From: a virus
Virus record (IMG/VR): IMGVR_UViG_3300030110_005976
Span: 1 to 55,577 of that record
DNA length: 55,577 nucleotides
Direction: 5' to 3' (one strand)
In this document: positions 1-55,577 of the stretch, piece after piece
Layout of the letters: each line of letters starts with the position of its first letter
How positions within the stretch are numbered: the stretch's first letter is position 1
The notes under the pieces: model-generated
The model's input: only the letters and a program-made list of their open reading frames with translations
Databases searched by the model: none
Told to the model about the DNA's origin: nothing
Program-made: the position numbers and the translations under genes

Positions 1-555
1 CAATCCAGTGGCCTGCCGACCATTGATACCAATTTGAAAGTTGTGATGAACTCTGGCATCCCGACCATCGACACCAATTTGAAAGTTGTGATGAACTCTG
101 GCATCCCGACCATCGACACCAACCTGAATGCCGTTATGCAGTCTGGGCTTGGCCTCGATAGTAATATCACAATCGTCAGCGGTGCAGCAGAAGCCCTAAC
201 AGCTTCAGGCTTAACTGGTCCTACCATGGTTTCTGGAAGCCCTAATTTAGTACAATCATTTGATTTGTCTAAAGGTAACTTCCACACCGTTGTAATGACA
301 GGGAATATGACCGGCATAATAGCACACAATCCAACAGCTAAACAAGCTTTTGCAATTAGGTTTGTACAGGACAATACTGGCTCAAGAACAATGACTAACT
401 GGTTTACGAATGGAGCTGGAGTTATTCATACTACTAAGTTTGCGGGAGGAAGTGCGTTTACGCTAACAACAACTGCAAATAAATCAGATACGTTTGGTTT
501 TATTTGTGATACATCCGGAACATATGAGGCGTTTATAGTAGGACAGAATGTATAA
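1..555 (+). CDS. Tail fibre protein, C-terminal part (gene begins before the window)
   Basis: The reading frame is open from the first base, so the gene enters from the left and its true start is not visible. The visible part (185 residues) opens with near-identical 15-residue repeats of the form LKVVMNSGIPTIDTN, then a short linker. It ends in a beta-rich domain with the words QDNTGSRTMTNW, KFAGGSAFTLTTTANKSD and a GTYEAFIVG ending. That pattern (QDxTGSRTxTW, then KWAGGxxxTLTTTANxxD) recurs in C-terminal domains of phage tail fibres and receptor-binding proteins. The repeats probably form an elongated shaft. The gene runs without a gap into the next structural gene. The fibre assignment is inferred from family patterns; receptor and oligomeric state are unknown. 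Confidence 0.7.
   Translation, partial: QSSGLPTIDTNLKVVMNSGIPTIDTNLKVVMNSGIPTIDTNLNAVMQSGLGLDSNITIVSGAAEALTASGLTGPTMVSGSPNLVQSFDLSKGNFHTVVMTGNMTGIIAHNPTAKQAFAIRFVQDNTGSRTMTNWFTNGAGVIHTTKFAGGSAFTLTTTANKSDTFGFICDTSGTYEAFIVGQNV
34..123 (+). repeat. Two 45-bp tandem repeats in the fibre shaft
   Basis: Copies 34-78 and 79-123 differ only in the last base (AAT versus AAC). Degenerate copies flank them at 1-33 and from 124. The repeat is in frame and encodes 15 residues, so it is a protein repeat. Near-identity at the DNA level suggests recent unequal exchange or slippage. Confidence 0.9.
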
Positions 556-1365
556 ATGGACATGTTAATTCATATAGGCGATAGCCCCGATCCGCTGTGG
601 TATAAAGATGGAGATGTTATCGGCTGCTATCCTTTTTTAGGTACTCTTTTACAAAAGGGGCAGAATATCTGCTTACCTAAAAAGTTTGATTATAATTCAG
701 CCGGATTGAGGGATTTTGGAACTCTACTAGAAAAGTACGAGCAAAAGGTACACAAATATAAATATGAAAGAGTTAATTCAAATGAAGTATTAAGAACCAA
801 CCTATTAACTGAAGAGCAGGAAACAATCTCCTCAATTGATCTATATAGTTTTATAACTAAAATGATAGCTATTCCAAACCACACTATTTTTGGTAATGAA
901 CAAGGGAAAGAAGTTTGGTATATGAAAAAGTTGCCTTTGCTTGGAGATTCTGCTAAAATAAATTCCATATGGGATGATATAGAGCAGCACACAGGTAATC
1001 TTAGACAAGATAATATGAGAAAAGAATTTACACCAACAGAAAAACAAACAATGTTGGCATTGGACTGCACAGGTTTTTTGAATAATGTCTATACAGAAAT
1101 TTCTAAACATACAGCCTCTGGTAGATCTTCTCCTATTGCAACTAGGATAGATGAGAATGACGAAACTATGCAGACCACACTAATAGCAAAAAGACAGTGG
1201 AAGATACCATATAAAGACATGGATTCTGAGTTAGGAATTGATATTGACGATGTCTTAGACCTTAACAAGATTGTAGATCCTAGACAGGATATCCAACAAG
1301 CCGAAAAGAATAAGCTTGACGATATTATGTTTGACAAAGTAGATCTTGGGGAGTATACATTGTAA
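556..1365 (+). CDS. Hypothetical virion-region protein
   Basis: I do not recognise this 269-residue protein. It starts directly after the fibre stop codon, with AGGA about 12 bases upstream; a second ATG two codons in is also possible. It has no signal peptide and no clear membrane segment. The C-terminal third is acidic and hydrophilic, with short runs such as DIDDVLDL. It lies between a fibre gene and a beta-helix gene and overlaps the latter by one base (TAATG), which suggests translational coupling. A structural or fibre-assembly role is inferred from position only. The composition does not look foreign compared with its neighbours. Confidence 0.6.
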   Translation: MDMLIHIGDSPDPLWYKDGDVIGCYPFLGTLLQKGQNICLPKKFDYNSAGLRDFGTLLEKYEQKVHKYKYERVNSNEVLRTNLLTEEQETISSIDLYSFITKMIAIPNHTIFGNEQGKEVWYMKKLPLLGDSAKINSIWDDIEQHTGNLRQDNMRKEFTPTEKQTMLALDCTGFLNNVYTEISKHTASGRSSPIATRIDENDETMQTTLIAKRQWKIPYKDMDSELGIDIDDVLDLNKIVDPRQDIQQAEKNKLDDIMFDKVDLGEYTL

Positions 1366-2756
1366 TGGCAGACGTATATGCTAGTATAGGAAGTAGATCT
1401 AATATAGCTATTGCAGATGGAGATTCTAAACTTCCATCTAGTGCTACTGGTGCTGGAAACTTTTCTAGCCCATGGACTATGACTTACAGTTCTTCACCCG
1501 GAGATGTAGGTGTTGGAGATAAGCTTGCTATAACTGATTCTGCGAATTACAGTGGGACAACCTTTTATTATTTTGTTAAATCTGTATCTGGTAACACCGT
1601 AGAAGTTGTATGGATGTATGAAGACTCTGGAGCTCATGGAGCACAAAAGCCGACAGATCTAGAAGTCACTGACGACTATGGGGATACAGAACTAGCGGGG
1701 CACACATACAGCAGGACTTATAGCACTGTTGTAGCTTGGGAGACCGGCCTTAATAATAGTAACTTCTACTCAGCCAATGATGATTTAACTGGCTGGATGC
1801 ATTCCGATAGTGACTTTACAGAAGAAAATGTTATTTTTAATTATACTTCAACTACTTATGATAGTATAAGACTTACAGTAAATGAAGATGATAGACAGCA
1901 TGGAATAGAGGGTCAAACAGGCAAGGTTGTTAATAAACCCAATGCAGATCCCGGAAATAGTGACAAGTCTATATATGATATAAGTATAAGTAACTTCACT
2001 ATTGAGTGGATAGAAATTGATATGTCCAGCTCTACAAGTACGGGGATTTGTGTTCAGACCGGAACAAGTAATACTCAGACAAAGATTAATGCAGTCATCC
2101 AACATATGTTAATTCACTCTTGGGGAACTAACCAAACGCCAGACCCTCTACACGGAATACTACTTAGAGGAGGAAGTGGAGGGTATCATCACATTTTCAA
2201 TTGTATATTATATGATTTTCAAGAAAGTGATGACCATGTAACAGCATTCAATATGAACCAAAGTAGAGCTACGGTTAAATGCTATAATAATACTTCTTAC
2301 GATATGACAGTAACAGGCAATACAGGCAAATATGCGACTGGTTATTTTTGGGGAACCAATGGCACGATCAATATAAAAAATTGCATTGCTATAGACTCTG
2401 AAAATACCGCTGGAGGAGGCACACCATCGACTAGTACAGATTTTCGCAGAAGTGGGGGATCAACCGATTGCGACTTTTGTTTATCTAGTGACTCAACAGC
2501 AGATACGCTTGGAACGAATGCACAAACTAGCAAAACGGCAGCGAATACTTTTGAAACTCCGGGAAGTGATATGCGTATAAAAAGCACATCCGACGCTGCT
2601 GGCAATGGTACTGACTTAGGGACAGAGGCAAATATAGACATAAGCGAGTTCGATAGAAACGGAGTAGATGTGAGTTGGGATATTGGTGCTTATCAAGTAA
2701 CAAGAAGCGCCTCTTCCGTCACTGCTGGAGCTACGTTTCTTTTACTTTTGAATTAA
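1365..2756 (+). CDS. Beta-helix tail appendage or spike-like protein
   Basis: This 463-residue protein is rich in Ser, Thr, Gly, Asn and Asp. Its middle has short repeating strands such as IYDISISNFTIEWIEI, GGYHHIFNCILYDF, ATVKCYNNTSYDM and GTINIKNCIAID. These are typical of right-handed parallel beta-helix proteins (pectin-lyase-like fold) used as phage spikes and appendages. The C-terminal stretch DVSWDIGAYQ is the ending often seen in such beta-helix proteins. No catalytic residues for a polysaccharide lyase or hydrolase could be picked out. It overlaps the preceding gene by one base and probably belongs to the same fibre module. The fold call is inference from sequence texture. Confidence 0.6.
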   Translation: MADVYASIGSRSNIAIADGDSKLPSSATGAGNFSSPWTMTYSSSPGDVGVGDKLAITDSANYSGTTFYYFVKSVSGNTVEVVWMYEDSGAHGAQKPTDLEVTDDYGDTELAGHTYSRTYSTVVAWETGLNNSNFYSANDDLTGWMHSDSDFTEENVIFNYTSTTYDSIRLTVNEDDRQHGIEGQTGKVVNKPNADPGNSDKSIYDISISNFTIEWIEIDMSSSTSTGICVQTGTSNTQTKINAVIQHMLIHSWGTNQTPDPLHGILLRGGSGGYHHIFNCILYDFQESDDHVTAFNMNQSRATVKCYNNTSYDMTVTGNTGKYATGYFWGTNGTINIKNCIAIDSENTAGGGTPSTSTDFRRSGGSTDCDFCLSSDSTADTLGTNAQTSKTAANTFETPGSDMRIKSTSDAAGNGTDLGTEANIDISEFDRNGVDVSWDIGAYQVTRSASSVTAGATFLLLLN

Positions 2757-2775
2757 CTAGGAGTATAAACCTTAG

Positions 2776-3150
2776 ATGTTTTCATCATCTCCCTTCTCAG
2801 TAGTACCGTTCTCAGAACTTGGAATTTCCAGTATAAAAGCTGCCAGTGTATTAGATGCATTGGCTATAGTCGAAGCTTCGGCAAGTTTGGAAATTGGAGT
2901 TGCATCTTCTATAGACGCTGTTGCGGTACTAGAAGCTGACGGAACACTTACTTTAGGTGGAGCAAATGCCCAGCTTACTGCTGTTGCTGACATACTAGCA
3001 AATGCTACTATTGATACAACAGAAATAAAATTATTTATATGGACAATTCCGGGAAGAGAGACAACATGGACTCTTCCTAAAGATGTAGGGGTATATACGT
3101 GGGTTATACCTCAAGGTGTAGGGGCATCTACATGGATTATACCTAACTAA
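2776..3150 (+). CDS. Small structural protein with C-terminal W-T-x-P repeats
   Basis: This 124-residue protein opens with SPFSVVPFSELG, a wording seen in small virion proteins of several phages. An alanine-rich region with repeated SxEIGxASS/DAxAVLEA-like units follows. The end carries three short repeats around FIWTIP, YTWVIP and STWIIP. AGGAG lies about 12 bases upstream of the ATG, longer than ideal. It sits at the end of the fibre/appendage group and just before the adaptor genes. No enzymatic motif is visible. The role is unknown; a decoration or fibre-attachment part is plausible from position and repeat structure. Confidence 0.55.
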   Translation: MFSSSPFSVVPFSELGISSIKAASVLDALAIVEASASLEIGVASSIDAVAVLEADGTLTLGGANAQLTAVADILANATIDTTEIKLFIWTIPGRETTWTLPKDVGVYTWVIPQGVGASTWIIPN

Positions 3151-3192
3151 TTGGTGTAGTCTATAATATAAGCAATATTACAAGGTGAAAAC

Positions 3193-3519
3193 ATGGGAAT
3201 TTTATCAAATCAAAGACTCGTTAAGCAACCAAGCGAAAAAAGAAAATTCGCTATGGAGTTTAACAACTTGCTTGATACCAGTGAAACCGTTGATTCAATA
3301 ACAAGTGTTTCTGCTGTCAAGATAGATGGTTCAACTTCAGATCTTACACTAAGTTCATCTGCCATTGAAACTTCTACTGTAAGCAGTAAAAATAGTCTTG
3401 TTACATTTTGGATAGACGGTGGAACAACAGGAAATACTTATAGATTAGAAGTTCTTGTTGAAACAAGCGCCAGTGCTAAACTAGGCGGTGACGGCATTCT
3501 TTATGTAACGGATAGATAA
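3193..3519 (+). CDS. Ig-like small structural protein, fibre-tail adaptor type
   Basis: This 108-residue protein is preceded by AAGGTG seven bases before the ATG. Its layout is a positively charged start, KFAMEFNNLLDTSETVDSI, a variable middle, then a beta-rich second half with WIDGGTTGNTYRLEVLVETSASAKLGGDGILYV. That matches the small Ig-like proteins often found in phage head-tail regions: a 'GETI' strand, then a 'GGxxGxxYxVxxxVxTSxGxxxxxxxxxxV' strand pair, annotated as phage fibre/tail adaptors. It begins the adaptor/neck block. The role in joining a fibre or neck part is known for relatives only by annotation, so function here is inferred. Confidence 0.55.
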   Translation: MGILSNQRLVKQPSEKRKFAMEFNNLLDTSETVDSITSVSAVKIDGSTSDLTLSSSAIETSTVSSKNSLVTFWIDGGTTGNTYRLEVLVETSASAKLGGDGILYVTDR

Positions 3520-3520
3520 T

Positions 3521-4084
3521 ATGAGCTGGCAAAATACAAGTTTATTAATGTTACGCACCATGCTGAATGATGCTGGTGTTAGCGATACTAGATATAGCAC
3601 TCAGAGGTTGGAAGAGCTTCTTATTACTAGTGCATATTTTCTTCCATTAGAAATAAATTTTGATACTGACTATACAGTTAATGTGGCTGCATATACCATA
3701 AGTCCTGATCCGGGAGCTACTTCTCCTCCGGCAGACTCCGATGAGTTCATATCATTTATGGTACTAAAAGCTGCCTGCATTGCTGACGAAGGTAACTTTA
3801 GAACTGCGGCCTTATTGCAAGGTGTAAATGCCAGAATAGGCCCAGCTCATTTAAATACATCTACTTATGGGGCTCACTTAGCAACACTATTGACTCAAGG
3901 ACCATGTAAGTCTTTTGAAGATCTAAAAGAGCAATATAACTTTAGTTACGAAGGAAGAAAGATAATAAGGGCTGTAATGTCACCCTTTGCATCAAACAAA
4001 TTCGATCCTCGGACTATGCTTGGTTCTATGGGAGAAGCGGATACACAAAATACACACCGAAATCGTGGCGGTTTTGGTTATTAA
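3521..4084 (+). CDS. Head-tail connector/adaptor protein
   Basis: This 187-residue protein begins one base after the previous stop. The N-terminal part (LMLRTMLNDAGVSDTRYS, then LEELLITSAYFL) has the shape of phage head-tail adaptors of the gp6/gp15 type: a short 'L+xxLxD…YSxxxLxxLLxxA' helix pair. The SPDP word, the FMVLKAACIADEG helix, and a C-terminal IIRAVMSPF…FDPRTMLG stretch look like conserved phage features. Such proteins form a ring beneath the portal. It lies between a small Ig-like protein and other neck genes, which fits. I am fairly confident of the neck role, less of the exact ring. Confidence 0.6.
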   Translation: MSWQNTSLLMLRTMLNDAGVSDTRYSTQRLEELLITSAYFLPLEINFDTDYTVNVAAYTISPDPGATSPPADSDEFISFMVLKAACIADEGNFRTAALLQGVNARIGPAHLNTSTYGAHLATLLTQGPCKSFEDLKEQYNFSYEGRKIIRAVMSPFASNKFDPRTMLGSMGEADTQNTHRNRGGFGY

Positions 4085-4101
4085 TTTAGAAAGGCAATAA
4101 A

Positions 4102-4323
4102 ATGGCACTAATGATTTTTCAGCCTAAAGGCGCGGCTTCAGAACATAAAGAAGGAACTATATTAGTTCAATCTACTGTTGCTGCAGGTACTGATGCTTAT
4201 GGAGCTAACTATAGTATTGATACTTATGTTTCTAATCTTCCTCCTACTGGAGAGATTAATCATAACTTTAAGAACAACAATACTGGTTGTGCCCCTTGCA
4301 CCGCTAGCTGTGGACCTTGCTAA
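4102..4323 (+). CDS. Small hypothetical protein with a C-terminal cysteine cluster
   Basis: This 73-residue protein is not recognised. AGAAAGG lies about eight bases before the ATG. The body is short beta-like sequence, and the last 12 residues carry four cysteines (CAPCTASCGPC). These could bind a metal or form disulphides. The stop codon is three bases from the next gene's ATG, so the two are likely coupled. Position places it among neck genes. A minor virion protein is the simplest guess. Confidence 0.5.
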   Translation: MALMIFQPKGAASEHKEGTILVQSTVAAGTDAYGANYSIDTYVSNLPPTGEINHNFKNNNTGCAPCTASCGPC

Positions 4324-4325
4324 GA

Positions 4326-4856
4326 ATGGCTAAAAACTATTTTGCTGGCATAATAACCAGCGATATGAAAAACCTGTTTAATGATGCTATTGATGCATTA
4401 TTAGAAGACACGGCACTCACTTTACCATGTACCATATATTATGGTATTACTAAATGGGAGGATTGTTCGAACTGTCTTTATGATCCTATTGGCAAAAAAT
4501 CTTCCAATAGATATCAAGATGGCGGTCCTGTTCCTTTCCCTATGGGTGGTGTGTGTCCTGTATGTAATAGTGCAGGTAAGAGACCTGTTATTTCTACCGA
4601 GACTATAAATTTAGGTGTTATATTTAACTATAAAGAGTTTTTACAAATGTCTACTCCTGTAAATAATCCAGATGGACTTATACAGACTATAGGCAAAAAG
4701 GAAGTGACTCCTCAACTAAAAAGAGCAAAAGAAATACAGGTTGCAACAGATATAGCTGCTTATGCAGATCATAGATTTCAAAGAGCCGCTGAGCCTGAGC
4801 CTATAGGTTTTGGCAACAGTGAGTTTGTACTCTGCACTTGGAAGAGAGTTAAATAA
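4326..4856 (+). CDS. Neck protein with two CxxC pairs
   Basis: I chose the ATG at 4326; an in-frame TTG three codons earlier overlaps the previous gene. The 176-residue protein has a helical start (FNDAIDALLEDTALTLPCTIYY), then CSNCLYDPIGKKSSN and, after a GGPVPFP loop, CPVCNSAGKRPV. The two CxxC pairs probably coordinate one zinc. The same arrangement, with YDPIGxKSSN and a GGPxPF loop, is familiar from phage proteins encoded between the connector and the tail terminator. A head-completion or neck role is likely, by position and family resemblance. Confidence 0.55.
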   Translation: MAKNYFAGIITSDMKNLFNDAIDALLEDTALTLPCTIYYGITKWEDCSNCLYDPIGKKSSNRYQDGGPVPFPMGGVCPVCNSAGKRPVISTETINLGVIFNYKEFLQMSTPVNNPDGLIQTIGKKEVTPQLKRAKEIQVATDIAAYADHRFQRAAEPEPIGFGNSEFVLCTWKRVK

Positions 4857-5518
4857 TGGCTAGCGACAGCTTTAAACTTGGAATAAAGCTAGAATCAGGC
4901 TTTGATACTAAGTTTTTAAGAAGTATAAGAAAAGAAATAAGCTCCGCTCTAATTAATGGTGGTACTAGAGCAGCTGAAGTTATAGAAACAAGACTACAAC
5001 AAGCAGTAATAAAAAGAATAACTGGCTCTCCTGAATATGCGGCTATAACACAGTCTGAGTTCAGGGGCGAATTAGGACTGCCAGACGCGGCAGTCAGACT
5101 AGATGCAATCGTTCGTAAATGGGCAGAAGGCATTATGGTTAAGTTTGAAATAGCAAGAGGTTCTTTATTGGGTTTGATAAAAATAGGTATATTAGAAGAA
5201 GGCTATGAAGACGTACTTTCTATGTCTGAAGCTACTTTTAGATATTCAAGTAAAAGAGGACAAAAGAACTTAGAGTGGCTTAGATGGCTACTTTTAGAAG
5301 GTGGAAATATAATAGTTTCTGACTATGAATATAGAGCAGAAAACAAAGAAGGCAGAAGTAGAACTGGTCTTGGTATCATGATAAGAAGAAGAGGTGGTTG
5401 GAAAATACCGCAGCAATTCGCTGGTACTGAAGAAAATAACTTTGCCACAAGAGCGCTCGAAGATATTCAGGGCGACATTGATATAATAGTAAGACAAGAG
5501 TTAACAAAGGTTTTATAA
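4856..5518 (+). CDS. Neck or tail-completion protein (hypothetical)
   Basis: This 220-residue protein overlaps its upstream neighbour by one base (TAATG). Much of it is helical, with a basic centre, an IMIRRRGGWKIP segment and an acidic C-terminus. The N-terminal region (LRSIRKEISSALINGGTRAAEVIETRLQ) resembles the long helix of HK97 gp10-like neck proteins, and IMIRRRGGWKIPQQFAGT recalls the strand region of that family. The position, directly before a tail-terminator-like gene and the tail tube, agrees. The assignment is tentative because no diagnostic motif is present. Confidence 0.45.
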   Translation: MASDSFKLGIKLESGFDTKFLRSIRKEISSALINGGTRAAEVIETRLQQAVIKRITGSPEYAAITQSEFRGELGLPDAAVRLDAIVRKWAEGIMVKFEIARGSLLGLIKIGILEEGYEDVLSMSEATFRYSSKRGQKNLEWLRWLLLEGGNIIVSDYEYRAENKEGRSRTGLGIMIRRRGGWKIPQQFAGTEENNFATRALEDIQGDIDIIVRQELTKVL

Positions 5519-6481
5519 ATGGCGTGCGAACCGTATACCAAGTTTAGTAAAGTCTCTAATATTGGAGATACTTTATTAAGCTCTGAAATAGAAAACAATC
5601 TGAAGTGGTTCTTAGATTGGTCTCTACTAGGTATAGGTGGATGGAGCAATGTAACAATTCCTACTCCCGGCACATATGGAGGAACTTTTGATACACTTAG
5701 ATTGGTAAATGACCCTTCCTACACAAACGGTCAAGTCTGGGAGGGTGCGAGAAAAGATTGGGTATGGGAAACTGGTAGTTCTTATGAAGGTTATGATCCC
5801 ATACAAATTTCTGGAGTTTATGTGAACGGAGTTCTTAAAGCCACTGGAGATGCAACATACGGACATCATTATAATTATCCGCTAGGAAGGGTAGTATTTA
5901 ACGATGCTATCTCTACTACAGATACCGTTAAGGTTGAATATAGTTATAGAAATGTTCAAACATATGTTGCAGATGAAGCCCCTTGGTGGGACGAACTTCA
6001 GTACAATTCTTTAAGAGTTGACGACGCATATTACTCTGCGACCGGATCAGGCGCATGGGGGATTCTGGCGAATCATCGTGTTCAAATGCCAGCAATCGTG
6101 CTTGAAGTGGTTCCACGGAGAAGGTTTAAGCCTTACCAGCTTGGTGACTTATCTCAAATTGTTCGACAAGACGTAGTTTTTCATGTTGTGGGTGAAAATA
6201 GATGGTGGAGAAATCAGCTTGTCGATATCCTTTCTTATCAAATAGACAATCAAATATGGTTGTTCAAAACAGATAATTTAATCTCAAATGGGGCCTATCC
6301 TCTCGATTATCGAGGTATGAAGGTTAGTTCCCCTTTGAACTATGACAACGTTGTAAATAACTCACAATATCGCTATTTGTTAGCTAAAATTACTGATATG
6401 TCCATCACTGAGATGGAATCCTATGACGCTCGCTTACACGAGGGAACCGTCAGGGCTACACTTGAAGTTGTTTTAGACTAA
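5519..6481 (+). CDS. Neck or tail terminator-region structural protein
   Basis: This 320-residue protein follows its neighbour without a gap. It is beta-rich. The middle carries ISGVYVNGVLKATGD, then YPLGRVVFNDAISTTDTVKVEYSYR, a strand pattern common in phage structural proteins that bind a partner ring. Later parts are aromatic-rich (WWRNQLVDILSYQIDNQIWLF). It is the last gene before the tail tube gene, the usual place for a tail terminator or tail-completion protein. At 320 residues it is larger than classical terminators such as lambda gpU. The function is therefore inferred from position. Confidence 0.5.
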   Translation: MACEPYTKFSKVSNIGDTLLSSEIENNLKWFLDWSLLGIGGWSNVTIPTPGTYGGTFDTLRLVNDPSYTNGQVWEGARKDWVWETGSSYEGYDPIQISGVYVNGVLKATGDATYGHHYNYPLGRVVFNDAISTTDTVKVEYSYRNVQTYVADEAPWWDELQYNSLRVDDAYYSATGSGAWGILANHRVQMPAIVLEVVPRRRFKPYQLGDLSQIVRQDVVFHVVGENRWWRNQLVDILSYQIDNQIWLFKTDNLISNGAYPLDYRGMKVSSPLNYDNVVNNSQYRYLLAKITDMSITEMESYDARLHEGTVRATLEVVLD

Positions 6482-6547
6482 TTTTGTTAAATGGTGTATA
6501 ACTTTGTGGAAAACAATTAATCCAATTTTTAAATTAGGAGATGTTAA

Positions 6548-7774
6548 ATGGCTAATAATAGAGTCTATTACGCTATTCAACAGGTTTCTTTTGCGCCAAA
6601 CAGTTCTGGAATATCAGGTATAAAGAATGCCGCACATGGTGTGCAGTCTTGTGGTCTTACGACTACCTTTAATCTAGAACAGGTTTTCGAACTTGGGCAA
6701 CTTGCCATTTACGAAAACGTAGAAGGAACCCCTGATATTGAAGTAACAATGAGCAAGCTTTTAGATGGATACATTCCACTATATTGCTTATCTACTGCAG
6801 ATCAGACGAATGGCCCACAGCTCGCTAAGAGATGTGATTCAAATACTAAAACTATTGTTCAATTGGGTATTTGGGACGAAGCTGTAGAATCTGCTGGACA
6901 AACTGTGGACGCTTCTGCGTCTACTGCACAAGCATGGTGCGAAATGTCTGGCCTCTATATTTCTTCGGTTTCCTACAATTTCCCTGTAGACGACAACTTC
7001 TCAGAAGATATCACCCTAGTCGGTAATACTAAGATTTGGGGTTCTGGTCAGAGTACTAGCGCAGCTAGCTGTGCTGCTGCATACTACCCTACTGGAGTAC
7101 ATGGTCAATTTGGTGCCAACAATGATGGCCCAGTTGGTACTGGTGGCGTCAATCGTAGACAGAATATTTTGTTTGCTACGGGAACCGTCGGTTGGCAAAA
7201 CGGCAGCCCAGCTGCGGCAGTCGTAACAGCCGCGCTCGCTGAGGCTAGAAATCCTGACAAGACAATTCTCCCTGAAGATATTCCGGGAATTGCATTGAGT
7301 GGTTCTAAAGACTATGCTCACATTCAGTCTATTACCGCTTCTGTTGATGTTGCTCGTGAAGAACTGTTTGAGCTTGGTGCAAAGATTGCATACGCTCGTC
7401 CAGTAACGTTCCCAATTGAAGTAACATGTGATATCGAAGTTACTGCTTCTAGTGGTGACTTGGTAAATGCTATTGACTCTTGCTCCGGCGCAGCTAGTAG
7501 CTGTGTAGAAGCATCCAACTTAACTGACAGAACTATTCGTATTGCGACTTGCGAAGGAACTAGAGTGTTCCTTGGTAACAAGAATAAGATCTCTTCTGTT
7601 ACTTATGGTGGAGGAGACGCAGGTGGAGGAAATGCGACTGTAACATACAGTTACTCTACCTTCAATGACTTTACTGTCCTTCACTGGGCTGATCAAATCG
7701 CTTCTGGCGGTTCTGTTTCAGGTGTAAACTGGTGGAAATACAGATCAGATTACTTAGAAACTAGAGCTACTTAG
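6548..7774 (+). CDS. Major tail tube protein
   Basis: This 408-residue protein has a strong TTAGGAG site eight bases before its ATG. Several features suggest the tube subunit: a beta-rich sequence, its place right after the neck genes, and its own efficient terminator just downstream, as expected for a very abundant product. Duplicated-looking strand sections occur around QSCGLTTTFNLEQVFELGQLAIYENVEG and SITASVDVAREELFELGAKIAYARP. They suggest two tube-like subdomains. Both carry the 'xxxxFExxxLGxxxxYxxxxxxP' shape. No sheath-like gene follows, which favours a non-contractile tail. The call rests on position, size and texture. Confidence 0.65.
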   Translation: MANNRVYYAIQQVSFAPNSSGISGIKNAAHGVQSCGLTTTFNLEQVFELGQLAIYENVEGTPDIEVTMSKLLDGYIPLYCLSTADQTNGPQLAKRCDSNTKTIVQLGIWDEAVESAGQTVDASASTAQAWCEMSGLYISSVSYNFPVDDNFSEDITLVGNTKIWGSGQSTSAASCAAAYYPTGVHGQFGANNDGPVGTGGVNRRQNILFATGTVGWQNGSPAAAVVTAALAEARNPDKTILPEDIPGIALSGSKDYAHIQSITASVDVAREELFELGAKIAYARPVTFPIEVTCDIEVTASSGDLVNAIDSCSGAASSCVEASNLTDRTIRIATCEGTRVFLGNKNKISSVTYGGGDAGGGNATVTYSYSTFNDFTVLHWADQIASGGSVSGVNWWKYRSDYLETRAT

Positions 7775-7818
7775 AAAGTAGAGATTAGTCTAGTTTACAT
7801 AAATATTACTTTCAAATT

Positions 7819-7851
7819 GAGGGGCTAAGTATACTCTTGGCCTCTCTTTTT
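7819..7851 (+). terminator. Intrinsic terminator after the tail tube gene
   Basis: An 11-bp stem pairs GAGGGGCTAAG (7819-7829) with CTTGGCCTCTC (7836-7846). It includes two G-U pairs, a six-base loop, and is followed by five T residues. This is a good Rho-independent terminator for the plus strand. It would let the tail tube message be made in excess over the downstream genes. Confidence 0.85.
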
Positions 7852-7905
7852 GTCAGTAGTGAAGCGATAGCCTTGACAAGCGATTAGGCGAGTGAATCTA
7901 CTGAC
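7852..7905 (+). other. Hairpin-forming leader element between terminator and next gene
   Basis: Perfect 8-bp arms GTCAGTAG (7852-7859) and CTACTGAC (7898-7905) enclose 38 bases. Inside, GCCT (7870-7873) can pair with AGGC (7886-7889). There is no T-run afterwards, so it is not a second terminator. It directly abuts the terminator and lies 22 bases upstream of the next start codon. A structured 5' leader or protein-binding site is possible. Confidence 0.4.
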
Positions 7906-7927
7906 TCTTAAAATAAAAGGACTAATA

Positions 7928-8218
7928 GTGGATATTATAGATTATTTAATAAAGATCTTTAGTATTGGATTTATTTCCATAGCAGGTCTTTCTTGGCTTA
8001 TCTTTTTTACTATTAAAACCCTTTCAAAATATACAGACTTCGGAAAAGCTAAAGAGAAGCAAAAGGAAAAGGAAAGCAGAGCTTATGGCTCTAGCGACGA
8101 TGTACCCGTATTTAAAAAGGATGGTCCAAAAGAATTTTTCTACGAAACGCCAAAAATAGAGACATCGTTTGGAGATAAAAGAATAGGGGACGTTTATGAA
8201 CACTCCCCGAAGAATTGA
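7928..8218 (+). CDS. Small single-pass membrane protein
   Basis: I place the start at the GTG at 7928 because AAAGGA lies about six bases upstream; an in-frame GTG at 7892 lacks such a site and would overlap the hairpin element. The 96-residue product starts with a hydrophobic stretch (IFSIGFISIAGLSWLIFFTI), one likely membrane helix. A short charged helix rich in Lys and Glu and a hydrophilic tail follow. Its 3' end overlaps the actin-like ATPase gene by 23 bases, so the two are probably translated together. A membrane anchor or docking partner for that ATPase is an attractive but unproven idea. Confidence 0.55.
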   Translation: MDIIDYLIKIFSIGFISIAGLSWLIFFTIKTLSKYTDFGKAKEKQKEKESRAYGSSDDVPVFKKDGPKEFFYETPKIETSFGDKRIGDVYEHSPKN

Positions 8219-9452
8219 GAGAATGTCGGGTTATAGGCAGTCTTTTATACAAATACAGCCAGAATCAAGGCCTGAAAAAGAACAACCTGCTCCATCTGAA
8301 GATACAATAAATATAGAGCAGAATATAATAATTAAGGAAGAGGAAGTTTCCACGTTCGATGGTAAGGAAATATACTCTTATCACCCTAATGTAAATGAGG
8401 TTATAATGAGCGATAAAGATACAAAGGCGCCAGTTAAAAGAGCTGTAGGCGTTGATATTGGAACAGGATTTATTTCTTGCGCTGAGCATGAAGACGGAAA
8501 TAAGAAATTCAGAAAGGTAAGGGACGCTTTCTTCAAGCTTAACCCATCTAAATTCTTAGAAGGATCTGCTCATCAGTTTGGTGAAAATATGCTGAAGAAC
8601 GCAGGTGCTCACTATGTTAAAGTAGACGGTGAGCTTTACGTCTTAGGAGATGATGCATTTAAGTTTGCAAATCTATTTCATCAAGAATGTTTAAGACCTA
8701 TGTCTCAAGGTGTTCTAAATCCGAAGCACCCAGTGTCTAATCTTATGGTTAGCGAGCTTATTAAAGCAGTAGCCGGCAAGCCAAAGTCAAAGAATGATGT
8801 TCTGTACTATTGTGTTCCAGCAGAACCAATTGATGCAGATTTTGATGTTGAATATCACAAGCAAATTTTACATGGCGTATTCTCAGACATAGGATACAAA
8901 GATATTAATGTTATGACTGAAGGCTTAGCTGTAGTTTATTCAGAACTTTCAGATACACAGTATACCGGGATTGGCATGAGCTTTGGAGCTGGTATGTGTA
9001 ATATAGTATATTCTTTTATGGGAATGCCTGTATTTGCATTTTCTCTAAGCAGGGGTGGGGACTGGATTGATTCTCACGCTGCCAAGCATACTGATGAAAC
9101 ACACAATGTCGTTACCTCTATAAAGGAAAAAGCAGATTTTAGTCTTTATGACTCAACTAATGGAATTCAGAGAGCTATATCTATTTATTATGAATCTCTT
9201 CTTTCTTATGTTGTTGAGAAATTTAAAGAGCTATATGAAAAGACACCCAAGAAACAATTACCAAACGTAACTATGGAAATGCCTATAGTTATTGCTGGTG
9301 GAACCTCCCTAGTTTTAGGATTTGTGGAGAGATTAAAGGAACTTACAGCCGAAGATTTTCCCGTGCCCATTTCTGAAATAAAACATGCTCAAGAGCCCCT
9401 GTTCGCTGTTTCTAATGGATTGTACGAGGCTGCTAGGCTTTCTTTACAGTAA
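8196..9452 (+). CDS. Actin-like ATPase (actin/MreB/ParM/Hsp70 fold)
   Basis: This 418-residue protein has a roughly 70-residue hydrophilic, Pro/Glu-rich N-terminal extension. An actin-fold ATPase core follows. GVDIGTG (residues 85-91) is the phosphate-1 loop. SFGAGMCNIVYSF, with a later LSRGGDWID (about 257-285), corresponds to the phosphate-2 loop. IVIAGGTSLVLGF (about 364-376) is the adenosine motif. The usual first aspartate of phosphate-2 (DxGxG) is replaced. VPAEPIDA resembles the MreB/ParM middle segment. There is no Hsp70 substrate domain. AGGGGA precedes the ATG at 8196, and a second good start exists at 8406. The gene lies inside the tail operon. Role unknown: filament former, assembly chaperone or host-interaction factor. 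Confidence 0.75.
   Translation: MNTPRRIERMSGYRQSFIQIQPESRPEKEQPAPSEDTINIEQNIIIKEEEVSTFDGKEIYSYHPNVNEVIMSDKDTKAPVKRAVGVDIGTGFISCAEHEDGNKKFRKVRDAFFKLNPSKFLEGSAHQFGENMLKNAGAHYVKVDGELYVLGDDAFKFANLFHQECLRPMSQGVLNPKHPVSNLMVSELIKAVAGKPKSKNDVLYYCVPAEPIDADFDVEYHKQILHGVFSDIGYKDINVMTEGLAVVYSELSDTQYTGIGMSFGAGMCNIVYSFMGMPVFAFSLSRGGDWIDSHAAKHTDETHNVVTSIKEKADFSLYDSTNGIQRAISIYYESLLSYVVEKFKELYEKTPKKQLPNVTMEMPIVIAGGTSLVLGFVERLKELTAEDFPVPISEIKHAQEPLFAVSNGLYEAARLSLQ
8397..8408 (+). promoter_or_regulatory. Possible internal ribosome binding site and start in the actin-like gene
   Basis: GAGG at 8397-8400 is followed by five bases and an in-frame ATG at 8406. Starting here would give a product of about 348 residues. 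That is nearly the pure actin-fold core without the disordered extension. Two isoforms or a misjudged upstream start are both possible. Confidence 0.4.
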
Positions 9453-9455
9453 AAT

Positions 9456-10547
9456 ATGGAAAAAAATGAAAGAGAGTATTATGTAGCTAAGCTGCTATCT
9501 GGTTCTACGTACTTTACAGTAGGTAGGAATAGATATAAGATAGTTAATCCAAATCCTGATCAAGTATTATTAGCAGAAGAGATTGCAAAAGAAGCAGTCC
9601 AGCAAGCTGCTTTTAGACAATTGCTTACAGAAGAGGAAGCTACTGAATACCTCCATGAAAAAGGAATTTGGACTCATGAAAATGAAAAGGCCTATAAGGA
9701 ATCCGAAGATCTAATAGAAGATATGAAAGTAGAGCTTTATGAGACTGTATTTAACAAAAAAGCATGCGACTCAATAAGAAGGAAATTAAAAGGTATAAGA
9801 AAAGCTATGGCTGATGGGATACAAAAAAAGTACTCCATCTCACCTATGACTTTAGAGTACTACAGGTCATCAACAAAAAATCAATTTTTAGCAGCAGTTT
9901 GCACTTATGATTTAGAAGGCAACAGGGTCTATAACGAGAGCAACTACTTTAGTGCTGATGCTACAATAATGGAAAGGGCATATGAAGCAAGACAAGCAGA
10001 CGGTATTGACCAAACAACAATGAGAGATTTGGCTCGCAATGAGCCTTGGAGAAGTTACTGGGCAGTTAGTAAACAAAATGTTTTTGGCAGCCCTTCAGCT
10101 AACTTTTTCGGTCCAAGAGGAGAAGAGGCTGTAATTATTCCATCTTCTCATTTGAATCAGTATCAAAGAGCTATGGTGTCAATATCTAAGATGTATGATA
10201 ATGCACACCAGCACCCAGAATGTCCAGATGAGTCTGTGATTAATGACGACGACTGTTTCGATGGTTGGATGATCTTTGAGAACAGAAAAAGACAGAAAGA
10301 ACAGAAGAGAAAGAGACTAGATGCTCTCGCAGATAAAAAGGGAGACGAGCTATTCGTCATGACTAGCAAAGAGGACGCTAGAGAAGTTTTTGAGCTCAAT
10401 AATCCCGGAGATAACATGAGATTAAAACAAAGATTTAGTCAAATTAAAAGAGAGGGTACTGTAGAAGAAAAAGATCTATTTGACGTAAAAATGGATTTGA
10501 GACGAGAAGCACACGCACAGTCAAGAGATAGAAGAAGAAAACTATAG
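9456..10547 (+). CDS. Tail assembly-region protein, diverged paralogue of the gene at 10920
   Basis: This 363-residue protein has a beta start (YFTVGRNRYKIVNP) followed by a helical section with the shape A-x-L…YLHEKGIWTHENEKAYKES. The middle has FLAAVCTYDLEGNRVY. The same order of elements occurs in the product of the gene at 10920 (FEVNGKSYAVRKP; RKRKLWSDSREETYQEL; YLFAACLVYDDNGEPY). The two therefore look homologous. The C-terminal third is strongly charged. It sits upstream of the tape measure, where tail assembly chaperones are normally encoded. That role is inferred from position; no known chaperone family was recognised. Confidence 0.5.
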   Translation: MEKNEREYYVAKLLSGSTYFTVGRNRYKIVNPNPDQVLLAEEIAKEAVQQAAFRQLLTEEEATEYLHEKGIWTHENEKAYKESEDLIEDMKVELYETVFNKKACDSIRRKLKGIRKAMADGIQKKYSISPMTLEYYRSSTKNQFLAAVCTYDLEGNRVYNESNYFSADATIMERAYEARQADGIDQTTMRDLARNEPWRSYWAVSKQNVFGSPSANFFGPRGEEAVIIPSSHLNQYQRAMVSISKMYDNAHQHPECPDESVINDDDCFDGWMIFENRKRQKEQKRKRLDALADKKGDELFVMTSKEDAREVFELNNPGDNMRLKQRFSQIKREGTVEEKDLFDVKMDLRREAHAQSRDRRRKL

Positions 10548-10562
10548 GAAGGAGAATTCGGG

Positions 10563-10916
10563 ATGAGAGAATTCGATTTTAATAAACAAAACAGAGATGA
10601 TAGGAGAGGTGAGAGGTATAAAGAATCCTCTAAAAAAAGACTCTTAAATATCATAAAAAAGAAATTTGATACTACCACAATAGGATCATTAGCTATACTC
10701 GAAGAACTTTTTGGCGAACTATGGGGACATGGATTACCTTATAGAGATCTGGACGAAGATGAAAAAGAATGGCGCGAAGTATGGAATGAGGCAAGAACTA
10801 AAATACTTGACCTTGGAAACTCTAACCTTAGAGGGGCTCAGAGTGAGATTTCTCAATACACTTTGAGTTGGAACAGATATGTAACTAACTTTATTATTAA
10901 GGATAACAGGGAGTAA
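10563..10916 (+). CDS. Conserved small phage protein of unknown function
   Basis: GGAAGGAG lies just upstream of the ATG, a strong ribosome site. The 117-residue product is basic at the N-terminus (RRGERYKESSKKRLLNIIKKKF). A conserved-looking core follows: TTTIGSLAILEELFGELWGHG, LWxxxRTKILDLGNSNLRGAQSEI (in pattern) and SQYTLSWNRYVTNF. Similar small proteins occur upstream of tape measure genes in other large phages, without an assigned role. Its position between two paralogous genes suggests a part in tail assembly. Confidence 0.5.
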   Translation: MREFDFNKQNRDDRRGERYKESSKKRLLNIIKKKFDTTTIGSLAILEELFGELWGHGLPYRDLDEDEKEWREVWNEARTKILDLGNSNLRGAQSEISQYTLSWNRYVTNFIIKDNRE

Positions 10917-10919
10917 AAA

Positions 10920-11900
10920 ATGGCAGATAAAGATAAAAGAACTTTTGAAGTTAACGGGAAGAGTTATGCGGTTAGGAAACCGAAAGTAGACGAAATCAGA
11001 AAAGCAAATGAAATTCGTTCTAAGGCTTTTAACGAAGCTCTACAAAGAGGGGATATGCTTAGAGAACAGCTAGAATCTGAACTTAGAAAGCGTAAGCTTT
11101 GGAGTGATTCTAGGGAAGAAACCTATCAAGAACTGCGCAAAGTAGTGCTAGATGGTGAGTATAAACTTAAATCTGGTGGTATTAAGCTATCTAGAGCTAA
11201 AAAGATCGCTCTTGAAATGGCAGATGCTAGAACACAAATGGTTTCACTGCTATCAAGTAGGACAGATTTAGACTCAAATACATGTGAAGGTAAGGCTGAT
11301 GCGGCCCGCTTCAATTATCTATTTGCAGCGTGTTTGGTGTATGATGATAATGGAGAACCTTATTTTGAGAATGGTTTGGATGACTATCTTCTCAATCAAG
11401 ATGATGTAGTAGCGGTTACTGGTGCTTCGCATTTTTATTACCTATTATCAGGTAGTGACAATGTTGATTCGAAGCTTCCGGAAAATCAATTTTTAACTAG
11501 ATTTAACTTTGTCAATGAAGATAATAGACTTATTGATAAAGAGGGTAGATTGATTAATCGTGACGGTAAGCATATTGATGAGAATGGTGATCTAATCAAA
11601 TGGATCGACGACGAAAACTTTGAGCATGTTGATTCAGAAGGAAGGCCAGTAAATGATGACGGAGATTATGACGTTGACTTTGCACCTTTCCTAGATGATG
11701 AAGGTAATCCAGTCGAAGAGCCCGAAGAGGAAGAAGCTGAAGAAGAAGCCGAGGAAAAGGCTGAAGCTGAGGTTAAGGAAAAAAAGCCAAAACGAGCTCC
11801 AAGAAAAAAGACTAAGGCTAAGACTCCTCCAAAAGAGGAAGAAGAGCCTGAGACCGGAGAAGAAGAATCTGACGAAGCTGAAGAAGCTTCTGAAGAATAA
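10920..11900 (+). CDS. Tail assembly-region protein with acidic/basic low-complexity tail
   Basis: AGGGAG precedes the ATG. The 326-residue product has a globular part (1 to about 190) resembling the protein encoded at 9456. A repetitive hydrophilic section with DKEGRLINRDGKHIDENGD-like units follows. The tail after about residue 255 is highly charged (Glu-rich, then Lys/Arg/Pro-rich, then Glu-rich). Two in-frame A AAA AAG slippery heptamers occur in the Lys-rich part. Immediately before the tape measure is the standard place for a tail assembly chaperone, often expressed with a frameshift. That role is inferred. The terminator at 11913 separates it from the tape measure. Confidence 0.5.
   Translation: MADKDKRTFEVNGKSYAVRKPKVDEIRKANEIRSKAFNEALQRGDMLREQLESELRKRKLWSDSREETYQELRKVVLDGEYKLKSGGIKLSRAKKIALEMADARTQMVSLLSSRTDLDSNTCEGKADAARFNYLFAACLVYDDNGEPYFENGLDDYLLNQDDVVAVTGASHFYYLLSGSDNVDSKLPENQFLTRFNFVNEDNRLIDKEGRLINRDGKHIDENGDLIKWIDDENFEHVDSEGRPVNDDGDYDVDFAPFLDDEGNPVEEPEEEEAEEEAEEKAEAEVKEKKPKRAPRKKTKAKTPPKEEEEPETGEEESDEAEEASEE
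11780..11786 (+). other. Slippery heptamer A AAA AAG (first)
   Basis: The heptamer is in the correct register for -1 slippage in the 10920 gene. It is the same heptamer that drives dnaX frameshifting in E. coli. A -1 shift would end at TAA 11813-11815 and remove the acidic tail. No stimulatory stem-loop is obvious directly downstream. Confidence 0.35.
11804..11810 (+). other. Slippery heptamer A AAA AAG (second)
   Basis: This is the same heptamer in the same register, 24 bases after the first. A -1 shift here reads one GAC codon and then stops at 11813-11815. Lys-rich coding can create such runs by chance, so this is only a candidate. Confidence 0.3.
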
Positions 11901-11912
11901 CAAACTGGACAA

Positions 11913-11959
11913 GTGGTCATACTTTTAGATAACTGTCTATAGGTATGGCCATTTTTTTT
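11913..11959 (+). terminator. Intrinsic terminator just upstream of the tape measure gene
   Basis: GTGGTCATA (11913-11921) pairs with TATGGCCAT (11944-11952), including two G-U pairs. An inner TAGA/TCTA stem sits in the loop. A run of eight T residues (11952-11959) follows. It ends only 11 bases before the tape measure ATG, so readthrough probably sets the tape measure level. Confidence 0.7.
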
Positions 11960-11970
11960 AAGGTTCCCTT

Positions 11971-14900
11971 ATGGCTTTTAACATCAACGCCCATGTCATC
12001 CTGCAAGGGCCAAAAAATATCAAGGCTGTTACTAATAGCATAAAGCAACAGCTTCAAGGTATCTCTGTACCTGTCAATCTCCAAACCGGACAGGTTGCAT
12101 CTACAAATCAGCAGGTGACTACTCTAACAAAAGGGATGAAAGGTCTTCAGAACTCTGCTACTGCTACATCCAAAAGCCTGAAGACTGTTAATGCTGCTAC
12201 CATGGCCTCAGCAACCGCTATGAATAAAAGCGGAGGTGCTGCTGGAAAGATGGGGAAAAACCTTAAATCAGTTGCTAGCAATGCTAATCAGGCAGGCGGT
12301 GCTATGCGCATGTTGGGTAGGGAAACAGCCCTGACCTTCAAGCGCTTTGCCGCTGCCGGTATCGTTACAGCTACTGTCTTTCGTTTAGGAAGTGCTATCT
12401 CCGAAGCAACTGGAAAGGCTCTTGAGTTTGAACGTGAAATGGTCAAGCTTCAACAGGTTACTGGTAAGACTGCTGGTCAATTGAACAAGCTGAAAACTGC
12501 TGTAACTACAGTATCGAAGGACTTGGGTATTAGCGCAAATGAGCTAGCTGAAATTTCTAGGTTGTTCGCTCAGACTGGACAAAGCCTAAAAGAAGTAGAG
12601 TCTTCTATGAAGGCTGTTGCTCGCTCTAGTCTAGCTCCCACCTTCGGTGAAATGACACAGACAGCAGAAGGTCTTATTGCTGCTATGAACCAGTTTGGTA
12701 TAGGAGCTAATAAAGCTGAGGCTATTTTAGGTTCTCTTAATAGAGTTTCTAAGAAGTTTGCTGTAGAGTCTCAAGACTTAATTGCTGCTATCCGTCGTGC
12801 TGGTGGTGTGTTTGCTATGGCAGCAGGGCAATTTAAAGATCCTATTGATGCCCTTAATGAATTTAATGCCATCTTCACTGCTGTACGATCAACTACTCGT
12901 GAGTCGGCAGAAACAATCGCTACAGGTTTAAGAACTATCTTTACTCGTATCCAAAGGCGTGGAACGATTGAGATGCTTAGAGGCTTGGGTATAGAGCTTA
13001 CCGACACACAAGGAAAGTTTGTAGGACTATTTGAATCATTCAGAATTCTTTCTAGACAATTAGATAAGATTGTACAGAAAGGGGATGCTATTACTTTATC
13101 TGCTATTACTGAAGAGCTTGGTGGTATGCGTCAGATAGGTAAATTATTACCTGCTATTAGAGAATTTAGAAAAGCAGAAGCCGCATTTAAAGAAGCACAG
13201 CAAGGAGCAGTAGAAGGATTAGGCAAGGATGTAGAAAAAGGTTTAGAGCCTTTGATAAAGCAGTTTGAAAAAGTTGGAGCTAGATTTGAGGATTTCATTC
13301 GCACAATATCAGAATCAAGAACATTTAAGCAGCTAGCTCAATTTGCAATAGATACAGCTAATGCCTTTATTACTTTAGGCGAGGCTTTAACTCCTATTCT
13401 TCCTTTACTTACTCAATTTGCTGCTATGAGATTAGCAAGAGGAGCCTTCTCATTTGGACAAGGTTTCTTTGGATCTACTAAGGGATTGGGAGCTCAAGGA
13501 CTAGGTCAAAGAGTAGGTGGAGTTGTAGCAGGTAAGCCAACCGGAGCAGCTCCTACACAACATATTTCAAATAATACTACTGCCCTGTTAAAGAATACAA
13601 CCGCGCTTAGTACTCTTACTACAAGTCTGAAGCCATTATCTACTGTAGCTACAGAATTGAAAAGACTTCATACAATTATAGGTAGATTGGAATCAGAAAT
13701 AAGGACTCTTGGTACGGCAGTAAGGGCTCGTGCTACAGCTTCTCCTTATTATGGATCTTCCTCTGGAAGTAGAAGAGGCCGTAGGCCATTCGGTGGTGGT
13801 GGTAGAGTTGGATTTAGAGCTCCTGTGGTTCCTAGAGTGCCGAAACCAACCGCTAAAAGAGGCGCAGAGCCCATAACAACTAGCGCTGCGAAGAAAAAGA
13901 CAGGCTTGACTGGAGAAGTTGCAATTATGCCGGGCATAAGTCAACATGCTAGACCTGCAACTACTTTCGGTGTTGTTTCATTACGTCCTGAAAATGAAAC
14001 GGAAGCATTCCACGCGCATGTCAACTATAGTCAAATGGGAGGAACAATAGATACTCCTGCCGGGAAGGTATCACAAAGGAACAACAAATTCCAAGCGCTT
14101 ACTAAAAGTAAGAAGTCAGGAACTACTGGTGTAACTATACAGGTTCTTGGGGATTCACTTGATTCAGCTACTGCAGAACAATTTGAAGCAAATCTATCTG
14201 AAGCCATGAGAAAAGCGGTAGAAATTGAATCCAACGAAATTCGAAACAACCTTGGCATAAAGTCTGGAGCGACTCCAGACCCTAGAAAAGCAGGTATAAA
14301 CTTTGAAAATATATCTGGAAATCTATTCGAGTTAATGCTTAATACTGTAGGTGCTCCATACACTCCAGATAAAATTCAGGCTAATGATGCATTTGACTTC
14401 CCTAAAGGGCTTGGGCTAAATCTTAGTGATGTCTTTACAAAATGGCCTCAACTTGTAAAGACAAAAACTGATGCTAAGAGAACACTAAACAAAGATGCAA
14501 TGCTTAGTCTTATGAAGAAGGGTAGAAACACCCTTGATGCTCTGAATCAAAGATTAAATGTAAGCGCTAGCAAGACAACACGGCGGGCCGGATTGGGGTG
14601 GACAAGGAATGAGAGAGGTTTTGGAGCAGCAGAAGGTCTTGCAAAAAGACAAATCAAAGATGAACAATACTGGACAGATGATGGCCTACTAAAGGCTATA
14701 TTGATGCCCGGAGAATTGGTATCTTTTGGAGCTGATCCTTCAACAGCAAGACAAATCGCAGCAGGAAATGTAAATGCTGTAGCTAACCTCAACCCAATGA
14801 AAACAGGTGTAGTTCCCGGAACTGGAAATAGAGATACTTATCCTATGGATCTTCCTCCCGGAGCTGTAGTTGTTCCTAAAGGTCTTTCTGAAGAAGCTAT

Positions 14901-17900
14901 GGGAGAAGGATACGAACCTCGCAGACCACTGGCATATGGAGGTAGAGTTGGTAGAGGTAGAGTTGGTCTATTTGGTGGATCTCAGATTCCTGCGTCACAA
15001 CGAGGAAGTGGTGGTGGTGGTGGAGGAGGAGTGGGTCCAGCCACCGCCAACTTTGGAATGCTAGCAGATGCTGCTGTAGGCGTAGCATTTTCCTTGCAAA
15101 TGTTGGACTTTAGTAATCTGACAAATGCCTTGACATCAATTGGTCAACTTGCCCTTGTTATACCTAGTGCAATAGCAGCGTTTGCCGAAGTTCCACTCGT
15201 ATTGCAGGCTGCTCAGGCAAAGATTGCCAGCGGTCCGCTTATTGGAGGGGCTGGTATTGCTGGTGCTGCCATCGCATCTGGCTTCATAGCAGAGACTTTA
15301 GCAAAAAGCTTAGCTGCGAAGTTTTCTGGTCCTGAAGAGCAGGGAGCAGTAGAGGGAGTTTCTAGACTATCTGAGGAGGGAATCAAAACTGCAAACGCAA
15401 TTCGTCTCGTGGGCTCTGTTGTTGGCGGCCTTACTACAGCTCTTATTCTAATGAAACTAGGAGTCGGCGGCTTTGGTGCTTCCATAGCTGGGATTGGCAC
15501 AGCTGTTGTTTTAGCTATGAGAGCTTTTGACGACTATAATATAAATCTCAAAAAGGCTGCTGAATTTGTACAGTTTGATAAATTTTCAAAAGGTATCGAC
15601 AAGGCTATAGATACATTAGAATTGTTCAATAAGCAAGCCTTTGTAAGTGCTGAGGGAATAACAAATATAACTGAAGCTACAAACTCCGCTCTTCAGTTTA
15701 ATAGACAGCTTGCATCGGCTGCGTCAGAAAGAGCTTTGGCAGAAGCGAGTGCTAGTACAGGCACGGGAGCAATAATAGGTAGTATCTTAGGTGGACTTAT
15801 AGGGTTTGCTGTTGGTGGCGGTCCGGTTGGTGCTGCTGTTGGAGCGACAGCTGGTGCTGGTCTTGGAGAGGCGGCAGAACGCTACATAGTTCAGGGGGAT
15901 GCTGGAGACAGGGCAGAAGCGGCCCTTAAAGCTGCTGACAGAATGCTTGAAGCCGTGAGCGATAAACTTATAGAATCAGTAACTCAAGCTTTTGAAAAAA
16001 TAGCAGATGATTTTGTAAAGAGCCTTGATGACGGAAGTGCAGTGTTTAATAAAATTGGGGCTATTGAAGCTCCGCTTTCCGGAGTAGGAAGCACCGCCCT
16101 AGAAATAGGAGCAAGTTTTAAACTCTTACAAGAAGTTCTCAAGAATACTGGAGAACAGGGAAAAGCCTTTGCTGATTTTATGAATACTAAAGTAAGAGCA
16201 GGAATGGTAGAGTCGATCAAAGCTTCCGGAGATAACGTAAAGAGATTATATTCTATTGCTGCCGCAAAGGGCATAGATTTTACGGATGTCAACAAGCTAA
16301 AAGACAATCTGGCGATGCTTGCGGATGCTGCTGGAATGACTGGAGAAGAGGCAGTATTAGCCGCACAATCCTTGGTAGCTTTTCAGGCAGAGCAGGAAAG
16401 AAATGCAATAAATGCCCTTAAACAAAAGGCAGCGCAGGAACAGCTCAATAGAATGCTTGAAAGTGTAACTAAAAGTTTAAATCTATTTGTGACTGGCCTT
16501 GAGATTATGGCTAGTGTTATGGAAACTGCAGCGGGCCGCTTTAGTACTTTTAGTAGTGAGGTTGGTGACTTTGCTAGTTACTTAATGGGCGGTGGTGGCC
16601 GCATAATGCAGCCGGGAAGAGCAGCAATAAATCCATTCACTAATATAGAGGCTTCTTCTGCGGAGGCTATAGAAGCAGGAATAGAAAGGGTAGGAAAGTT
16701 AACCGGCGCCGATACTGGCGGTCTATCTGAAACAATGAAGTTAAGAAAGGCTATACCTGAACTAGCCAAGTCATTAGGAGATGCTGCCGGAACAACAAAA
16801 ATACAAACAGGAGAACAACTTAAAGGTATATTAGGAGATGTACTTAAAGATAAGTTTGATATTGATATTTCATTGCTACCACCAGCTGTGTTGGCTTCGC
16901 TTGAACGGGGATTAAATGCCCAAGTGAAGGGTAGAGAAGGAATGTCTGTAAACCAGCTAGTAAGAGATGAAGGGATGGGCGCGCTCCTAGATCAGTTTGG
17001 AGAGGCCGCAGAGCAGGTGCGAGTAGCACTTGAGAATTCCTACAAAGCTGTTATACAAGCCCAAAAGGATATGATTGATGTAATTAACCAGTACATTGGA
17101 GTTGAAAAATACAGAATAGATCAGTCGTTGAAAGCTAATGCAATTATAGAAAGCACTAATTCGAGTCTTGATAGGTTTAGGTCTGAAACTGATTACTTTA
17201 GAACGGCAAATGAAAGAGTTATTAATAGATTAAATGCTATAGATAGAGGGCAAGGCAACGTCACTCTTAATCCAGCAGCTCAAGCTGCCGCTGTAGCCCA
17301 AGCTAGGGAAAGTGCTGCTAGTGACAGAGCTGCAATCGCAAAGTTAACTGGCACGGCATTTGGCCCAGAAGCTTCTGTTGAGGAGATTAGAGCTGTACTT
17401 GAAAATAGTGGAACTATCTTTGATGAAGCAGTTCTAAGACTAGTCGATAGTCTTGCAAGTAATGAAAAGGCTTTAATTAGAGAAACTAAGAAGTTAGAAG
17501 AGTTGATTGCTGAAACTGAAAGGTTGGAAGCAGTCAATGCTACTTTAACGGATGTCCAAAAAGCACAAATGGACTCTGAGGCTCAGGCTAGATTCTTTAT
17601 AAATCAACTAGCAAGAATAGAAGGAGAACCTGATCCTATTCGTAGAGGCCAAATGCTTTCTGAATTAATGAGGCCATTTACAGCGTTCAGTAAAGCCCTT
17701 AATGGTGGAACTCTTAGCATGAGAGATTTTGCCGCTCTTGTAGAAAACTTTGATTCTAGAATTCGTCCTATACTAAGATCCCAAGGCCTTTCTGAAGCTG
17801 AAATAAATCAAGTAAGAAGAGGTTTCTTTGCTAAGTTTAGTAATGAATTTCCCGGAATATTCTCATCAGCCGTATCCCAATCTTTTGTTTCCGTTAGAGG

Positions 17901-20900
17901 TCCACTCGAAGCCGCTCTTGCAGCTATTGCTAGTTCAATGGAGATAGCAGGTAAAAAATTAGAAGATATAGCACTGCCTGATCTGCCCGGAATACTAGGG
18001 CCAGCTTTTGAAGCTATGGGTATTGCAGCCAGCGGTACTGTCGAAGACATTATGAATGCTGCCAGCGCTCTTGCTATCGCTAAGGCTGAAGCTCTTCTTG
18101 ATGATACTGAAGATATAGCATCAAGGATAGACGAAGTAATTGAACAAAACCTTGGTTTCCTTAGTCAAGGAGGAGTAGGAGAGGCTATTGACGCCACTGG
18201 AACCGCTGCAGAGAAAGCCGCAGCAGCACTTAATGCATTCGGAACTGGTTTAGGTGCTAGCTTAGGCCAGCTAAATACAGAGCTTGGAAACTTGTTCGAA
18301 ACATTTGGGGAAGCTGGTACAATTTTCAACAATATGAAAGATGATGCAAAGGAAGTTGCTGAGAGTGCAGTTGACGCTGGTGGCACATTAGTTGAAGACC
18401 AGCAGATTAGAAAGAAAATGACGCCCTACGAAACTCAAGCCCAGCTTATAAATGCTTTAGAGATGGCTGTTGCTACTGAAGACCAAGCAGGTATTGATGC
18501 GCTGTATAGGCTCGCTAGAGAACTTGGTGTCAGGGTCGATAAAGAAATTGTAACTAGGCGCGGCACAGAAGAAGGGGGCATGAGGTTCGGTGAAGAGACA
18601 GAGAAAGTTCCAAGAAGTCCTAGAGAAGTTCTAGACGATATAATTGGTGCAGGCTGGTTTGATGTGGAAGAAAGCGACATCATGGGAGCTGCTAGCAGAG
18701 CGGGTGTTGGTAGAGTAACAACCACAACAACGACTTCATTACAGGAAGTCAGTACAGATAAAAAGAAATTTGATGACGCTTTGAAGCTTTATACTACAGG
18801 TATGCAAAAATCCATGGAGAAGCTTAGCAGAGACAAACTCTTCGACATAGCTAAGAGAGAATCAAAAAGTCTCGTTAGCTATGGCTTGATGTCGGAGGCC
18901 ACAAACTTAGCGGGTATGGGTCAGCAGGATCTTGCGGATTTACTAACTGAACTAGCGACAATGAGAATGGAAAAGCGAGGCGATCCTGAAGAACTATATC
19001 GAGGTCTCGTAGAAATGGGGAATAGGCGAGATGCTCAAGAGATACTTAATTTAGACAATCCAGCAATGTTAGAAACGGCTCAGAATACTGCTAACGCAGT
19101 TGGATTTCTTGAAACAATAGCTGAAAATACAGGTGGTACAGGTGGATCGGCTGGCACAGCACCAGAGGGTGCAAAAGGAGGATTCCTCAGAGGCCCATCT
19201 CACGCTAGGGGCGGCATGATGGCTGAACTAGAAGGCGGTGAGTATGTAGTAAATAAGAGGGCGGTTAGAAAGATAGGAAGAGGAAATCTTGATGCTATCA
19301 ATGCTGGAAGACTAGGCTATGGTCAAGCAGGAGGTTCTATTGTACTAAATAGCATGGATGATTTAGTAAATGCAGCTGGAAGTATGAACCTTGCTCAGTT
19401 AGCTGCTTTCATGAAGAGAATGGAAGAATTTAGCGGAGGCAATGGTATACGAGAGATTATGCAGTCTCCGAAGTTTAAGGAAGCAGTTAAAGAGTCAATT
19501 AAAGAAACTGTTGGTACAGGAATGATGTCTCCTCTAGAAACTCTTCTTCAGGGGATGGGCGTTGACATGAAAAATGTCGTAAAATTAAATGACCCAATGA
19601 ATGAGTTAGTTAAAGCTCAGAAAGAATCAGCCGAAAAACTAGCAGCTGAACTTAAAGAAATTAAAGCCGCCAATGATGCTGTAGCGGAGAAACTAGCTAG
19701 TTGTGAGTGTACCGATAAGATCATCGCTTTCCTTGCAGGATTCCCTGTAGATATAGCAAAGTCAGTTATATCTGCTAATCGAGTTGGTGGTGGTGCAGGA
19801 GCTGGACGAGGAGGAGCTGGTGGCGGCGGAGGAACTAAACCGTTAGATCCTGATGGCGTCATGGAAATTACTCCCGGCGGCCCAAGACATCCCGGACCGG
19901 GCGAACCTCCGTATATTCCGGGCGGATCAGCCGGACCTCAAGGAACAAGCACTTTAGGCGCTATAGGTGACGCAATAGGTGGAGCTATCTCCGGTACTGT
20001 TGGAAATATTGTTGACGGTATTATGGGTAGCGCTTCGATGATATCTGATATCAAATCAGGGCTTGAAGGAGCTTTGGAATCTGTAACTTCCGGAATAGGA
20101 GACTTCTTCTCAGGAGGAGGTGCTCAAGGCTTCCAAAACATAGAGCCGGGGAAAGTAAGAAAGATGCGACCCCCTGCTCAGGTAGATCCCACTAAAGTAG
20201 CTAATGTACCTCATACATCGGCCACAATAGAATCAATTAGCAAGTTAGCTAACTACTTTTCTGGTTCGCTTGAGCAGTTTGCAGACGGACTTCTTGAGGG
20301 TGCTAAAGATGCAGTGCGTGTAATACGGCAAGTATCTGGCAATCTAATGACAGATGAAGAGTGGGAGAAGTATGTAGACAGCTTACTTCCTCCAGATGTA
20401 TTGAACCAAAAAAGAGTGAATGAAGCTCGCAAATCAGCAACAAGAGGAGCGGATTATGAAGTTACTGACTTTGATAAGAAAGTTAGAAATCTCACTCCTG
20501 AACAAGCTGCCATGTTCTCAGACCAAGAGAGAAAGACAGGAAGTGGTCAGGGACAGTTTACAGAAAAAGCGAGAAAAGACAGACTTGCAAAGCTTGAGTC
20601 ACAAGCCGCTAAGTTTAGAAGGGGTGGCAAATTTGGCAGACCATCAGAAACTTCAACTACCTACTATAGTGGTTTCAAAAATAGATTTGATGACCCTGAT
20701 ACACACTACAGAGAAGTAGATCCCAATGAACAAGCTCGTCGTGATAAATTAGATGCAGACATGGAGCGCGAGTATAATCGGCGTAAAAATGCAGGCAAGT
20801 TCGGTTCTGTAATGGAAATTGTTCCGGGCGGTGGTCCTAGATCTATGGGTCCCGGAGGAAAGTCAACCGCAGGAGCTACTGCACAACGTTTTAAAAATCA

Positions 20901-23586
20901 AGCTGCTGCTGCTAGAGAAAAATTCAAAAATAGGAACAGAGGTGGCGCAGCTGCTCCTCCTGCTGCAGCACAAGGACCAACTTTAACTTCAGGTCCAGCT
21001 GGCCCTAAGACAGAAATAGAAAAACAAACGGTTCAGTTGGTTGGTGGTATATGCGCATGTATTGCTTCTGCTTTTGCTTCATTATTCAAGCCAGTTATTC
21101 TTACCTTAGAAGACGTTGAAGAAGCTATCATAGAAAAGCCTGTTCCAGAAATTCCACCCGCTGAGCCTCCAAAGATTCCAGTAGATCCAGTTCCAACTCC
21201 GGACCCCAAAGAAGATCCTAACGAGATTGGTAGAATCCCTCCAATAGTAATCGACCCTACCCCTTCAGATAAAGGATCTCTCCCCGACCCTTCAGAAATA
21301 AAGAGAGGCGTACCGACACCTTCAGACCCTCCTTCAAGAATAGCGCCTCTTCCAAGATCCCCCGGAGGTCGATATCGTAAAGGCAGAGGTGGTTTCGATC
21401 CAACAGATCCTCTACAAGGTATTGACCCCAGTGCTGATCTGCTTCCTGATGGACGAGGTGCTGCGCCTAAGCCTAAAAGTAGACTAGGTCCCGGAGGTGA
21501 TTTTGTTGATCCTACAAAAATAAGACCACTATCGTCAGGGCCACTAGACCCCAGCATAGGTGGATTCCAGAGCATAATAGATGGTGGTATTAGAAAAATA
21601 TTGGATCTGAACGAATTAGCTGCGGGTGGAATCGAAGGGTTAGGCAAGCTTGAAGACATAATCCCTCCCGGAGGAGGTCTAAAACGATATATTCCAGAGC
21701 CCGGCGATGGCAAACTACCGGGGAAAAAACCCGGAGATGGCAAACTACCGGGGAAAAAACCCGGAGATGGCAAACTACCGGGGAAAAAACCCGGAGGCAG
21801 ATTTGATAGAGAAGATCCAAGGGTGCCAGACTATGGGCCGGGTAGTGAGGGTCTGGAACCATTCCCTCCTTTAGACAAAGGCCCCGGAGGACCAACCTTT
21901 ATCTCAGAAATACCTATAGATGAAGGAGAGCTTCCCGATACTATTGAAGAAGGAAACAAAGAACTTGTTAAGGCAATAGGAGGTATATGTGGATGTTTCG
22001 CAATCAGTGTAGGAGAAACCATTGAGCCTGAGATTAGAGATATAGAAGGTAATATATTAGAGTCTATTGGGAATGCTCTTCTAAATGCTGCAAAGACAGT
22101 TGGTTCTGACCTAATAGAAAAAGGTAAGAGCTTTGTTGATTTTATTACTGATAAAGATGCTATTAAGTCTACACTAGAGAAAAATAGAGCAGAGCTGTCT
22201 GCAGTGGGAGATGTAGATGTTGCAAAATCTGGGATTGATAATATCTTTGGATTTATAGACGGTATAAAAGCAATAGTTAATAACATACAAAAAGGCCAGC
22301 CTTACGAAGGGCTTGGAGGAAGGCCTTATGTGGCTACTCCAATGAGAGATCAAGAAGGCAATATGACAGGATTCTCTCCAGTTCCGCAAAGGTCTGCTGC
22401 TGGTCCGGGTAGAGGTCCTCTGTTCTTAGGCGTTGGAAGAGCTGGGCAAGAACGTTACGACACGATGAAGAAGAATAGGGATAAGTTTGCAGCACAGTTA
22501 GAAGATCCTGAGTTTTTAGAGCTTGCAAAAAAGAACCCTAAAGGCTATGCTGCTAGAATACTCGCTCAAAAAGAAGCCTTGGACGCAAACTTACAAGAGC
22601 TTGAAGAAGTATATGGTTTTGGAGCAGGAGCCGCAGGTCAAGCAAACGAAGCTAAAGATAAAGCTGAGGCAGCAGGAGAAAAGATAGAACCCGGAACTGA
22701 GACTGTACGCAAAGACCCAGCCTTAGCCAGCGCGCTAGCAAAGAATATGGGATTTGATTGGAATCCTAGCGATGAGATGGGGATAAAAGATTTAATTGTC
22801 TTTTTGAAGAACACTTGTTTATCAGTACAGTTCTGCGACAAAGGAACTGATCGTCCAACTCCAGAAGAGCCAAAACGTCCATTCGATGAAGGTCCAGTGG
22901 AAGGTCCGGGAGGACAGACATTCGTTCCTGATGACGGAACTGATGGAACCATCTATAAGCCTGCACCTCCAGCCTATGCTCCAGACCCATACCCATCAGA
23001 TATGAGTCCTGACGATGATTATGAGGATGGCGATTTTGATTGGGGTGGCGAAGGTGTTTCTCCGCCGTCAATGAGAGTTCAGGACCTATTCCCTCCCGGA
23101 GGAAATCTAGACCGAGAGGTTGCCCCTCCGAAGTTCCTCGGAGGCCAGTCAGCCATTGGCACACCATTTGGAGGCAACGCAGGTGGTAAAGCTCCCGGCG
23201 ATGAAACTTCTGTTAATACAGGGAATATAATTTCTAGACTTGAAGGAATTGGCCCTCTAATATCAGATGAAACAGTTAATAAATTAACAGCCTTTGGAAA
23301 TATATTTAGTCAGGGTGTTGCAGCCTTTGACGGCTATATAGGAAGATTAGAATCAGTTGCACAAAGTTTGCCTACTGAAATAGTTATGACGCTACAAACT
23401 CCTAGAGTGGAGGTTATAGTAAATATGAACAATGCAACTAATAGAATAACGCAGGTCGTTGAGAGTGTAATACAAGGAGAGATTGGAGACAAGTTCAAAG
23501 AAATGTCTCAAAGGATTACTTCTCTTGAGAATAAGAACAATCCATTAGGAAATGATAGTTCTGCAACTTACCCTAACAACCCTTAA
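11971..23586 (+). CDS. Tape measure protein (3871 residues)
   Basis: Length, position and composition identify the tail length ruler. Residues 1-160 are helical. About 150-480 match the TP901-type tape measure core (ELAEISRLFAQTGQSLKEVE, ETIATGLRTIFTRIQRRG, LGGMRQIGKLLPAI). Hydrophobic, Gly/Ala-rich segments suited to membrane insertion lie near residues 1028-1081, 1087-1118, 1147-1183 and 1265-1300. GPSHARGGMMAELEGGEYVV near residue 2410 is a motif common in these proteins. The last third is unusual: Pro/Gly/Asp-rich linkers, duplicated modules, CxC helices and a triple 10-residue repeat. AAGG precedes the ATG. The protein fills the tail tube and probably takes part in DNA entry. Confidence 0.9.
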   Translation: MAFNINAHVILQGPKNIKAVTNSIKQQLQGISVPVNLQTGQVASTNQQVTTLTKGMKGLQNSATATSKSLKTVNAATMASATAMNKSGGAAGKMGKNLKSVASNANQAGGAMRMLGRETALTFKRFAAAGIVTATVFRLGSAISEATGKALEFEREMVKLQQVTGKTAGQLNKLKTAVTTVSKDLGISANELAEISRLFAQTGQSLKEVESSMKAVARSSLAPTFGEMTQTAEGLIAAMNQFGIGANKAEAILGSLNRVSKKFAVESQDLIAAIRRAGGVFAMAAGQFKDPIDALNEFNAIFTAVRSTTRESAETIATGLRTIFTRIQRRGTIEMLRGLGIELTDTQGKFVGLFESFRILSRQLDKIVQKGDAITLSAITEELGGMRQIGKLLPAIREFRKAEAAFKEAQQGAVEGLGKDVEKGLEPLIKQFEKVGARFEDFIRTISESRTFKQLAQFAIDTANAFITLGEALTPILPLLTQFAAMRLARGAFSFGQGFFGSTKGLGAQGLGQRVGGVVAGKPTGAAPTQHISNNTTALLKNTTALSTLTTSLKPLSTVATELKRLHTIIGRLESEIRTLGTAVRARATASPYYGSSSGSRRGRRPFGGGGRVGFRAPVVPRVPKPTAKRGAEPITTSAAKKKTGLTGEVAIMPGISQHARPATTFGVVSLRPENETEAFHAHVNYSQMGGTIDTPAGKVSQRNNKFQALTKSKKSGTTGVTIQVLGDSLDSATAEQFEANLSEAMRKAVEIESNEIRNNLGIKSGATPDPRKAGINFENISGNLFELMLNTVGAPYTPDKIQANDAFDFPKGLGLNLSDVFTKWPQLVKTKTDAKRTLNKDAMLSLMKKGRNTLDALNQRLNVSASKTTRRAGLGWTRNERGFGAAEGLAKRQIKDEQYWTDDGLLKAILMPGELVSFGADPSTARQIAAGNVNAVANLNPMKTGVVPGTGNRDTYPMDLPPGAVVVPKGLSEEAMGEGYEPRRPLAYGGRVGRGRVGLFGGSQIPASQRGSGGGGGGGVGPATANFGMLADAAVGVAFSLQMLDFSNLTNALTSIGQLALVIPSAIAAFAEVPLVLQAAQAKIASGPLIGGAGIAGAAIASGFIAETLAKSLAAKFSGPEEQGAVEGVSRLSEEGIKTANAIRLVGSVVGGLTTALILMKLGVGGFGASIAGIGTAVVLAMRAFDDYNINLKKAAEFVQFDKFSKGIDKAIDTLELFNKQAFVSAEGITNITEATNSALQFNRQLASAASERALAEASASTGTGAIIGSILGGLIGFAVGGGPVGAAVGATAGAGLGEAAERYIVQGDAGDRAEAALKAADRMLEAVSDKLIESVTQAFEKIADDFVKSLDDGSAVFNKIGAIEAPLSGVGSTALEIGASFKLLQEVLKNTGEQGKAFADFMNTKVRAGMVESIKASGDNVKRLYSIAAAKGIDFTDVNKLKDNLAMLADAAGMTGEEAVLAAQSLVAFQAEQERNAINALKQKAAQEQLNRMLESVTKSLNLFVTGLEIMASVMETAAGRFSTFSSEVGDFASYLMGGGGRIMQPGRAAINPFTNIEASSAEAIEAGIERVGKLTGADTGGLSETMKLRKAIPELAKSLGDAAGTTKIQTGEQLKGILGDVLKDKFDIDISLLPPAVLASLERGLNAQVKGREGMSVNQLVRDEGMGALLDQFGEAAEQVRVALENSYKAVIQAQKDMIDVINQYIGVEKYRIDQSLKANAIIESTNSSLDRFRSETDYFRTANERVINRLNAIDRGQGNVTLNPAAQAAAVAQARESAASDRAAIAKLTGTAFGPEASVEEIRAVLENSGTIFDEAVLRLVDSLASNEKALIRETKKLEELIAETERLEAVNATLTDVQKAQMDSEAQARFFINQLARIEGEPDPIRRGQMLSELMRPFTAFSKALNGGTLSMRDFAALVENFDSRIRPILRSQGLSEAEINQVRRGFFAKFSNEFPGIFSSAVSQSFVSVRGPLEAALAAIASSMEIAGKKLEDIALPDLPGILGPAFEAMGIAASGTVEDIMNAASALAIAKAEALLDDTEDIASRIDEVIEQNLGFLSQGGVGEAIDATGTAAEKAAAALNAFGTGLGASLGQLNTELGNLFETFGEAGTIFNNMKDDAKEVAESAVDAGGTLVEDQQIRKKMTPYETQAQLINALEMAVATEDQAGIDALYRLARELGVRVDKEIVTRRGTEEGGMRFGEETEKVPRSPREVLDDIIGAGWFDVEESDIMGAASRAGVGRVTTTTTTSLQEVSTDKKKFDDALKLYTTGMQKSMEKLSRDKLFDIAKRESKSLVSYGLMSEATNLAGMGQQDLADLLTELATMRMEKRGDPEELYRGLVEMGNRRDAQEILNLDNPAMLETAQNTANAVGFLETIAENTGGTGGSAGTAPEGAKGGFLRGPSHARGGMMAELEGGEYVVNKRAVRKIGRGNLDAINAGRLGYGQAGGSIVLNSMDDLVNAAGSMNLAQLAAFMKRMEEFSGGNGIREIMQSPKFKEAVKESIKETVGTGMMSPLETLLQGMGVDMKNVVKLNDPMNELVKAQKESAEKLAAELKEIKAANDAVAEKLASCECTDKIIAFLAGFPVDIAKSVISANRVGGGAGAGRGGAGGGGGTKPLDPDGVMEITPGGPRHPGPGEPPYIPGGSAGPQGTSTLGAIGDAIGGAISGTVGNIVDGIMGSASMISDIKSGLEGALESVTSGIGDFFSGGGAQGFQNIEPGKVRKMRPPAQVDPTKVANVPHTSATIESISKLANYFSGSLEQFADGLLEGAKDAVRVIRQVSGNLMTDEEWEKYVDSLLPPDVLNQKRVNEARKSATRGADYEVTDFDKKVRNLTPEQAAMFSDQERKTGSGQGQFTEKARKDRLAKLESQAAKFRRGGKFGRPSETSTTYYSGFKNRFDDPDTHYREVDPNEQARRDKLDADMEREYNRRKNAGKFGSVMEIVPGGGPRSMGPGGKSTAGATAQRFKNQAAAAREKFKNRNRGGAAAPPAAAQGPTLTSGPAGPKTEIEKQTVQLVGGICACIASAFASLFKPVILTLEDVEEAIIEKPVPEIPPAEPPKIPVDPVPTPDPKEDPNEIGRIPPIVIDPTPSDKGSLPDPSEIKRGVPTPSDPPSRIAPLPRSPGGRYRKGRGGFDPTDPLQGIDPSADLLPDGRGAAPKPKSRLGPGGDFVDPTKIRPLSSGPLDPSIGGFQSIIDGGIRKILDLNELAAGGIEGLGKLEDIIPPGGGLKRYIPEPGDGKLPGKKPGDGKLPGKKPGDGKLPGKKPGGRFDREDPRVPDYGPGSEGLEPFPPLDKGPGGPTFISEIPIDEGELPDTIEEGNKELVKAIGGICGCFAISVGETIEPEIRDIEGNILESIGNALLNAAKTVGSDLIEKGKSFVDFITDKDAIKSTLEKNRAELSAVGDVDVAKSGIDNIFGFIDGIKAIVNNIQKGQPYEGLGGRPYVATPMRDQEGNMTGFSPVPQRSAAGPGRGPLFLGVGRAGQERYDTMKKNRDKFAAQLEDPEFLELAKKNPKGYAARILAQKEALDANLQELEEVYGFGAGAAGQANEAKDKAEAAGEKIEPGTETVRKDPALASALAKNMGFDWNPSDEMGIKDLIVFLKNTCLSVQFCDKGTDRPTPEEPKRPFDEGPVEGPGGQTFVPDDGTDGTIYKPAPPAYAPDPYPSDMSPDDDYEDGDFDWGGEGVSPPSMRVQDLFPPGGNLDREVAPPKFLGGQSAIGTPFGGNAGGKAPGDETSVNTGNIISRLEGIGPLISDETVNKLTAFGNIFSQGVAAFDGYIGRLESVAQSLPTEIVMTLQTPRVEVIVNMNNATNRITQVVESVIQGEIGDKFKEMSQRITSLENKNNPLGNDSSATYPNNP
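21706..21795 (+). repeat. Three perfect 30-bp tandem repeats in the tape measure gene
   Basis: Three identical in-frame copies (21706-21735, 21736-21765, 21766-21795) encode DGKLPGKKPG three times in a Pro/Gly-rich linker. Their identity at every base indicates very recent expansion. They are coding repeats, with no spacers. Confidence 0.95.
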
Positions 23587-23606
23587 TAAACACAGGAGAT
23601 TTTTAA

Positions 23607-25301
23607 ATGTCAGTAACAGGAGTTGAGATGTTCTATGGCGATTATCAGTTTAAGCCTGCGCCATTAGTAGATATCTCTCGGGAAAAATATGTTACCAATA
23701 ACGGGACTGTCCTTGGTGGAGGATATAGGGTAACTTTAAATGGGACTTTGCTTCCGGGAACCGTTCAAGGTAGCGGATTAACTGGCGACGACTTAGCTGG
23801 AGCTATTACACTACCTAAAGCAGAGGGTCATAGATATGATGGTCAAGCTAATGCCTATAATAGTTTTAGAGCTAAAGACGACCTTTTATATGCTCTTAAT
23901 GAAGATGGCAAACTCTTCTATGTTAATTTTCTAGGCTCAGGCCCTATGTGTTCTGGCACAGGAATGTACAGTTCGGACACTGTTGTTAGTAGTATAGAGT
24001 TCTCAAGTCCTGATCAGTGGGTAAAAAGGGTAGAGTATAGTATAGAGCTATTTTGTAGAAATGAATTGTCAGCTAATAGCGGCGGCACAACTGGAATTTT
24101 AGATGGAATTTCAGGGATATTACAATCTCAGGATCAAGAATACTCAGTCGAGATGCTTGCAAAACCACAGCAATTTGGCACAGGAGCCACTCCTATGTGG
24201 CTTCAAGTTGCAGTTAACACTTCAAAACAGTCCCTTCCCGGATTAGGTGCTTCAGTCTCTCCACCTTCCGTTAGTTTAAAGACACCTATAGATAACTTTA
24301 TAACAGGCATAGGCTTTACAGGTAATTTTCGAGGAGCTGATACCGCGACTCTTACACAGAGAACCCATAGTTTTGATGAACTTAATAGTACACATAGTTA
24401 TAATGACGTATATACAGTAAAGGATTGCTCTGGTGATTTTAAAGGATTAGGTGTCCCAAGTGGAAATGTAATAGATACATTTAACGTGGATGTTGAATCT
24501 AGTCTTGAAAGCGCAATAGTAACAGTTAATATACAAGGTGAACTTAGAGGGATTGAGCCCTATTATGGTACTATAAGTCTTTCAGGAAGTGGAGAACCCG
24601 GACCTCTAAAACAAGCCGGAAATAAGATGTCAACTGCCATCTATGAGGCTCAGTCATATCTAGATCAAGCGATTTATCATACTACAGGAAACAGCTCGGA
24701 CCCTGATGCTCTCCCCCCTAACTCCTTCCGATCTTATGATTTTAAAGAAAAAGGCACTACTTTATTCAGTAATAGAGCTAGCACCGCATATAGTGGAGTT
24801 GGAACCCCTGCTGTCAGACTTTTAGCTCTAAATCCCGAACCACTTTCCAAGGCTATTGGATATAATAATAATGAGGGGATAATAACATATAGTTTAAGTT
24901 ATGACAATAGACCCGAGAATTGTTATAGCGGAGCTTTATCAGAAACCATTAGTATAACAAGAGGTCGTCCGATACCAGTTCATGCTAATCTCACAATATT
25001 AGGAAGATCCCTAGGGCCAATATTACAGGATATAGGAACACAGTCAGCTTCTACTACAGAATGTAGTATAGAGGCCGTAGTATTACCTTGGACAGGATTC
25101 TGTACGGGCGATATGTTTGGAAATGTAGAATATTATCATACTCCTACCGGATTCTATGATGAATTAGTCTCTGCTGTAGAGAGCGGAATAGGTGATGAAT
25201 TTGATACGCATTTCAGAACTGCAGATAGTATAAACTGGGACCCTAAGACAGGAAGACTTGGAAGAACATGCGCTTGGATACACACTCATTGTGATACATA
25301 A
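23607..25301 (+). CDS. Distal tail / hub structural protein
   Basis: The 564-residue product has AGGAG nine bases before its ATG and lies directly after the tape measure, where distal tail or baseplate hub proteins are encoded. It is beta-rich with few charged helices. Two similar halves seem present. The first has VTLNGTLLPG and VKRVEYSIELFC. The second has ITYSLSYDNRPENC and ITRGRPIPVHANLTILGR. This suggests an internally duplicated ring protein. No enzymatic motif was found. The hub assignment is by position. Confidence 0.55.
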   Translation: MSVTGVEMFYGDYQFKPAPLVDISREKYVTNNGTVLGGGYRVTLNGTLLPGTVQGSGLTGDDLAGAITLPKAEGHRYDGQANAYNSFRAKDDLLYALNEDGKLFYVNFLGSGPMCSGTGMYSSDTVVSSIEFSSPDQWVKRVEYSIELFCRNELSANSGGTTGILDGISGILQSQDQEYSVEMLAKPQQFGTGATPMWLQVAVNTSKQSLPGLGASVSPPSVSLKTPIDNFITGIGFTGNFRGADTATLTQRTHSFDELNSTHSYNDVYTVKDCSGDFKGLGVPSGNVIDTFNVDVESSLESAIVTVNIQGELRGIEPYYGTISLSGSGEPGPLKQAGNKMSTAIYEAQSYLDQAIYHTTGNSSDPDALPPNSFRSYDFKEKGTTLFSNRASTAYSGVGTPAVRLLALNPEPLSKAIGYNNNEGIITYSLSYDNRPENCYSGALSETISITRGRPIPVHANLTILGRSLGPILQDIGTQSASTTECSIEAVVLPWTGFCTGDMFGNVEYYHTPTGFYDELVSAVESGIGDEFDTHFRTADSINWDPKTGRLGRTCAWIHTHCDT

Positions 25302-25320
25302 AGTTAAAGGAAGATAATAA

Positions 25321-28300
25321 ATGGACCCAAAAGTCTGTACACCCAAAGATATATACGGACCAAAAGAGCAAACTGTATTCTTAGGATCTTCAATACAGTC
25401 TGTAAGCTGCTCCTTGGGATGGAATGAACAGCAGTCTTCTGTAACTGTTACTCTAGTAGATGATCCCTGTATTGTACCAGATGAGCTTCCTCCCAAAGTA
25501 TATTACCCTCGTCCGGGTTTAAGAAAAGAAACGAGAGACGCTGATCCGGGTTTTACTAAACCAACAATAGGCGTCCCAGTGTACTTTAGAATTGGTGGAG
25601 ATGCCTCTGGCAGTACGGATATTTTTGAATTTGCTGGAATAATACAGTCTTGGACTGAAGATAGGAGTCCAAATGGATATCCAGTATATACTGTTCAAAT
25701 TGTTGACCCTAGACTTATTTTGGAAAACTTAGAAATAATCGTAAGTGATTATGCTGCTTCTGTTGGAGATGTTTACAATCTTATCAATGCCTATGGATGG
25801 TTAGAATCAAAGGGATACGACTGCCCCCATACTTTAGTAAATGGAGCATTCTTTGGTTCTCCAGCTGGAGGTTTTTGCGGAGCTAAGAATAATAATGAGG
25901 GTACTCCTTGGAATAAACCAGATGGCCCACAAGGACTTAGATATGCAATACAACACCTATTAAGTGGTTATAAGGACGCTAAGTTCTCTCCTTATGGACA
26001 TGGCTCATATAGAGGACCTAGCCAGTCTGACGGTGTCAATGGTGAGTTTTACGGAGTTATAGAAGGAAGTCCGGAGGATACTTCCGATGCCGGTCTTGCT
26101 GCCGCAGGAGGATATGGAAAGGTCTCTAACTACTATATAGATATATCTGAAATTTCTTTTACTCCTACATTCTATAGAATACCCGGACCAAGTATAAGTC
26201 TGTTAGATTTAATAAGTCAAATATGCAATGATTCTGGAGATGATTATTATATAGAATTACTTGTAACTTCTCAAAAACAAAAATGTATTAAAGTAAGAAC
26301 TGTTAAGAGGGCAACCCAGCCTGCTTTAGGAGAGATAGAGTCTTTTGTAGAGGATGCAGTAAATGTTACTTCTAAAAACATAGGAAGAGAGCTGAGAAAT
26401 GAACCTTGCCAAGCCTTTGTATATGGAGGCTATACGCAAACAATATATCAGCAAGATAGATATAATTTTCCCGGAGGTAAATCTCTTGGTGAGATTGTTC
26501 AGTTCTGGGGCTACGATGCAGCAGGTGCTCTTACCTATGCTAGCAACACAACCCTTTCGGGTAGAGAGCTTGGAGATTGGGCAGTATGGTTAGATATTAG
26601 ACCATTGAATCTTGTTTTAAACAATACCATCGCTGGAGCTGCTTCTCCCGGATTTGGAGTTGGCAACAACTATTTAAAAATTACCGAGAGAGAGATAAGG
26701 ATGGCTCTGGCTGGTTTCGATCCTTGGTTTAACTTTGCTCTTACTTATAATGGAGGGGTAGGTTCCGAGTTTGGGAAGCAGATGAGAAGTGTGCTAGACA
26801 TAAAAGGGCCTCAAATACACTTTGGTAATATAGACAGTAAAGATATTCTTCTCAACAATTTTCAAAACTCCCTAGCCTTTAATCTTCAATTTGCTCCAGA
26901 TCAAGACCCAAAAGATCCTAAGAATGGAGATGTAAGAAAGATACATGACTTTATACAAAACTGGGCCGACACATATTACGGCAAGCAGTTCCTAGTTCAA
27001 CTACCATATGTTTGTTATTGCACCGATGAAGATTCTGGCCAGATCATGTACTCCGACAATCCTACAAATGATGGTGGGTGGCCTGCATTTGGTGTCGGTG
27101 ACATTCTCGGCCTTCCCGTAAATCCAACTGAAGGTATTCCTCTTGATCCAACTGATTATTTTGCAGACGAAACAAACAAACTGTCTCCTATCGCTAGATA
27201 TTTCAAGAGTAGCACTGGAGCCGTGGAGATGGAGGGCAACTCTTTAACCTACGCTAATTCAATATATGTTCAGGGACAAGTAGAAGAGAAGCCTCTAGAG
27301 TACTATAGCTATGCTACAGCTATTTTGAAGGTAGACAATCCAGTTGAAATGAGTGGGCTTGAAAAAGACCTTGATGGTATGGATATAAGCTTTGGTGGTC
27401 TAATAGAAATAGGCTACCAGTCTGGTCTTACAGACGCGCAGATAGAAAACTTAAAATTTGCATTGCAGTTTAATCCTGATAATTCAAGAGGCACTGATGG
27501 AGGATTGGGAATAATTCCTAGAAGAAGAACTCCTGACGAAGCCGCTGTTCCAATGAAAAGTAATACAACTAGGTATGGCCCTAAGTATTACAAAGGACCT
27601 CCGGGACAAGTTCACTTTGTTTCCGACGATACTCTTGTTCCTTGGGAATATGATGGCTATACTAATCTAATGAATGGCGCTATAAATGCTATGGATGAGC
27701 ATGCAAAGTCTGCTGTTACTTATATGCAAGAGGGTGAGAGAGGTTCTGTAAACTTCCCCGGAAATCCAACAAGACGTTTAGGGTCAGAGCTAAGATCTGC
27801 GCAGAGCGTAATGGGTTTCTTAGCTATGGAAAGTTCTGATTTTACCGTATTAGAGGGTAGCTTCCAATTTAAAAGAATAAATATAGGAACATGGGAGGGT
27901 TCTTTCGGGCCTAATATTACTAATATACAGGTTAATTTTGGAGCCAATGGGTTCACAACTAATTACACACTCAGTACCTTCTCCCCAACATTTGGTAGGT
28001 TTGCCAAATACAATGCTAATAGACTTAAGACTTTGGGTAAGCAAAGACAGGCATTTAGAAAAGCGCAGAGAGAAAGAAATAAACTTGCTAGATCTTTGAT
28101 GGCTGCGCAGGCAAGAACTGCAAGATCGCTTAAAAATAGACAGAACAAAAGGAAAAGTAAGTCAGACTCTGAAAATGCAAATACTGTAATGGCTGGGCAG
28201 ATGGGTGTTGGAAACCCCGTAGACGGCAAGGATACGGTTAATACAAATACAACTCACTTGTCCCCAAGAACTCTTCGTTTAGGAAATCCTACAGAGTGGA

Positions 28301-30105
28301 AAGATCAGGGGGTAATGAGTCAGGATGGTCTTTTCAGACCTGTATGGAATGGAAATACTGAAGGTGGTGTTACATCACAACTACCTAGATATACAGACAC
28401 AACTAAGGGAAGGGCAGCTAAGTGGGATCTTTGTTGGACTGAAAGACCTCATCAAACAAGGCATGTGAACCCTCCTTTTAATGGTGATGAATCTTATAAA
28501 CCTGCTATTAATGATATAAGTTATTTAGATCCTTATGCATATCCTTCTAAGGCTAAACATGATGCTAATAAAAATGCAGCAACAAACTATACTGATGTAG
28601 GCATAATTGCTCACGGGTCAGTTCCTCCGGGAATAATGCACTTACAAGCCTATGTGGATGCTGGTAACGATTTTCCAGAACATCTAAGAATGTTGGCAAG
28701 AAAAGGGCCTATGCTTTTACATGGCTGGGGATACGATATAGATGGCAAGCCAATACCTAATAAAAAGGACACTGAAACAGCTGCTTCTGGAGGTGTCTTC
28801 GAGGCGGATGCACTTGCTGACGAGTTCTTGTCACACTATTTAAGGAAGCCACATACTTGGCCAGTTGGACCAATTGATCTTAGATTTGATAGGGCTCGTG
28901 GTGTTTGGACTCAGCCTATACAATATAAGATTATCCAAGCACATGCTAAGGATGAAGCTATCCCAGCTGGACAGAGCAAGGATAGCGTTAAAGTTCTAGA
29001 TATGGGAACTACGGCTAATCCTGTATATGATGCAGCTGGAAATGCTATTGATTCAGCCACCAGTGGAACGATAGATGTAGAAAATCCAACTTGGGCTAGC
29101 GATATCGCAGTAGGAGATAAGTTTTTTGCTGTTTACGACTCTATACATTGTAAGTATTACCCACTTGTTTCTGCAGGCGGTAAAACAAGATTTTATAATA
29201 GTGGAATATGCTATGATAGTTCGGCTGGCGGATGTCAAGCTCCAACAGACAGAGGATGTTGGACAAACAATACTATAATTCTAGGTAGTGGATTACAAGC
29301 ATCTGAACAGGAAATAAATCCAAATAGTGATTGCGATAGCCTTCCTAGTGGTACGGGAACTTTTATATCTTTAAGACTTCCTGCATACGATGTGGCCGAT
29401 ACAGGTGCCGCAAACGCATCTGCAAGATCACCGATTCAAGAACTAGGAAGCAACTGCGCAGATAATTGGGCTACAATGATATTCGGAAAAGGTTTAACAG
29501 CCTTTACGGGAGGAAGATCAGACCAAAGCGGCCCCAACGTAGACTGTAACTTTCTTTATGTTGAGGGCTGTTCTCCAAAAGCATACAACGTAGATTGTAA
29601 TGATAGTTCATTCGGAACTTGCGGACCGGACGGAGCTCCCGGCATAGCTAATGCAAATGGCGAGACTATATGTACTGGCCTGATAGGTGGTCCCGGAATT
29701 AGAATGGGTGTTATTCACGAAGAAAAAACACTTTCAGATGGAACGAATGTTGCGGGCTATCACTATCTTCAAAAAATTCTAGATGTTCAATCAGGTTGCG
29801 GAGGTAGCAACTATGTGGAGTCAGTCGAAACAATCAGTCTTGGATGTGGTATTAGTGGTACACCCAGTCAATACTGCCCGATAGACGCTGACAAGCCAAT
29901 ATGCAAGGTCACTTTGGGAATCAACAAAAATTGTTACAATAGTGTGGGTGGTGTAAGGGTAGTCAATGATGTTTGCTGCTCTGGAGGAAGTGGACTCGTT
30001 ATTTCGTACAAGAGTCTTAGATTTACTGATTGCGGTTTATTTACAGGCGTAGCACCTTATAATAATTGTAATGGAGAAATGCAGCCTAGTGATTGGAACC
30101 TTTAA
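25321..30105 (+). CDS. Large tail tip / hub protein (1594 residues)
   Basis: The N-terminal half (1 to about 900) is beta-rich with features of tail hub proteins. SSIQSVSCSLGWNEQQSSVTVTLVDD and a later FEFAGIIQSWTED…YPVYTVQIVDPR fit a hub domain of the late-control type. A basic helical spacer, RKAQRERNKLARSLM onwards, covers about 905-945. The C-terminal half includes PVGPIDLRFDRARGVWTQP, a wording known from other phage tail proteins. The last 250 residues are rich in cysteine (such as NVDCN, GTCGPDG). Together with the next gene this probably builds the tail tip. The stop is 12 bases before the next ATG. Confidence 0.6.
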   Translation: MDPKVCTPKDIYGPKEQTVFLGSSIQSVSCSLGWNEQQSSVTVTLVDDPCIVPDELPPKVYYPRPGLRKETRDADPGFTKPTIGVPVYFRIGGDASGSTDIFEFAGIIQSWTEDRSPNGYPVYTVQIVDPRLILENLEIIVSDYAASVGDVYNLINAYGWLESKGYDCPHTLVNGAFFGSPAGGFCGAKNNNEGTPWNKPDGPQGLRYAIQHLLSGYKDAKFSPYGHGSYRGPSQSDGVNGEFYGVIEGSPEDTSDAGLAAAGGYGKVSNYYIDISEISFTPTFYRIPGPSISLLDLISQICNDSGDDYYIELLVTSQKQKCIKVRTVKRATQPALGEIESFVEDAVNVTSKNIGRELRNEPCQAFVYGGYTQTIYQQDRYNFPGGKSLGEIVQFWGYDAAGALTYASNTTLSGRELGDWAVWLDIRPLNLVLNNTIAGAASPGFGVGNNYLKITEREIRMALAGFDPWFNFALTYNGGVGSEFGKQMRSVLDIKGPQIHFGNIDSKDILLNNFQNSLAFNLQFAPDQDPKDPKNGDVRKIHDFIQNWADTYYGKQFLVQLPYVCYCTDEDSGQIMYSDNPTNDGGWPAFGVGDILGLPVNPTEGIPLDPTDYFADETNKLSPIARYFKSSTGAVEMEGNSLTYANSIYVQGQVEEKPLEYYSYATAILKVDNPVEMSGLEKDLDGMDISFGGLIEIGYQSGLTDAQIENLKFALQFNPDNSRGTDGGLGIIPRRRTPDEAAVPMKSNTTRYGPKYYKGPPGQVHFVSDDTLVPWEYDGYTNLMNGAINAMDEHAKSAVTYMQEGERGSVNFPGNPTRRLGSELRSAQSVMGFLAMESSDFTVLEGSFQFKRINIGTWEGSFGPNITNIQVNFGANGFTTNYTLSTFSPTFGRFAKYNANRLKTLGKQRQAFRKAQRERNKLARSLMAAQARTARSLKNRQNKRKSKSDSENANTVMAGQMGVGNPVDGKDTVNTNTTHLSPRTLRLGNPTEWKDQGVMSQDGLFRPVWNGNTEGGVTSQLPRYTDTTKGRAAKWDLCWTERPHQTRHVNPPFNGDESYKPAINDISYLDPYAYPSKAKHDANKNAATNYTDVGIIAHGSVPPGIMHLQAYVDAGNDFPEHLRMLARKGPMLLHGWGYDIDGKPIPNKKDTETAASGGVFEADALADEFLSHYLRKPHTWPVGPIDLRFDRARGVWTQPIQYKIIQAHAKDEAIPAGQSKDSVKVLDMGTTANPVYDAAGNAIDSATSGTIDVENPTWASDIAVGDKFFAVYDSIHCKYYPLVSAGGKTRFYNSGICYDSSAGGCQAPTDRGCWTNNTIILGSGLQASEQEINPNSDCDSLPSGTGTFISLRLPAYDVADTGAANASARSPIQELGSNCADNWATMIFGKGLTAFTGGRSDQSGPNVDCNFLYVEGCSPKAYNVDCNDSSFGTCGPDGAPGIANANGETICTGLIGGPGIRMGVIHEEKTLSDGTNVAGYHYLQKILDVQSGCGGSNYVESVETISLGCGISGTPSQYCPIDADKPICKVTLGINKNCYNSVGGVRVVNDVCCSGGSGLVISYKSLRFTDCGLFTGVAPYNNCNGEMQPSDWNL

Positions 30106-30117
30106 AGGAGGATAAGG

Positions 30118-31230
30118 ATGACAACTCAAAACAAACGTTATATAGTTGGGCCTTGGGGCGGAGAAAACTGTTGTTATTGTTGCTACAGATGCAAGAATGA
30201 CGTTAATCAAGCAGTGCATTACAATAATTGTACTGGCTGTCCACCTCTTTGCTGCACATGCCCTCCTCTTTGCAACTTAGAAGTTTGCATTACAGCTCAT
30301 TGTTGCGGGACTGGAAATTGTGGAGATTCGCCTGAAAATACTTGGGGCATGGATGGTCTTACCTTTACCATGCACACAGCCAAGTGGGACGACTATACGG
30401 ATCATTTCTGCAACTTGTCTACCAACCCTACTTCTACCAATGTCGCTAATTCTCTATGTTATCTAGAACATGACGACACAAACTGCCCTTATGAAGGTAC
30501 TGCGCACCCATACGAAAAATGGGTAAATAAACCTAGCGCAGGAAATGAGTCTTTATGTGATGGGGTTGGTGATATTTATTGCAAGGGCAGTGAAGGTAAG
30601 TCTCCTACCACCGACTCTGATAATAAGGGGACGGAAGACTTCGCCGGCAACTGCCTTAATCAGCAGGCATATGAGGGCGGCTCTGCCGCTGGATGCAAAG
30701 GGGTTGGTATGATATTTAGTCTTTGCTGCTGCGATCAACAGTCCGCAGCTATGGCTAGAACTGAGCCATATGAAGGTGAATGTAAAACATGCTCATATCA
30801 GTTTAGAACGGAGTGGTTTAAGAGATCCGATGTAACTCCACCAGATCCAACTCTAGGTTCTGTTTGTAGCTGTTTTGATGGTCAGGCAGGTTCATTCTTG
30901 ACTGCGGCTGAGAAAATTCCCCCCGACCAAAGCGCTGCAGCCGGACATGCTCAAGGCTTGTCTGTAGTCTGGGAACATGTTGATGGAGAGTGCGGTTTCT
31001 CTGAAGATCCTTCACAGCCATTTGATCCAGATGACTGGATAATGACATACAGATTAGGTACTGCAGAGGACCCTGTATTTTGGAATTGCGACTGTTGTTT
31101 CAATACGGAAGTTTTCGATCCGGGACTTTATCCTCCCCAAACAGATGTTAGGCCTACAGCTATGGCATATTTTACCGCAGTAATTACTCCTGTCGGTGGA
31201 TGCTCCAAGGGCGGTCCAGATATTCCATAG
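30118..31230 (+). CDS. Cysteine-rich tail tip protein
   Basis: I counted 34 cysteines in 370 residues, about 9%. The N-terminal 60 residues alone have 15, in clusters such as CCYCCYRC and CPPLCCTCPPLC. Further pairs and triplets (CCC, CKTC, CSC, CDCC) are spread through the rest. The middle and end are beta-rich and resemble a small virion protein fold. AAGGAGG sits six bases before the ATG. Its place after the hub gene suggests a tail tip component, stabilised by disulphides or bound metals. No known family was recognised. Confidence 0.55.
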   Translation: MTTQNKRYIVGPWGGENCCYCCYRCKNDVNQAVHYNNCTGCPPLCCTCPPLCNLEVCITAHCCGTGNCGDSPENTWGMDGLTFTMHTAKWDDYTDHFCNLSTNPTSTNVANSLCYLEHDDTNCPYEGTAHPYEKWVNKPSAGNESLCDGVGDIYCKGSEGKSPTTDSDNKGTEDFAGNCLNQQAYEGGSAAGCKGVGMIFSLCCCDQQSAAMARTEPYEGECKTCSYQFRTEWFKRSDVTPPDPTLGSVCSCFDGQAGSFLTAAEKIPPDQSAAAGHAQGLSVVWEHVDGECGFSEDPSQPFDPDDWIMTYRLGTAEDPVFWNCDCCFNTEVFDPGLYPPQTDVRPTAMAYFTAVITPVGGCSKGGPDIP

Positions 31231-31239
31231 GGGTTTGAT

Positions 31240-31764
31240 TTGAAAAAAACCGCATGTCGTTGCACAGACTATGGATTTTGCAATAGTCGCAGATATAATG
31301 TAAGCTTGAATCAGTGGCTTAAATGCCAGAGAAGAAGCTCAATAGAAAGGTTGTGTTGCAACTCTGAATTTGAAGAAAGGCAGGCTGTGCAGCCAGATGT
31401 AATGCAAATTGATTATGATGACTTTGCAGTAGAATTAGAAGGTATTGAATTTGTTGATGCTGACTTTTATCCAACTATATTTACAAGAAAAATAAGTACC
31501 CACATAGACAGTATAAAAGCTATATTAGCATCAAGTGGTATTAAATATGGAAGACTTGTAACTTATCCTGTAGAAAGATGGTTTTCAAACTTTCCCAGTT
31601 GTAATGAAGAAGAACTTTATTATCAAAACCTTGAGATTTCGAACTTTTTCTCCCAGTTGAGCGATAAAGTAATTATAGTGAGAAGCTGTGGAATAGCTTA
31701 TTTAATAAATAAAGAAACAGGTAAGAGGACTATTTGTTTATCAAAAGGAACGATATATGAGTAA
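31240..31764 (+). CDS. Hypothetical protein with N-terminal Cys module
   Basis: The start is a TTG at 31240 with GGGG-type purines upstream; no better start exists near. The 174-residue product opens with CRCTDYGFCNSRR and a later LKCQ. This is the same CxCxxxGxC plan as in the next two genes. The rest is globular without a recognised motif and ends in a strand-like KVIIVRSCGIAYLINKETGKR segment, which recalls small conserved domains that display a bound ligand. It overlaps the next gene by eight bases. Unknown function. Confidence 0.5.
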   Translation: MKKTACRCTDYGFCNSRRYNVSLNQWLKCQRRSSIERLCCNSEFEERQAVQPDVMQIDYDDFAVELEGIEFVDADFYPTIFTRKISTHIDSIKAILASSGIKYGRLVTYPVERWFSNFPSCNEEELYYQNLEISNFFSQLSDKVIIVRSCGIAYLINKETGKRTICLSKGTIYE

Positions 31765-32236
31765 AAAGATTGGAAGAATAATCACTAGGCAAGAGCGTAA
31801 AGAATTTATTGAGAATGGACTTGATGAATGTCTATGCGATGGAGCTGGCCACTGTCCGATATTTATGTTAGCGATGTCAGAGAATCTACATCATAGATGT
31901 AAGACAAGCCAGTTTCACCGAAATTATTTTTTAAGACAAGCCAAAAGAGACGAGGAGGAATCTCCTACGTACCATAATGATTTTACAAAGAAATCACAAC
32001 TTAGAGAGGCAGTTAGCAAAGTAGAAAATGCTATATTAGCTTTAGAGCATGAAGGCGTAAAACCTGAAGACGCAGGTTCCGAAGGATTTGGAGATACTGT
32101 TAGCAAGGTTTTGCAAACATTCGGTATAACAGAGCGATTGATGTCTGCGGTAGGAGCGGACAGTAGCTGCAAGTGCAATAAAAGAAGAAGATGGCTAAAT
32201 AAAATGCTTCCATATGGTGTAGAGAAAGATGACTGA
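31757..32236 (+). CDS. Small Cys/His-module protein, first of two tandem paralogues
   Basis: This 159-residue product has CLCDGAGHCPIF, then LHHRCK. That suggests a zinc site built from cysteines and histidines. The middle is a charged helix. The C-terminal part EGFGDTVSKVLQTFGI, CKCNKRRRWLNKMLPY matches the next gene's EGLGDTLEKVLSKIGI, CGCDARKKFLNKIFPY. This C-terminal word pattern occurs in small proteins of other phages, where its function is unknown. The gene overlaps both neighbours by eight bases, so the three are a coupled group at the end of the virion operon. Confidence 0.6.
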   Translation: MSKKIGRIITRQERKEFIENGLDECLCDGAGHCPIFMLAMSENLHHRCKTSQFHRNYFLRQAKRDEEESPTYHNDFTKKSQLREAVSKVENAILALEHEGVKPEDAGSEGFGDTVSKVLQTFGITERLMSAVGADSSCKCNKRRRWLNKMLPYGVEKDD

Positions 32237-32705
32237 GTACAATCCTTGTGAGTGTTCTGGCGCTGGTTTCTGTCCTCGTTATAACAAGGAGATGAGCCAA
32301 GACCTTCATCATTTATGCAAAACAAGGGAAGACTACAGAAAATCATTTGAGTCAATTCTTAGCGATCTAGAAAAAGCGGAGATTAAAAGAGTGAACGAAG
32401 AAAGAGAAAATATAAAAAAGAAAACGGAAGAGCTAGAAGTTGGCGATTCCCCAATGCTGAATGAAAAAGAAAAAAGCGATCACGAGCTTGCCGATGTTAT
32501 CATTGACGAGCTTGGCAAGGTAGGGATAAACGAAAACAATATACAAGAGCAGTCTGAGGGGCTTGGAGATACCTTGGAAAAGGTTTTAAGCAAGATAGGT
32601 ATAAGCAAAGAGAGGTTTGAGAGACTTCCGGGAATGGGAGGCTGCGGCTGCGATGCTCGTAAAAAGTTCCTAAATAAAATTTTCCCTTACAGGAAGAAGG
32701 AATAA
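32229..32705 (+). CDS. Small Cys/His-module protein, second tandem paralogue
   Basis: This 158-residue product has the same plan as the gene before it. The N-terminal CECSGAGFCPRY and LHHLCK motif leads into a long charged helix with many Glu and Lys. The C-terminal EGLGDTLEKVLSKIGI and CGCDARKKFLNKIFPY block closes it. It is likely a tandem duplicate that diverged. It is the last gene of the plus-strand block and its stop lies four bases before the bidirectional terminator. The role is unknown. Confidence 0.6.
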   Translation: MTEYNPCECSGAGFCPRYNKEMSQDLHHLCKTREDYRKSFESILSDLEKAEIKRVNEERENIKKKTEELEVGDSPMLNEKEKSDHELADVIIDELGKVGINENNIQEQSEGLGDTLEKVLSKIGISKERFERLPGMGGCGCDARKKFLNKIFPYRKKE

Positions 32706-32709
32706 AAAA

Positions 32710-32735
32710 AGGGGGTATAAAACCCCCTCTTCTTT
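32710..32735. terminator. Bidirectional terminator between convergent blocks
   Basis: AGGGGGT (32710-32716) pairs with ACCCCCT (32722-32728) around a five-base loop. The plus-strand side is followed by TCTTCTTTTT. The minus-strand side is followed by a run of T residues (complement of the A-run at 32704-32710). One hairpin can therefore end transcription from both directions. Confidence 0.85.
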
Positions 32736-32760
32736 TTAAAACAAGATGCCTGAGAGCCTT

Positions 32761-33144
32761 CTAGGAGGCTGGAGGCTTGTATACAAACCATCCTTTGTCA
32801 GGAAGATACCCTCTATTCTTATCAGCATAAGTCTGCTCATTGGCTCTTTGCTCTTTTTGCTTCTCAGAAAGCTGATCCCATCTGATCTTTGGATAGATCT
32901 GACCACCCTTTTTGGTTCTTCCAAAAATAAGTTTTGCCCTGCAGTCTTGACAAACTATCTCAAGCCAATCATTCTCAGAACTATCAAATCTACAAACGAA
33001 TTTTACATTTTGAGAAGAGCATTTTCCACAAGTATTATGTTGAAAAATTTCTTGAACTCTAGCAACCTGCTTAAAAAGTTCTTCTTCTGTTTCTGCGTCC
33101 GCTTCAAACCATAAATCGTTAGATGCTTTAATTCTAGCTCTCAT
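32761..33144 (-). CDS. Zinc-ribbon hypothetical protein
   Basis: This 127-residue product begins with an AxIKASNDLWFEADAETEEELFKQV segment. A zinc-ribbon of the form CGKCSS…CQDC sits in the middle, and the tail after it is basic. Its gene is the last of the minus-strand block, two bases after the annealing-protein gene. A ribbon protein beside a single-strand annealing protein is seen in other phage recombination modules, so a helper role in DNA annealing is possible. No family could be named. Confidence 0.55.
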   Translation of the reverse strand: MRARIKASNDLWFEADAETEEELFKQVARVQEIFQHNTCGKCSSQNVKFVCRFDSSENDWLEIVCQDCRAKLIFGRTKKGGQIYPKIRWDQLSEKQKEQRANEQTYADKNRGYLPDKGWFVYKPPAS

Positions 33145-33146
33145 AT

Positions 33147-33887
33147 TTATTTACCTCCGGAATCAAATGTTTCACGCCAGTTAGAATCATATCCCAGCAA
33201 ATCTTCTGGAATCAAAGATGAGTTTCGCTGGTATTCAGATAGAGATGTTAGCAGCATTCTACCTTGAAGGTTACTGGCAGATCTTACAGACTTTGCAGTT
33301 GCACAGTTTGTTTTGACAGCTTTCTCCAAGTTAACATCTAACCTTTTGCACATTTGATTTATTGCAAGTATTTGCTGATCCGTAATATTTTCCTCAGCAG
33401 CCAGAAGATCATCTTCATCAGAATTTTGCATTTCTTCTGCTGTTACTACTCTGATTTTCAAAGCTCTCCTAATAGCCTTTCCTTCAGCGCGAGTATCTGC
33501 TGTTGCAACTAAGTGCTGATTAAATGGGTGCGGTATATTGCTACGATTAACATCTACACATCCGTCTACACTTATTATATCCCCCGTTAGGTGTTTTCGT
33601 ATCTGTAAAGTATGCTTAATTGTGCACACACCTCTTGAGGTATCATGATTATAGATATGGCTAGACGAGGCAAGGATGTCTCCAAAAACTTCCTCTGTAA
33701 CTCTACGCAGGCCATCTACAGTAGGGTTGCCGTCTCTTAGTTCGCTGTCATCTAAGTGATCTAGAACATACTCACTCCATCCCGGACTATGTGGAGATAT
33801 CTTTTGCTCATTGTCTTCTTGAGCTATAATCTCTTCCTCTGTCTCACCTTCAACTACAACTTGGTCAAAATCGCTTTTTCTACTCAT
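33147..33887 (-). CDS. Putative single-strand annealing protein (Rad52-superfamily-like)
   Basis: This 246-residue protein carries a helix with ATADTRAEGKAIRRALKIRVVTAEEM (in segments ATADTRAEGKAIRRALK and VVTAEEM). That is the hallmark layout of Rad52/Sak-type annealing proteins: an 'A-x-T-R-A-x-x-R-A-L-R' helix near the end of the core. A short linker leads to ITDQQILAINQMCKRLDV, a C-terminal helix also common in such proteins. The overlap with the upstream nuclease gene is four bases (ATGA). The predicted job is pairing single strands in phage recombination. The call is inference from the local pattern. Confidence 0.4.
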   Translation of the reverse strand: MSRKSDFDQVVVEGETEEEIIAQEDNEQKISPHSPGWSEYVLDHLDDSELRDGNPTVDGLRRVTEEVFGDILASSSHIYNHDTSRGVCTIKHTLQIRKHLTGDIISVDGCVDVNRSNIPHPFNQHLVATADTRAEGKAIRRALKIRVVTAEEMQNSDEDDLLAAEENITDQQILAINQMCKRLDVNLEKAVKTNCATAKSVRSASNLQGRMLLTSLSEYQRNSSLIPEDLLGYDSNWRETFDSGGK

Positions 33888-34678
33888 ATTTCTATATACC
33901 TCTTATTTTCCTCTGGAAACTTTTCCTCAACTTTATCTATTACTTCAAGAAGCTTTTCTAGAACTTCTCTTAAGTACCTATTAGAAATCCTCTTTGTCTG
34001 TTTAATCCTAACTAAAACAAGACCTTGTCCAAGAACAAGCCCAGTCTTTTCTAAGTCTGACCTTTGGTTCTTCTTTAGATTTTCTTCTCCCCATACTGGT
34101 TCGAAGTGAGATGGTCCATCGACCTCAATGACTACTCTTAAATCCTCTATAAAGAGATCCGTCTCAAGCTTTTGGTTTTTAAGCCAATGCTCCTTATGGA
34201 ATTGTACCTTGTAGTTTCTCTTTGTTAGCTCGCTAAGTATAAATTTTTCTAATTTTGATCCTTCTCTTGAGGCCTTTCTAATAGCTTCACTACCCTTACT
34301 AATTATATCTCTCTTCTGCTTTTCGCTTCTTTTGTCCCAGCATTCCTTTGCTACGATGGACCTTTTAGCCCTCTCTTTATCGCTTAGATTGTCCCAAACT
34401 TTACCCTGACTATCGCTTATTTTTAATTTGGTTTCCTCACCCCTTTCAGTACCTTCTGTGGGATGTTGAGATCGCCCTTGCTTAAGAGCTTCTCTCTGAG
34501 CCTCACTTTTGTCTCTAGATTCAATGCCTAGCCGCTTCGCTTCTCTACGGATTTTATTGGGATATGTAGAGAGCTCCTTAGATATAGCTATCCAGCTCAT
34601 GTTCTTATTATAATAAGCTTCAGTTAAGAAGGCCTTACGTTGACTGTCTGTCAGGTTCCAATATTTTTCTGCTTTCAT
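33884..34678 (-). CDS. PD-(D/E)XK (Vsr/DUF559-like) endonuclease with N-terminal DNA-binding repeats
   Basis: I prefer the ATG at 34678: it overlaps the previous stop as ATGA, while a start at 34702 would overlap 28 bases. The 264-residue product has a helix-turn-helix-like start (NMSWIAISKELSTYPNKIRR). Two short NUMOD-like repeats follow (KISDSQGKVWDNLS; RSIVAKECWDKRS). The catalytic half is of the Vsr/DUF559 type: ETDLFIEDLRVVIEVDGPSH supplies the D…ExD core. This layout is common in free-standing homing endonucleases. It may be a mobile gene between the glycan cluster and the annealing protein. Confidence 0.65.
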   Translation of the reverse strand: MKAEKYWNLTDSQRKAFLTEAYYNKNMSWIAISKELSTYPNKIRREAKRLGIESRDKSEAQREALKQGRSQHPTEGTERGEETKLKISDSQGKVWDNLSDKERAKRSIVAKECWDKRSEKQKRDIISKGSEAIRKASREGSKLEKFILSELTKRNYKVQFHKEHWLKNQKLETDLFIEDLRVVIEVDGPSHFEPVWGEENLKKNQRSDLEKTGLVLGQGLVLVRIKQTKRISNRYLREVLEKLLEVIDKVEEKFPEENKRYIEI

Positions 34679-35091
34679 TGCTCCAACTCGCTGAAATTCC
34701 AATTAGTTACAACTCTCTCAGGTTCTCTAAAAAGATTTTTAATTATATCATAGTCTTTTTTATTAGAGACAATTAGATCAAGTTCTTTATTGTTATATAT
34801 ATCATCTAGTTCTTGGTATCTTAAAGGATTATATCCAACCCAATCCAAAGAACGAATGTAAAAGTATTTCTTTTTAGGATTATTTAATTTAGAAGTTAAT
34901 ATTGCAGTAGGTATATCTGTAGCTACAATAGTATCTTTAAAATCATAGACTCTAAGTGTCTGCAAGAAGTTTATAGGATAGTCAGGGGTTATAGCTCCAG
35001 TGCTAAACACACAGCATTTATCGCCATTATTCTCATAGAGGTTTTTTATAATCTCGTTATCAAATGAGTGACTGAGTAGTACTCCTATCAT
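34675..35091 (-). CDS. Hypothetical protein in the glycosyltransferase cluster
   Basis: This 138-residue protein begins with GVLLSHSFDNEI, a Rossmann-like strand. Later parts (KYFYIRSLDWVGYNPL; LDLIVSNKKDYDIIKNLF) resemble the N-terminal half of GT-B glycosyltransferases, where a strand ending in 'LIVSNKKD' leads to a helix. The protein is too short to be a whole GT-B enzyme. It may be a small accessory or a remnant. It overlaps both neighbours by four bases, so it is co-expressed with the cluster. Confidence 0.4.
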   Translation of the reverse strand: MIGVLLSHSFDNEIIKNLYENNGDKCCVFSTGAITPDYPINFLQTLRVYDFKDTIVATDIPTAILTSKLNNPKKKYFYIRSLDWVGYNPLRYQELDDIYNNKELDLIVSNKKDYDIIKNLFREPERVVTNWNFSELEQ

Positions 35092-35885
35092 AGCAGTTGT
35101 CCTTTCTTTTCTATAAGATATTTTGCGGCATCTTGGACTCCGAAAAATTTAAGAAGATCAGAGCATAAATCAAAGTAAGTTTTGTTTTTTACCTTAATTT
35201 TGTTTATCTCTTGATCGCCAACATTTAACAGTGCGTCTATTTGCTTTTTAAGGTCTAGAATGTTTTTAAACTTTGACACAGAATTTTTCTTTAACCAAAG
35301 AGCATCATTATGGGATTCACCATCCAAGTCTACATATACTTTTGTTGATGCTAATGCGTTAGCTTTTGTCTGATCGTCAGCTATGCCAAGGTAATTAGGA
35401 ACTGGAAAGTTACTGTTTCCGAATATTTTTATATTGTAAGCCGAACACAAAAACTCGACAATTCCACGCTGCTCTTCAGTACCCTCAACATAGTCAGTAA
35501 TGCACAGTACATCAGACTTTAATTTTTCGACTACAGATGGCCTTCCTATTTTTCCTATCATGACACCTCCTTCAAAAACTAACGATGGATATTCTGAACA
35601 AACATTGTTACTTATTACGAGATGGGGTCTGGTAGTATCGTCTTGAGGAATTCCAATAGATACAATTCTTGTTTCTGGATATCTTTGCGATGCTATTGGA
35701 AATGCTTTATCCTTTAGCATCTCCGAAGAAGCTATTACCAAATTAGGTTTCATTTCATCAAACATGTCCATTATAGGCTTTGCGGATGGACTCCATGCAG
35801 ACACTTGGAATTGAGGTATATGCACTAGCGAGGAGGCAATACCATCTCCTATTCTTCCCATGTTTGCTTGAATCATTACTTTCAT
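35088..35885 (-). CDS. GT-B-like glycosyltransferase-related protein
   Basis: This 265-residue protein starts MIQANMGRIGDGIASSL, close to a GT-B N-terminal glycine loop. MKPNLVIASSEML and HLVISNNV fit GT-B strands. The C-terminal part has IKIFGNSNFPVPNYLGI and ANALASTKVYVDLDGESHNDALWLKK. These resemble the acceptor-end helix of GT families with spore-maturation-like enzymes. No EX7E motif is clear, so the donor sugar and activity are open. ATGA-type overlaps with both neighbours tie it into the cluster. Confidence 0.45.
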   Translation of the reverse strand: MKVMIQANMGRIGDGIASSLVHIPQFQVSAWSPSAKPIMDMFDEMKPNLVIASSEMLKDKAFPIASQRYPETRIVSIGIPQDDTTRPHLVISNNVCSEYPSLVFEGGVMIGKIGRPSVVEKLKSDVLCITDYVEGTEEQRGIVEFLCSAYNIKIFGNSNFPVPNYLGIADDQTKANALASTKVYVDLDGESHNDALWLKKNSVSKFKNILDLKKQIDALLNVGDQEINKIKVKNKTYFDLCSDLLKFFGVQDAAKYLIEKKGQLL

Positions 35886-36604
35886 ATTATTTCCTTTGCT
35901 TTCTTTATATCTTTAGATGTATCAACATCAATTACTCTTACGCTAGGATCTTCAATACACTTGAAAATACCGCCTCTTTCGATTATCTTATTTATAACTT
36001 CAAAAGTAAACATCTTTTTATTACGCCTACTCCAAACAATTTTCTTCATTTCACTCAGTTCTTTTCCTTGCAAGTATACTATTTGACACCACTTTGTCGG
36101 AAGGTCATACATCAAATGTTCAAGATTCCCTCTTGAGTTAACTATACATCCAACTTCTCCATCATCCATAGAATCGTTAGATATAAATACGCAAGACGTA
36201 TCGTACTTCATAGAAGTAATTGCATTTTCAGTAAATACTAAATCCCCATTTATTATAAGAACTCGTTCTGTAGACGGCAATGATCTTAAACCAATACCTA
36301 TGCTTCTAGCAACATTGGTGGAGTCATAAGATTCATTCTCAACTTTTATTATGTTGTCAGGAGAGTTCTCCATTAACTTGTCTGCTTCAAATCCACAAAC
36401 CAACACAATATTATACTCTTCAAAGTAGCTGTCTATCAAATACAGTTGCCTGTCTAGAATTCTTTGACCATATTTTATATTTATAAGAGCTTTTGGTCCA
36501 TAAGACTTCATACGCTTGCCTAATCCAGCAGCGGGTATAATGATATCTAGGTCAGTGACAGACCTTAAGGGCTTCTTAATTTTTCTTATATGTCTACTAC
36601 TCAT
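35882..36604 (-). CDS. Sugar nucleotidyltransferase (NTP_transferase family)
   Basis: The 240-residue protein has PAAGLGKRM at residues 24-32, the nucleotide-binding loop, and PKAL at 37-40. NGDLVF, in the middle, is the metal-binding aspartate word of this family. The size fits the small single-domain enzymes that make an activated sugar or activated choline-like group (LicC/RmlA superfamily). These supply donors to glycosyltransferases, so its place in a glycosyltransferase cluster is coherent. I cannot tell the nucleotide or the sugar from the sequence. It overlaps its neighbours by four and eight bases. Confidence 0.75.
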   Translation of the reverse strand: MSSRHIRKIKKPLRSVTDLDIIIPAAGLGKRMKSYGPKALINIKYGQRILDRQLYLIDSYFEEYNIVLVCGFEADKLMENSPDNIIKVENESYDSTNVARSIGIGLRSLPSTERVLIINGDLVFTENAITSMKYDTSCVFISNDSMDDGEVGCIVNSRGNLEHLMYDLPTKWCQIVYLQGKELSEMKKIVWSRRNKKMFTFEVINKIIERGGIFKCIEDPSVRVIDVDTSKDIKKAKEII

Positions 36605-36986
36605 AAACTAAAACCGTATCTAACACCTCTCTAAACAATGCTTCGTTATTTGCTATGCCTACTATATCATCGAAAGTATTTACTTTTGACTTTGTTGTTC
36701 TTTTATTTATAAAGAAGGGCCTTTCATCTTTAATACTTTTGTTATTTGAAAAAGCTACATCTAACCCTTTATTCATTCTTTCTAATATATCTTTTATGTT
36801 GTCCGGATGTGAATAAAAAAAACCTTCTGGAAAGTATCCAAAGACATCAAACTCATCGTTATTGAAAACATCAACAACAAGCTTAATATCTTTATTTAAG
36901 TTATAAAAAGTAATAACATTATCATAACTTTGCATAGGAAGTTTCATTATCGTAGAGATAACGCTTACGTTTTTAAGCTTGGGCAT
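36597..36986 (-). CDS. Hypothetical protein in the glycan cluster
   Basis: This 129-residue protein has AGGTG six bases before its ATG and overlaps the upstream gene by 22 bases and the downstream gene by eight. Its middle has VVDVFNNDEFDVFGYFPEGFFY, and the rest is acidic and helical. No catalytic motif was recognised. It may be an acceptor-binding or partner protein for the nucleotidyltransferase that follows it. Confidence 0.45.
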   Translation of the reverse strand: MPKLKNVSVISTIMKLPMQSYDNVITFYNLNKDIKLVVDVFNNDEFDVFGYFPEGFFYSHPDNIKDILERMNKGLDVAFSNNKSIKDERPFFINKRTTKSKVNTFDDIVGIANNEALFREVLDTVLVYE

Positions 36987-37783
36987 ATATCACCTATGTC
37001 TATTATATATTCATCCACTCCTTCTTCGAATTCTTTAAGTTTTTCAACAATAGGTATATTAAAAGAATTCCCAGCATGCTTTAGGTGCATAACAGAGTTT
37101 ACTAATTCACCCTGACCTTCACTGTTCGGATAAGCATAAGCAGCACGTTTCATGTCTTCAATAAAGTATTTCTGCATTTCTTCGCTTAAATTAGCAGGCA
37201 CTTCAAAGCCAGAATTAAATCTTATATAGAAGACTATAGGGTAGTGATTTTTCGTACCGTCTATAACAATGTCTACACATTCTCTATTAGCCAAATCCGG
37301 GTTGATAAATGTTTGTAGTCTCCATTCGATTTTCTCATAACCTGAAGAAGACAAATGTTCAACCATGTCTTTTTGCGATACAGAGTGTTTTCTATTAAGA
37401 ATTGTTACTACTCTAGGCGGGTTATATTGGTTCTCTAAGGACTGAAGAGTACTATCTAAGCCCTCAATATCATCACCTTCATTGAAGTGAACCATAGCAT
37501 GGTATCTGACTCTAAGTTCTTTTTTTACTGTTTCCTTTCTTTCAGATTTAGGAACTTGTTCTCCCCATGCTTTTGTTCTTTTATGCATACATATTCGCAT
37601 GTTAATAACATCGAACTCATTATTATGTTCGTCGTAAACTTTGATAACTTCTGCCCCAGCATCCCTATAAGCTTCCAGTCTATTGAATTCGCATCCAACC
37701 TGTGTCTGCTTATCTTTTATAGCAAATAAACAATCATTGCATGATGTGTGCAGCTCTCTGATAATTGGTGTTTCTTCGCTCAT
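36965..37783 (-). CDS. Cys-rich N-terminal domain plus GT-A-like domain
   Basis: This 272-residue protein has cysteines at the N-terminus in the order CNDCLFA, then GCEF, then ICMHKR, a likely zinc or iron site. The remainder resembles a GT2-type domain. VRYHAMVHFNEGDDIEGL and LQSLENQYNPPRVVTIL fit a short nucleotide-binding fold. YPIVFYIRFNSGFEVP is the strand before the acceptor region. The canonical DxD is not obvious. It sits among glycosyltransferase genes. A sugar-transfer role is likely but not certain. Confidence 0.5.
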   Translation of the reverse strand: MSEETPIIRELHTSCNDCLFAIKDKQTQVGCEFNRLEAYRDAGAEVIKVYDEHNNEFDVINMRICMHKRTKAWGEQVPKSERKETVKKELRVRYHAMVHFNEGDDIEGLDSTLQSLENQYNPPRVVTILNRKHSVSQKDMVEHLSSSGYEKIEWRLQTFINPDLANRECVDIVIDGTKNHYPIVFYIRFNSGFEVPANLSEEMQKYFIEDMKRAAYAYPNSEGQGELVNSVMHLKHAGNSFNIPIVEKLKEFEEGVDEYIIDIGDICPSLKT

Positions 37784-38199
37784 TTCCTCACCGCCTCTAC
37801 TACATATCTATAGCCAATTATACCTACAGAAGAAATTTCCAGACCAGAAGAAGCCAGTCTATTCTTTAGATCGTGCGCGGATGTTAAGTTGTTGCGCCCG
37901 TTTAATAGGTTCTCTGATGCTTCAGGTATAGCACAAACACCGCACGCAGCATTTCTGATGACCTGTAGAGCATCTGTTCCAGTGATTTTTAGCACACCTC
38001 CATGCCTAAGTTTTTTGACAGCAATGTCAACTATATTAGGATTCTCGCTAAATTCAATAACATCTACCAGCTCGACTTCTTCGAAAACTGCGTTTGGTAG
38101 AGAGTCCATCTGGGTACTGTCCACAGATGATACATTTCCGTCGCCACTAACTAAGAAAGGAGCCGAAGACTTACCTTCCACATAAACAATCGCTTTCAT
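37780..38199 (-). CDS. Methyltransferase-like small protein lacking the SAM loop
   Basis: This 139-residue protein resembles the second half of a class I methyltransferase. FEEVELVDVIEFSENPNI and KKLRHGGVLKITGTDALQ match the 'LxPGGxLxI' region after the SAM loop, and the end SVGIIGYRYVVEAVRK is the usual last strand. The N-terminal GxGxG SAM loop is missing. It may be an inactive or partner subunit, or a reduced enzyme. Its overlap with the Cys/GT gene is four bases. Confidence 0.4.
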   Translation of the reverse strand: MKAIVYVEGKSSAPFLVSGDGNVSSVDSTQMDSLPNAVFEEVELVDVIEFSENPNIVDIAVKKLRHGGVLKITGTDALQVIRNAACGVCAIPEASENLLNGRNNLTSAHDLKNRLASSGLEISSVGIIGYRYVVEAVRK

Positions 38200-38200
38200 T

Positions 38201-39163
38201 TTAGTTCCTTACAAAAAAAGAATCAGACGCATAAGAAAATACTTTGTCCCATTTTTTACAAAATTCATCTTCGTCCGGATAGTTATCTAATACATAGGCT
38301 CTAGCCTTTTCTCCAATGTCCTTCCATTTACCAGACTTACACTGTGCCAGAAGCTCGCTTAGCTCAGAGGGGCTTGCAAACAATAAGCCGTTTTCACCAT
38401 GGGTTATGATGCTCTCGGAGTCAGGTGTCTTAGGAGAGAGCACTATGCATCTTGCCAGCATAGCCTCAAGTGTTTTGTTATCAATATTGTTCCAAGTATT
38501 TATGTAAAATCTGTATTCACCAATGTCTTCTCGTTTGTCAGAATAAAATCTTGGCTGACAATTATATTGAGAAAGCAAACCCTGTATATTTGCTAAGCCC
38601 TCTACTGGAATGTTGTTATCCATTATAAAATCTTTTGTTTTCTTAGGGTTGTGATCGAAAGAATCTTTAACAAATGTAGGGATTGTGATTGATATTCCAT
38701 AAGTCCCTGTATTCCAAGATTGCTTTATTCTATCTGATAGAGCAACATTAATTTGGCCAACCCTTCCTTCGAGCTGCAAGTCTTTATTTACGTCCATGTT
38801 AAGAGGATTCTTTTGAAATATATCCTTACTAACATGATCGACTGTTATTATAGGTATTTGAAGAGCATTGGATATTGCATACGCCATATCAAATTCCTGC
38901 AATCTTCCGTTGCATATGATAAAATCAAAATAGGATATACCACAGCTGTTAAGATCTTTAGTTAGTACGGACACATTTTTAGGGGCAGAGCAGATAGAAT
39001 CCTTCCATCCAGAAATACCATCTCTTGTAACGATATAAATATCGCAGTTACATTTAGATAGGCACTCGATATACTTTTCATTTTCTCTACAAAAAGAAAT
39101 GCACCTAAACCTATCTGTGGATTTTCTAGTTATAGATCTTATTGCATTTGATGTTATGAACAT
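38201..39163 (-). CDS. Glycosyltransferase, GT4-like
   Basis: The 320-residue protein has AAGGAAA five bases before its ATG. The C-terminal half carries the GT-B acceptor-side word. TLEAMLARCIVLSP, then ITHGENGLLF, is the 'ExMxxGxxVV…ENGLL' pattern of GT4 enzymes that bind the donor phosphates. The N-terminal half is a looser Rossmann fold (FRCISFCREN; IIVTVDH-like strands). Activity is likely but the sugar is unknown. It overlaps the neighbouring glycosyltransferase gene by 10 bases. Confidence 0.65.
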   Translation of the reverse strand: MFITSNAIRSITRKSTDRFRCISFCRENEKYIECLSKCNCDIYIVTRDGISGWKDSICSAPKNVSVLTKDLNSCGISYFDFIICNGRLQEFDMAYAISNALQIPIITVDHVSKDIFQKNPLNMDVNKDLQLEGRVGQINVALSDRIKQSWNTGTYGISITIPTFVKDSFDHNPKKTKDFIMDNNIPVEGLANIQGLLSQYNCQPRFYSDKREDIGEYRFYINTWNNIDNKTLEAMLARCIVLSPKTPDSESIITHGENGLLFASPSELSELLAQCKSGKWKDIGEKARAYVLDNYPDEDEFCKKWDKVFSYASDSFFVRN

Positions 39164-40203
39164 AAGATTTCCTTAATTACTGATGCTTGTTTAGCATGGG
39201 AAAGAGCCTCTTTTGACTCAGGGCCTTTTCTGGATTTTTTAATAAATTCTAATTTATTTTCAAAGCAATCTCTAAGAGTACTCTTCAACGAAAGGATATT
39301 TGGTTTAAAACAGGTCTCCCTAGCGGTAAACATATCTGCTAAAGGTCTATCTGGATAAATCATTATATCTTCGTAGGAGTCTACAATGAAACCATTCTCA
39401 CTTGTTACCAATTCATCTCTTCCAGAGCCTTTGACTACAACTGGAGCGTTACCTTTAAGTAGAGCGGCTGCTACATTATGGTTAAACCCTGTTGAGAAAG
39501 AAGCGTCTATATAGCAATCGCATCCTTCATGCAGACCTTCTACTCCTTGAACCACATGTATATGTGGGTAATAACCACTATTATAGATACCAATTTCACG
39601 AAGAGTCTCGGAGATTACGGCATCTGCCTTTTGAGGATCTTCTGCCTGCAATACCAAAGTAACATTATCATTCATGTGGAACTCAGAGCAGTAGGCTTGG
39701 ATTATATTTTTTGTACCACCTAAAGTTTCTAGTCCTCCGGCAATAGTATAAAAGTTAAACCTAGTGCTATTGTTGGTTGGTGAGTCCTCTACTTCGACTG
39801 CTCCACCTATCACATGAGCCTTGTCTCTTATTTCTTTAGACATTCCGCTCTTTTCAGCTTCCGTAGATACAAGTACCTTATCTAACAACATTAAGTAGTT
39901 ATCCCATTGTCTGTTGCGTCTAGTCTCAAAGCTTGAAACGCCAATAACAGTTTCAAAGTTAGAGTTGTATAACATATAGTTAGGAAGCATGTGCTGTATC
40001 AACACATCATATTTTTCTTTTTTGTTAGCTTCGAAACTGAATATGTTTGGGTTTAAGTTTTGCTGCTCGGGAAGATTTGACAGAAACACTGGTCTACAAG
40101 TAATAGATATATCCTCAATTAAAGATAGAGATTTTAGCAAACTTCTGCTCAAGTTACCCCACGAATCAGATTGCCTATAAGGTCCAATAAAAAGGATGTT
40201 CAT
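39154..40203 (-). CDS. Glycosyltransferase, GT4-like
   Basis: AGGAGA precedes the ATG at 40203. The 349-residue protein opens with NILFIGPYRQSDSWGNLS, a GT-B N-terminal loop. The C-terminal half has ASFSTGFNHNVAAALLKGNAPVVVKGSGRDEL and SENGFIV. That matches the donor-binding 'EGF…AxAxGxPVV…NGxxV' pattern. It overlaps the next upstream glycosyltransferase by one base. Donor and acceptor are unknown. Confidence 0.7.
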   Translation of the reverse strand: MNILFIGPYRQSDSWGNLSRSLLKSLSLIEDISITCRPVFLSNLPEQQNLNPNIFSFEANKKEKYDVLIQHMLPNYMLYNSNFETVIGVSSFETRRNRQWDNYLMLLDKVLVSTEAEKSGMSKEIRDKAHVIGGAVEVEDSPTNNSTRFNFYTIAGGLETLGGTKNIIQAYCSEFHMNDNVTLVLQAEDPQKADAVISETLREIGIYNSGYYPHIHVVQGVEGLHEGCDCYIDASFSTGFNHNVAAALLKGNAPVVVKGSGRDELVTSENGFIVDSYEDIMIYPDRPLADMFTARETCFKPNILSLKSTLRDCFENKLEFIKKSRKGPESKEALSHAKQASVIKEILCS

Positions 40204-41840
40204 TATTTCTTTCTCCTTTTGTAAGCCTGCTTTATAAATTCATCAATAATCATCTCTTGCTGGCCTGTTCTTATTTGCTCAGATAAGAATTTGTTCTTAG
40301 CTCTCTGAGACATTATTTCCCAAGCATTCTGAGCATTGAACGGATCTAATGATTCTACATGGGCTCCAAAGGCTATAGATTGTATAAGCTCAACCGCTTC
40401 ATATGAGTATGCATTTTCTGGTTCCTTCAACATGACTCCAAAGCACCATCTAATAAAAGTCTCGGGATCTAGTCCTTGAGGTGGCTCGTTTGGTATGTCA
40501 ACATGCGTATATGGGGAGTCCCACTTACCTTGTCTTCCAACAGGAGTATATGAATCAATATAGTCTTCCCAAACTTTAGCTGTTTTATCCCAACTATATT
40601 TTTCGATTGTTGCCATTCTTGTCTCTAGCATTTTTCTATTTCTTTCCGCTTCAGACAACGAAAAGTAATCTATCATAATTTTAGCGAAGTGTTCGTTATC
40701 TGGATGGGCTCTGTCTGCTCCTGTTTCCATTTCTCTATAAAAGCTTTTTATATTAATAGGATAGCCTTTTGTAAAAGAGACTACATCTTCCATCGCACTA
40801 TAATTTACAGAGGCAATAGGCACACCGCACGCAGCTGCCTCTACTTGTGGCATTCCAAACCCTTCACATATAGCATATTGAACATAGAGATCCATAACAT
40901 TGTATACTTTAATTAAGTCTTCTATTGTTAGCCCTTCAGCTACACTAGGCATTACGGAAGACCTAGCTCCGCATTTTTTACATGTAGTGATAGCGTCTTG
41001 GAAAACACCACATGAAAAGTGCTTGCATTTTCTACAGATGTAGGTAGACAGCACCTTGCCCTGCAATCCAAACTCCTGAACTCCTTCTGCTATATTCCAG
41101 CCCATTCTTTCAGGGTAGCTTGTATGTAGATAAAGGAATGTTTTTTCTGCCACTTCTTTTGGTGCAGTATCTAAGAATATCCTAAAGGATCTCATAAGCT
41201 CAATAAAAAGCTTTCTTTTTTGATTTCTCATTACAGTCCCAACAATATTTATATCAGGGTCAAGACCAAGAGATTTTTTATGAGCCCTCTTATTCGGCAC
41301 TGGCTTATATATTTCCGAGTCTATTGCAGGAGGGGCACAACCTATAACATTAAGTTTATTGTTTGATTGCTCTAATAAAACTTTTTCACCGAATTCTGAG
41401 TATGCAAGCAACGCATCGCATCCGCCAAAAGTCTCTATCCATTTGGTTTTTTGAGGAGCAGAATCTACAGTGGGCATCCATAACCAATGAAAGTATGGTC
41501 GGTTTGCGGACTGCGCTATCCATTGATCCATCCAAGGATCTCTATAAGTCAAGACTATATCTGGCTTAAAGTTCAGTACTACCTTGTCGAATCTCCAAAG
41601 CCCAAAGCTATTTGCAACATTTGAGTCATATACTTTTCTTTCTTCTTGATTATTAGGAGCATTGCCAAAATAAAGCCAGTCTAGATTATTTACGCTATTG
41701 TAGTCTCCATAGCTTGCAAATTCTGCAAGTTCATACTTTCCTGTAGCTGCTAGGCGAGGTAGCACCTGTTTTGCATAGGTTCCAAAACCAGAAGCCATGT
41801 TGTGCGATTCGCTTACAAATAGAACCTTTTTTTTACTCAT
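40203..41840 (-). CDS. GT4 glycosyltransferase with inserted zinc ribbon
   Basis: This 545-residue enzyme starts KKVLFVSESHNMASGFGTYA, the N-terminal GT-B loop. The donor side carries YAICEGFGMPQVEAAACGVPIASVNYSAMEDV, the classic GT4 'EGFGxPxxEAxAxGxPV' word (in parts). Between the two halves an insertion CRKCKHFSCGVF…CKKCGAR adds a four-cysteine ribbon that typical GT4 enzymes lack. The final 100 residues form an additional helical tail. It is the first and largest of the cluster and overlaps the sigma-factor gene by eight bases. It probably transfers a sugar; the target is unknown. Confidence 0.8.
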   Translation of the reverse strand: MSKKKVLFVSESHNMASGFGTYAKQVLPRLAATGKYELAEFASYGDYNSVNNLDWLYFGNAPNNQEERKVYDSNVANSFGLWRFDKVVLNFKPDIVLTYRDPWMDQWIAQSANRPYFHWLWMPTVDSAPQKTKWIETFGGCDALLAYSEFGEKVLLEQSNNKLNVIGCAPPAIDSEIYKPVPNKRAHKKSLGLDPDINIVGTVMRNQKRKLFIELMRSFRIFLDTAPKEVAEKTFLYLHTSYPERMGWNIAEGVQEFGLQGKVLSTYICRKCKHFSCGVFQDAITTCKKCGARSSVMPSVAEGLTIEDLIKVYNVMDLYVQYAICEGFGMPQVEAAACGVPIASVNYSAMEDVVSFTKGYPINIKSFYREMETGADRAHPDNEHFAKIMIDYFSLSEAERNRKMLETRMATIEKYSWDKTAKVWEDYIDSYTPVGRQGKWDSPYTHVDIPNEPPQGLDPETFIRWCFGVMLKEPENAYSYEAVELIQSIAFGAHVESLDPFNAQNAWEIMSQRAKNKFLSEQIRTGQQEMIIDEFIKQAYKRRKK

Positions 41841-42282
41841 TCTTTTCCCTTATCTTTCTTACGGCCTTATAGAATACTCTTTTTACATAAGAGTTAGTTC
41901 TTCCTGTTATCTCTGCCATTTCAGCTAGCTTATATCCCATACTTCTAAGTTCTAAAAAGCCTACCTCTTCTTCAGAAAGCAAGCTTGGCAAAGCTTCCCA
42001 GAGCTTGTCCTTGTTTTTGTAAATTGGAGGAGAGCAAACATTCAAAGATGAATACCTCCCCTTTTTAGCACATTTTATTTCTTTTATTATTTCCCATCTT
42101 ATTGGGTTCCAAGCATAAGTAGATAGAACCGCACCTTTTGTAGAGTCGTATTTCTTCAGAGCTTTCCAAAGGCCTATTCTTCCTGCTTGTATATAATCTT
42201 CCCTTTCGGTAAGGTTCTGTGGTTTAAATGAGTTCACAACCGAAACCACAAGACCCATGTTCTTCTCAATTAAATCATCCAT
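41833..42282 (-). CDS. Sigma-70-family RNA polymerase sigma factor (short)
   Basis: This 149-residue protein has AAGGAAGAGG before its ATG. Region 2 is clear: REDYIQAGRIGLWKALKKYD is the core-binding helix, and STYAWNPIRWEIIKEIK the -10-recognition helix. Region 4 is also clear near the end: LSEEEVGFLELRSMGYKLAEMAEITG, with NSYVKRVFYKAVRKIRE as the -35-recognition helix. Regions 1 and 3 are absent. It may direct host RNA polymerase to late or middle phage promoters. Promoter sequence is unknown. Confidence 0.8.
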   Translation of the reverse strand: MDDLIEKNMGLVVSVVNSFKPQNLTEREDYIQAGRIGLWKALKKYDSTKGAVLSTYAWNPIRWEIIKEIKCAKKGRYSSLNVCSPPIYKNKDKLWEALPSLLSEEEVGFLELRSMGYKLAEMAEITGRTNSYVKRVFYKAVRKIREKNE

Positions 42283-42311
42283 GCCTCTTCCTTATTATAG
42301 TACTTCTCAAA

Positions 42312-43946
42312 CTAACTTGTTAGCTGTTCTACCTTTTTTATCAAAAAACTTCCTCTATTCTTATCTTTCATACCTCTGATCAACACTGTATTGCCTTCAT
42401 GTAGCATCTTTTTGTACTTTTCCCACTCGTCGGAGAAAGCTGTTACATTATCTAAAGAGCAGCTAGTGTCGCTAACGGTTACAAAGCCCATCTTCATACC
42501 CTTTGCTTTACCTTTTTTTATCGTCCACTCCCTGACAGAGTCTATCTTTACCGCCAGAACAATTCCTTTTTGAGAATTGAATCCGTCAATGAATTCTTTA
42601 CAGCTACAATTTGATCTACTAGTGTCATATTCGTCTACTTTATTGCAAGTCAATGAGATTCCAAGAAGCTCTTCTTCAACTTTTGATACCCAAGATGGAG
42701 AATCATATAGTTCATATCCCGGATTATCATAAGTAACGAGGAGGTCTTCTATTACAGGTATTCTATCTTGTCTGAATATAGGTCTGTTCTTAGATTTTAC
42801 TCTAGAAGCTTCTATCATCTCGCCTATACATTCTACTGCAGTAGAGGAAGGTCTTGCTTCTTTGTAATTTTTTAGCCACTCTACCTCTCTCTTGGTGAAT
42901 TCTTTTATTAAATTAAAATTATGCTGCATCTTAGAGCGTGATATTTTAAAGCAATCAAATACCCCTGCAAGTATGAGAGACTCAAAAGCCTTTTTGTTTA
43001 CAAACGGAGCCACAAGTAGTAAAAAGCAATCCCAATCACATGTACGTAGATCTATATTATTTTCTTTTATATGGGCTAGCATTTTTTTGAATACAGAAGA
43101 TCCTACATTTTTTATATTTGTCATACCATAGGTAGGATTTTTACCTATCAGTTTGAACTCCTCGTTCATATGAATTATATTTGGAGGAAGCACCTCTATT
43201 CCCATAATCTTTGCATTATTCACAAGCTCATTAACTTCCCAGAATGTATCAGGCTTGCCAACTGCATTCTTAAGATACGCTGTAAAAAACTCATGAGGAA
43301 AATGCGCCTTGCAGTACGCCGTCAAATAGGCATTGTACGCATAGCTTACAGAGTGAGATTTGTTGAAAGAATATCTTTGTGATTTTTCGATCCAACTAAA
43401 TATTTCTTCTGCTTGTTCTTTGCTAATAATTCCTTTGTTAGACGCTCCTTCTAAGAATGACTTTTTAACCTTAGCCATAACGTCAGCCTTCTTTTTGCCG
43501 ATGGCCTTTCTCAATATGTCAGCTTCCTGCAAGTCAAACCCAGCGATCTCTGTAGCGATTAGAATAGCCTGTTCTTGATAGACTAGGATTCCTTGAGTGC
43601 TTTTAAGAATCGGCTCTAGAGAGCTGTGGAGATACTCTACGGGTTCTCGGAAATGCTTCCTATCAATATAGTGCATAGTAAGGCTTTTTCCCTTTACCAT
43701 AGCCTCTAAGCATCCGGGCCTCATAATTGCAATAAGGTCTGAAAGCTCTTCTATATTTCTAGGCTTAGTCTGTTTAGCTAGAGATCTACCTAGTTGAGAC
43801 TCAAGCTGGAATACGCCTTTAGTGTTTCCTTCACAGATTAAGTCCCAAGTAGCAGAGCAGGTTAGTGGTATAGATGTGATGTCTGGATTAAATATTAGGC
43901 CATTTTCTCCTTCATGAAATTCACATCCGCAATCATATTTTCTCAT
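42312..43946 (-). CDS. dnaE: DNA polymerase III alpha subunit, C-terminal part (split gene)
   Basis: This 544-residue polypeptide continues DnaE exactly after the palm. GVFQLES (44-50), LIAIMRPG (71-78) and YSFNKSHS (192-199) are fingers motifs. The C-terminal end has a HhH-like GMTNIKNVG segment and an OB-fold (VTVSDTSCSLDNVTAFSDEW). The catalytic aspartates are not here; they are in the gene at 44648. The N-terminal 40 residues have a small Cys/His insertion (YDCGCEFH). It overlaps the exonuclease gene by four bases. With its partner the total is 1164 residues, the length of a normal DnaE. Confidence 0.9.
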   Translation of the reverse strand: MRKYDCGCEFHEGENGLIFNPDITSIPLTCSATWDLICEGNTKGVFQLESQLGRSLAKQTKPRNIEELSDLIAIMRPGCLEAMVKGKSLTMHYIDRKHFREPVEYLHSSLEPILKSTQGILVYQEQAILIATEIAGFDLQEADILRKAIGKKKADVMAKVKKSFLEGASNKGIISKEQAEEIFSWIEKSQRYSFNKSHSVSYAYNAYLTAYCKAHFPHEFFTAYLKNAVGKPDTFWEVNELVNNAKIMGIEVLPPNIIHMNEEFKLIGKNPTYGMTNIKNVGSSVFKKMLAHIKENNIDLRTCDWDCFLLLVAPFVNKKAFESLILAGVFDCFKISRSKMQHNFNLIKEFTKREVEWLKNYKEARPSSTAVECIGEMIEASRVKSKNRPIFRQDRIPVIEDLLVTYDNPGYELYDSPSWVSKVEEELLGISLTCNKVDEYDTSRSNCSCKEFIDGFNSQKGIVLAVKIDSVREWTIKKGKAKGMKMGFVTVSDTSCSLDNVTAFSDEWEKYKKMLHEGNTVLIRGMKDKNRGSFLIKKVEQLTS

Positions 43947-44614
43947 CTAGCAAAAGCCCCTTTGAATTTTCCTACAGTTGATTGTCTTCTGTGAAACTTC
44001 ATGAACTTAACAAGGAGCTCAGCCTCGTCAATAGTATCAGACAACGCCTCGTGAGCTTGCGCTGCGTTCATTCCCAAGAATTTCCTAAAAGCGTCTAGCT
44101 TCATACTGCTAGGTTCGTCTAAGTTTTCAAACCACATGAATAAAATATCCATCATATCTATTTTGGTTACTTTAGAAAACGGAGATTTTGTCTTGTACTT
44201 TTCAGCAAGGCGATTAGCTATAACTAAGTCAAATCCTATAATGTTATATCCTGAAGGAATAGGTTCTGTATACCACTGTCCGGGTTTCTTATCAACCTCA
44301 TACTTTGCACAATAATTACAAAAATTTTTCCAAACCACCTTTTCGCTTTGGCCAGTTTTCCAGTCCTTAACAATATCCTCGGTCTCAACACCTCTTTGCT
44401 TAGCGTGCCAAGCAATAGTATCCTGCCTCTCCTTTGTGAAGTATTCTTCGCTATCTATACCGTCTGGTCTGATAGTAGCCCTAAATGCCTGTTCTTTTTT
44501 GATCTCTAGGGTTCTTGGATTTACTGGTATAGCAGCAAGCTCTACTGGATTGCATGTCTCTGGATTTGGACCATCGGTTTCCCAGTCAAATACTATAATC
44601 CATCTATTATTCAA
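43943..44614 (-). CDS. dnaQ: DnaQ-like DEDDh 3'-5' exonuclease
   Basis: This 223-residue protein has the three exonuclease motifs. FDWETDG near the start holds the first acidic pair (D-x-E). GYNIIGFDLVIANRLAEKY is ExoII. AHEALSDTIDEAELLVKF is ExoIII with the H…D pair of the DEDDh class. A TTG start at 44614 is supported by GGAGA seven bases upstream. The gene lies between the two halves of the split polymerase and overlaps the second by four bases. It probably acts as the proofreading subunit of that polymerase. Confidence 0.85.
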   Translation of the reverse strand: MNNRWIIVFDWETDGPNPETCNPVELAAIPVNPRTLEIKKEQAFRATIRPDGIDSEEYFTKERQDTIAWHAKQRGVETEDIVKDWKTGQSEKVVWKNFCNYCAKYEVDKKPGQWYTEPIPSGYNIIGFDLVIANRLAEKYKTKSPFSKVTKIDMMDILFMWFENLDEPSSMKLDAFRKFLGMNAAQAHEALSDTIDEAELLVKFMKFHRRQSTVGKFKGAFAR

Positions 44615-44647
44615 TTTACATCTCCTTTTTTTCTTCTAACCATTGAA

Positions 44648-46510
44648 TTATACTCCCATAAGTATCTTAGGAATTTCCATTACCTTGTCAAGCATCTTAA
44701 TTCCAAGAACATCTAATTTTAGAAGACCTGCATCTTCGCAGCTAGGACCTTCAAAACCAGCTAGTAAGTCTTTTTCTTCCCTATCCAAAACCATAGGACA
44801 TACATCATATATTGGTTGCGGAGAGACAACTACTCCCGCAGCATGTTTTGACTGAATGATTTTTGTGTCCTCTAATCGAATAGCTTGCTCAAATATCTTT
44901 GCAAATTTACCTTGTAGATTTCCGCTATCATCCACATAGCACCAATCCTTTAGCTTGTCAGACTTATTCTCTAGAGCCCAAGTTATCACAGACGAAGTGC
45001 CTAGCTCGTCTTTCATATCCTGTAGCTCATCAGCGATTTTAGACTCATCTAACAAATGTGAAGTTATAGCGTTCTGCTCATCAAAACTAATGTTACCACG
45101 AGCAGCCATTACTCTTTTAAGTGCCGCACGACCCTTCAGCGTTTGGAAAGTAATAATCTGAGCCACATTGTCCTTACCGTACTTCTTCTTAATGTACTCG
45201 ATGATGTCAGTTCTTCCACATTTGGGAACGTCGATATCAATATCGGGCATTGATACTCGACCTCCTGCATTACGACCTGCATTGTAAAACCTTTCAAAGA
45301 TAAGTTCGTAAGGTATTGGGTCAATCTTTGTTATGTCCATGAGATAAGAAACCATACATCCAGCAGCACTGCCTCGACCGGGCCCAGTTAGATAACCTTT
45401 TGAGTTAGCATATTTTAGAATATCTCTAACGATTAGAAAGTAACTAGACAGGTTTGTTTCAGTAAAAATCTTAATTTCTTTGTTCACTCTTGAACCATAG
45501 GCCTCAAACATATCATGATTCTTATCAACATGGTCCATCTTTTCTGTCCATCCCTCACGGCAAAGATATCTAAGATAATCATTTGGAGACATCCCATTTG
45601 GGCAGTCGAATACAGGTGGATTAGGAGGGCCAAGTATATTGTACTCGCTGCACATACTAGCAATCTCAAGAGTAGAGTCAAGCTCTTGATCTGTATGGAA
45701 TTGTTTCATATCCTCATAAGTTGGTATGTGATAGTTGTTAGATTCAAAGAAAGCCTTCATAGACTTGGATTTGCCCTGCTTTAGCTCACTCTGCACTTGC
45801 CCAATACTTTTCCTCATAGCAGTGCAAAGGAGAACTCTTTGGTCATGGGCATCCTCTCTTCGACAATAGTGTGCGTCTGGAGTCGCAACGCAGGGAATTC
45901 CTGTAATAGTTGCTATCTCTCTTAGCTTTTCGGCTACTTCTTTCGCTTTTTTATTTATCAAAGAATCAATCAGTTGTATTTCTATATAAAAGTTGCCTTT
46001 GCCAAAAGCTTCTTGCATCCTTTCAGCTTCCCGAACTCCATCATTTTTCCAGTTTGGATTATCCATTACAGTGTTTGCAAGATGAGATCCAAGATGTCCA
46101 CTGAAAGAGACTATATTACCTGAGCCTGATACGTTTTCAAGAAAATTCTCAAATCCTATTCTTGGCTTGTGGTAAAAATGTTCTGGCTTATTAGAATCAG
46201 AGACTAAAGATAAAAGCTTTTTCCAACCTTGTAGATCTTTTGCCAAAACTACTTGATGCATTAGCTTTGAATTGCTTGGATCTTTAAAAGTAGCTTCTTG
46301 TTGGGATAGATAAAATTCGCAACCTAGAATTGGCTTGAAGCCATTGGATATGGTTTTGTGAAAATCTACTGCGCCAGAAACATTACCGTGATCTGTAAGA
46401 GCGCAAGCGTCTACTTCTATTTCTTCTAGTCGCTTTGCAATTTGTTTCGTTTGCGAAAGTCCGTCCAACAATGAGTATTCACTATGGACATGTAGTGGTA
46501 CGTATTTCAT
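44648..46510 (-). CDS. dnaE: DNA polymerase III alpha subunit, N-terminal part (split gene)
   Basis: The 620-residue protein contains a PHP domain (1 to about 230): HVHSEYS, TDHGN, GCEFY, GHLGSHLA and TPDAHYCRREDAH keep the expected metal ligands. A palm follows, with GPGRGSAAG (376-384), PDIDID (422-427; D425 and D427 fit the catalytic pair) and KLDVLG (D600 fits the third catalytic aspartate). The protein ends 20 residues later, before the fingers. No intein sequence is present. AGGA lies before the ATG. It must assemble with the fragment encoded at 42312 to make a working polymerase. Confidence 0.9.
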   Translation of the reverse strand: MKYVPLHVHSEYSLLDGLSQTKQIAKRLEEIEVDACALTDHGNVSGAVDFHKTISNGFKPILGCEFYLSQQEATFKDPSNSKLMHQVVLAKDLQGWKKLLSLVSDSNKPEHFYHKPRIGFENFLENVSGSGNIVSFSGHLGSHLANTVMDNPNWKNDGVREAERMQEAFGKGNFYIEIQLIDSLINKKAKEVAEKLREIATITGIPCVATPDAHYCRREDAHDQRVLLCTAMRKSIGQVQSELKQGKSKSMKAFFESNNYHIPTYEDMKQFHTDQELDSTLEIASMCSEYNILGPPNPPVFDCPNGMSPNDYLRYLCREGWTEKMDHVDKNHDMFEAYGSRVNKEIKIFTETNLSSYFLIVRDILKYANSKGYLTGPGRGSAAGCMVSYLMDITKIDPIPYELIFERFYNAGRNAGGRVSMPDIDIDVPKCGRTDIIEYIKKKYGKDNVAQIITFQTLKGRAALKRVMAARGNISFDEQNAITSHLLDESKIADELQDMKDELGTSSVITWALENKSDKLKDWCYVDDSGNLQGKFAKIFEQAIRLEDTKIIQSKHAAGVVVSPQPIYDVCPMVLDREEKDLLAGFEGPSCEDAGLLKLDVLGIKMLDKVMEIPKILMGV

Positions 46511-47052
46511 ACTAATATTCCTGTTAGGTCTTCATAAAGCTGTGATATTTCTAAATTATACATGTCAACATGAGTCTTGAAGTTATTTCTTTTGTCGATT
46601 TCTCCACTTTTCCACAACTTGGCCATCTCCCAATAATCGTATGCGCCCATAAAACCGCATAGCCAAATCCTCTTGAGGCCATAATATTTTTTAGGGTGAT
46701 CTTTTGTCGCTCTTTCAAACTCAAGACTTATAAAGGCATATATGTCTGGCTGTTGGTGCTTGCTTGTTTTAGCTACCGAGACATCATAATAAGACTTTGG
46801 AGCAACAGTTCTTCTTTTAGTCTTAACTTCTATCCTGTGACCATCTTGTAGAAGTAAGTCGTGATTATATTTATCAAGCCCTCTGTTGTTACTGACTATT
46901 TGTGCATTGATATAAGGTGCTAGAGCTTCTTCTCCGAGATAGCCAGCAAGGTTTCCTGCGCCCTTGAGTATAGAGTTGTTAATAGAACCCAAAGATCTAG
47001 CCTTTGATTTGGCGCTCTCTATCATTTCCTGAGAGAATGGTAAAGATATCAT
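46507..47052 (-). CDS. PD-(D/E)XK nuclease-like protein
   Basis: This 181-residue protein has GYLGEEAL (E41), then NHDLLLQDGHRIEVKTKRR: D65, E75 and K77 give the D…ExK core of PD-(D/E)XK nucleases. The C-terminal part (YAFISLEFERA; RIWLCGFM) continues the fold. Small stand-alone members act as structure-specific or defence nucleases, so the exact substrate is open. The gene overlaps both the DnaE fragment and the RecB/Cas4-like gene by four bases, tying it to replication or repair. Confidence 0.6.
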   Translation of the reverse strand: MISLPFSQEMIESAKSKARSLGSINNSILKGAGNLAGYLGEEALAPYINAQIVSNNRGLDKYNHDLLLQDGHRIEVKTKRRTVAPKSYYDVSVAKTSKHQQPDIYAFISLEFERATKDHPKKYYGLKRIWLCGFMGAYDYWEMAKLWKSGEIDKRNNFKTHVDMYNLEISQLYEDLTGILV

Positions 47053-48107
47053 ACTTCACCCGGAGCTTTATACTTCCCGATGACATGATCTGGAGCCATA
47101 AGGTTTTGAGTAACCCATTCTATCCCATTTTTTTCTATCATGTATTTTGTTTGCTCGCACTTAGTCATGTACTCCCCATACTTTGAAACAGCTCCAAATC
47201 GCCGCTCTATTAGAGGAGTAACATCAGTATGCTCAAAAGTTGTCTTGCCAGAAGAACATAGCTTGCGACATTTCCAGCTTTTGTTGAGCTGCGGGCACTC
47301 CGTATCTTTGATCAACTCATATTTTTTTCGAATCATTTCTAGAGTGATAGGTATGTCACTGTCTTGGAAGTGTATAGTAAAGGCTCCCCCATCATTAATG
47401 AAGTGAATAGTAACTAGGAAAGTATCTACTTCTGGGTAAAGCTTTTTTGCGGCTAAATGATACATTCTAAGCTGAATATCTTTTTGTAGCTTTGCTGGTG
47501 TCTTTTCTTTTCCGGTCGCCCAGTCCAATCGCTTACCAGTTTTCCAGTCAATTATCTCGTATACATTATCTCCAACATCTGTTATTAGGTCTATAGTACC
47601 TTTAAGGGATAGGTTGCCTTTGAGCTTTGTTCCGTCTGCAAGCTCGTAGTCGTATTTCGCCCATTCCTCATCTATCTCAAAATCAAAGTGCGGCTCGGCA
47701 TCTACGACAACCCTGTTCTTTGGATCAAACATTCCATTATCGTCATCAAATATTTTCCAGACCCATCTTCGACAGTGCTTCAGGTCTAAAGGCTTCCAAT
47801 CATGGTGAGTAGTTCTAGAGGTGTAATACTCGTAGACTTTATCTATAATTTCATCCAGATACTTTGGATCATAATTATCTGTTTGAATTTCTCCAATCTC
47901 ATGATCCTTAAAGACTTTGTCTCCGTCCTGAAGTGCTTTCTTGCAGAGTGCTGTTAGCTCAAGCACCTTGTGAACTATAGTTCCCTTGTCCGCTTTCTTT
48001 CCAGAAGTCCCCCTCCATCCAAGGCCATATTCCATGTAGTACTGCATAGGGCACATCCTATGGCAATTAAAGGAGCTACTTCTAAAATAAACTATTGGGA
48101 TTCCCAT
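47049..48107 (-). CDS. RecB/Cas4-like PD-(D/E)XK exonuclease
   Basis: This 352-residue protein has CHRMCPMQYYMEYGLGW at the N-terminus, GTIVHKVLEL, then LKGTIDLITDVGDNVYEIIDWKTGK (core acid D, EIIDWKTG with the catalytic lysine), and a QLRMYHLAAK helix. The C-terminal CPQLNKSWKCRKLC adds cysteines that, with the first ones, could hold an iron-sulphur cluster as in Cas4 and AddB. AAAGG precedes the ATG. It is probably a recombination exonuclease that produces single-stranded ends for the annealing or RecA-like proteins. Confidence 0.8.
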   Translation of the reverse strand: MGIPIVYFRSSSFNCHRMCPMQYYMEYGLGWRGTSGKKADKGTIVHKVLELTALCKKALQDGDKVFKDHEIGEIQTDNYDPKYLDEIIDKVYEYYTSRTTHHDWKPLDLKHCRRWVWKIFDDDNGMFDPKNRVVVDAEPHFDFEIDEEWAKYDYELADGTKLKGNLSLKGTIDLITDVGDNVYEIIDWKTGKRLDWATGKEKTPAKLQKDIQLRMYHLAAKKLYPEVDTFLVTIHFINDGGAFTIHFQDSDIPITLEMIRKKYELIKDTECPQLNKSWKCRKLCSSGKTTFEHTDVTPLIERRFGAVSKYGEYMTKCEQTKYMIEKNGIEWVTQNLMAPDHVIGKYKAPGEV

Positions 48108-48108
48108 A

Positions 48109-48951
48109 TTAGACCTTTACTTTACCTTGAGAGAGCCTTGGCATTACGTCTTCTAAATGCTCCAAGGCGTAGTATATCTTTTCATTTTGTTCAGGTATAG
48201 TAATATCAGAGTTGTTAATAAGAGCGTCACAGTTATCCAAAGCTGTATCTAACTCTGATTCGCTAGAGTGATCGTCTTTTCCATTATAGATGTCTCTACT
48301 TAAACCAATAACGAATCCTCCTCGTTTCTGGATACCTTCTATCTCGTTCTCAAATCTTACATCGGATACTAGAGCTAGTTCCGAACCATCACTTTCTACT
48401 TTAGCAACAAAAGAATCTAGCCAAACATTATGATTCATTTTTCTGAAGATGTCTGTCCCTACATATTGTAGCACTTCTCTAGCTGTCATCTTGCCTTTAG
48501 CGTGTACTAGAAGACCTAACTCTGCAGCTTGAGCTTTATCAAAGCCCTTCTTCTTTAGTTCGCTTGGACTTATAACTCCGGGCATATCCTCCCATTTAAG
48601 GCTCGTCTTGCTATTCTTATCTTCATCGCTACCAAATACTTGTTCTTCGCTTAGGCCTAGTATCTTGACAGCCATTTCTTTTAGAGTATCTGCAAGAGCA
48701 TATATTTTTACAAAGTGGCGTAGTTCATTATCAAAGAGAGAATCGACATTTACATGTGGATCTTTGAAAGGAAAAAACTTTTCCCCTGTTGGATTTTCTC
48801 CGAATATATCTGTTACCTCTATTTGACCATCGTCTGTCAGTCGAGATACTTTACAAATTCCTAATTCGGAAAGCTTCATAGCTAATATAAAGTTGCACGC
48901 AGTATTTTTGCCGCTCTGCTTCTTGCCTGCAAAGGCTATAATCTGTGTCAT
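48109..48951 (-). CDS. Deoxynucleoside monophosphate kinase
   Basis: The 280-residue protein has the P-loop GKKQSGKNT (9-17). A VQYVGTD-like segment (LQYVGTDIFRKMNHNVW) and DVRFENEIEGIQKRGGFVI match phage dNMP kinases, where they bind the substrate and base. It makes dNDPs for phage DNA synthesis. It begins one base inside the small gene ahead of it (TAATG) and precedes the RecB/Cas4-like gene by one base. The long N-terminal half fits the T4 gp1-like class. Base specificity was not deduced. Confidence 0.85.
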   Translation of the reverse strand: MTQIIAFAGKKQSGKNTACNFILAMKLSELGICKVSRLTDDGQIEVTDIFGENPTGEKFFPFKDPHVNVDSLFDNELRHFVKIYALADTLKEMAVKILGLSEEQVFGSDEDKNSKTSLKWEDMPGVISPSELKKKGFDKAQAAELGLLVHAKGKMTAREVLQYVGTDIFRKMNHNVWLDSFVAKVESDGSELALVSDVRFENEIEGIQKRGGFVIGLSRDIYNGKDDHSSESELDTALDNCDALINNSDITIPEQNEKIYYALEHLEDVMPRLSQGKVKV

Positions 48952-49169
48952 TATTGAACTCCGTAATGTTTTTCAAGAACTTCTAAACGATCAGTAGCAT
49001 CTACTAGCATATCTAAAGCTTCATCTAAGTTTTCATAAAAATCTCCAGTAGAATGGTCGCCAATTCCTACTGCCTTTTCTAATAAGAGTTCCAGCGAAAG
49101 CTCCGCCTTTGCCTTATCTGTCTGTGCTTTTTTTAGCAAGTAGTTTAGTGAATTTTCTTTATGGCTCAT
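48951..49169 (-). CDS. Small conserved phage protein, unknown function
   Basis: This 72-residue helical protein has AGGAG nine bases before its ATG. The words LELLLEKAVGIGDHSTGDFYENLDEAL and LVDATDRLEVLEKHYG are recognisable from small proteins in the replication regions of other phages; their function is unknown. It lies between the primase and dNMP kinase genes, touching the latter by one base. An adaptor or regulator of replication is a fair guess only. Confidence 0.55.
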   Translation of the reverse strand: MSHKENSLNYLLKKAQTDKAKAELSLELLLEKAVGIGDHSTGDFYENLDEALDMLVDATDRLEVLEKHYGVQ

Positions 49170-49171
49170 TT

Positions 49172-50347
49172 CTAAATCTCCTTATAGATGTCCATTGCTT
49201 GTTGTATAAAAGGTTTTATGTCTGATGTAACGCTATCTACATTTAGTTCTGCAATATCGTTAGCATTAAAGTTAGGGAAATATAGCCGGTATAGCCTTCC
49301 GCAGATTTGCTCTATCTTTTCTGCTGCTTTCTTACCGGCTTCATCATTGTCCATTAGGCAAATTATAGACAAGGCTCCAGACTCATCTAATAAATGTTTT
49401 TGATCGTTATTGAATGCTGTTCCAAATATTGCTACGGCATTATGTATACCAGCCTCAGCAAGTCTCCATACGTTTCCGGGAGACTCTACTAGGATGGCAA
49501 CGCCAGTATCTAAAATATAATTTTTGGCCTTCCAATAATTATACAACCACTTTTCCTTTTGGAAACCTTTACTGTGCATCCATTTTGGAAAGTGTCTGCA
49601 TTTGCTGTTAGGGTCATGATAGTTATTGCATTTAGGACATTTGTCAAATATACTTCTCCCAGTACATCCTACTATGTTTTTATGGTCGTTGTCGTATATA
49701 GGAACTACAGCTCTTTGGTACATGGGTTTATTAGGATTATTGCAATATCCTACATCATACTCCTCTAAAATAGCCGGATCAAATCCTCTATTAACATAAT
49801 ACTCAGCAGGGACCGCTAGTTTTTGCCGATACTGTTCCTGAGTTATCCCTAGTCCTCTTGCCTTCTTGGATGATATAGAATTAACTAAACTGCCAAACTT
49901 CATTTTCTCTATGTTTACAGTCTCACTTTTGAGTGAGTCAAAGTCTTGTTTCAAAAAAGACAACAAAAATTCTACAGCTTCAGAAAAGCGAGCTTCTTTG
50001 TCCCCCTCTTTTTCCCAGTTATACTTGAATCTAGAGAGACACCCTCTAATAAAATGAATCAAGCTATTACCAAACAACTCTTCGCATTGATGGGTTCGAC
50101 ACTTATAGTGTACTTTATAGTCCCCATTATAGTACATATTGAGAGCTGTTGGATTGTCCCCACCATGTATAGGGCAACAGGACTTAATCAACATCTCATT
50201 GCGATAGCCAGCTTTTATACCAAAATATTCGTATATTTGGTCCATATGCTGAGCCGCTAGCGCAGATAGTTGTTTAAGCTTTCCTGAGTCTCCATACTTA
50301 TAGTTAGAAGGGGACTTGGTCGTTTGCTGAGTATTCTTCTGGTTCAT
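49172..50347 (-). CDS. dnaG: DnaG-like primase
   Basis: This 391-residue protein has a CHC2-type zinc finger: CCPIHGGDNP (C57/C58, H61) and YKCRTHQC (C83, C88). The TOPRIM fold follows: VAILVESPGNVW, with the catalytic glutamate, and IICLMDNDEAGKKAAEKI with the D-x-D. Between them CPKCNNYHDPNSKCRHFPKW forms an extra Cys/His insertion. The C-terminal helicase-binding domain of bacterial DnaG is short or missing. The gene overlaps the helicase gene by 44 bases, so the two are tightly coupled. It primes DNA synthesis. Confidence 0.9.
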   Translation of the reverse strand: MNQKNTQQTTKSPSNYKYGDSGKLKQLSALAAQHMDQIYEYFGIKAGYRNEMLIKSCCPIHGGDNPTALNMYYNGDYKVHYKCRTHQCEELFGNSLIHFIRGCLSRFKYNWEKEGDKEARFSEAVEFLLSFLKQDFDSLKSETVNIEKMKFGSLVNSISSKKARGLGITQEQYRQKLAVPAEYYVNRGFDPAILEEYDVGYCNNPNKPMYQRAVVPIYDNDHKNIVGCTGRSIFDKCPKCNNYHDPNSKCRHFPKWMHSKGFQKEKWLYNYWKAKNYILDTGVAILVESPGNVWRLAEAGIHNAVAIFGTAFNNDQKHLLDESGALSIICLMDNDEAGKKAAEKIEQICGRLYRLYFPNFNANDIAELNVDSVTSDIKPFIQQAMDIYKEI

Positions 50348-51743
50348 CTTGGTAAATATTATCCTCTAGTTCAAATGCTGTTTTTCCTTCGGTTATTTTA
50401 GCATAAGATCCATTCATCATTATGTTAATGTAGTCTTTATCTTGAAGTCCTTCTCCATGGCGAGCGATAACGGGAACCAATTTTCTGTTTCCGTTCTCCG
50501 GACCATCTTTTGCAATTTCCTCATCTGACTTGTGTTTATAGATACTGAAATTAGAGCAAAGCCAAATGATTCTATCGGAACCAGATGCAGTATCTGTAGT
50601 CTCTTTATTTATACCATCACGATTGAGTTGGACAAAAGACAATATAGGAACTTCGTATCTCAGTGCAAAGTTATGTAAGGCTGTCATCATGAAGCCTAGT
50701 ACTTGAAACTCTTTCATATCTCCTCTAATCTCTGCAGAATCCATTAGCTTCAAGTAGTCATATATGATTACGCAATCATTTGCTCTGCCTTTGTCATTTA
50801 TGCCAACAACTTTTGCGAGCCAACGCCTCATAACAGAAACTTGGTCTTCAAAAGACATGCCTCCAATAGACTTGAAATAATAAGGAATATCTTTCATTTC
50901 TTTGGCGGCATCCATCACCTTCTCATGCTGTAGGTGACTGTTTGCAAAACTACCAGTTTCTATATCATTGATTTCGACACCAGCCAACATCGCCATAAGT
51001 CTATTCTGATGATCTTCTTTTCTCATTTCTGTATCTAAGTTGAGTACGGGGATTCCCTGCCTAGCTATATGAACACCCATATTGTCCGCTAGTAGCGTTT
51101 TACCAGTTTTAGGGCGAGCACCTATTACATTCACAGTACCTCTTCTTAGGCCTCCACCTATGGCAAAATCGTATCGGCTAAATCCAGTAGATATACCTAT
51201 CTGATCTACAGGGTCTTCAGCTAGGTCTTTAAGATACTCCTCGACATCCTCAAACATTTTAGTTGGAGATTCATCAGAGTCTGAAAGTATAGAAGTGAAA
51301 TCAAATATAGACTCTTCAGCAATACCTAAGATCTGGGAGATCGGCTCGTCTCCTTTTATTTCTGTGTACTTTTCTTTAGTTAGCTCAAGCTGGTCATACA
51401 TCATACGAGCTATCTGTAGCTTCCTAACTTTAGCAGCAAAGCCTCGAACATTAGAGAGCATTACAGGAAACTTAATGATGGAAGATAGATGTGAGACTTC
51501 TTGATTGTTAAAGAAGTCGCTTAGTCCTATTTCTTTTGCGGCAGACAGAACTGAAGGAATGTCTGGCGTAGCAGAGTCATTCTTATCTAGAATGTGCTTT
51601 AGGCAGCAGTATATTGACATATTAGACTCAAGAGTAAAGCTACTCTCATCAATTATATCTGCTATGTCGAAATAGGCATCTGTGCCATAACGAAATATTC
51701 CGGAGAGTATGGCTCTCTCTGCTGGTAAATCTTGTAGAATCAT
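50304..51743 (-). CDS. dnaB: DnaB-like replicative helicase
   Basis: The ATG at 51743 is chosen, with AAGAAAG upstream; an in-frame TTG at 51764 would overlap the upstream gene. The 479-residue protein has the DnaB N-domain (LPAERAILSGIF), then the RecA-like motor: GARPKTGKT (208-216) is Walker A, PVLNLDTEM is motif H1a, and VIIYDYLKLMD Walker B. SFVQLNRDG holds the sensor and YIN…NGSYAK the end. It unwinds DNA at the phage fork and loads or contacts the primase encoded next to it. Confidence 0.9.
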   Translation of the reverse strand: MILQDLPAERAILSGIFRYGTDAYFDIADIIDESSFTLESNMSIYCCLKHILDKNDSATPDIPSVLSAAKEIGLSDFFNNQEVSHLSSIIKFPVMLSNVRGFAAKVRKLQIARMMYDQLELTKEKYTEIKGDEPISQILGIAEESIFDFTSILSDSDESPTKMFEDVEEYLKDLAEDPVDQIGISTGFSRYDFAIGGGLRRGTVNVIGARPKTGKTLLADNMGVHIARQGIPVLNLDTEMRKEDHQNRLMAMLAGVEINDIETGSFANSHLQHEKVMDAAKEMKDIPYYFKSIGGMSFEDQVSVMRRWLAKVVGINDKGRANDCVIIYDYLKLMDSAEIRGDMKEFQVLGFMMTALHNFALRYEVPILSFVQLNRDGINKETTDTASGSDRIIWLCSNFSIYKHKSDEEIAKDGPENGNRKLVPVIARHGEGLQDKDYINIMMNGSYAKITEGKTAFELEDNIYQDEPEEYSANDQVPF

Positions 51744-51745
51744 TT

Positions 51746-52231
51746 TTACTTTCTTGAGCAACAATCATTGCATAGGTATCTAGATGGATCATGAACTAAT
51801 GCTGGAGAAACGCTTTCTTCTTTTCCGCATAGACGACAACGGACATCAACCATTGAAGATTTTCTAGACCGAGGTGATTTTCTAACAGACTTATTGGCTT
51901 CATCAGATGCCTTAGCTTCTTCTAGTTCAGCCCTCTCAGAACTTGAAAAAACAGCTTCATCCATAAAGTCTTCAAACTTGTTAGGTCGATTGCCAGACGT
52001 ATCTATTCTTCCACTCCTAGCTTTATCTCCCTTGTCTGTTCCAAATTGTTTCTTAGAGTGAGAATGAGACTTCTTCTTCCTCCCTCCTTTTCCTCGTCGC
52101 TTCTTAGGCTTGGTCTTATCTATAGAGTGTACAGTATCGGAATTATCTTCTGATTGCATTTCTACAATAACCTCTAGCAATTCTTCTTTAGACATTTCCT
52201 TTAGCATTTCTTTTAACTTATCTTTATTCAT
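51746..52231 (-). CDS. Hypothetical basic protein with C-terminal zinc finger
   Basis: This 161-residue protein starts with a helix (LKEMLKEMSKEELLEVIVEM). A basic, Lys/Arg/Ser-rich unstructured part follows (KPKKRRGKGGRKKKSHSHSKK). The C-terminus has a zinc motif CRLCGKEE…YLCNDC. The layout suggests a nucleic acid-binding protein. Its stop lies two bases before the helicase ATG. It may load or regulate the helicase, but no known loader family is recognised. Confidence 0.55.
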   Translation of the reverse strand: MNKDKLKEMLKEMSKEELLEVIVEMQSEDNSDTVHSIDKTKPKKRRGKGGRKKKSHSHSKKQFGTDKGDKARSGRIDTSGNRPNKFEDFMDEAVFSSSERAELEEAKASDEANKSVRKSPRSRKSSMVDVRCRLCGKEESVSPALVHDPSRYLCNDCCSRK

Positions 52232-52713
52232 GTCCTGTTTATCTTTGCTCTCTGAAGGTTAACAAATAAATCACTTAGGTTCTTAACTGAGCTCGCTAGA
52301 TATGTTAGTCTATCTGCCCTTTGTTGCGCATACGTTTTAATGCTTTCAAGTTTGCAGGCGTACCCATCTTCCCTAACTGCTTGATAGTACTGACTATCCC
52401 ATGAACCTTTATATTGTGCTTCTCTACCAGACATCATTCTTTTAAGGTTCGACGACGCCCAATTAACACGCGCTATTTCTCTATTGTAAGATCTTTGTAG
52501 GTAGAAAGAAAATCCTCCAAGCAATAGAGCCGCTTCAGCGCACTCATCTACTGTGAGCTTTTCCATCTGCTGTCTTGGCATATTCATATATTGCTTAACA
52601 GACTGATCGTGAAAGTCTCCAGCATAGGAGACCAGTCCTAAACTTGACTCATATTCATCTAAGACTTTATCTATTTGATCTAGTCGTTCCTTTGGTTTAT
52701 TCGGATTCTCCAT
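52228..52713 (-). CDS. Hypothetical helical protein in the replication region
   Basis: This 161-residue protein has AGG five bases before the ATG. It is largely helical, with ERLDQIDKVLDEYESSLG at the start and a C-terminal AQQRADRLTYLASSVKNLSDLF. A conserved-looking core sits around KLTVDECAEAALLLGGFSFYLQ. It overlaps the nuclease gene by 34 bases and the zinc-finger gene by four. No fold was recognised. An adaptor in replication is possible by position. Confidence 0.5.
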   Translation of the reverse strand: MENPNKPKERLDQIDKVLDEYESSLGLVSYAGDFHDQSVKQYMNMPRQQMEKLTVDECAEAALLLGGFSFYLQRSYNREIARVNWASSNLKRMMSGREAQYKGSWDSQYYQAVREDGYACKLESIKTYAQQRADRLTYLASSVKNLSDLFVNLQRAKINRT

Positions 52714-53096
52714 TGATCCTCATCCTCGTTGTAAGGTAATTCAATATACGTTATATTATTATACTCGCACCATTCTGCTTTTCTCCGGTCTCTTTTTCTC
52801 TGATTCGCAAAATCTTGTGCAGAAGCATGGAACATTGTATTGAACTTGTAATGTTGCTGACCATGAACCTCGACAACCAACTTAACAGTATTTAGATAGA
52901 AGTCAAAGAAAAGCTTCTCAGTTCTAGTTATAGGTGCAGCTACCTCTTCAAGAATTTGAACTGTTGGAAAAATATCCTTGAGAATACTTCTAGCCTTTAA
53001 ATGCAGCTTAGATCGAGGCCTACTCTCACTAGCTCTAACTACATAACCATGAAGCTTCCAATTATGTATCTGACCATCAAGTCCTCTAATTTTCAT
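52680..53096 (-). CDS. Small Vsr/DUF559-like endonuclease
   Basis: This 138-residue protein carries the compact PD-(D/E)XK core: KLFFDFYLNTVKLVVEVHGQQHY (D65; E76 with VHG) and RKRDRRKAEWCEYNNITYIELPY, the last-strand helix. Very short patch repair and DUF559 enzymes have the same order. It could act as a repair or recombination nuclease. The gene overlaps the RecA-like gene by 11 bases and the next gene by 34, so it is part of the replication/repair string, not a mobile insertion. Confidence 0.65.
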   Translation of the reverse strand: MKIRGLDGQIHNWKLHGYVVRASESRPRSKLHLKARSILKDIFPTVQILEEVAAPITRTEKLFFDFYLNTVKLVVEVHGQQHYKFNTMFHASAQDFANQRKRDRRKAEWCEYNNITYIELPYNEDEDQWRIRINQRND

Positions 53097-54069
53097 TTAT
53101 TCCAACCATAGAAAACACTTCGTCTCTAAAGGCTTTATACTGTTCCGGATTTTCCTCTAGATACTGAGCTAGTTTAACTTTTCCTTGAATCTTGTCCCCA
53201 TTGGGCAACTTCAACCAAGCCCCTGCCTTGCTGATAAGCCCGAAGTCAATCAATAGATCTGCTATCTCCATCTCTTTCCATATGCCTTTACCATACCTAA
53301 TATGACTCTCAACCTTCTGTCCCGGAGGGCCAATAGCAGAGGTCATTATTTGCCAATGAATAGTTTGCCCAATTTGGGTATCACCCTGCATTAGAGGCAC
53401 TGAGTGAGTTGCATGGAGCTTAACATCTACTTGGTATTTTAGTGCGCTACCTGACTTTTCAATCTTAGATTTCCCCCTGCCAAATCTCTGAACATTAGCC
53501 ATTAGGTGAGTTATACCAACAACAGTCACTCTATTTATGGGTAAGACATTAGAGATGCGGCGGCAAAATTTAGCAAGAACTTTCTGGACGCTCATCACCT
53601 GAATGTCTTCTAGATTGCCAGTAAGCTCAGACTCACTAGATAGAGCAGAAAAAGAGTCAACGACCGCTATTGCTCCGGGCTTTGTATGAACTATGTTATC
53701 GACAATGCTTAAATACTTTTCAGCAGATAAGATATTTCCTTCTGTCGAACCAATAATTTGCATAAGCTTTGGGTCTAAACTTAGATCGGTAATTCCTTGC
53801 AGGTCTCGCTTCTTCAAGCGACCTTCTATGTTAGCGTAGTACACTTCCCTTTCGTAATGCTTCTGCGCATTTGCACAAAAACTCAATGCTGTTACTGTCT
53901 TTCCTACTTTCTCCGGTCCTGTCATTATAAACAGAGATCCTTCAGGCACGCCTCCACCTAAAGCCATGTCTAGCTTAGGGCCAACAGAAATGACTTCGAG
54001 AGGTTTTTCTGTTATAGAGCTCGCATCATGAAGGACATCACCGTATTCTTTGATAATGTCTTTATTCAT
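53086..54069 (-). CDS. recA: RecA-like recombinase
   Basis: The 327-residue protein has GPEKVGKT (51-58) as Walker A, AIAVVDSFSALS as Walker B, and VTVVGITHLMANV as the sensor strand. SVGPKLDMALGGGVPEGSLFIMTG resembles the RecA/RadA entry. SGSALKYQVDVKLHA matches the C-terminal core segment. It pairs homologous DNA in phage recombination and repair. It overlaps both neighbours by 8-11 bases. It could equally be called UvsX/RadA-like. Either way the motor fold is clear. Confidence 0.85.
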   Translation of the reverse strand: MNKDIIKEYGDVLHDASSITEKPLEVISVGPKLDMALGGGVPEGSLFIMTGPEKVGKTVTALSFCANAQKHYEREVYYANIEGRLKKRDLQGITDLSLDPKLMQIIGSTEGNILSAEKYLSIVDNIVHTKPGAIAVVDSFSALSSESELTGNLEDIQVMSVQKVLAKFCRRISNVLPINRVTVVGITHLMANVQRFGRGKSKIEKSGSALKYQVDVKLHATHSVPLMQGDTQIGQTIHWQIMTSAIGPPGQKVESHIRYGKGIWKEMEIADLLIDFGLISKAGAWLKLPNGDKIQGKVKLAQYLEENPEQYKAFRDEVFSMVGINEN

Positions 54070-54493
54070 CGAGTTCCCTTAATTTAGATATAATAGATTT
54101 TTTATTGTTATTCGTCTTATGCTTGATAGATTCTTTTTCAACTATCTCATAATCAGTAGCCTCTCTATCTTTTATCAAGGCTTCCTTCTCCTTAATTATA
54201 CTTTGAAGAAACGGAGATCTTAAAGAATAAGTTTTCCAACATCTTCTATCCTTTAGAGCTGCTATTATTGCCTCTTCAGGAAAGTCCTTTAAGAGGCTGT
54301 TAGCTATAGTAATTTGATAGCGAAAGTATTTTCTCCATTCGCTTATCTCCCAAAATTTAATTGGGAGTTCCTTATTTTCCTTTTGGGCTTTCTTCTCACA
54401 TACAAATTCTGTTATGTATTGAGGTGCGGATACCCATCCGTCTGGAGAATATCGGGATGGGTATTTGCTTTTGTTAGTCCTGTTTTTACTCAT
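54062..54493 (-). CDS. Hypothetical protein upstream of the RecA-like gene
   Basis: This 143-residue protein has a basic start and a WEISEWRKYFRYQITIANSLL helix. AIIAALKDRRCWKTYSLRSP follows, a wording that recurs in phage proteins of unknown role found near RecA genes. The C-terminus is charged and Lys/Asn-rich. It overlaps the RecA-like gene by eight bases and the previous gene by eight, so it is coupled to both. Unknown function. Confidence 0.5.
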   Translation of the reverse strand: MSKNRTNKSKYPSRYSPDGWVSAPQYITEFVCEKKAQKENKELPIKFWEISEWRKYFRYQITIANSLLKDFPEEAIIAALKDRRCWKTYSLRSPFLQSIIKEKEALIKDREATDYEIVEKESIKHKTNNNKKSIISKLRELDE

Positions 54494-54797
54494 TAATCTT
54501 ATGTATAACTTGTGGTTTCTGTTCTGGGGCAGTTCTATTAAAACGTTTCTTTGCTTCGTCTACATTGTATGAACCAGCCTCAGTCATAACTGTAACGCCT
54601 TTATTGCCAGAGGCAGTCTCATTGATTGTCATAGGACCCGGCTCATCATTGTAGTCGTCAATAAGATTTTGAATTAAGTCCACAGGTCTGTCAAGAGCCT
54701 TTGCTACAGCATCAATATCCATACCATTACTCAACATTCCCTCGATGCAAAACTTTTCAGTTTCAGTAAGCTTTTTTGCTTTAGATAATTTTCCCAT
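54486..54797 (-). CDS. Small helix-turn-helix-like protein
   Basis: I choose the ATG at 54797, with AGGGA about ten bases upstream and one base after the previous stop. The 103-residue product has TETEKFCIEGMLSNGMDIDAVAKALDRPVDLIQNLI, a helix-turn-helix-like region. An acidic stretch and a basic tail follow. It may be a small transcription regulator or DNA-binding accessory. No named family was recognised. Confidence 0.5.
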   Translation of the reverse strand: MGKLSKAKKLTETEKFCIEGMLSNGMDIDAVAKALDRPVDLIQNLIDDYNDEPGPMTINETASGNKGVTVMTEAGSYNVDEAKKRFNRTAPEQKPQVIHKINE

Positions 54798-54798
54798 T

Positions 54799-55200
54799 TT
54801 ATAGTTCCCTTTCTGAATTGCGTAACCAAGCAACATTCTTTGTTCTTAAAAAGTTAATGTAAAAATCAAATGCCTTCTTAGGCACTTTCTTTAGCTCCCA
54901 CTCCGGGCGTCCAGCGTGACGTAATTGTTTACGCTCTGTGCCTTCACTATATAGTCCGATAGGATTGAAAACTTTACCATGTCTACCAATCTTTATGTAA
55001 TATCTATCTCTAGTTTCATCTGAGCTAGACTTGGCGTGAAGATAAACTGGATCAAAGCCATCTGAATGCAGTCTAGGAAATCCTTCTTTGTCGATCCAGT
55101 CGTGCTTTCCAAAGATTGTATATAAAATATCATCGCTTTCAGTATGCTGTAAGCTTTCATTGTTATCAGGTCTGTCAGCGTTTATCTTAAAATTACTCAT
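54799..55200 (-). CDS. Hypothetical protein
   Basis: This 133-residue protein is not recognised. Its middle (GKHDWIDKEGFPRLH; DRYYIKIGRHGKVFNP; GLYSEGTERKQL) is rich in aromatic and charged residues, and the C-terminus has a KKVPKKAFDFYINFLRTKN helix. Such proteins appear in phage replication regions without assigned role. It overlaps the gene before it by four bases and lies one base ahead of the next. Confidence 0.5.
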   Translation of the reverse strand: MSNFKINADRPDNNESLQHTESDDILYTIFGKHDWIDKEGFPRLHSDGFDPVYLHAKSSSDETRDRYYIKIGRHGKVFNPIGLYSEGTERKQLRHAGRPEWELKKVPKKAFDFYINFLRTKNVAWLRNSEREL

Positions 55201-55577
55201 CTGTTTTTCTTCCTTCTTTTCTTCTTGGGTTCATCTTTTGTCCACTTGACTCCACCGTCTGGCTTTTCCATTCTGCTCATACCTTCGGGAAGTTCAGCAC
55301 CACCCTGAACCTTTTTGGTCTTAAAGTCACGCTTCATATCTTCACATTTCCACTTACCGTACTTCTTGCTTTGCTTATCGGCGTAGTGCCCTAAAGTTTT
55401 TGCCTCTGAGACAGAGAAGTTATATGCGCCATAAACATTATCTTCTTCATAATCTCTATGTACTGGCTTTATCTTTTTGCAAGAAGGGCATTTCTTCTTG
55501 TCTTTATATTCAGATCTATGACAAAAGATTGACCATCTATGGTTGCACTCGTCACAAATGTAGCTGTATTCAGGCAT
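55197..55577 (-). CDS. FmdB-like zinc-ribbon protein
   Basis: The ATG is the last three bases of the window, so the gene is complete but its ribosome site is outside. The 126-residue product begins YSYICDECNHRWS and CPSCKK, the zinc-ribbon of FmdB-type small regulators. The rest is basic, ending in a Lys/Arg run (KKKRRKKNR). It is the furthest upstream gene of the visible minus-strand block. A nucleic acid-binding role is plausible. Confidence 0.65.
   Translation of the reverse strand: MPEYSYICDECNHRWSIFCHRSEYKDKKKCPSCKKIKPVHRDYEEDNVYGAYNFSVSEAKTLGHYADKQSKKYGKWKCEDMKRDFKTKKVQGGAELPEGMSRMEKPDGGVKWTKDEPKKKRRKKNR

Follow-up and report, generated by a model that had tools for sequence, protein, structure and literature searches.

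CCWGG is completely absent from the 55,577-nucleotide stretch of viral DNA analyzed here (the window, a partial IMG/VR contig of an aquatic bacterial virus), and an enzyme made by the phage itself is the most plausible source of at least part of the pressure against this word. The open reading frame at 46507-47052, assigned to family c27, probably encodes a solitary, Type II-like restriction endonuclease that recognizes CCWGG, or this word in methylated form, and to which the phage would be immune through elimination of the sites. Other ORFs of the window include DnaE (in two ORFs), DnaB, a primase, RecA, a sigma-70 region 2 protein, glycosyltransferases and a dNMP kinase, while a PHROG search gave no match for the ten left-arm ORFs scanned, nor for three further ORFs.

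A maximal-order Markov model predicts 29.8 CCAGG and 26.0 CCTGG in the window (55.9 in total) and neither was found, which ruled out chance or base composition as the cause. The first-pass annotation had reported zero copies where several tens were expected and had called CCCGG and CCGGG plentiful; exact counting bore out both statements, with 36 CCCGG and 33 CCGGG sites placing CCSGG above expectation (69 vs 43). Among 32 five-base palindromes with a W or S centre, CCWGG was the sole extinct class (z = -7.5, the next being -1.4). Proline codons before glycine, described earlier as forced to CCC or CCG, were CCC in 37 cases and CCG in 27 across the whole window and were never CCT or CCA (CCW 0 : CCS 64; the CCCGG given as an example at 14707 was found in place), compared to CCW 574 : CCS 118 before other residues (Fisher p = 1.3e-44). 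The Pro-Gly pattern was reversed in relatives with normal CCWGG (CCW 146 : CCS 24). In addition, glutamine between xxC and Gxx was encoded by CAA 20 times and never by CAG, leucine in site context showed no CTG vs 36 other four-fold codons, and tryptophan followed NCC in no case vs 37 after other NCN codons. As site contexts in other frames are also empty, avoidance goes beyond a W-to-S shift at Pro-Gly; synonymous avoidance was thus correctly recognized at first pass, but not as a W-to-S shift alone. The initial observation is confirmed and is stronger than first put, and synonymous avoidance under lasting CCWGG-cutting pressure accords with all observations.

Extending the count to relatives, as the first-pass annotation had advised, identified a single CCWGG vs 771 expected in 739 kb, made up of the window and 15 related contigs. 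Pooled over these 16 contigs, observed/expected (O/E) for CCWGG was 0.001, with the next of 512 five-mer classes at 0.57, and relatives found through DnaE at 60-93% identity all had zero CCWGG. A DnaE tree of 84 sequences contained two CCWGG-free clades (44 and 17 rows; CCWGG-free in the sequences examined, save a single site in the c27 carrier G004) and a third, variable clade. Equally strong exclusions of other words were observed in the variable clade and outgroup, including GCGC in G033 (0/70 observed/expected, with CCWGG at 61/80), GATC in G036 (0/149) and TCGA in G032 (2/49), while G013 and G029 exclude CCWGG plus GCGC and G039 excludes CCWGG plus GATC. A switch between CCWGG and CCSGG among relatives was seen in raw counts only and was rejected, as the main missing words of the non-avoiders were GCGC or GATC once expectations were included. 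In the GATC-free group, cluster 108 looked like a uracil-DNA glycosylase on visual inspection and was dropped.

Comparison of gene order around DnaE singled out c27, which is flanked by the DNA polymerase on one side and a Cas4/RecB-like nuclease on the other, and is one gene away from the dNMP kinase (Table 1). The protein presents a GNxAGxLGEE helix motif, D65 and E75-V-K77-T-K-R, and by our reading of an alignment of 45 sequences the motif residues E41, D65 and (D/E)75-V-K77 are conserved. An AlphaFold2 model built from these sequences (pLDDT 86.8) gave the restriction endonucleases Eco15I and NhoI as best PDB fold matches (probability 1.00, E 3.6e-5, TM about 0.4), followed in order by EcoRV, DpnI, SwaI, HincII and PvuII. 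With its acidic helix residue, D and (D/E)xK, and its predicted fold similarity to solved restriction endonucleases, c27 therefore has the features of a PD-(D/E)XK enzyme. A search of its sequence against the PDB at E <= 10 gave no match, although Eco15I and NhoI chains are present there, so that the modeled resemblance appears to be one of fold and not of sequence. The MvaI/BcnI family of CCWGG/CCSGG enzymes (PF15515) was found in 0/10 contigs at E <= 10. No cognate methyltransferase of the kind expected in a Type II R-M system was detected in searches for PF00145 (5mC; 10 contigs, partial ones) and PF01555 (N4/N6; 11 contigs, partial ones), and self-protection would therefore rest on missing sites. 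We infer cleavage at CCWGG from the genomic association of the gene with loss of this word.

Table 1 Location of the features discussed, with the basis for each assignment.
Feature	Coordinates	Strand	Basis
Whole window without CCWGG, both strands	1..55577		0 observed, 55.9 expected
Pro-Gly example pair, CCC before GG	14707..14712	+	CCCGG at 14707 and Pro-Gly codon table
DNA polymerase III alpha, N-terminal part; 4-base overlap with candidate endonuclease ORF	44648..46510	-	PHROG and Pfam
Candidate CCWGG endonuclease, family c27, 181 aa	46507..47052	-	PD-(D/E)XK motif, predicted fold, CCWGG-free carriers
Cas4/RecB-like PD-(D/E)XK nuclease; 4-base overlap with start of candidate endonuclease ORF	47049..48107	-	PF12705, E 5.7e-20
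Deoxynucleotide monophosphate kinase	48109..48951	-	PF21448, E 7.5e-16

Every large contig of both CCWGG-free DnaE clades carries c27, and relatives of the gene are encoded by at least 580 IMG/VR contigs. Across 790 kb from a further 74 carrier loci, CCWGG was the sole extinct word of 4-5 bases (0 vs 680 expected). A tblastn search of 50,697 phage records returned three matches only, all on different backbones and all lacking CCWGG: MW202701 (0/63 observed/expected), Ruegeria phage RpAliso (0/326) and MW202481 (0/37), the last a weak match (23%, E 2e-4) to a record that is also without several other palindromes. The four matches obtained from 84,980 prokaryote species genomes each lay on a CCWGG-free contig. 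Around MW202701, 7/8 relatives with contigs >45 kb carry c27, and 80 relatives hold 1 CCWGG vs 1038 expected. Conversely, c27 was found in 0 of 50 random viral contigs checked, and only 4/66 such contigs, from a set drawn beyond aquatic samples, were CCWGG-free. Most carriers are mutually related and fall into about six unrelated backbone groups, which rather than loci are the fair unit for this association, so that independent support amounts to roughly six backbones. We infer causation rather than correlation for at least part of the site loss.

A second nuclease-word pair, independent of c27 and CCWGG, counts in favor of this reading. Family c98 was first chosen for occurring solely in GCGC-free contigs, and its predicted fold gives weak PD-(D/E)XK matches (RecU, probability 0.94). 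Used as a query, it identified 26 loci (three inside already known contigs) with no GCGC vs 450 expected, including two in which CCWGG is present (L311, 21/26 observed/expected; L312, 11/19). GCGC was likewise absent from whole c98 contigs (0/99, 0/217, 0/40, 0/68, 0/113 and 0/97), and was extinct in 0/66 random viral contigs. The c98 carriers belong largely to one phage family, with 1-3 backbone groups. In one carrier, G134, GCGC occurs up to position 99,389 and is missing from 100,971-121,582 around c98 with synteny unbroken, a pattern that either recent recombination or chimeric assembly would produce.

The first-pass annotation had proposed long exposure to a CCWGG-specific cutter, which accords with the counts, and had implied an EcoRII/BstNI-type source in the host, for which the gene at 46507-47052 is now the better supported alternative. 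Under host restriction alone, the hosts of this clade would possess a CCWGG-specific Type II R-M system of this class or another CCWGG-methylating defence, with c27 a bystander; we consider this unlikely. Elimination of sites by non-temperate phages is documented (PMC6286503), many six-base palindromes are depleted as well, as expected under many host enzymes, and CCWGG-free relatives without c27 exist. Within the variable DnaE clade, c27 predicts CCWGG loss poorly: among contigs with the gene, loss was observed in G030 and G034 and not in G027 and G032, and among contigs without it, loss was observed in G013/G015, G029 and G035 and not in G024-G026, G028 and G033. Large c98-carrying contigs such as G128 and G139 are CCWGG-free without c27, as are five close relatives of RpAliso, and RpAliso therefore adds little to the case for c27. 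No convincing nuclease emerged when CCWGG-free contigs lacking c27 were screened for a gene found in them alone. These relatives indicate that host restriction contributes or came first; it is a likely cause for some of them and may have driven the first purge, and CCWGG loss has more than one cause. However, host restriction alone requires that the hosts of about six unrelated carrier backbones, in both fresh and salt water, all restrict CCWGG, and leaves 74/74 CCWGG-free carriers vs 4/66 random contigs to explain. It also provides no account of the restriction-endonuclease fold, of the parallel c98-GCGC pair, or of the degenerate c27 copy in G027, where the conserved motifs GNxAG, GEE and KTKR are lost or altered and CCWGG stands at 17/27 (observed/expected). 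In G032, with an intact copy and CCWGG at 16/38, G was found at 21/32 flanks of surviving sites, a share that lies at about 8-23% in nine comparison contigs; this would be expected of an enzyme that leaves GCCWGG uncut, although the reading is post hoc.

The five c27-less relatives of RpAliso carry PvuII orthologs, and nine loci with such orthologs showed CAGCTG at 0/99 and CCWGG at 1/588 (observed/expected). CAGCTG is also missing from RpAliso, which has no PvuII ortholog. Either the PvuII-like gene or host restriction, or the two together, may act in the CCWGG loss of these relatives.

A variant of the endonuclease explanation, which we hold to be a minority possibility, concerns the methylation state of the substrate. 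Like the BisI family, c27 could be modification-dependent and cut methylated CCWGG, thereby destroying host DNA with Dcm-type methylation; phage DNA would likewise be exposed wherever it carried CCWGG methylated by the host. The best structural matches require 5-methylcytosine, and such an enzyme would allow the phage to attack a host whose own CCWGG is protected by methylation, but c27 has no detectable sequence similarity to solved BisI enzymes. GCNGC itself is unlikely as the c27 target, as it is undepleted in the window (GCWGC 135/125 and GCSGC 55/38, observed/expected). Erasure of the sites by mutation or repair, for instance through deamination of CCWGG in methylated form or through a Vsr-like activity, is highly improbable: two Vsr/DUF559-like ORFs are present in the window (33884-34702 and 52680-53096), but the first occurs also in CCWGG-normal relatives and was rejected as the cause, the C-to-T products CTAGG and CCAAG were unenriched in the 16 contigs (O/E 0.97 and 1.07), in agreement with the earlier dismissal of C-to-T decay, synonymous choice avoids the site in all three frames, and mere bias would not keep exact zeros across megabases.

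Returning to a phage-encoded solitary endonuclease, c27 would be expressed alongside the replication genes and would cut host or competing DNA, with the adjoining nuclease and dNMP kinase recycling the fragments. The MW202701 copy, at 8928-9404, directly follows ribonucleotide reductase, and the RpAliso copy, gp107, is next to a MazG-like protein; together with DnaE, the nuclease and the dNMP kinase, these neighbors suggest host DNA breakdown for replication, or rival exclusion. Phage DNA would be spared through absence of the target and not through chemical marking. Once the enzyme had appeared, any new CCWGG would be cut and the mutants lost, holding the count at zero. In some lineages host restriction could have driven the first purge, and purged lineages alone would have been able to accept c27. 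Whether such phages form a widespread aquatic class, in which solitary methyltransferase-free endonucleases differing in specificity (CCWGG and GCGC at the least) are turned on the DNA of hosts or rivals as weapons and immunity comes from complete, genome-wide elimination of the word, is in our judgment evenly balanced.

If the endonuclease reading is right, extinct words in phage genomes would be fingerprints of the phage's own nucleases, beyond scars of host restriction, and sequence alone could reveal the target of an uncharacterized phage nuclease. Besides methylation and base modification, missing sites would be a third means of tolerating a restriction enzyme, and c27 would be a weapon in competition, as co-infecting phages with CCWGG would be cut. 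New restriction enzymes could also be obtained from such phages. The literature searched, with thin coverage of subscription journals, contained no description of a phage system of this kind.

Several known systems share individual features with the one proposed. EndoII and EndoIV of phage T4 are host-DNA nucleases. They share the role proposed for c27, the breakdown of host DNA to feed replication; T4 is shielded by its modified cytosine, whereas c27 phages would be shielded by missing sites. Elimination of a recognition word is likewise known from phage restriction-site avoidance, where it is ascribed to host R-M and not, as here, to a phage gene (PMC6286503). PacI of Pseudomonas alcaligenes is a solitary endonuclease without a methyltransferase in a host genome without its sites (PMC3488263), and is thus, like the proposed c27, tolerated through their absence. 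However, PacI is bacterial, belongs to the HNH enzymes and recognizes an 8-base site rare enough for its absence to be cheap, whereas c27 is viral, has a predicted PD-(D/E)XK fold and would require the purging of a common 5-base word. Among canonical Type II enzymes, PvuII is the closest relative of the BisI family, whose members require GCNGC to be methylated (PMC11347163). Phage PvuII orthologs resemble c27 in their PvuII-like fold class, their solitary phage copies and the lack of the corresponding word, CAGCTG, in carriers, but in contrast to c27 are recognizable by sequence. Eco15I and NhoI of the BisI family are the closest to c27 in predicted fold, with a small PD-(D/E)XK domain and no linked methyltransferase (PMC11347163), and their GCNGC, like the CCWGG proposed for c27, is a five-base site with a variable centre. 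Unlike c27, they are bacterial and cut methylated GCNGC, a word that the window does not avoid, and no sequence similarity between them and c27 was found.

The predicted product of the 418-aa ORF in the half of the window that holds the structural genes is an actin homologue carried by the phage: it matches the Pfam archaeal actin family Volactin (E 4.3e-77) as well as MreB, and counterparts at 74-77% identity are present in three other viral contigs (G003, G005 and G011). For the 3,871-aa ORF in the tape-measure position, the best-matching ORFs elsewhere differ greatly in length (2,311 aa in contig G010 and 3,291 aa in G013). The split of DNA polymerase III alpha over two ORFs, with an exonuclease-like ORF between them, is an arrangement common to most relatives. 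Of two further Vsr/DUF559/DUF2726-like candidate nucleases, the one at 33884-34702 was also found in relatives with normal CCWGG.

Features of the window and of compared viral contigs
Feature	Source	Position	Strand	Remark
Actin homologue, 418 aa	Window	8196-9452	+	Volactin and MreB matches
Tape-measure-position ORF	Window	11971-23586	+	3,871 aa
Conserved block	Window	33147-42282	-	Two glycosyltransferase-like proteins, one MobA/IspD-like nucleotidyltransferase
Vsr/DUF559/DUF2726-like candidate nuclease	Window	33884-34702	-	Weak Pfam scores; conserved
DNA polymerase III alpha	Window	42312-46510	-	ORFs 44648-46510 and 42312-43946
Exonuclease-like ORF	Window	43943-44614	-	Between the polymerase ORFs
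Vsr/DUF559/DUF2726-like candidate nuclease	Window	52680-53096	-	Weak Pfam scores; conserved
PvuII ortholog	L414	23187-23756		Sequence match to PvuII
PvuII ortholog	L416	21756-22280		Sequence match to PvuII
PvuII ortholog	L417	24763-25326		Sequence match to PvuII
GATC-free outgroup contigs	G036-G039	loci L201-L206, L209-L211

GATC was absent from four outgroup contigs (observed/expected: G036, 0/149; G037, 0/97; G038, 0/37; G039, 0/116); in a random sample of 80 viral contigs, this word was also extinct in 10. Along G134 (loci L313 and L576), a contig bearing a family c98 gene, GCGC density drops abruptly from normal to zero at about 100 kb, and this step falls within a syntenic contig. Roseophage-group phages, relatives of Ruegeria phage RpAliso, encode clear orthologs of PvuII (E about 3e-37 against PvuII), and both CAGCTG and CCWGG are missing from the phages that carry them.
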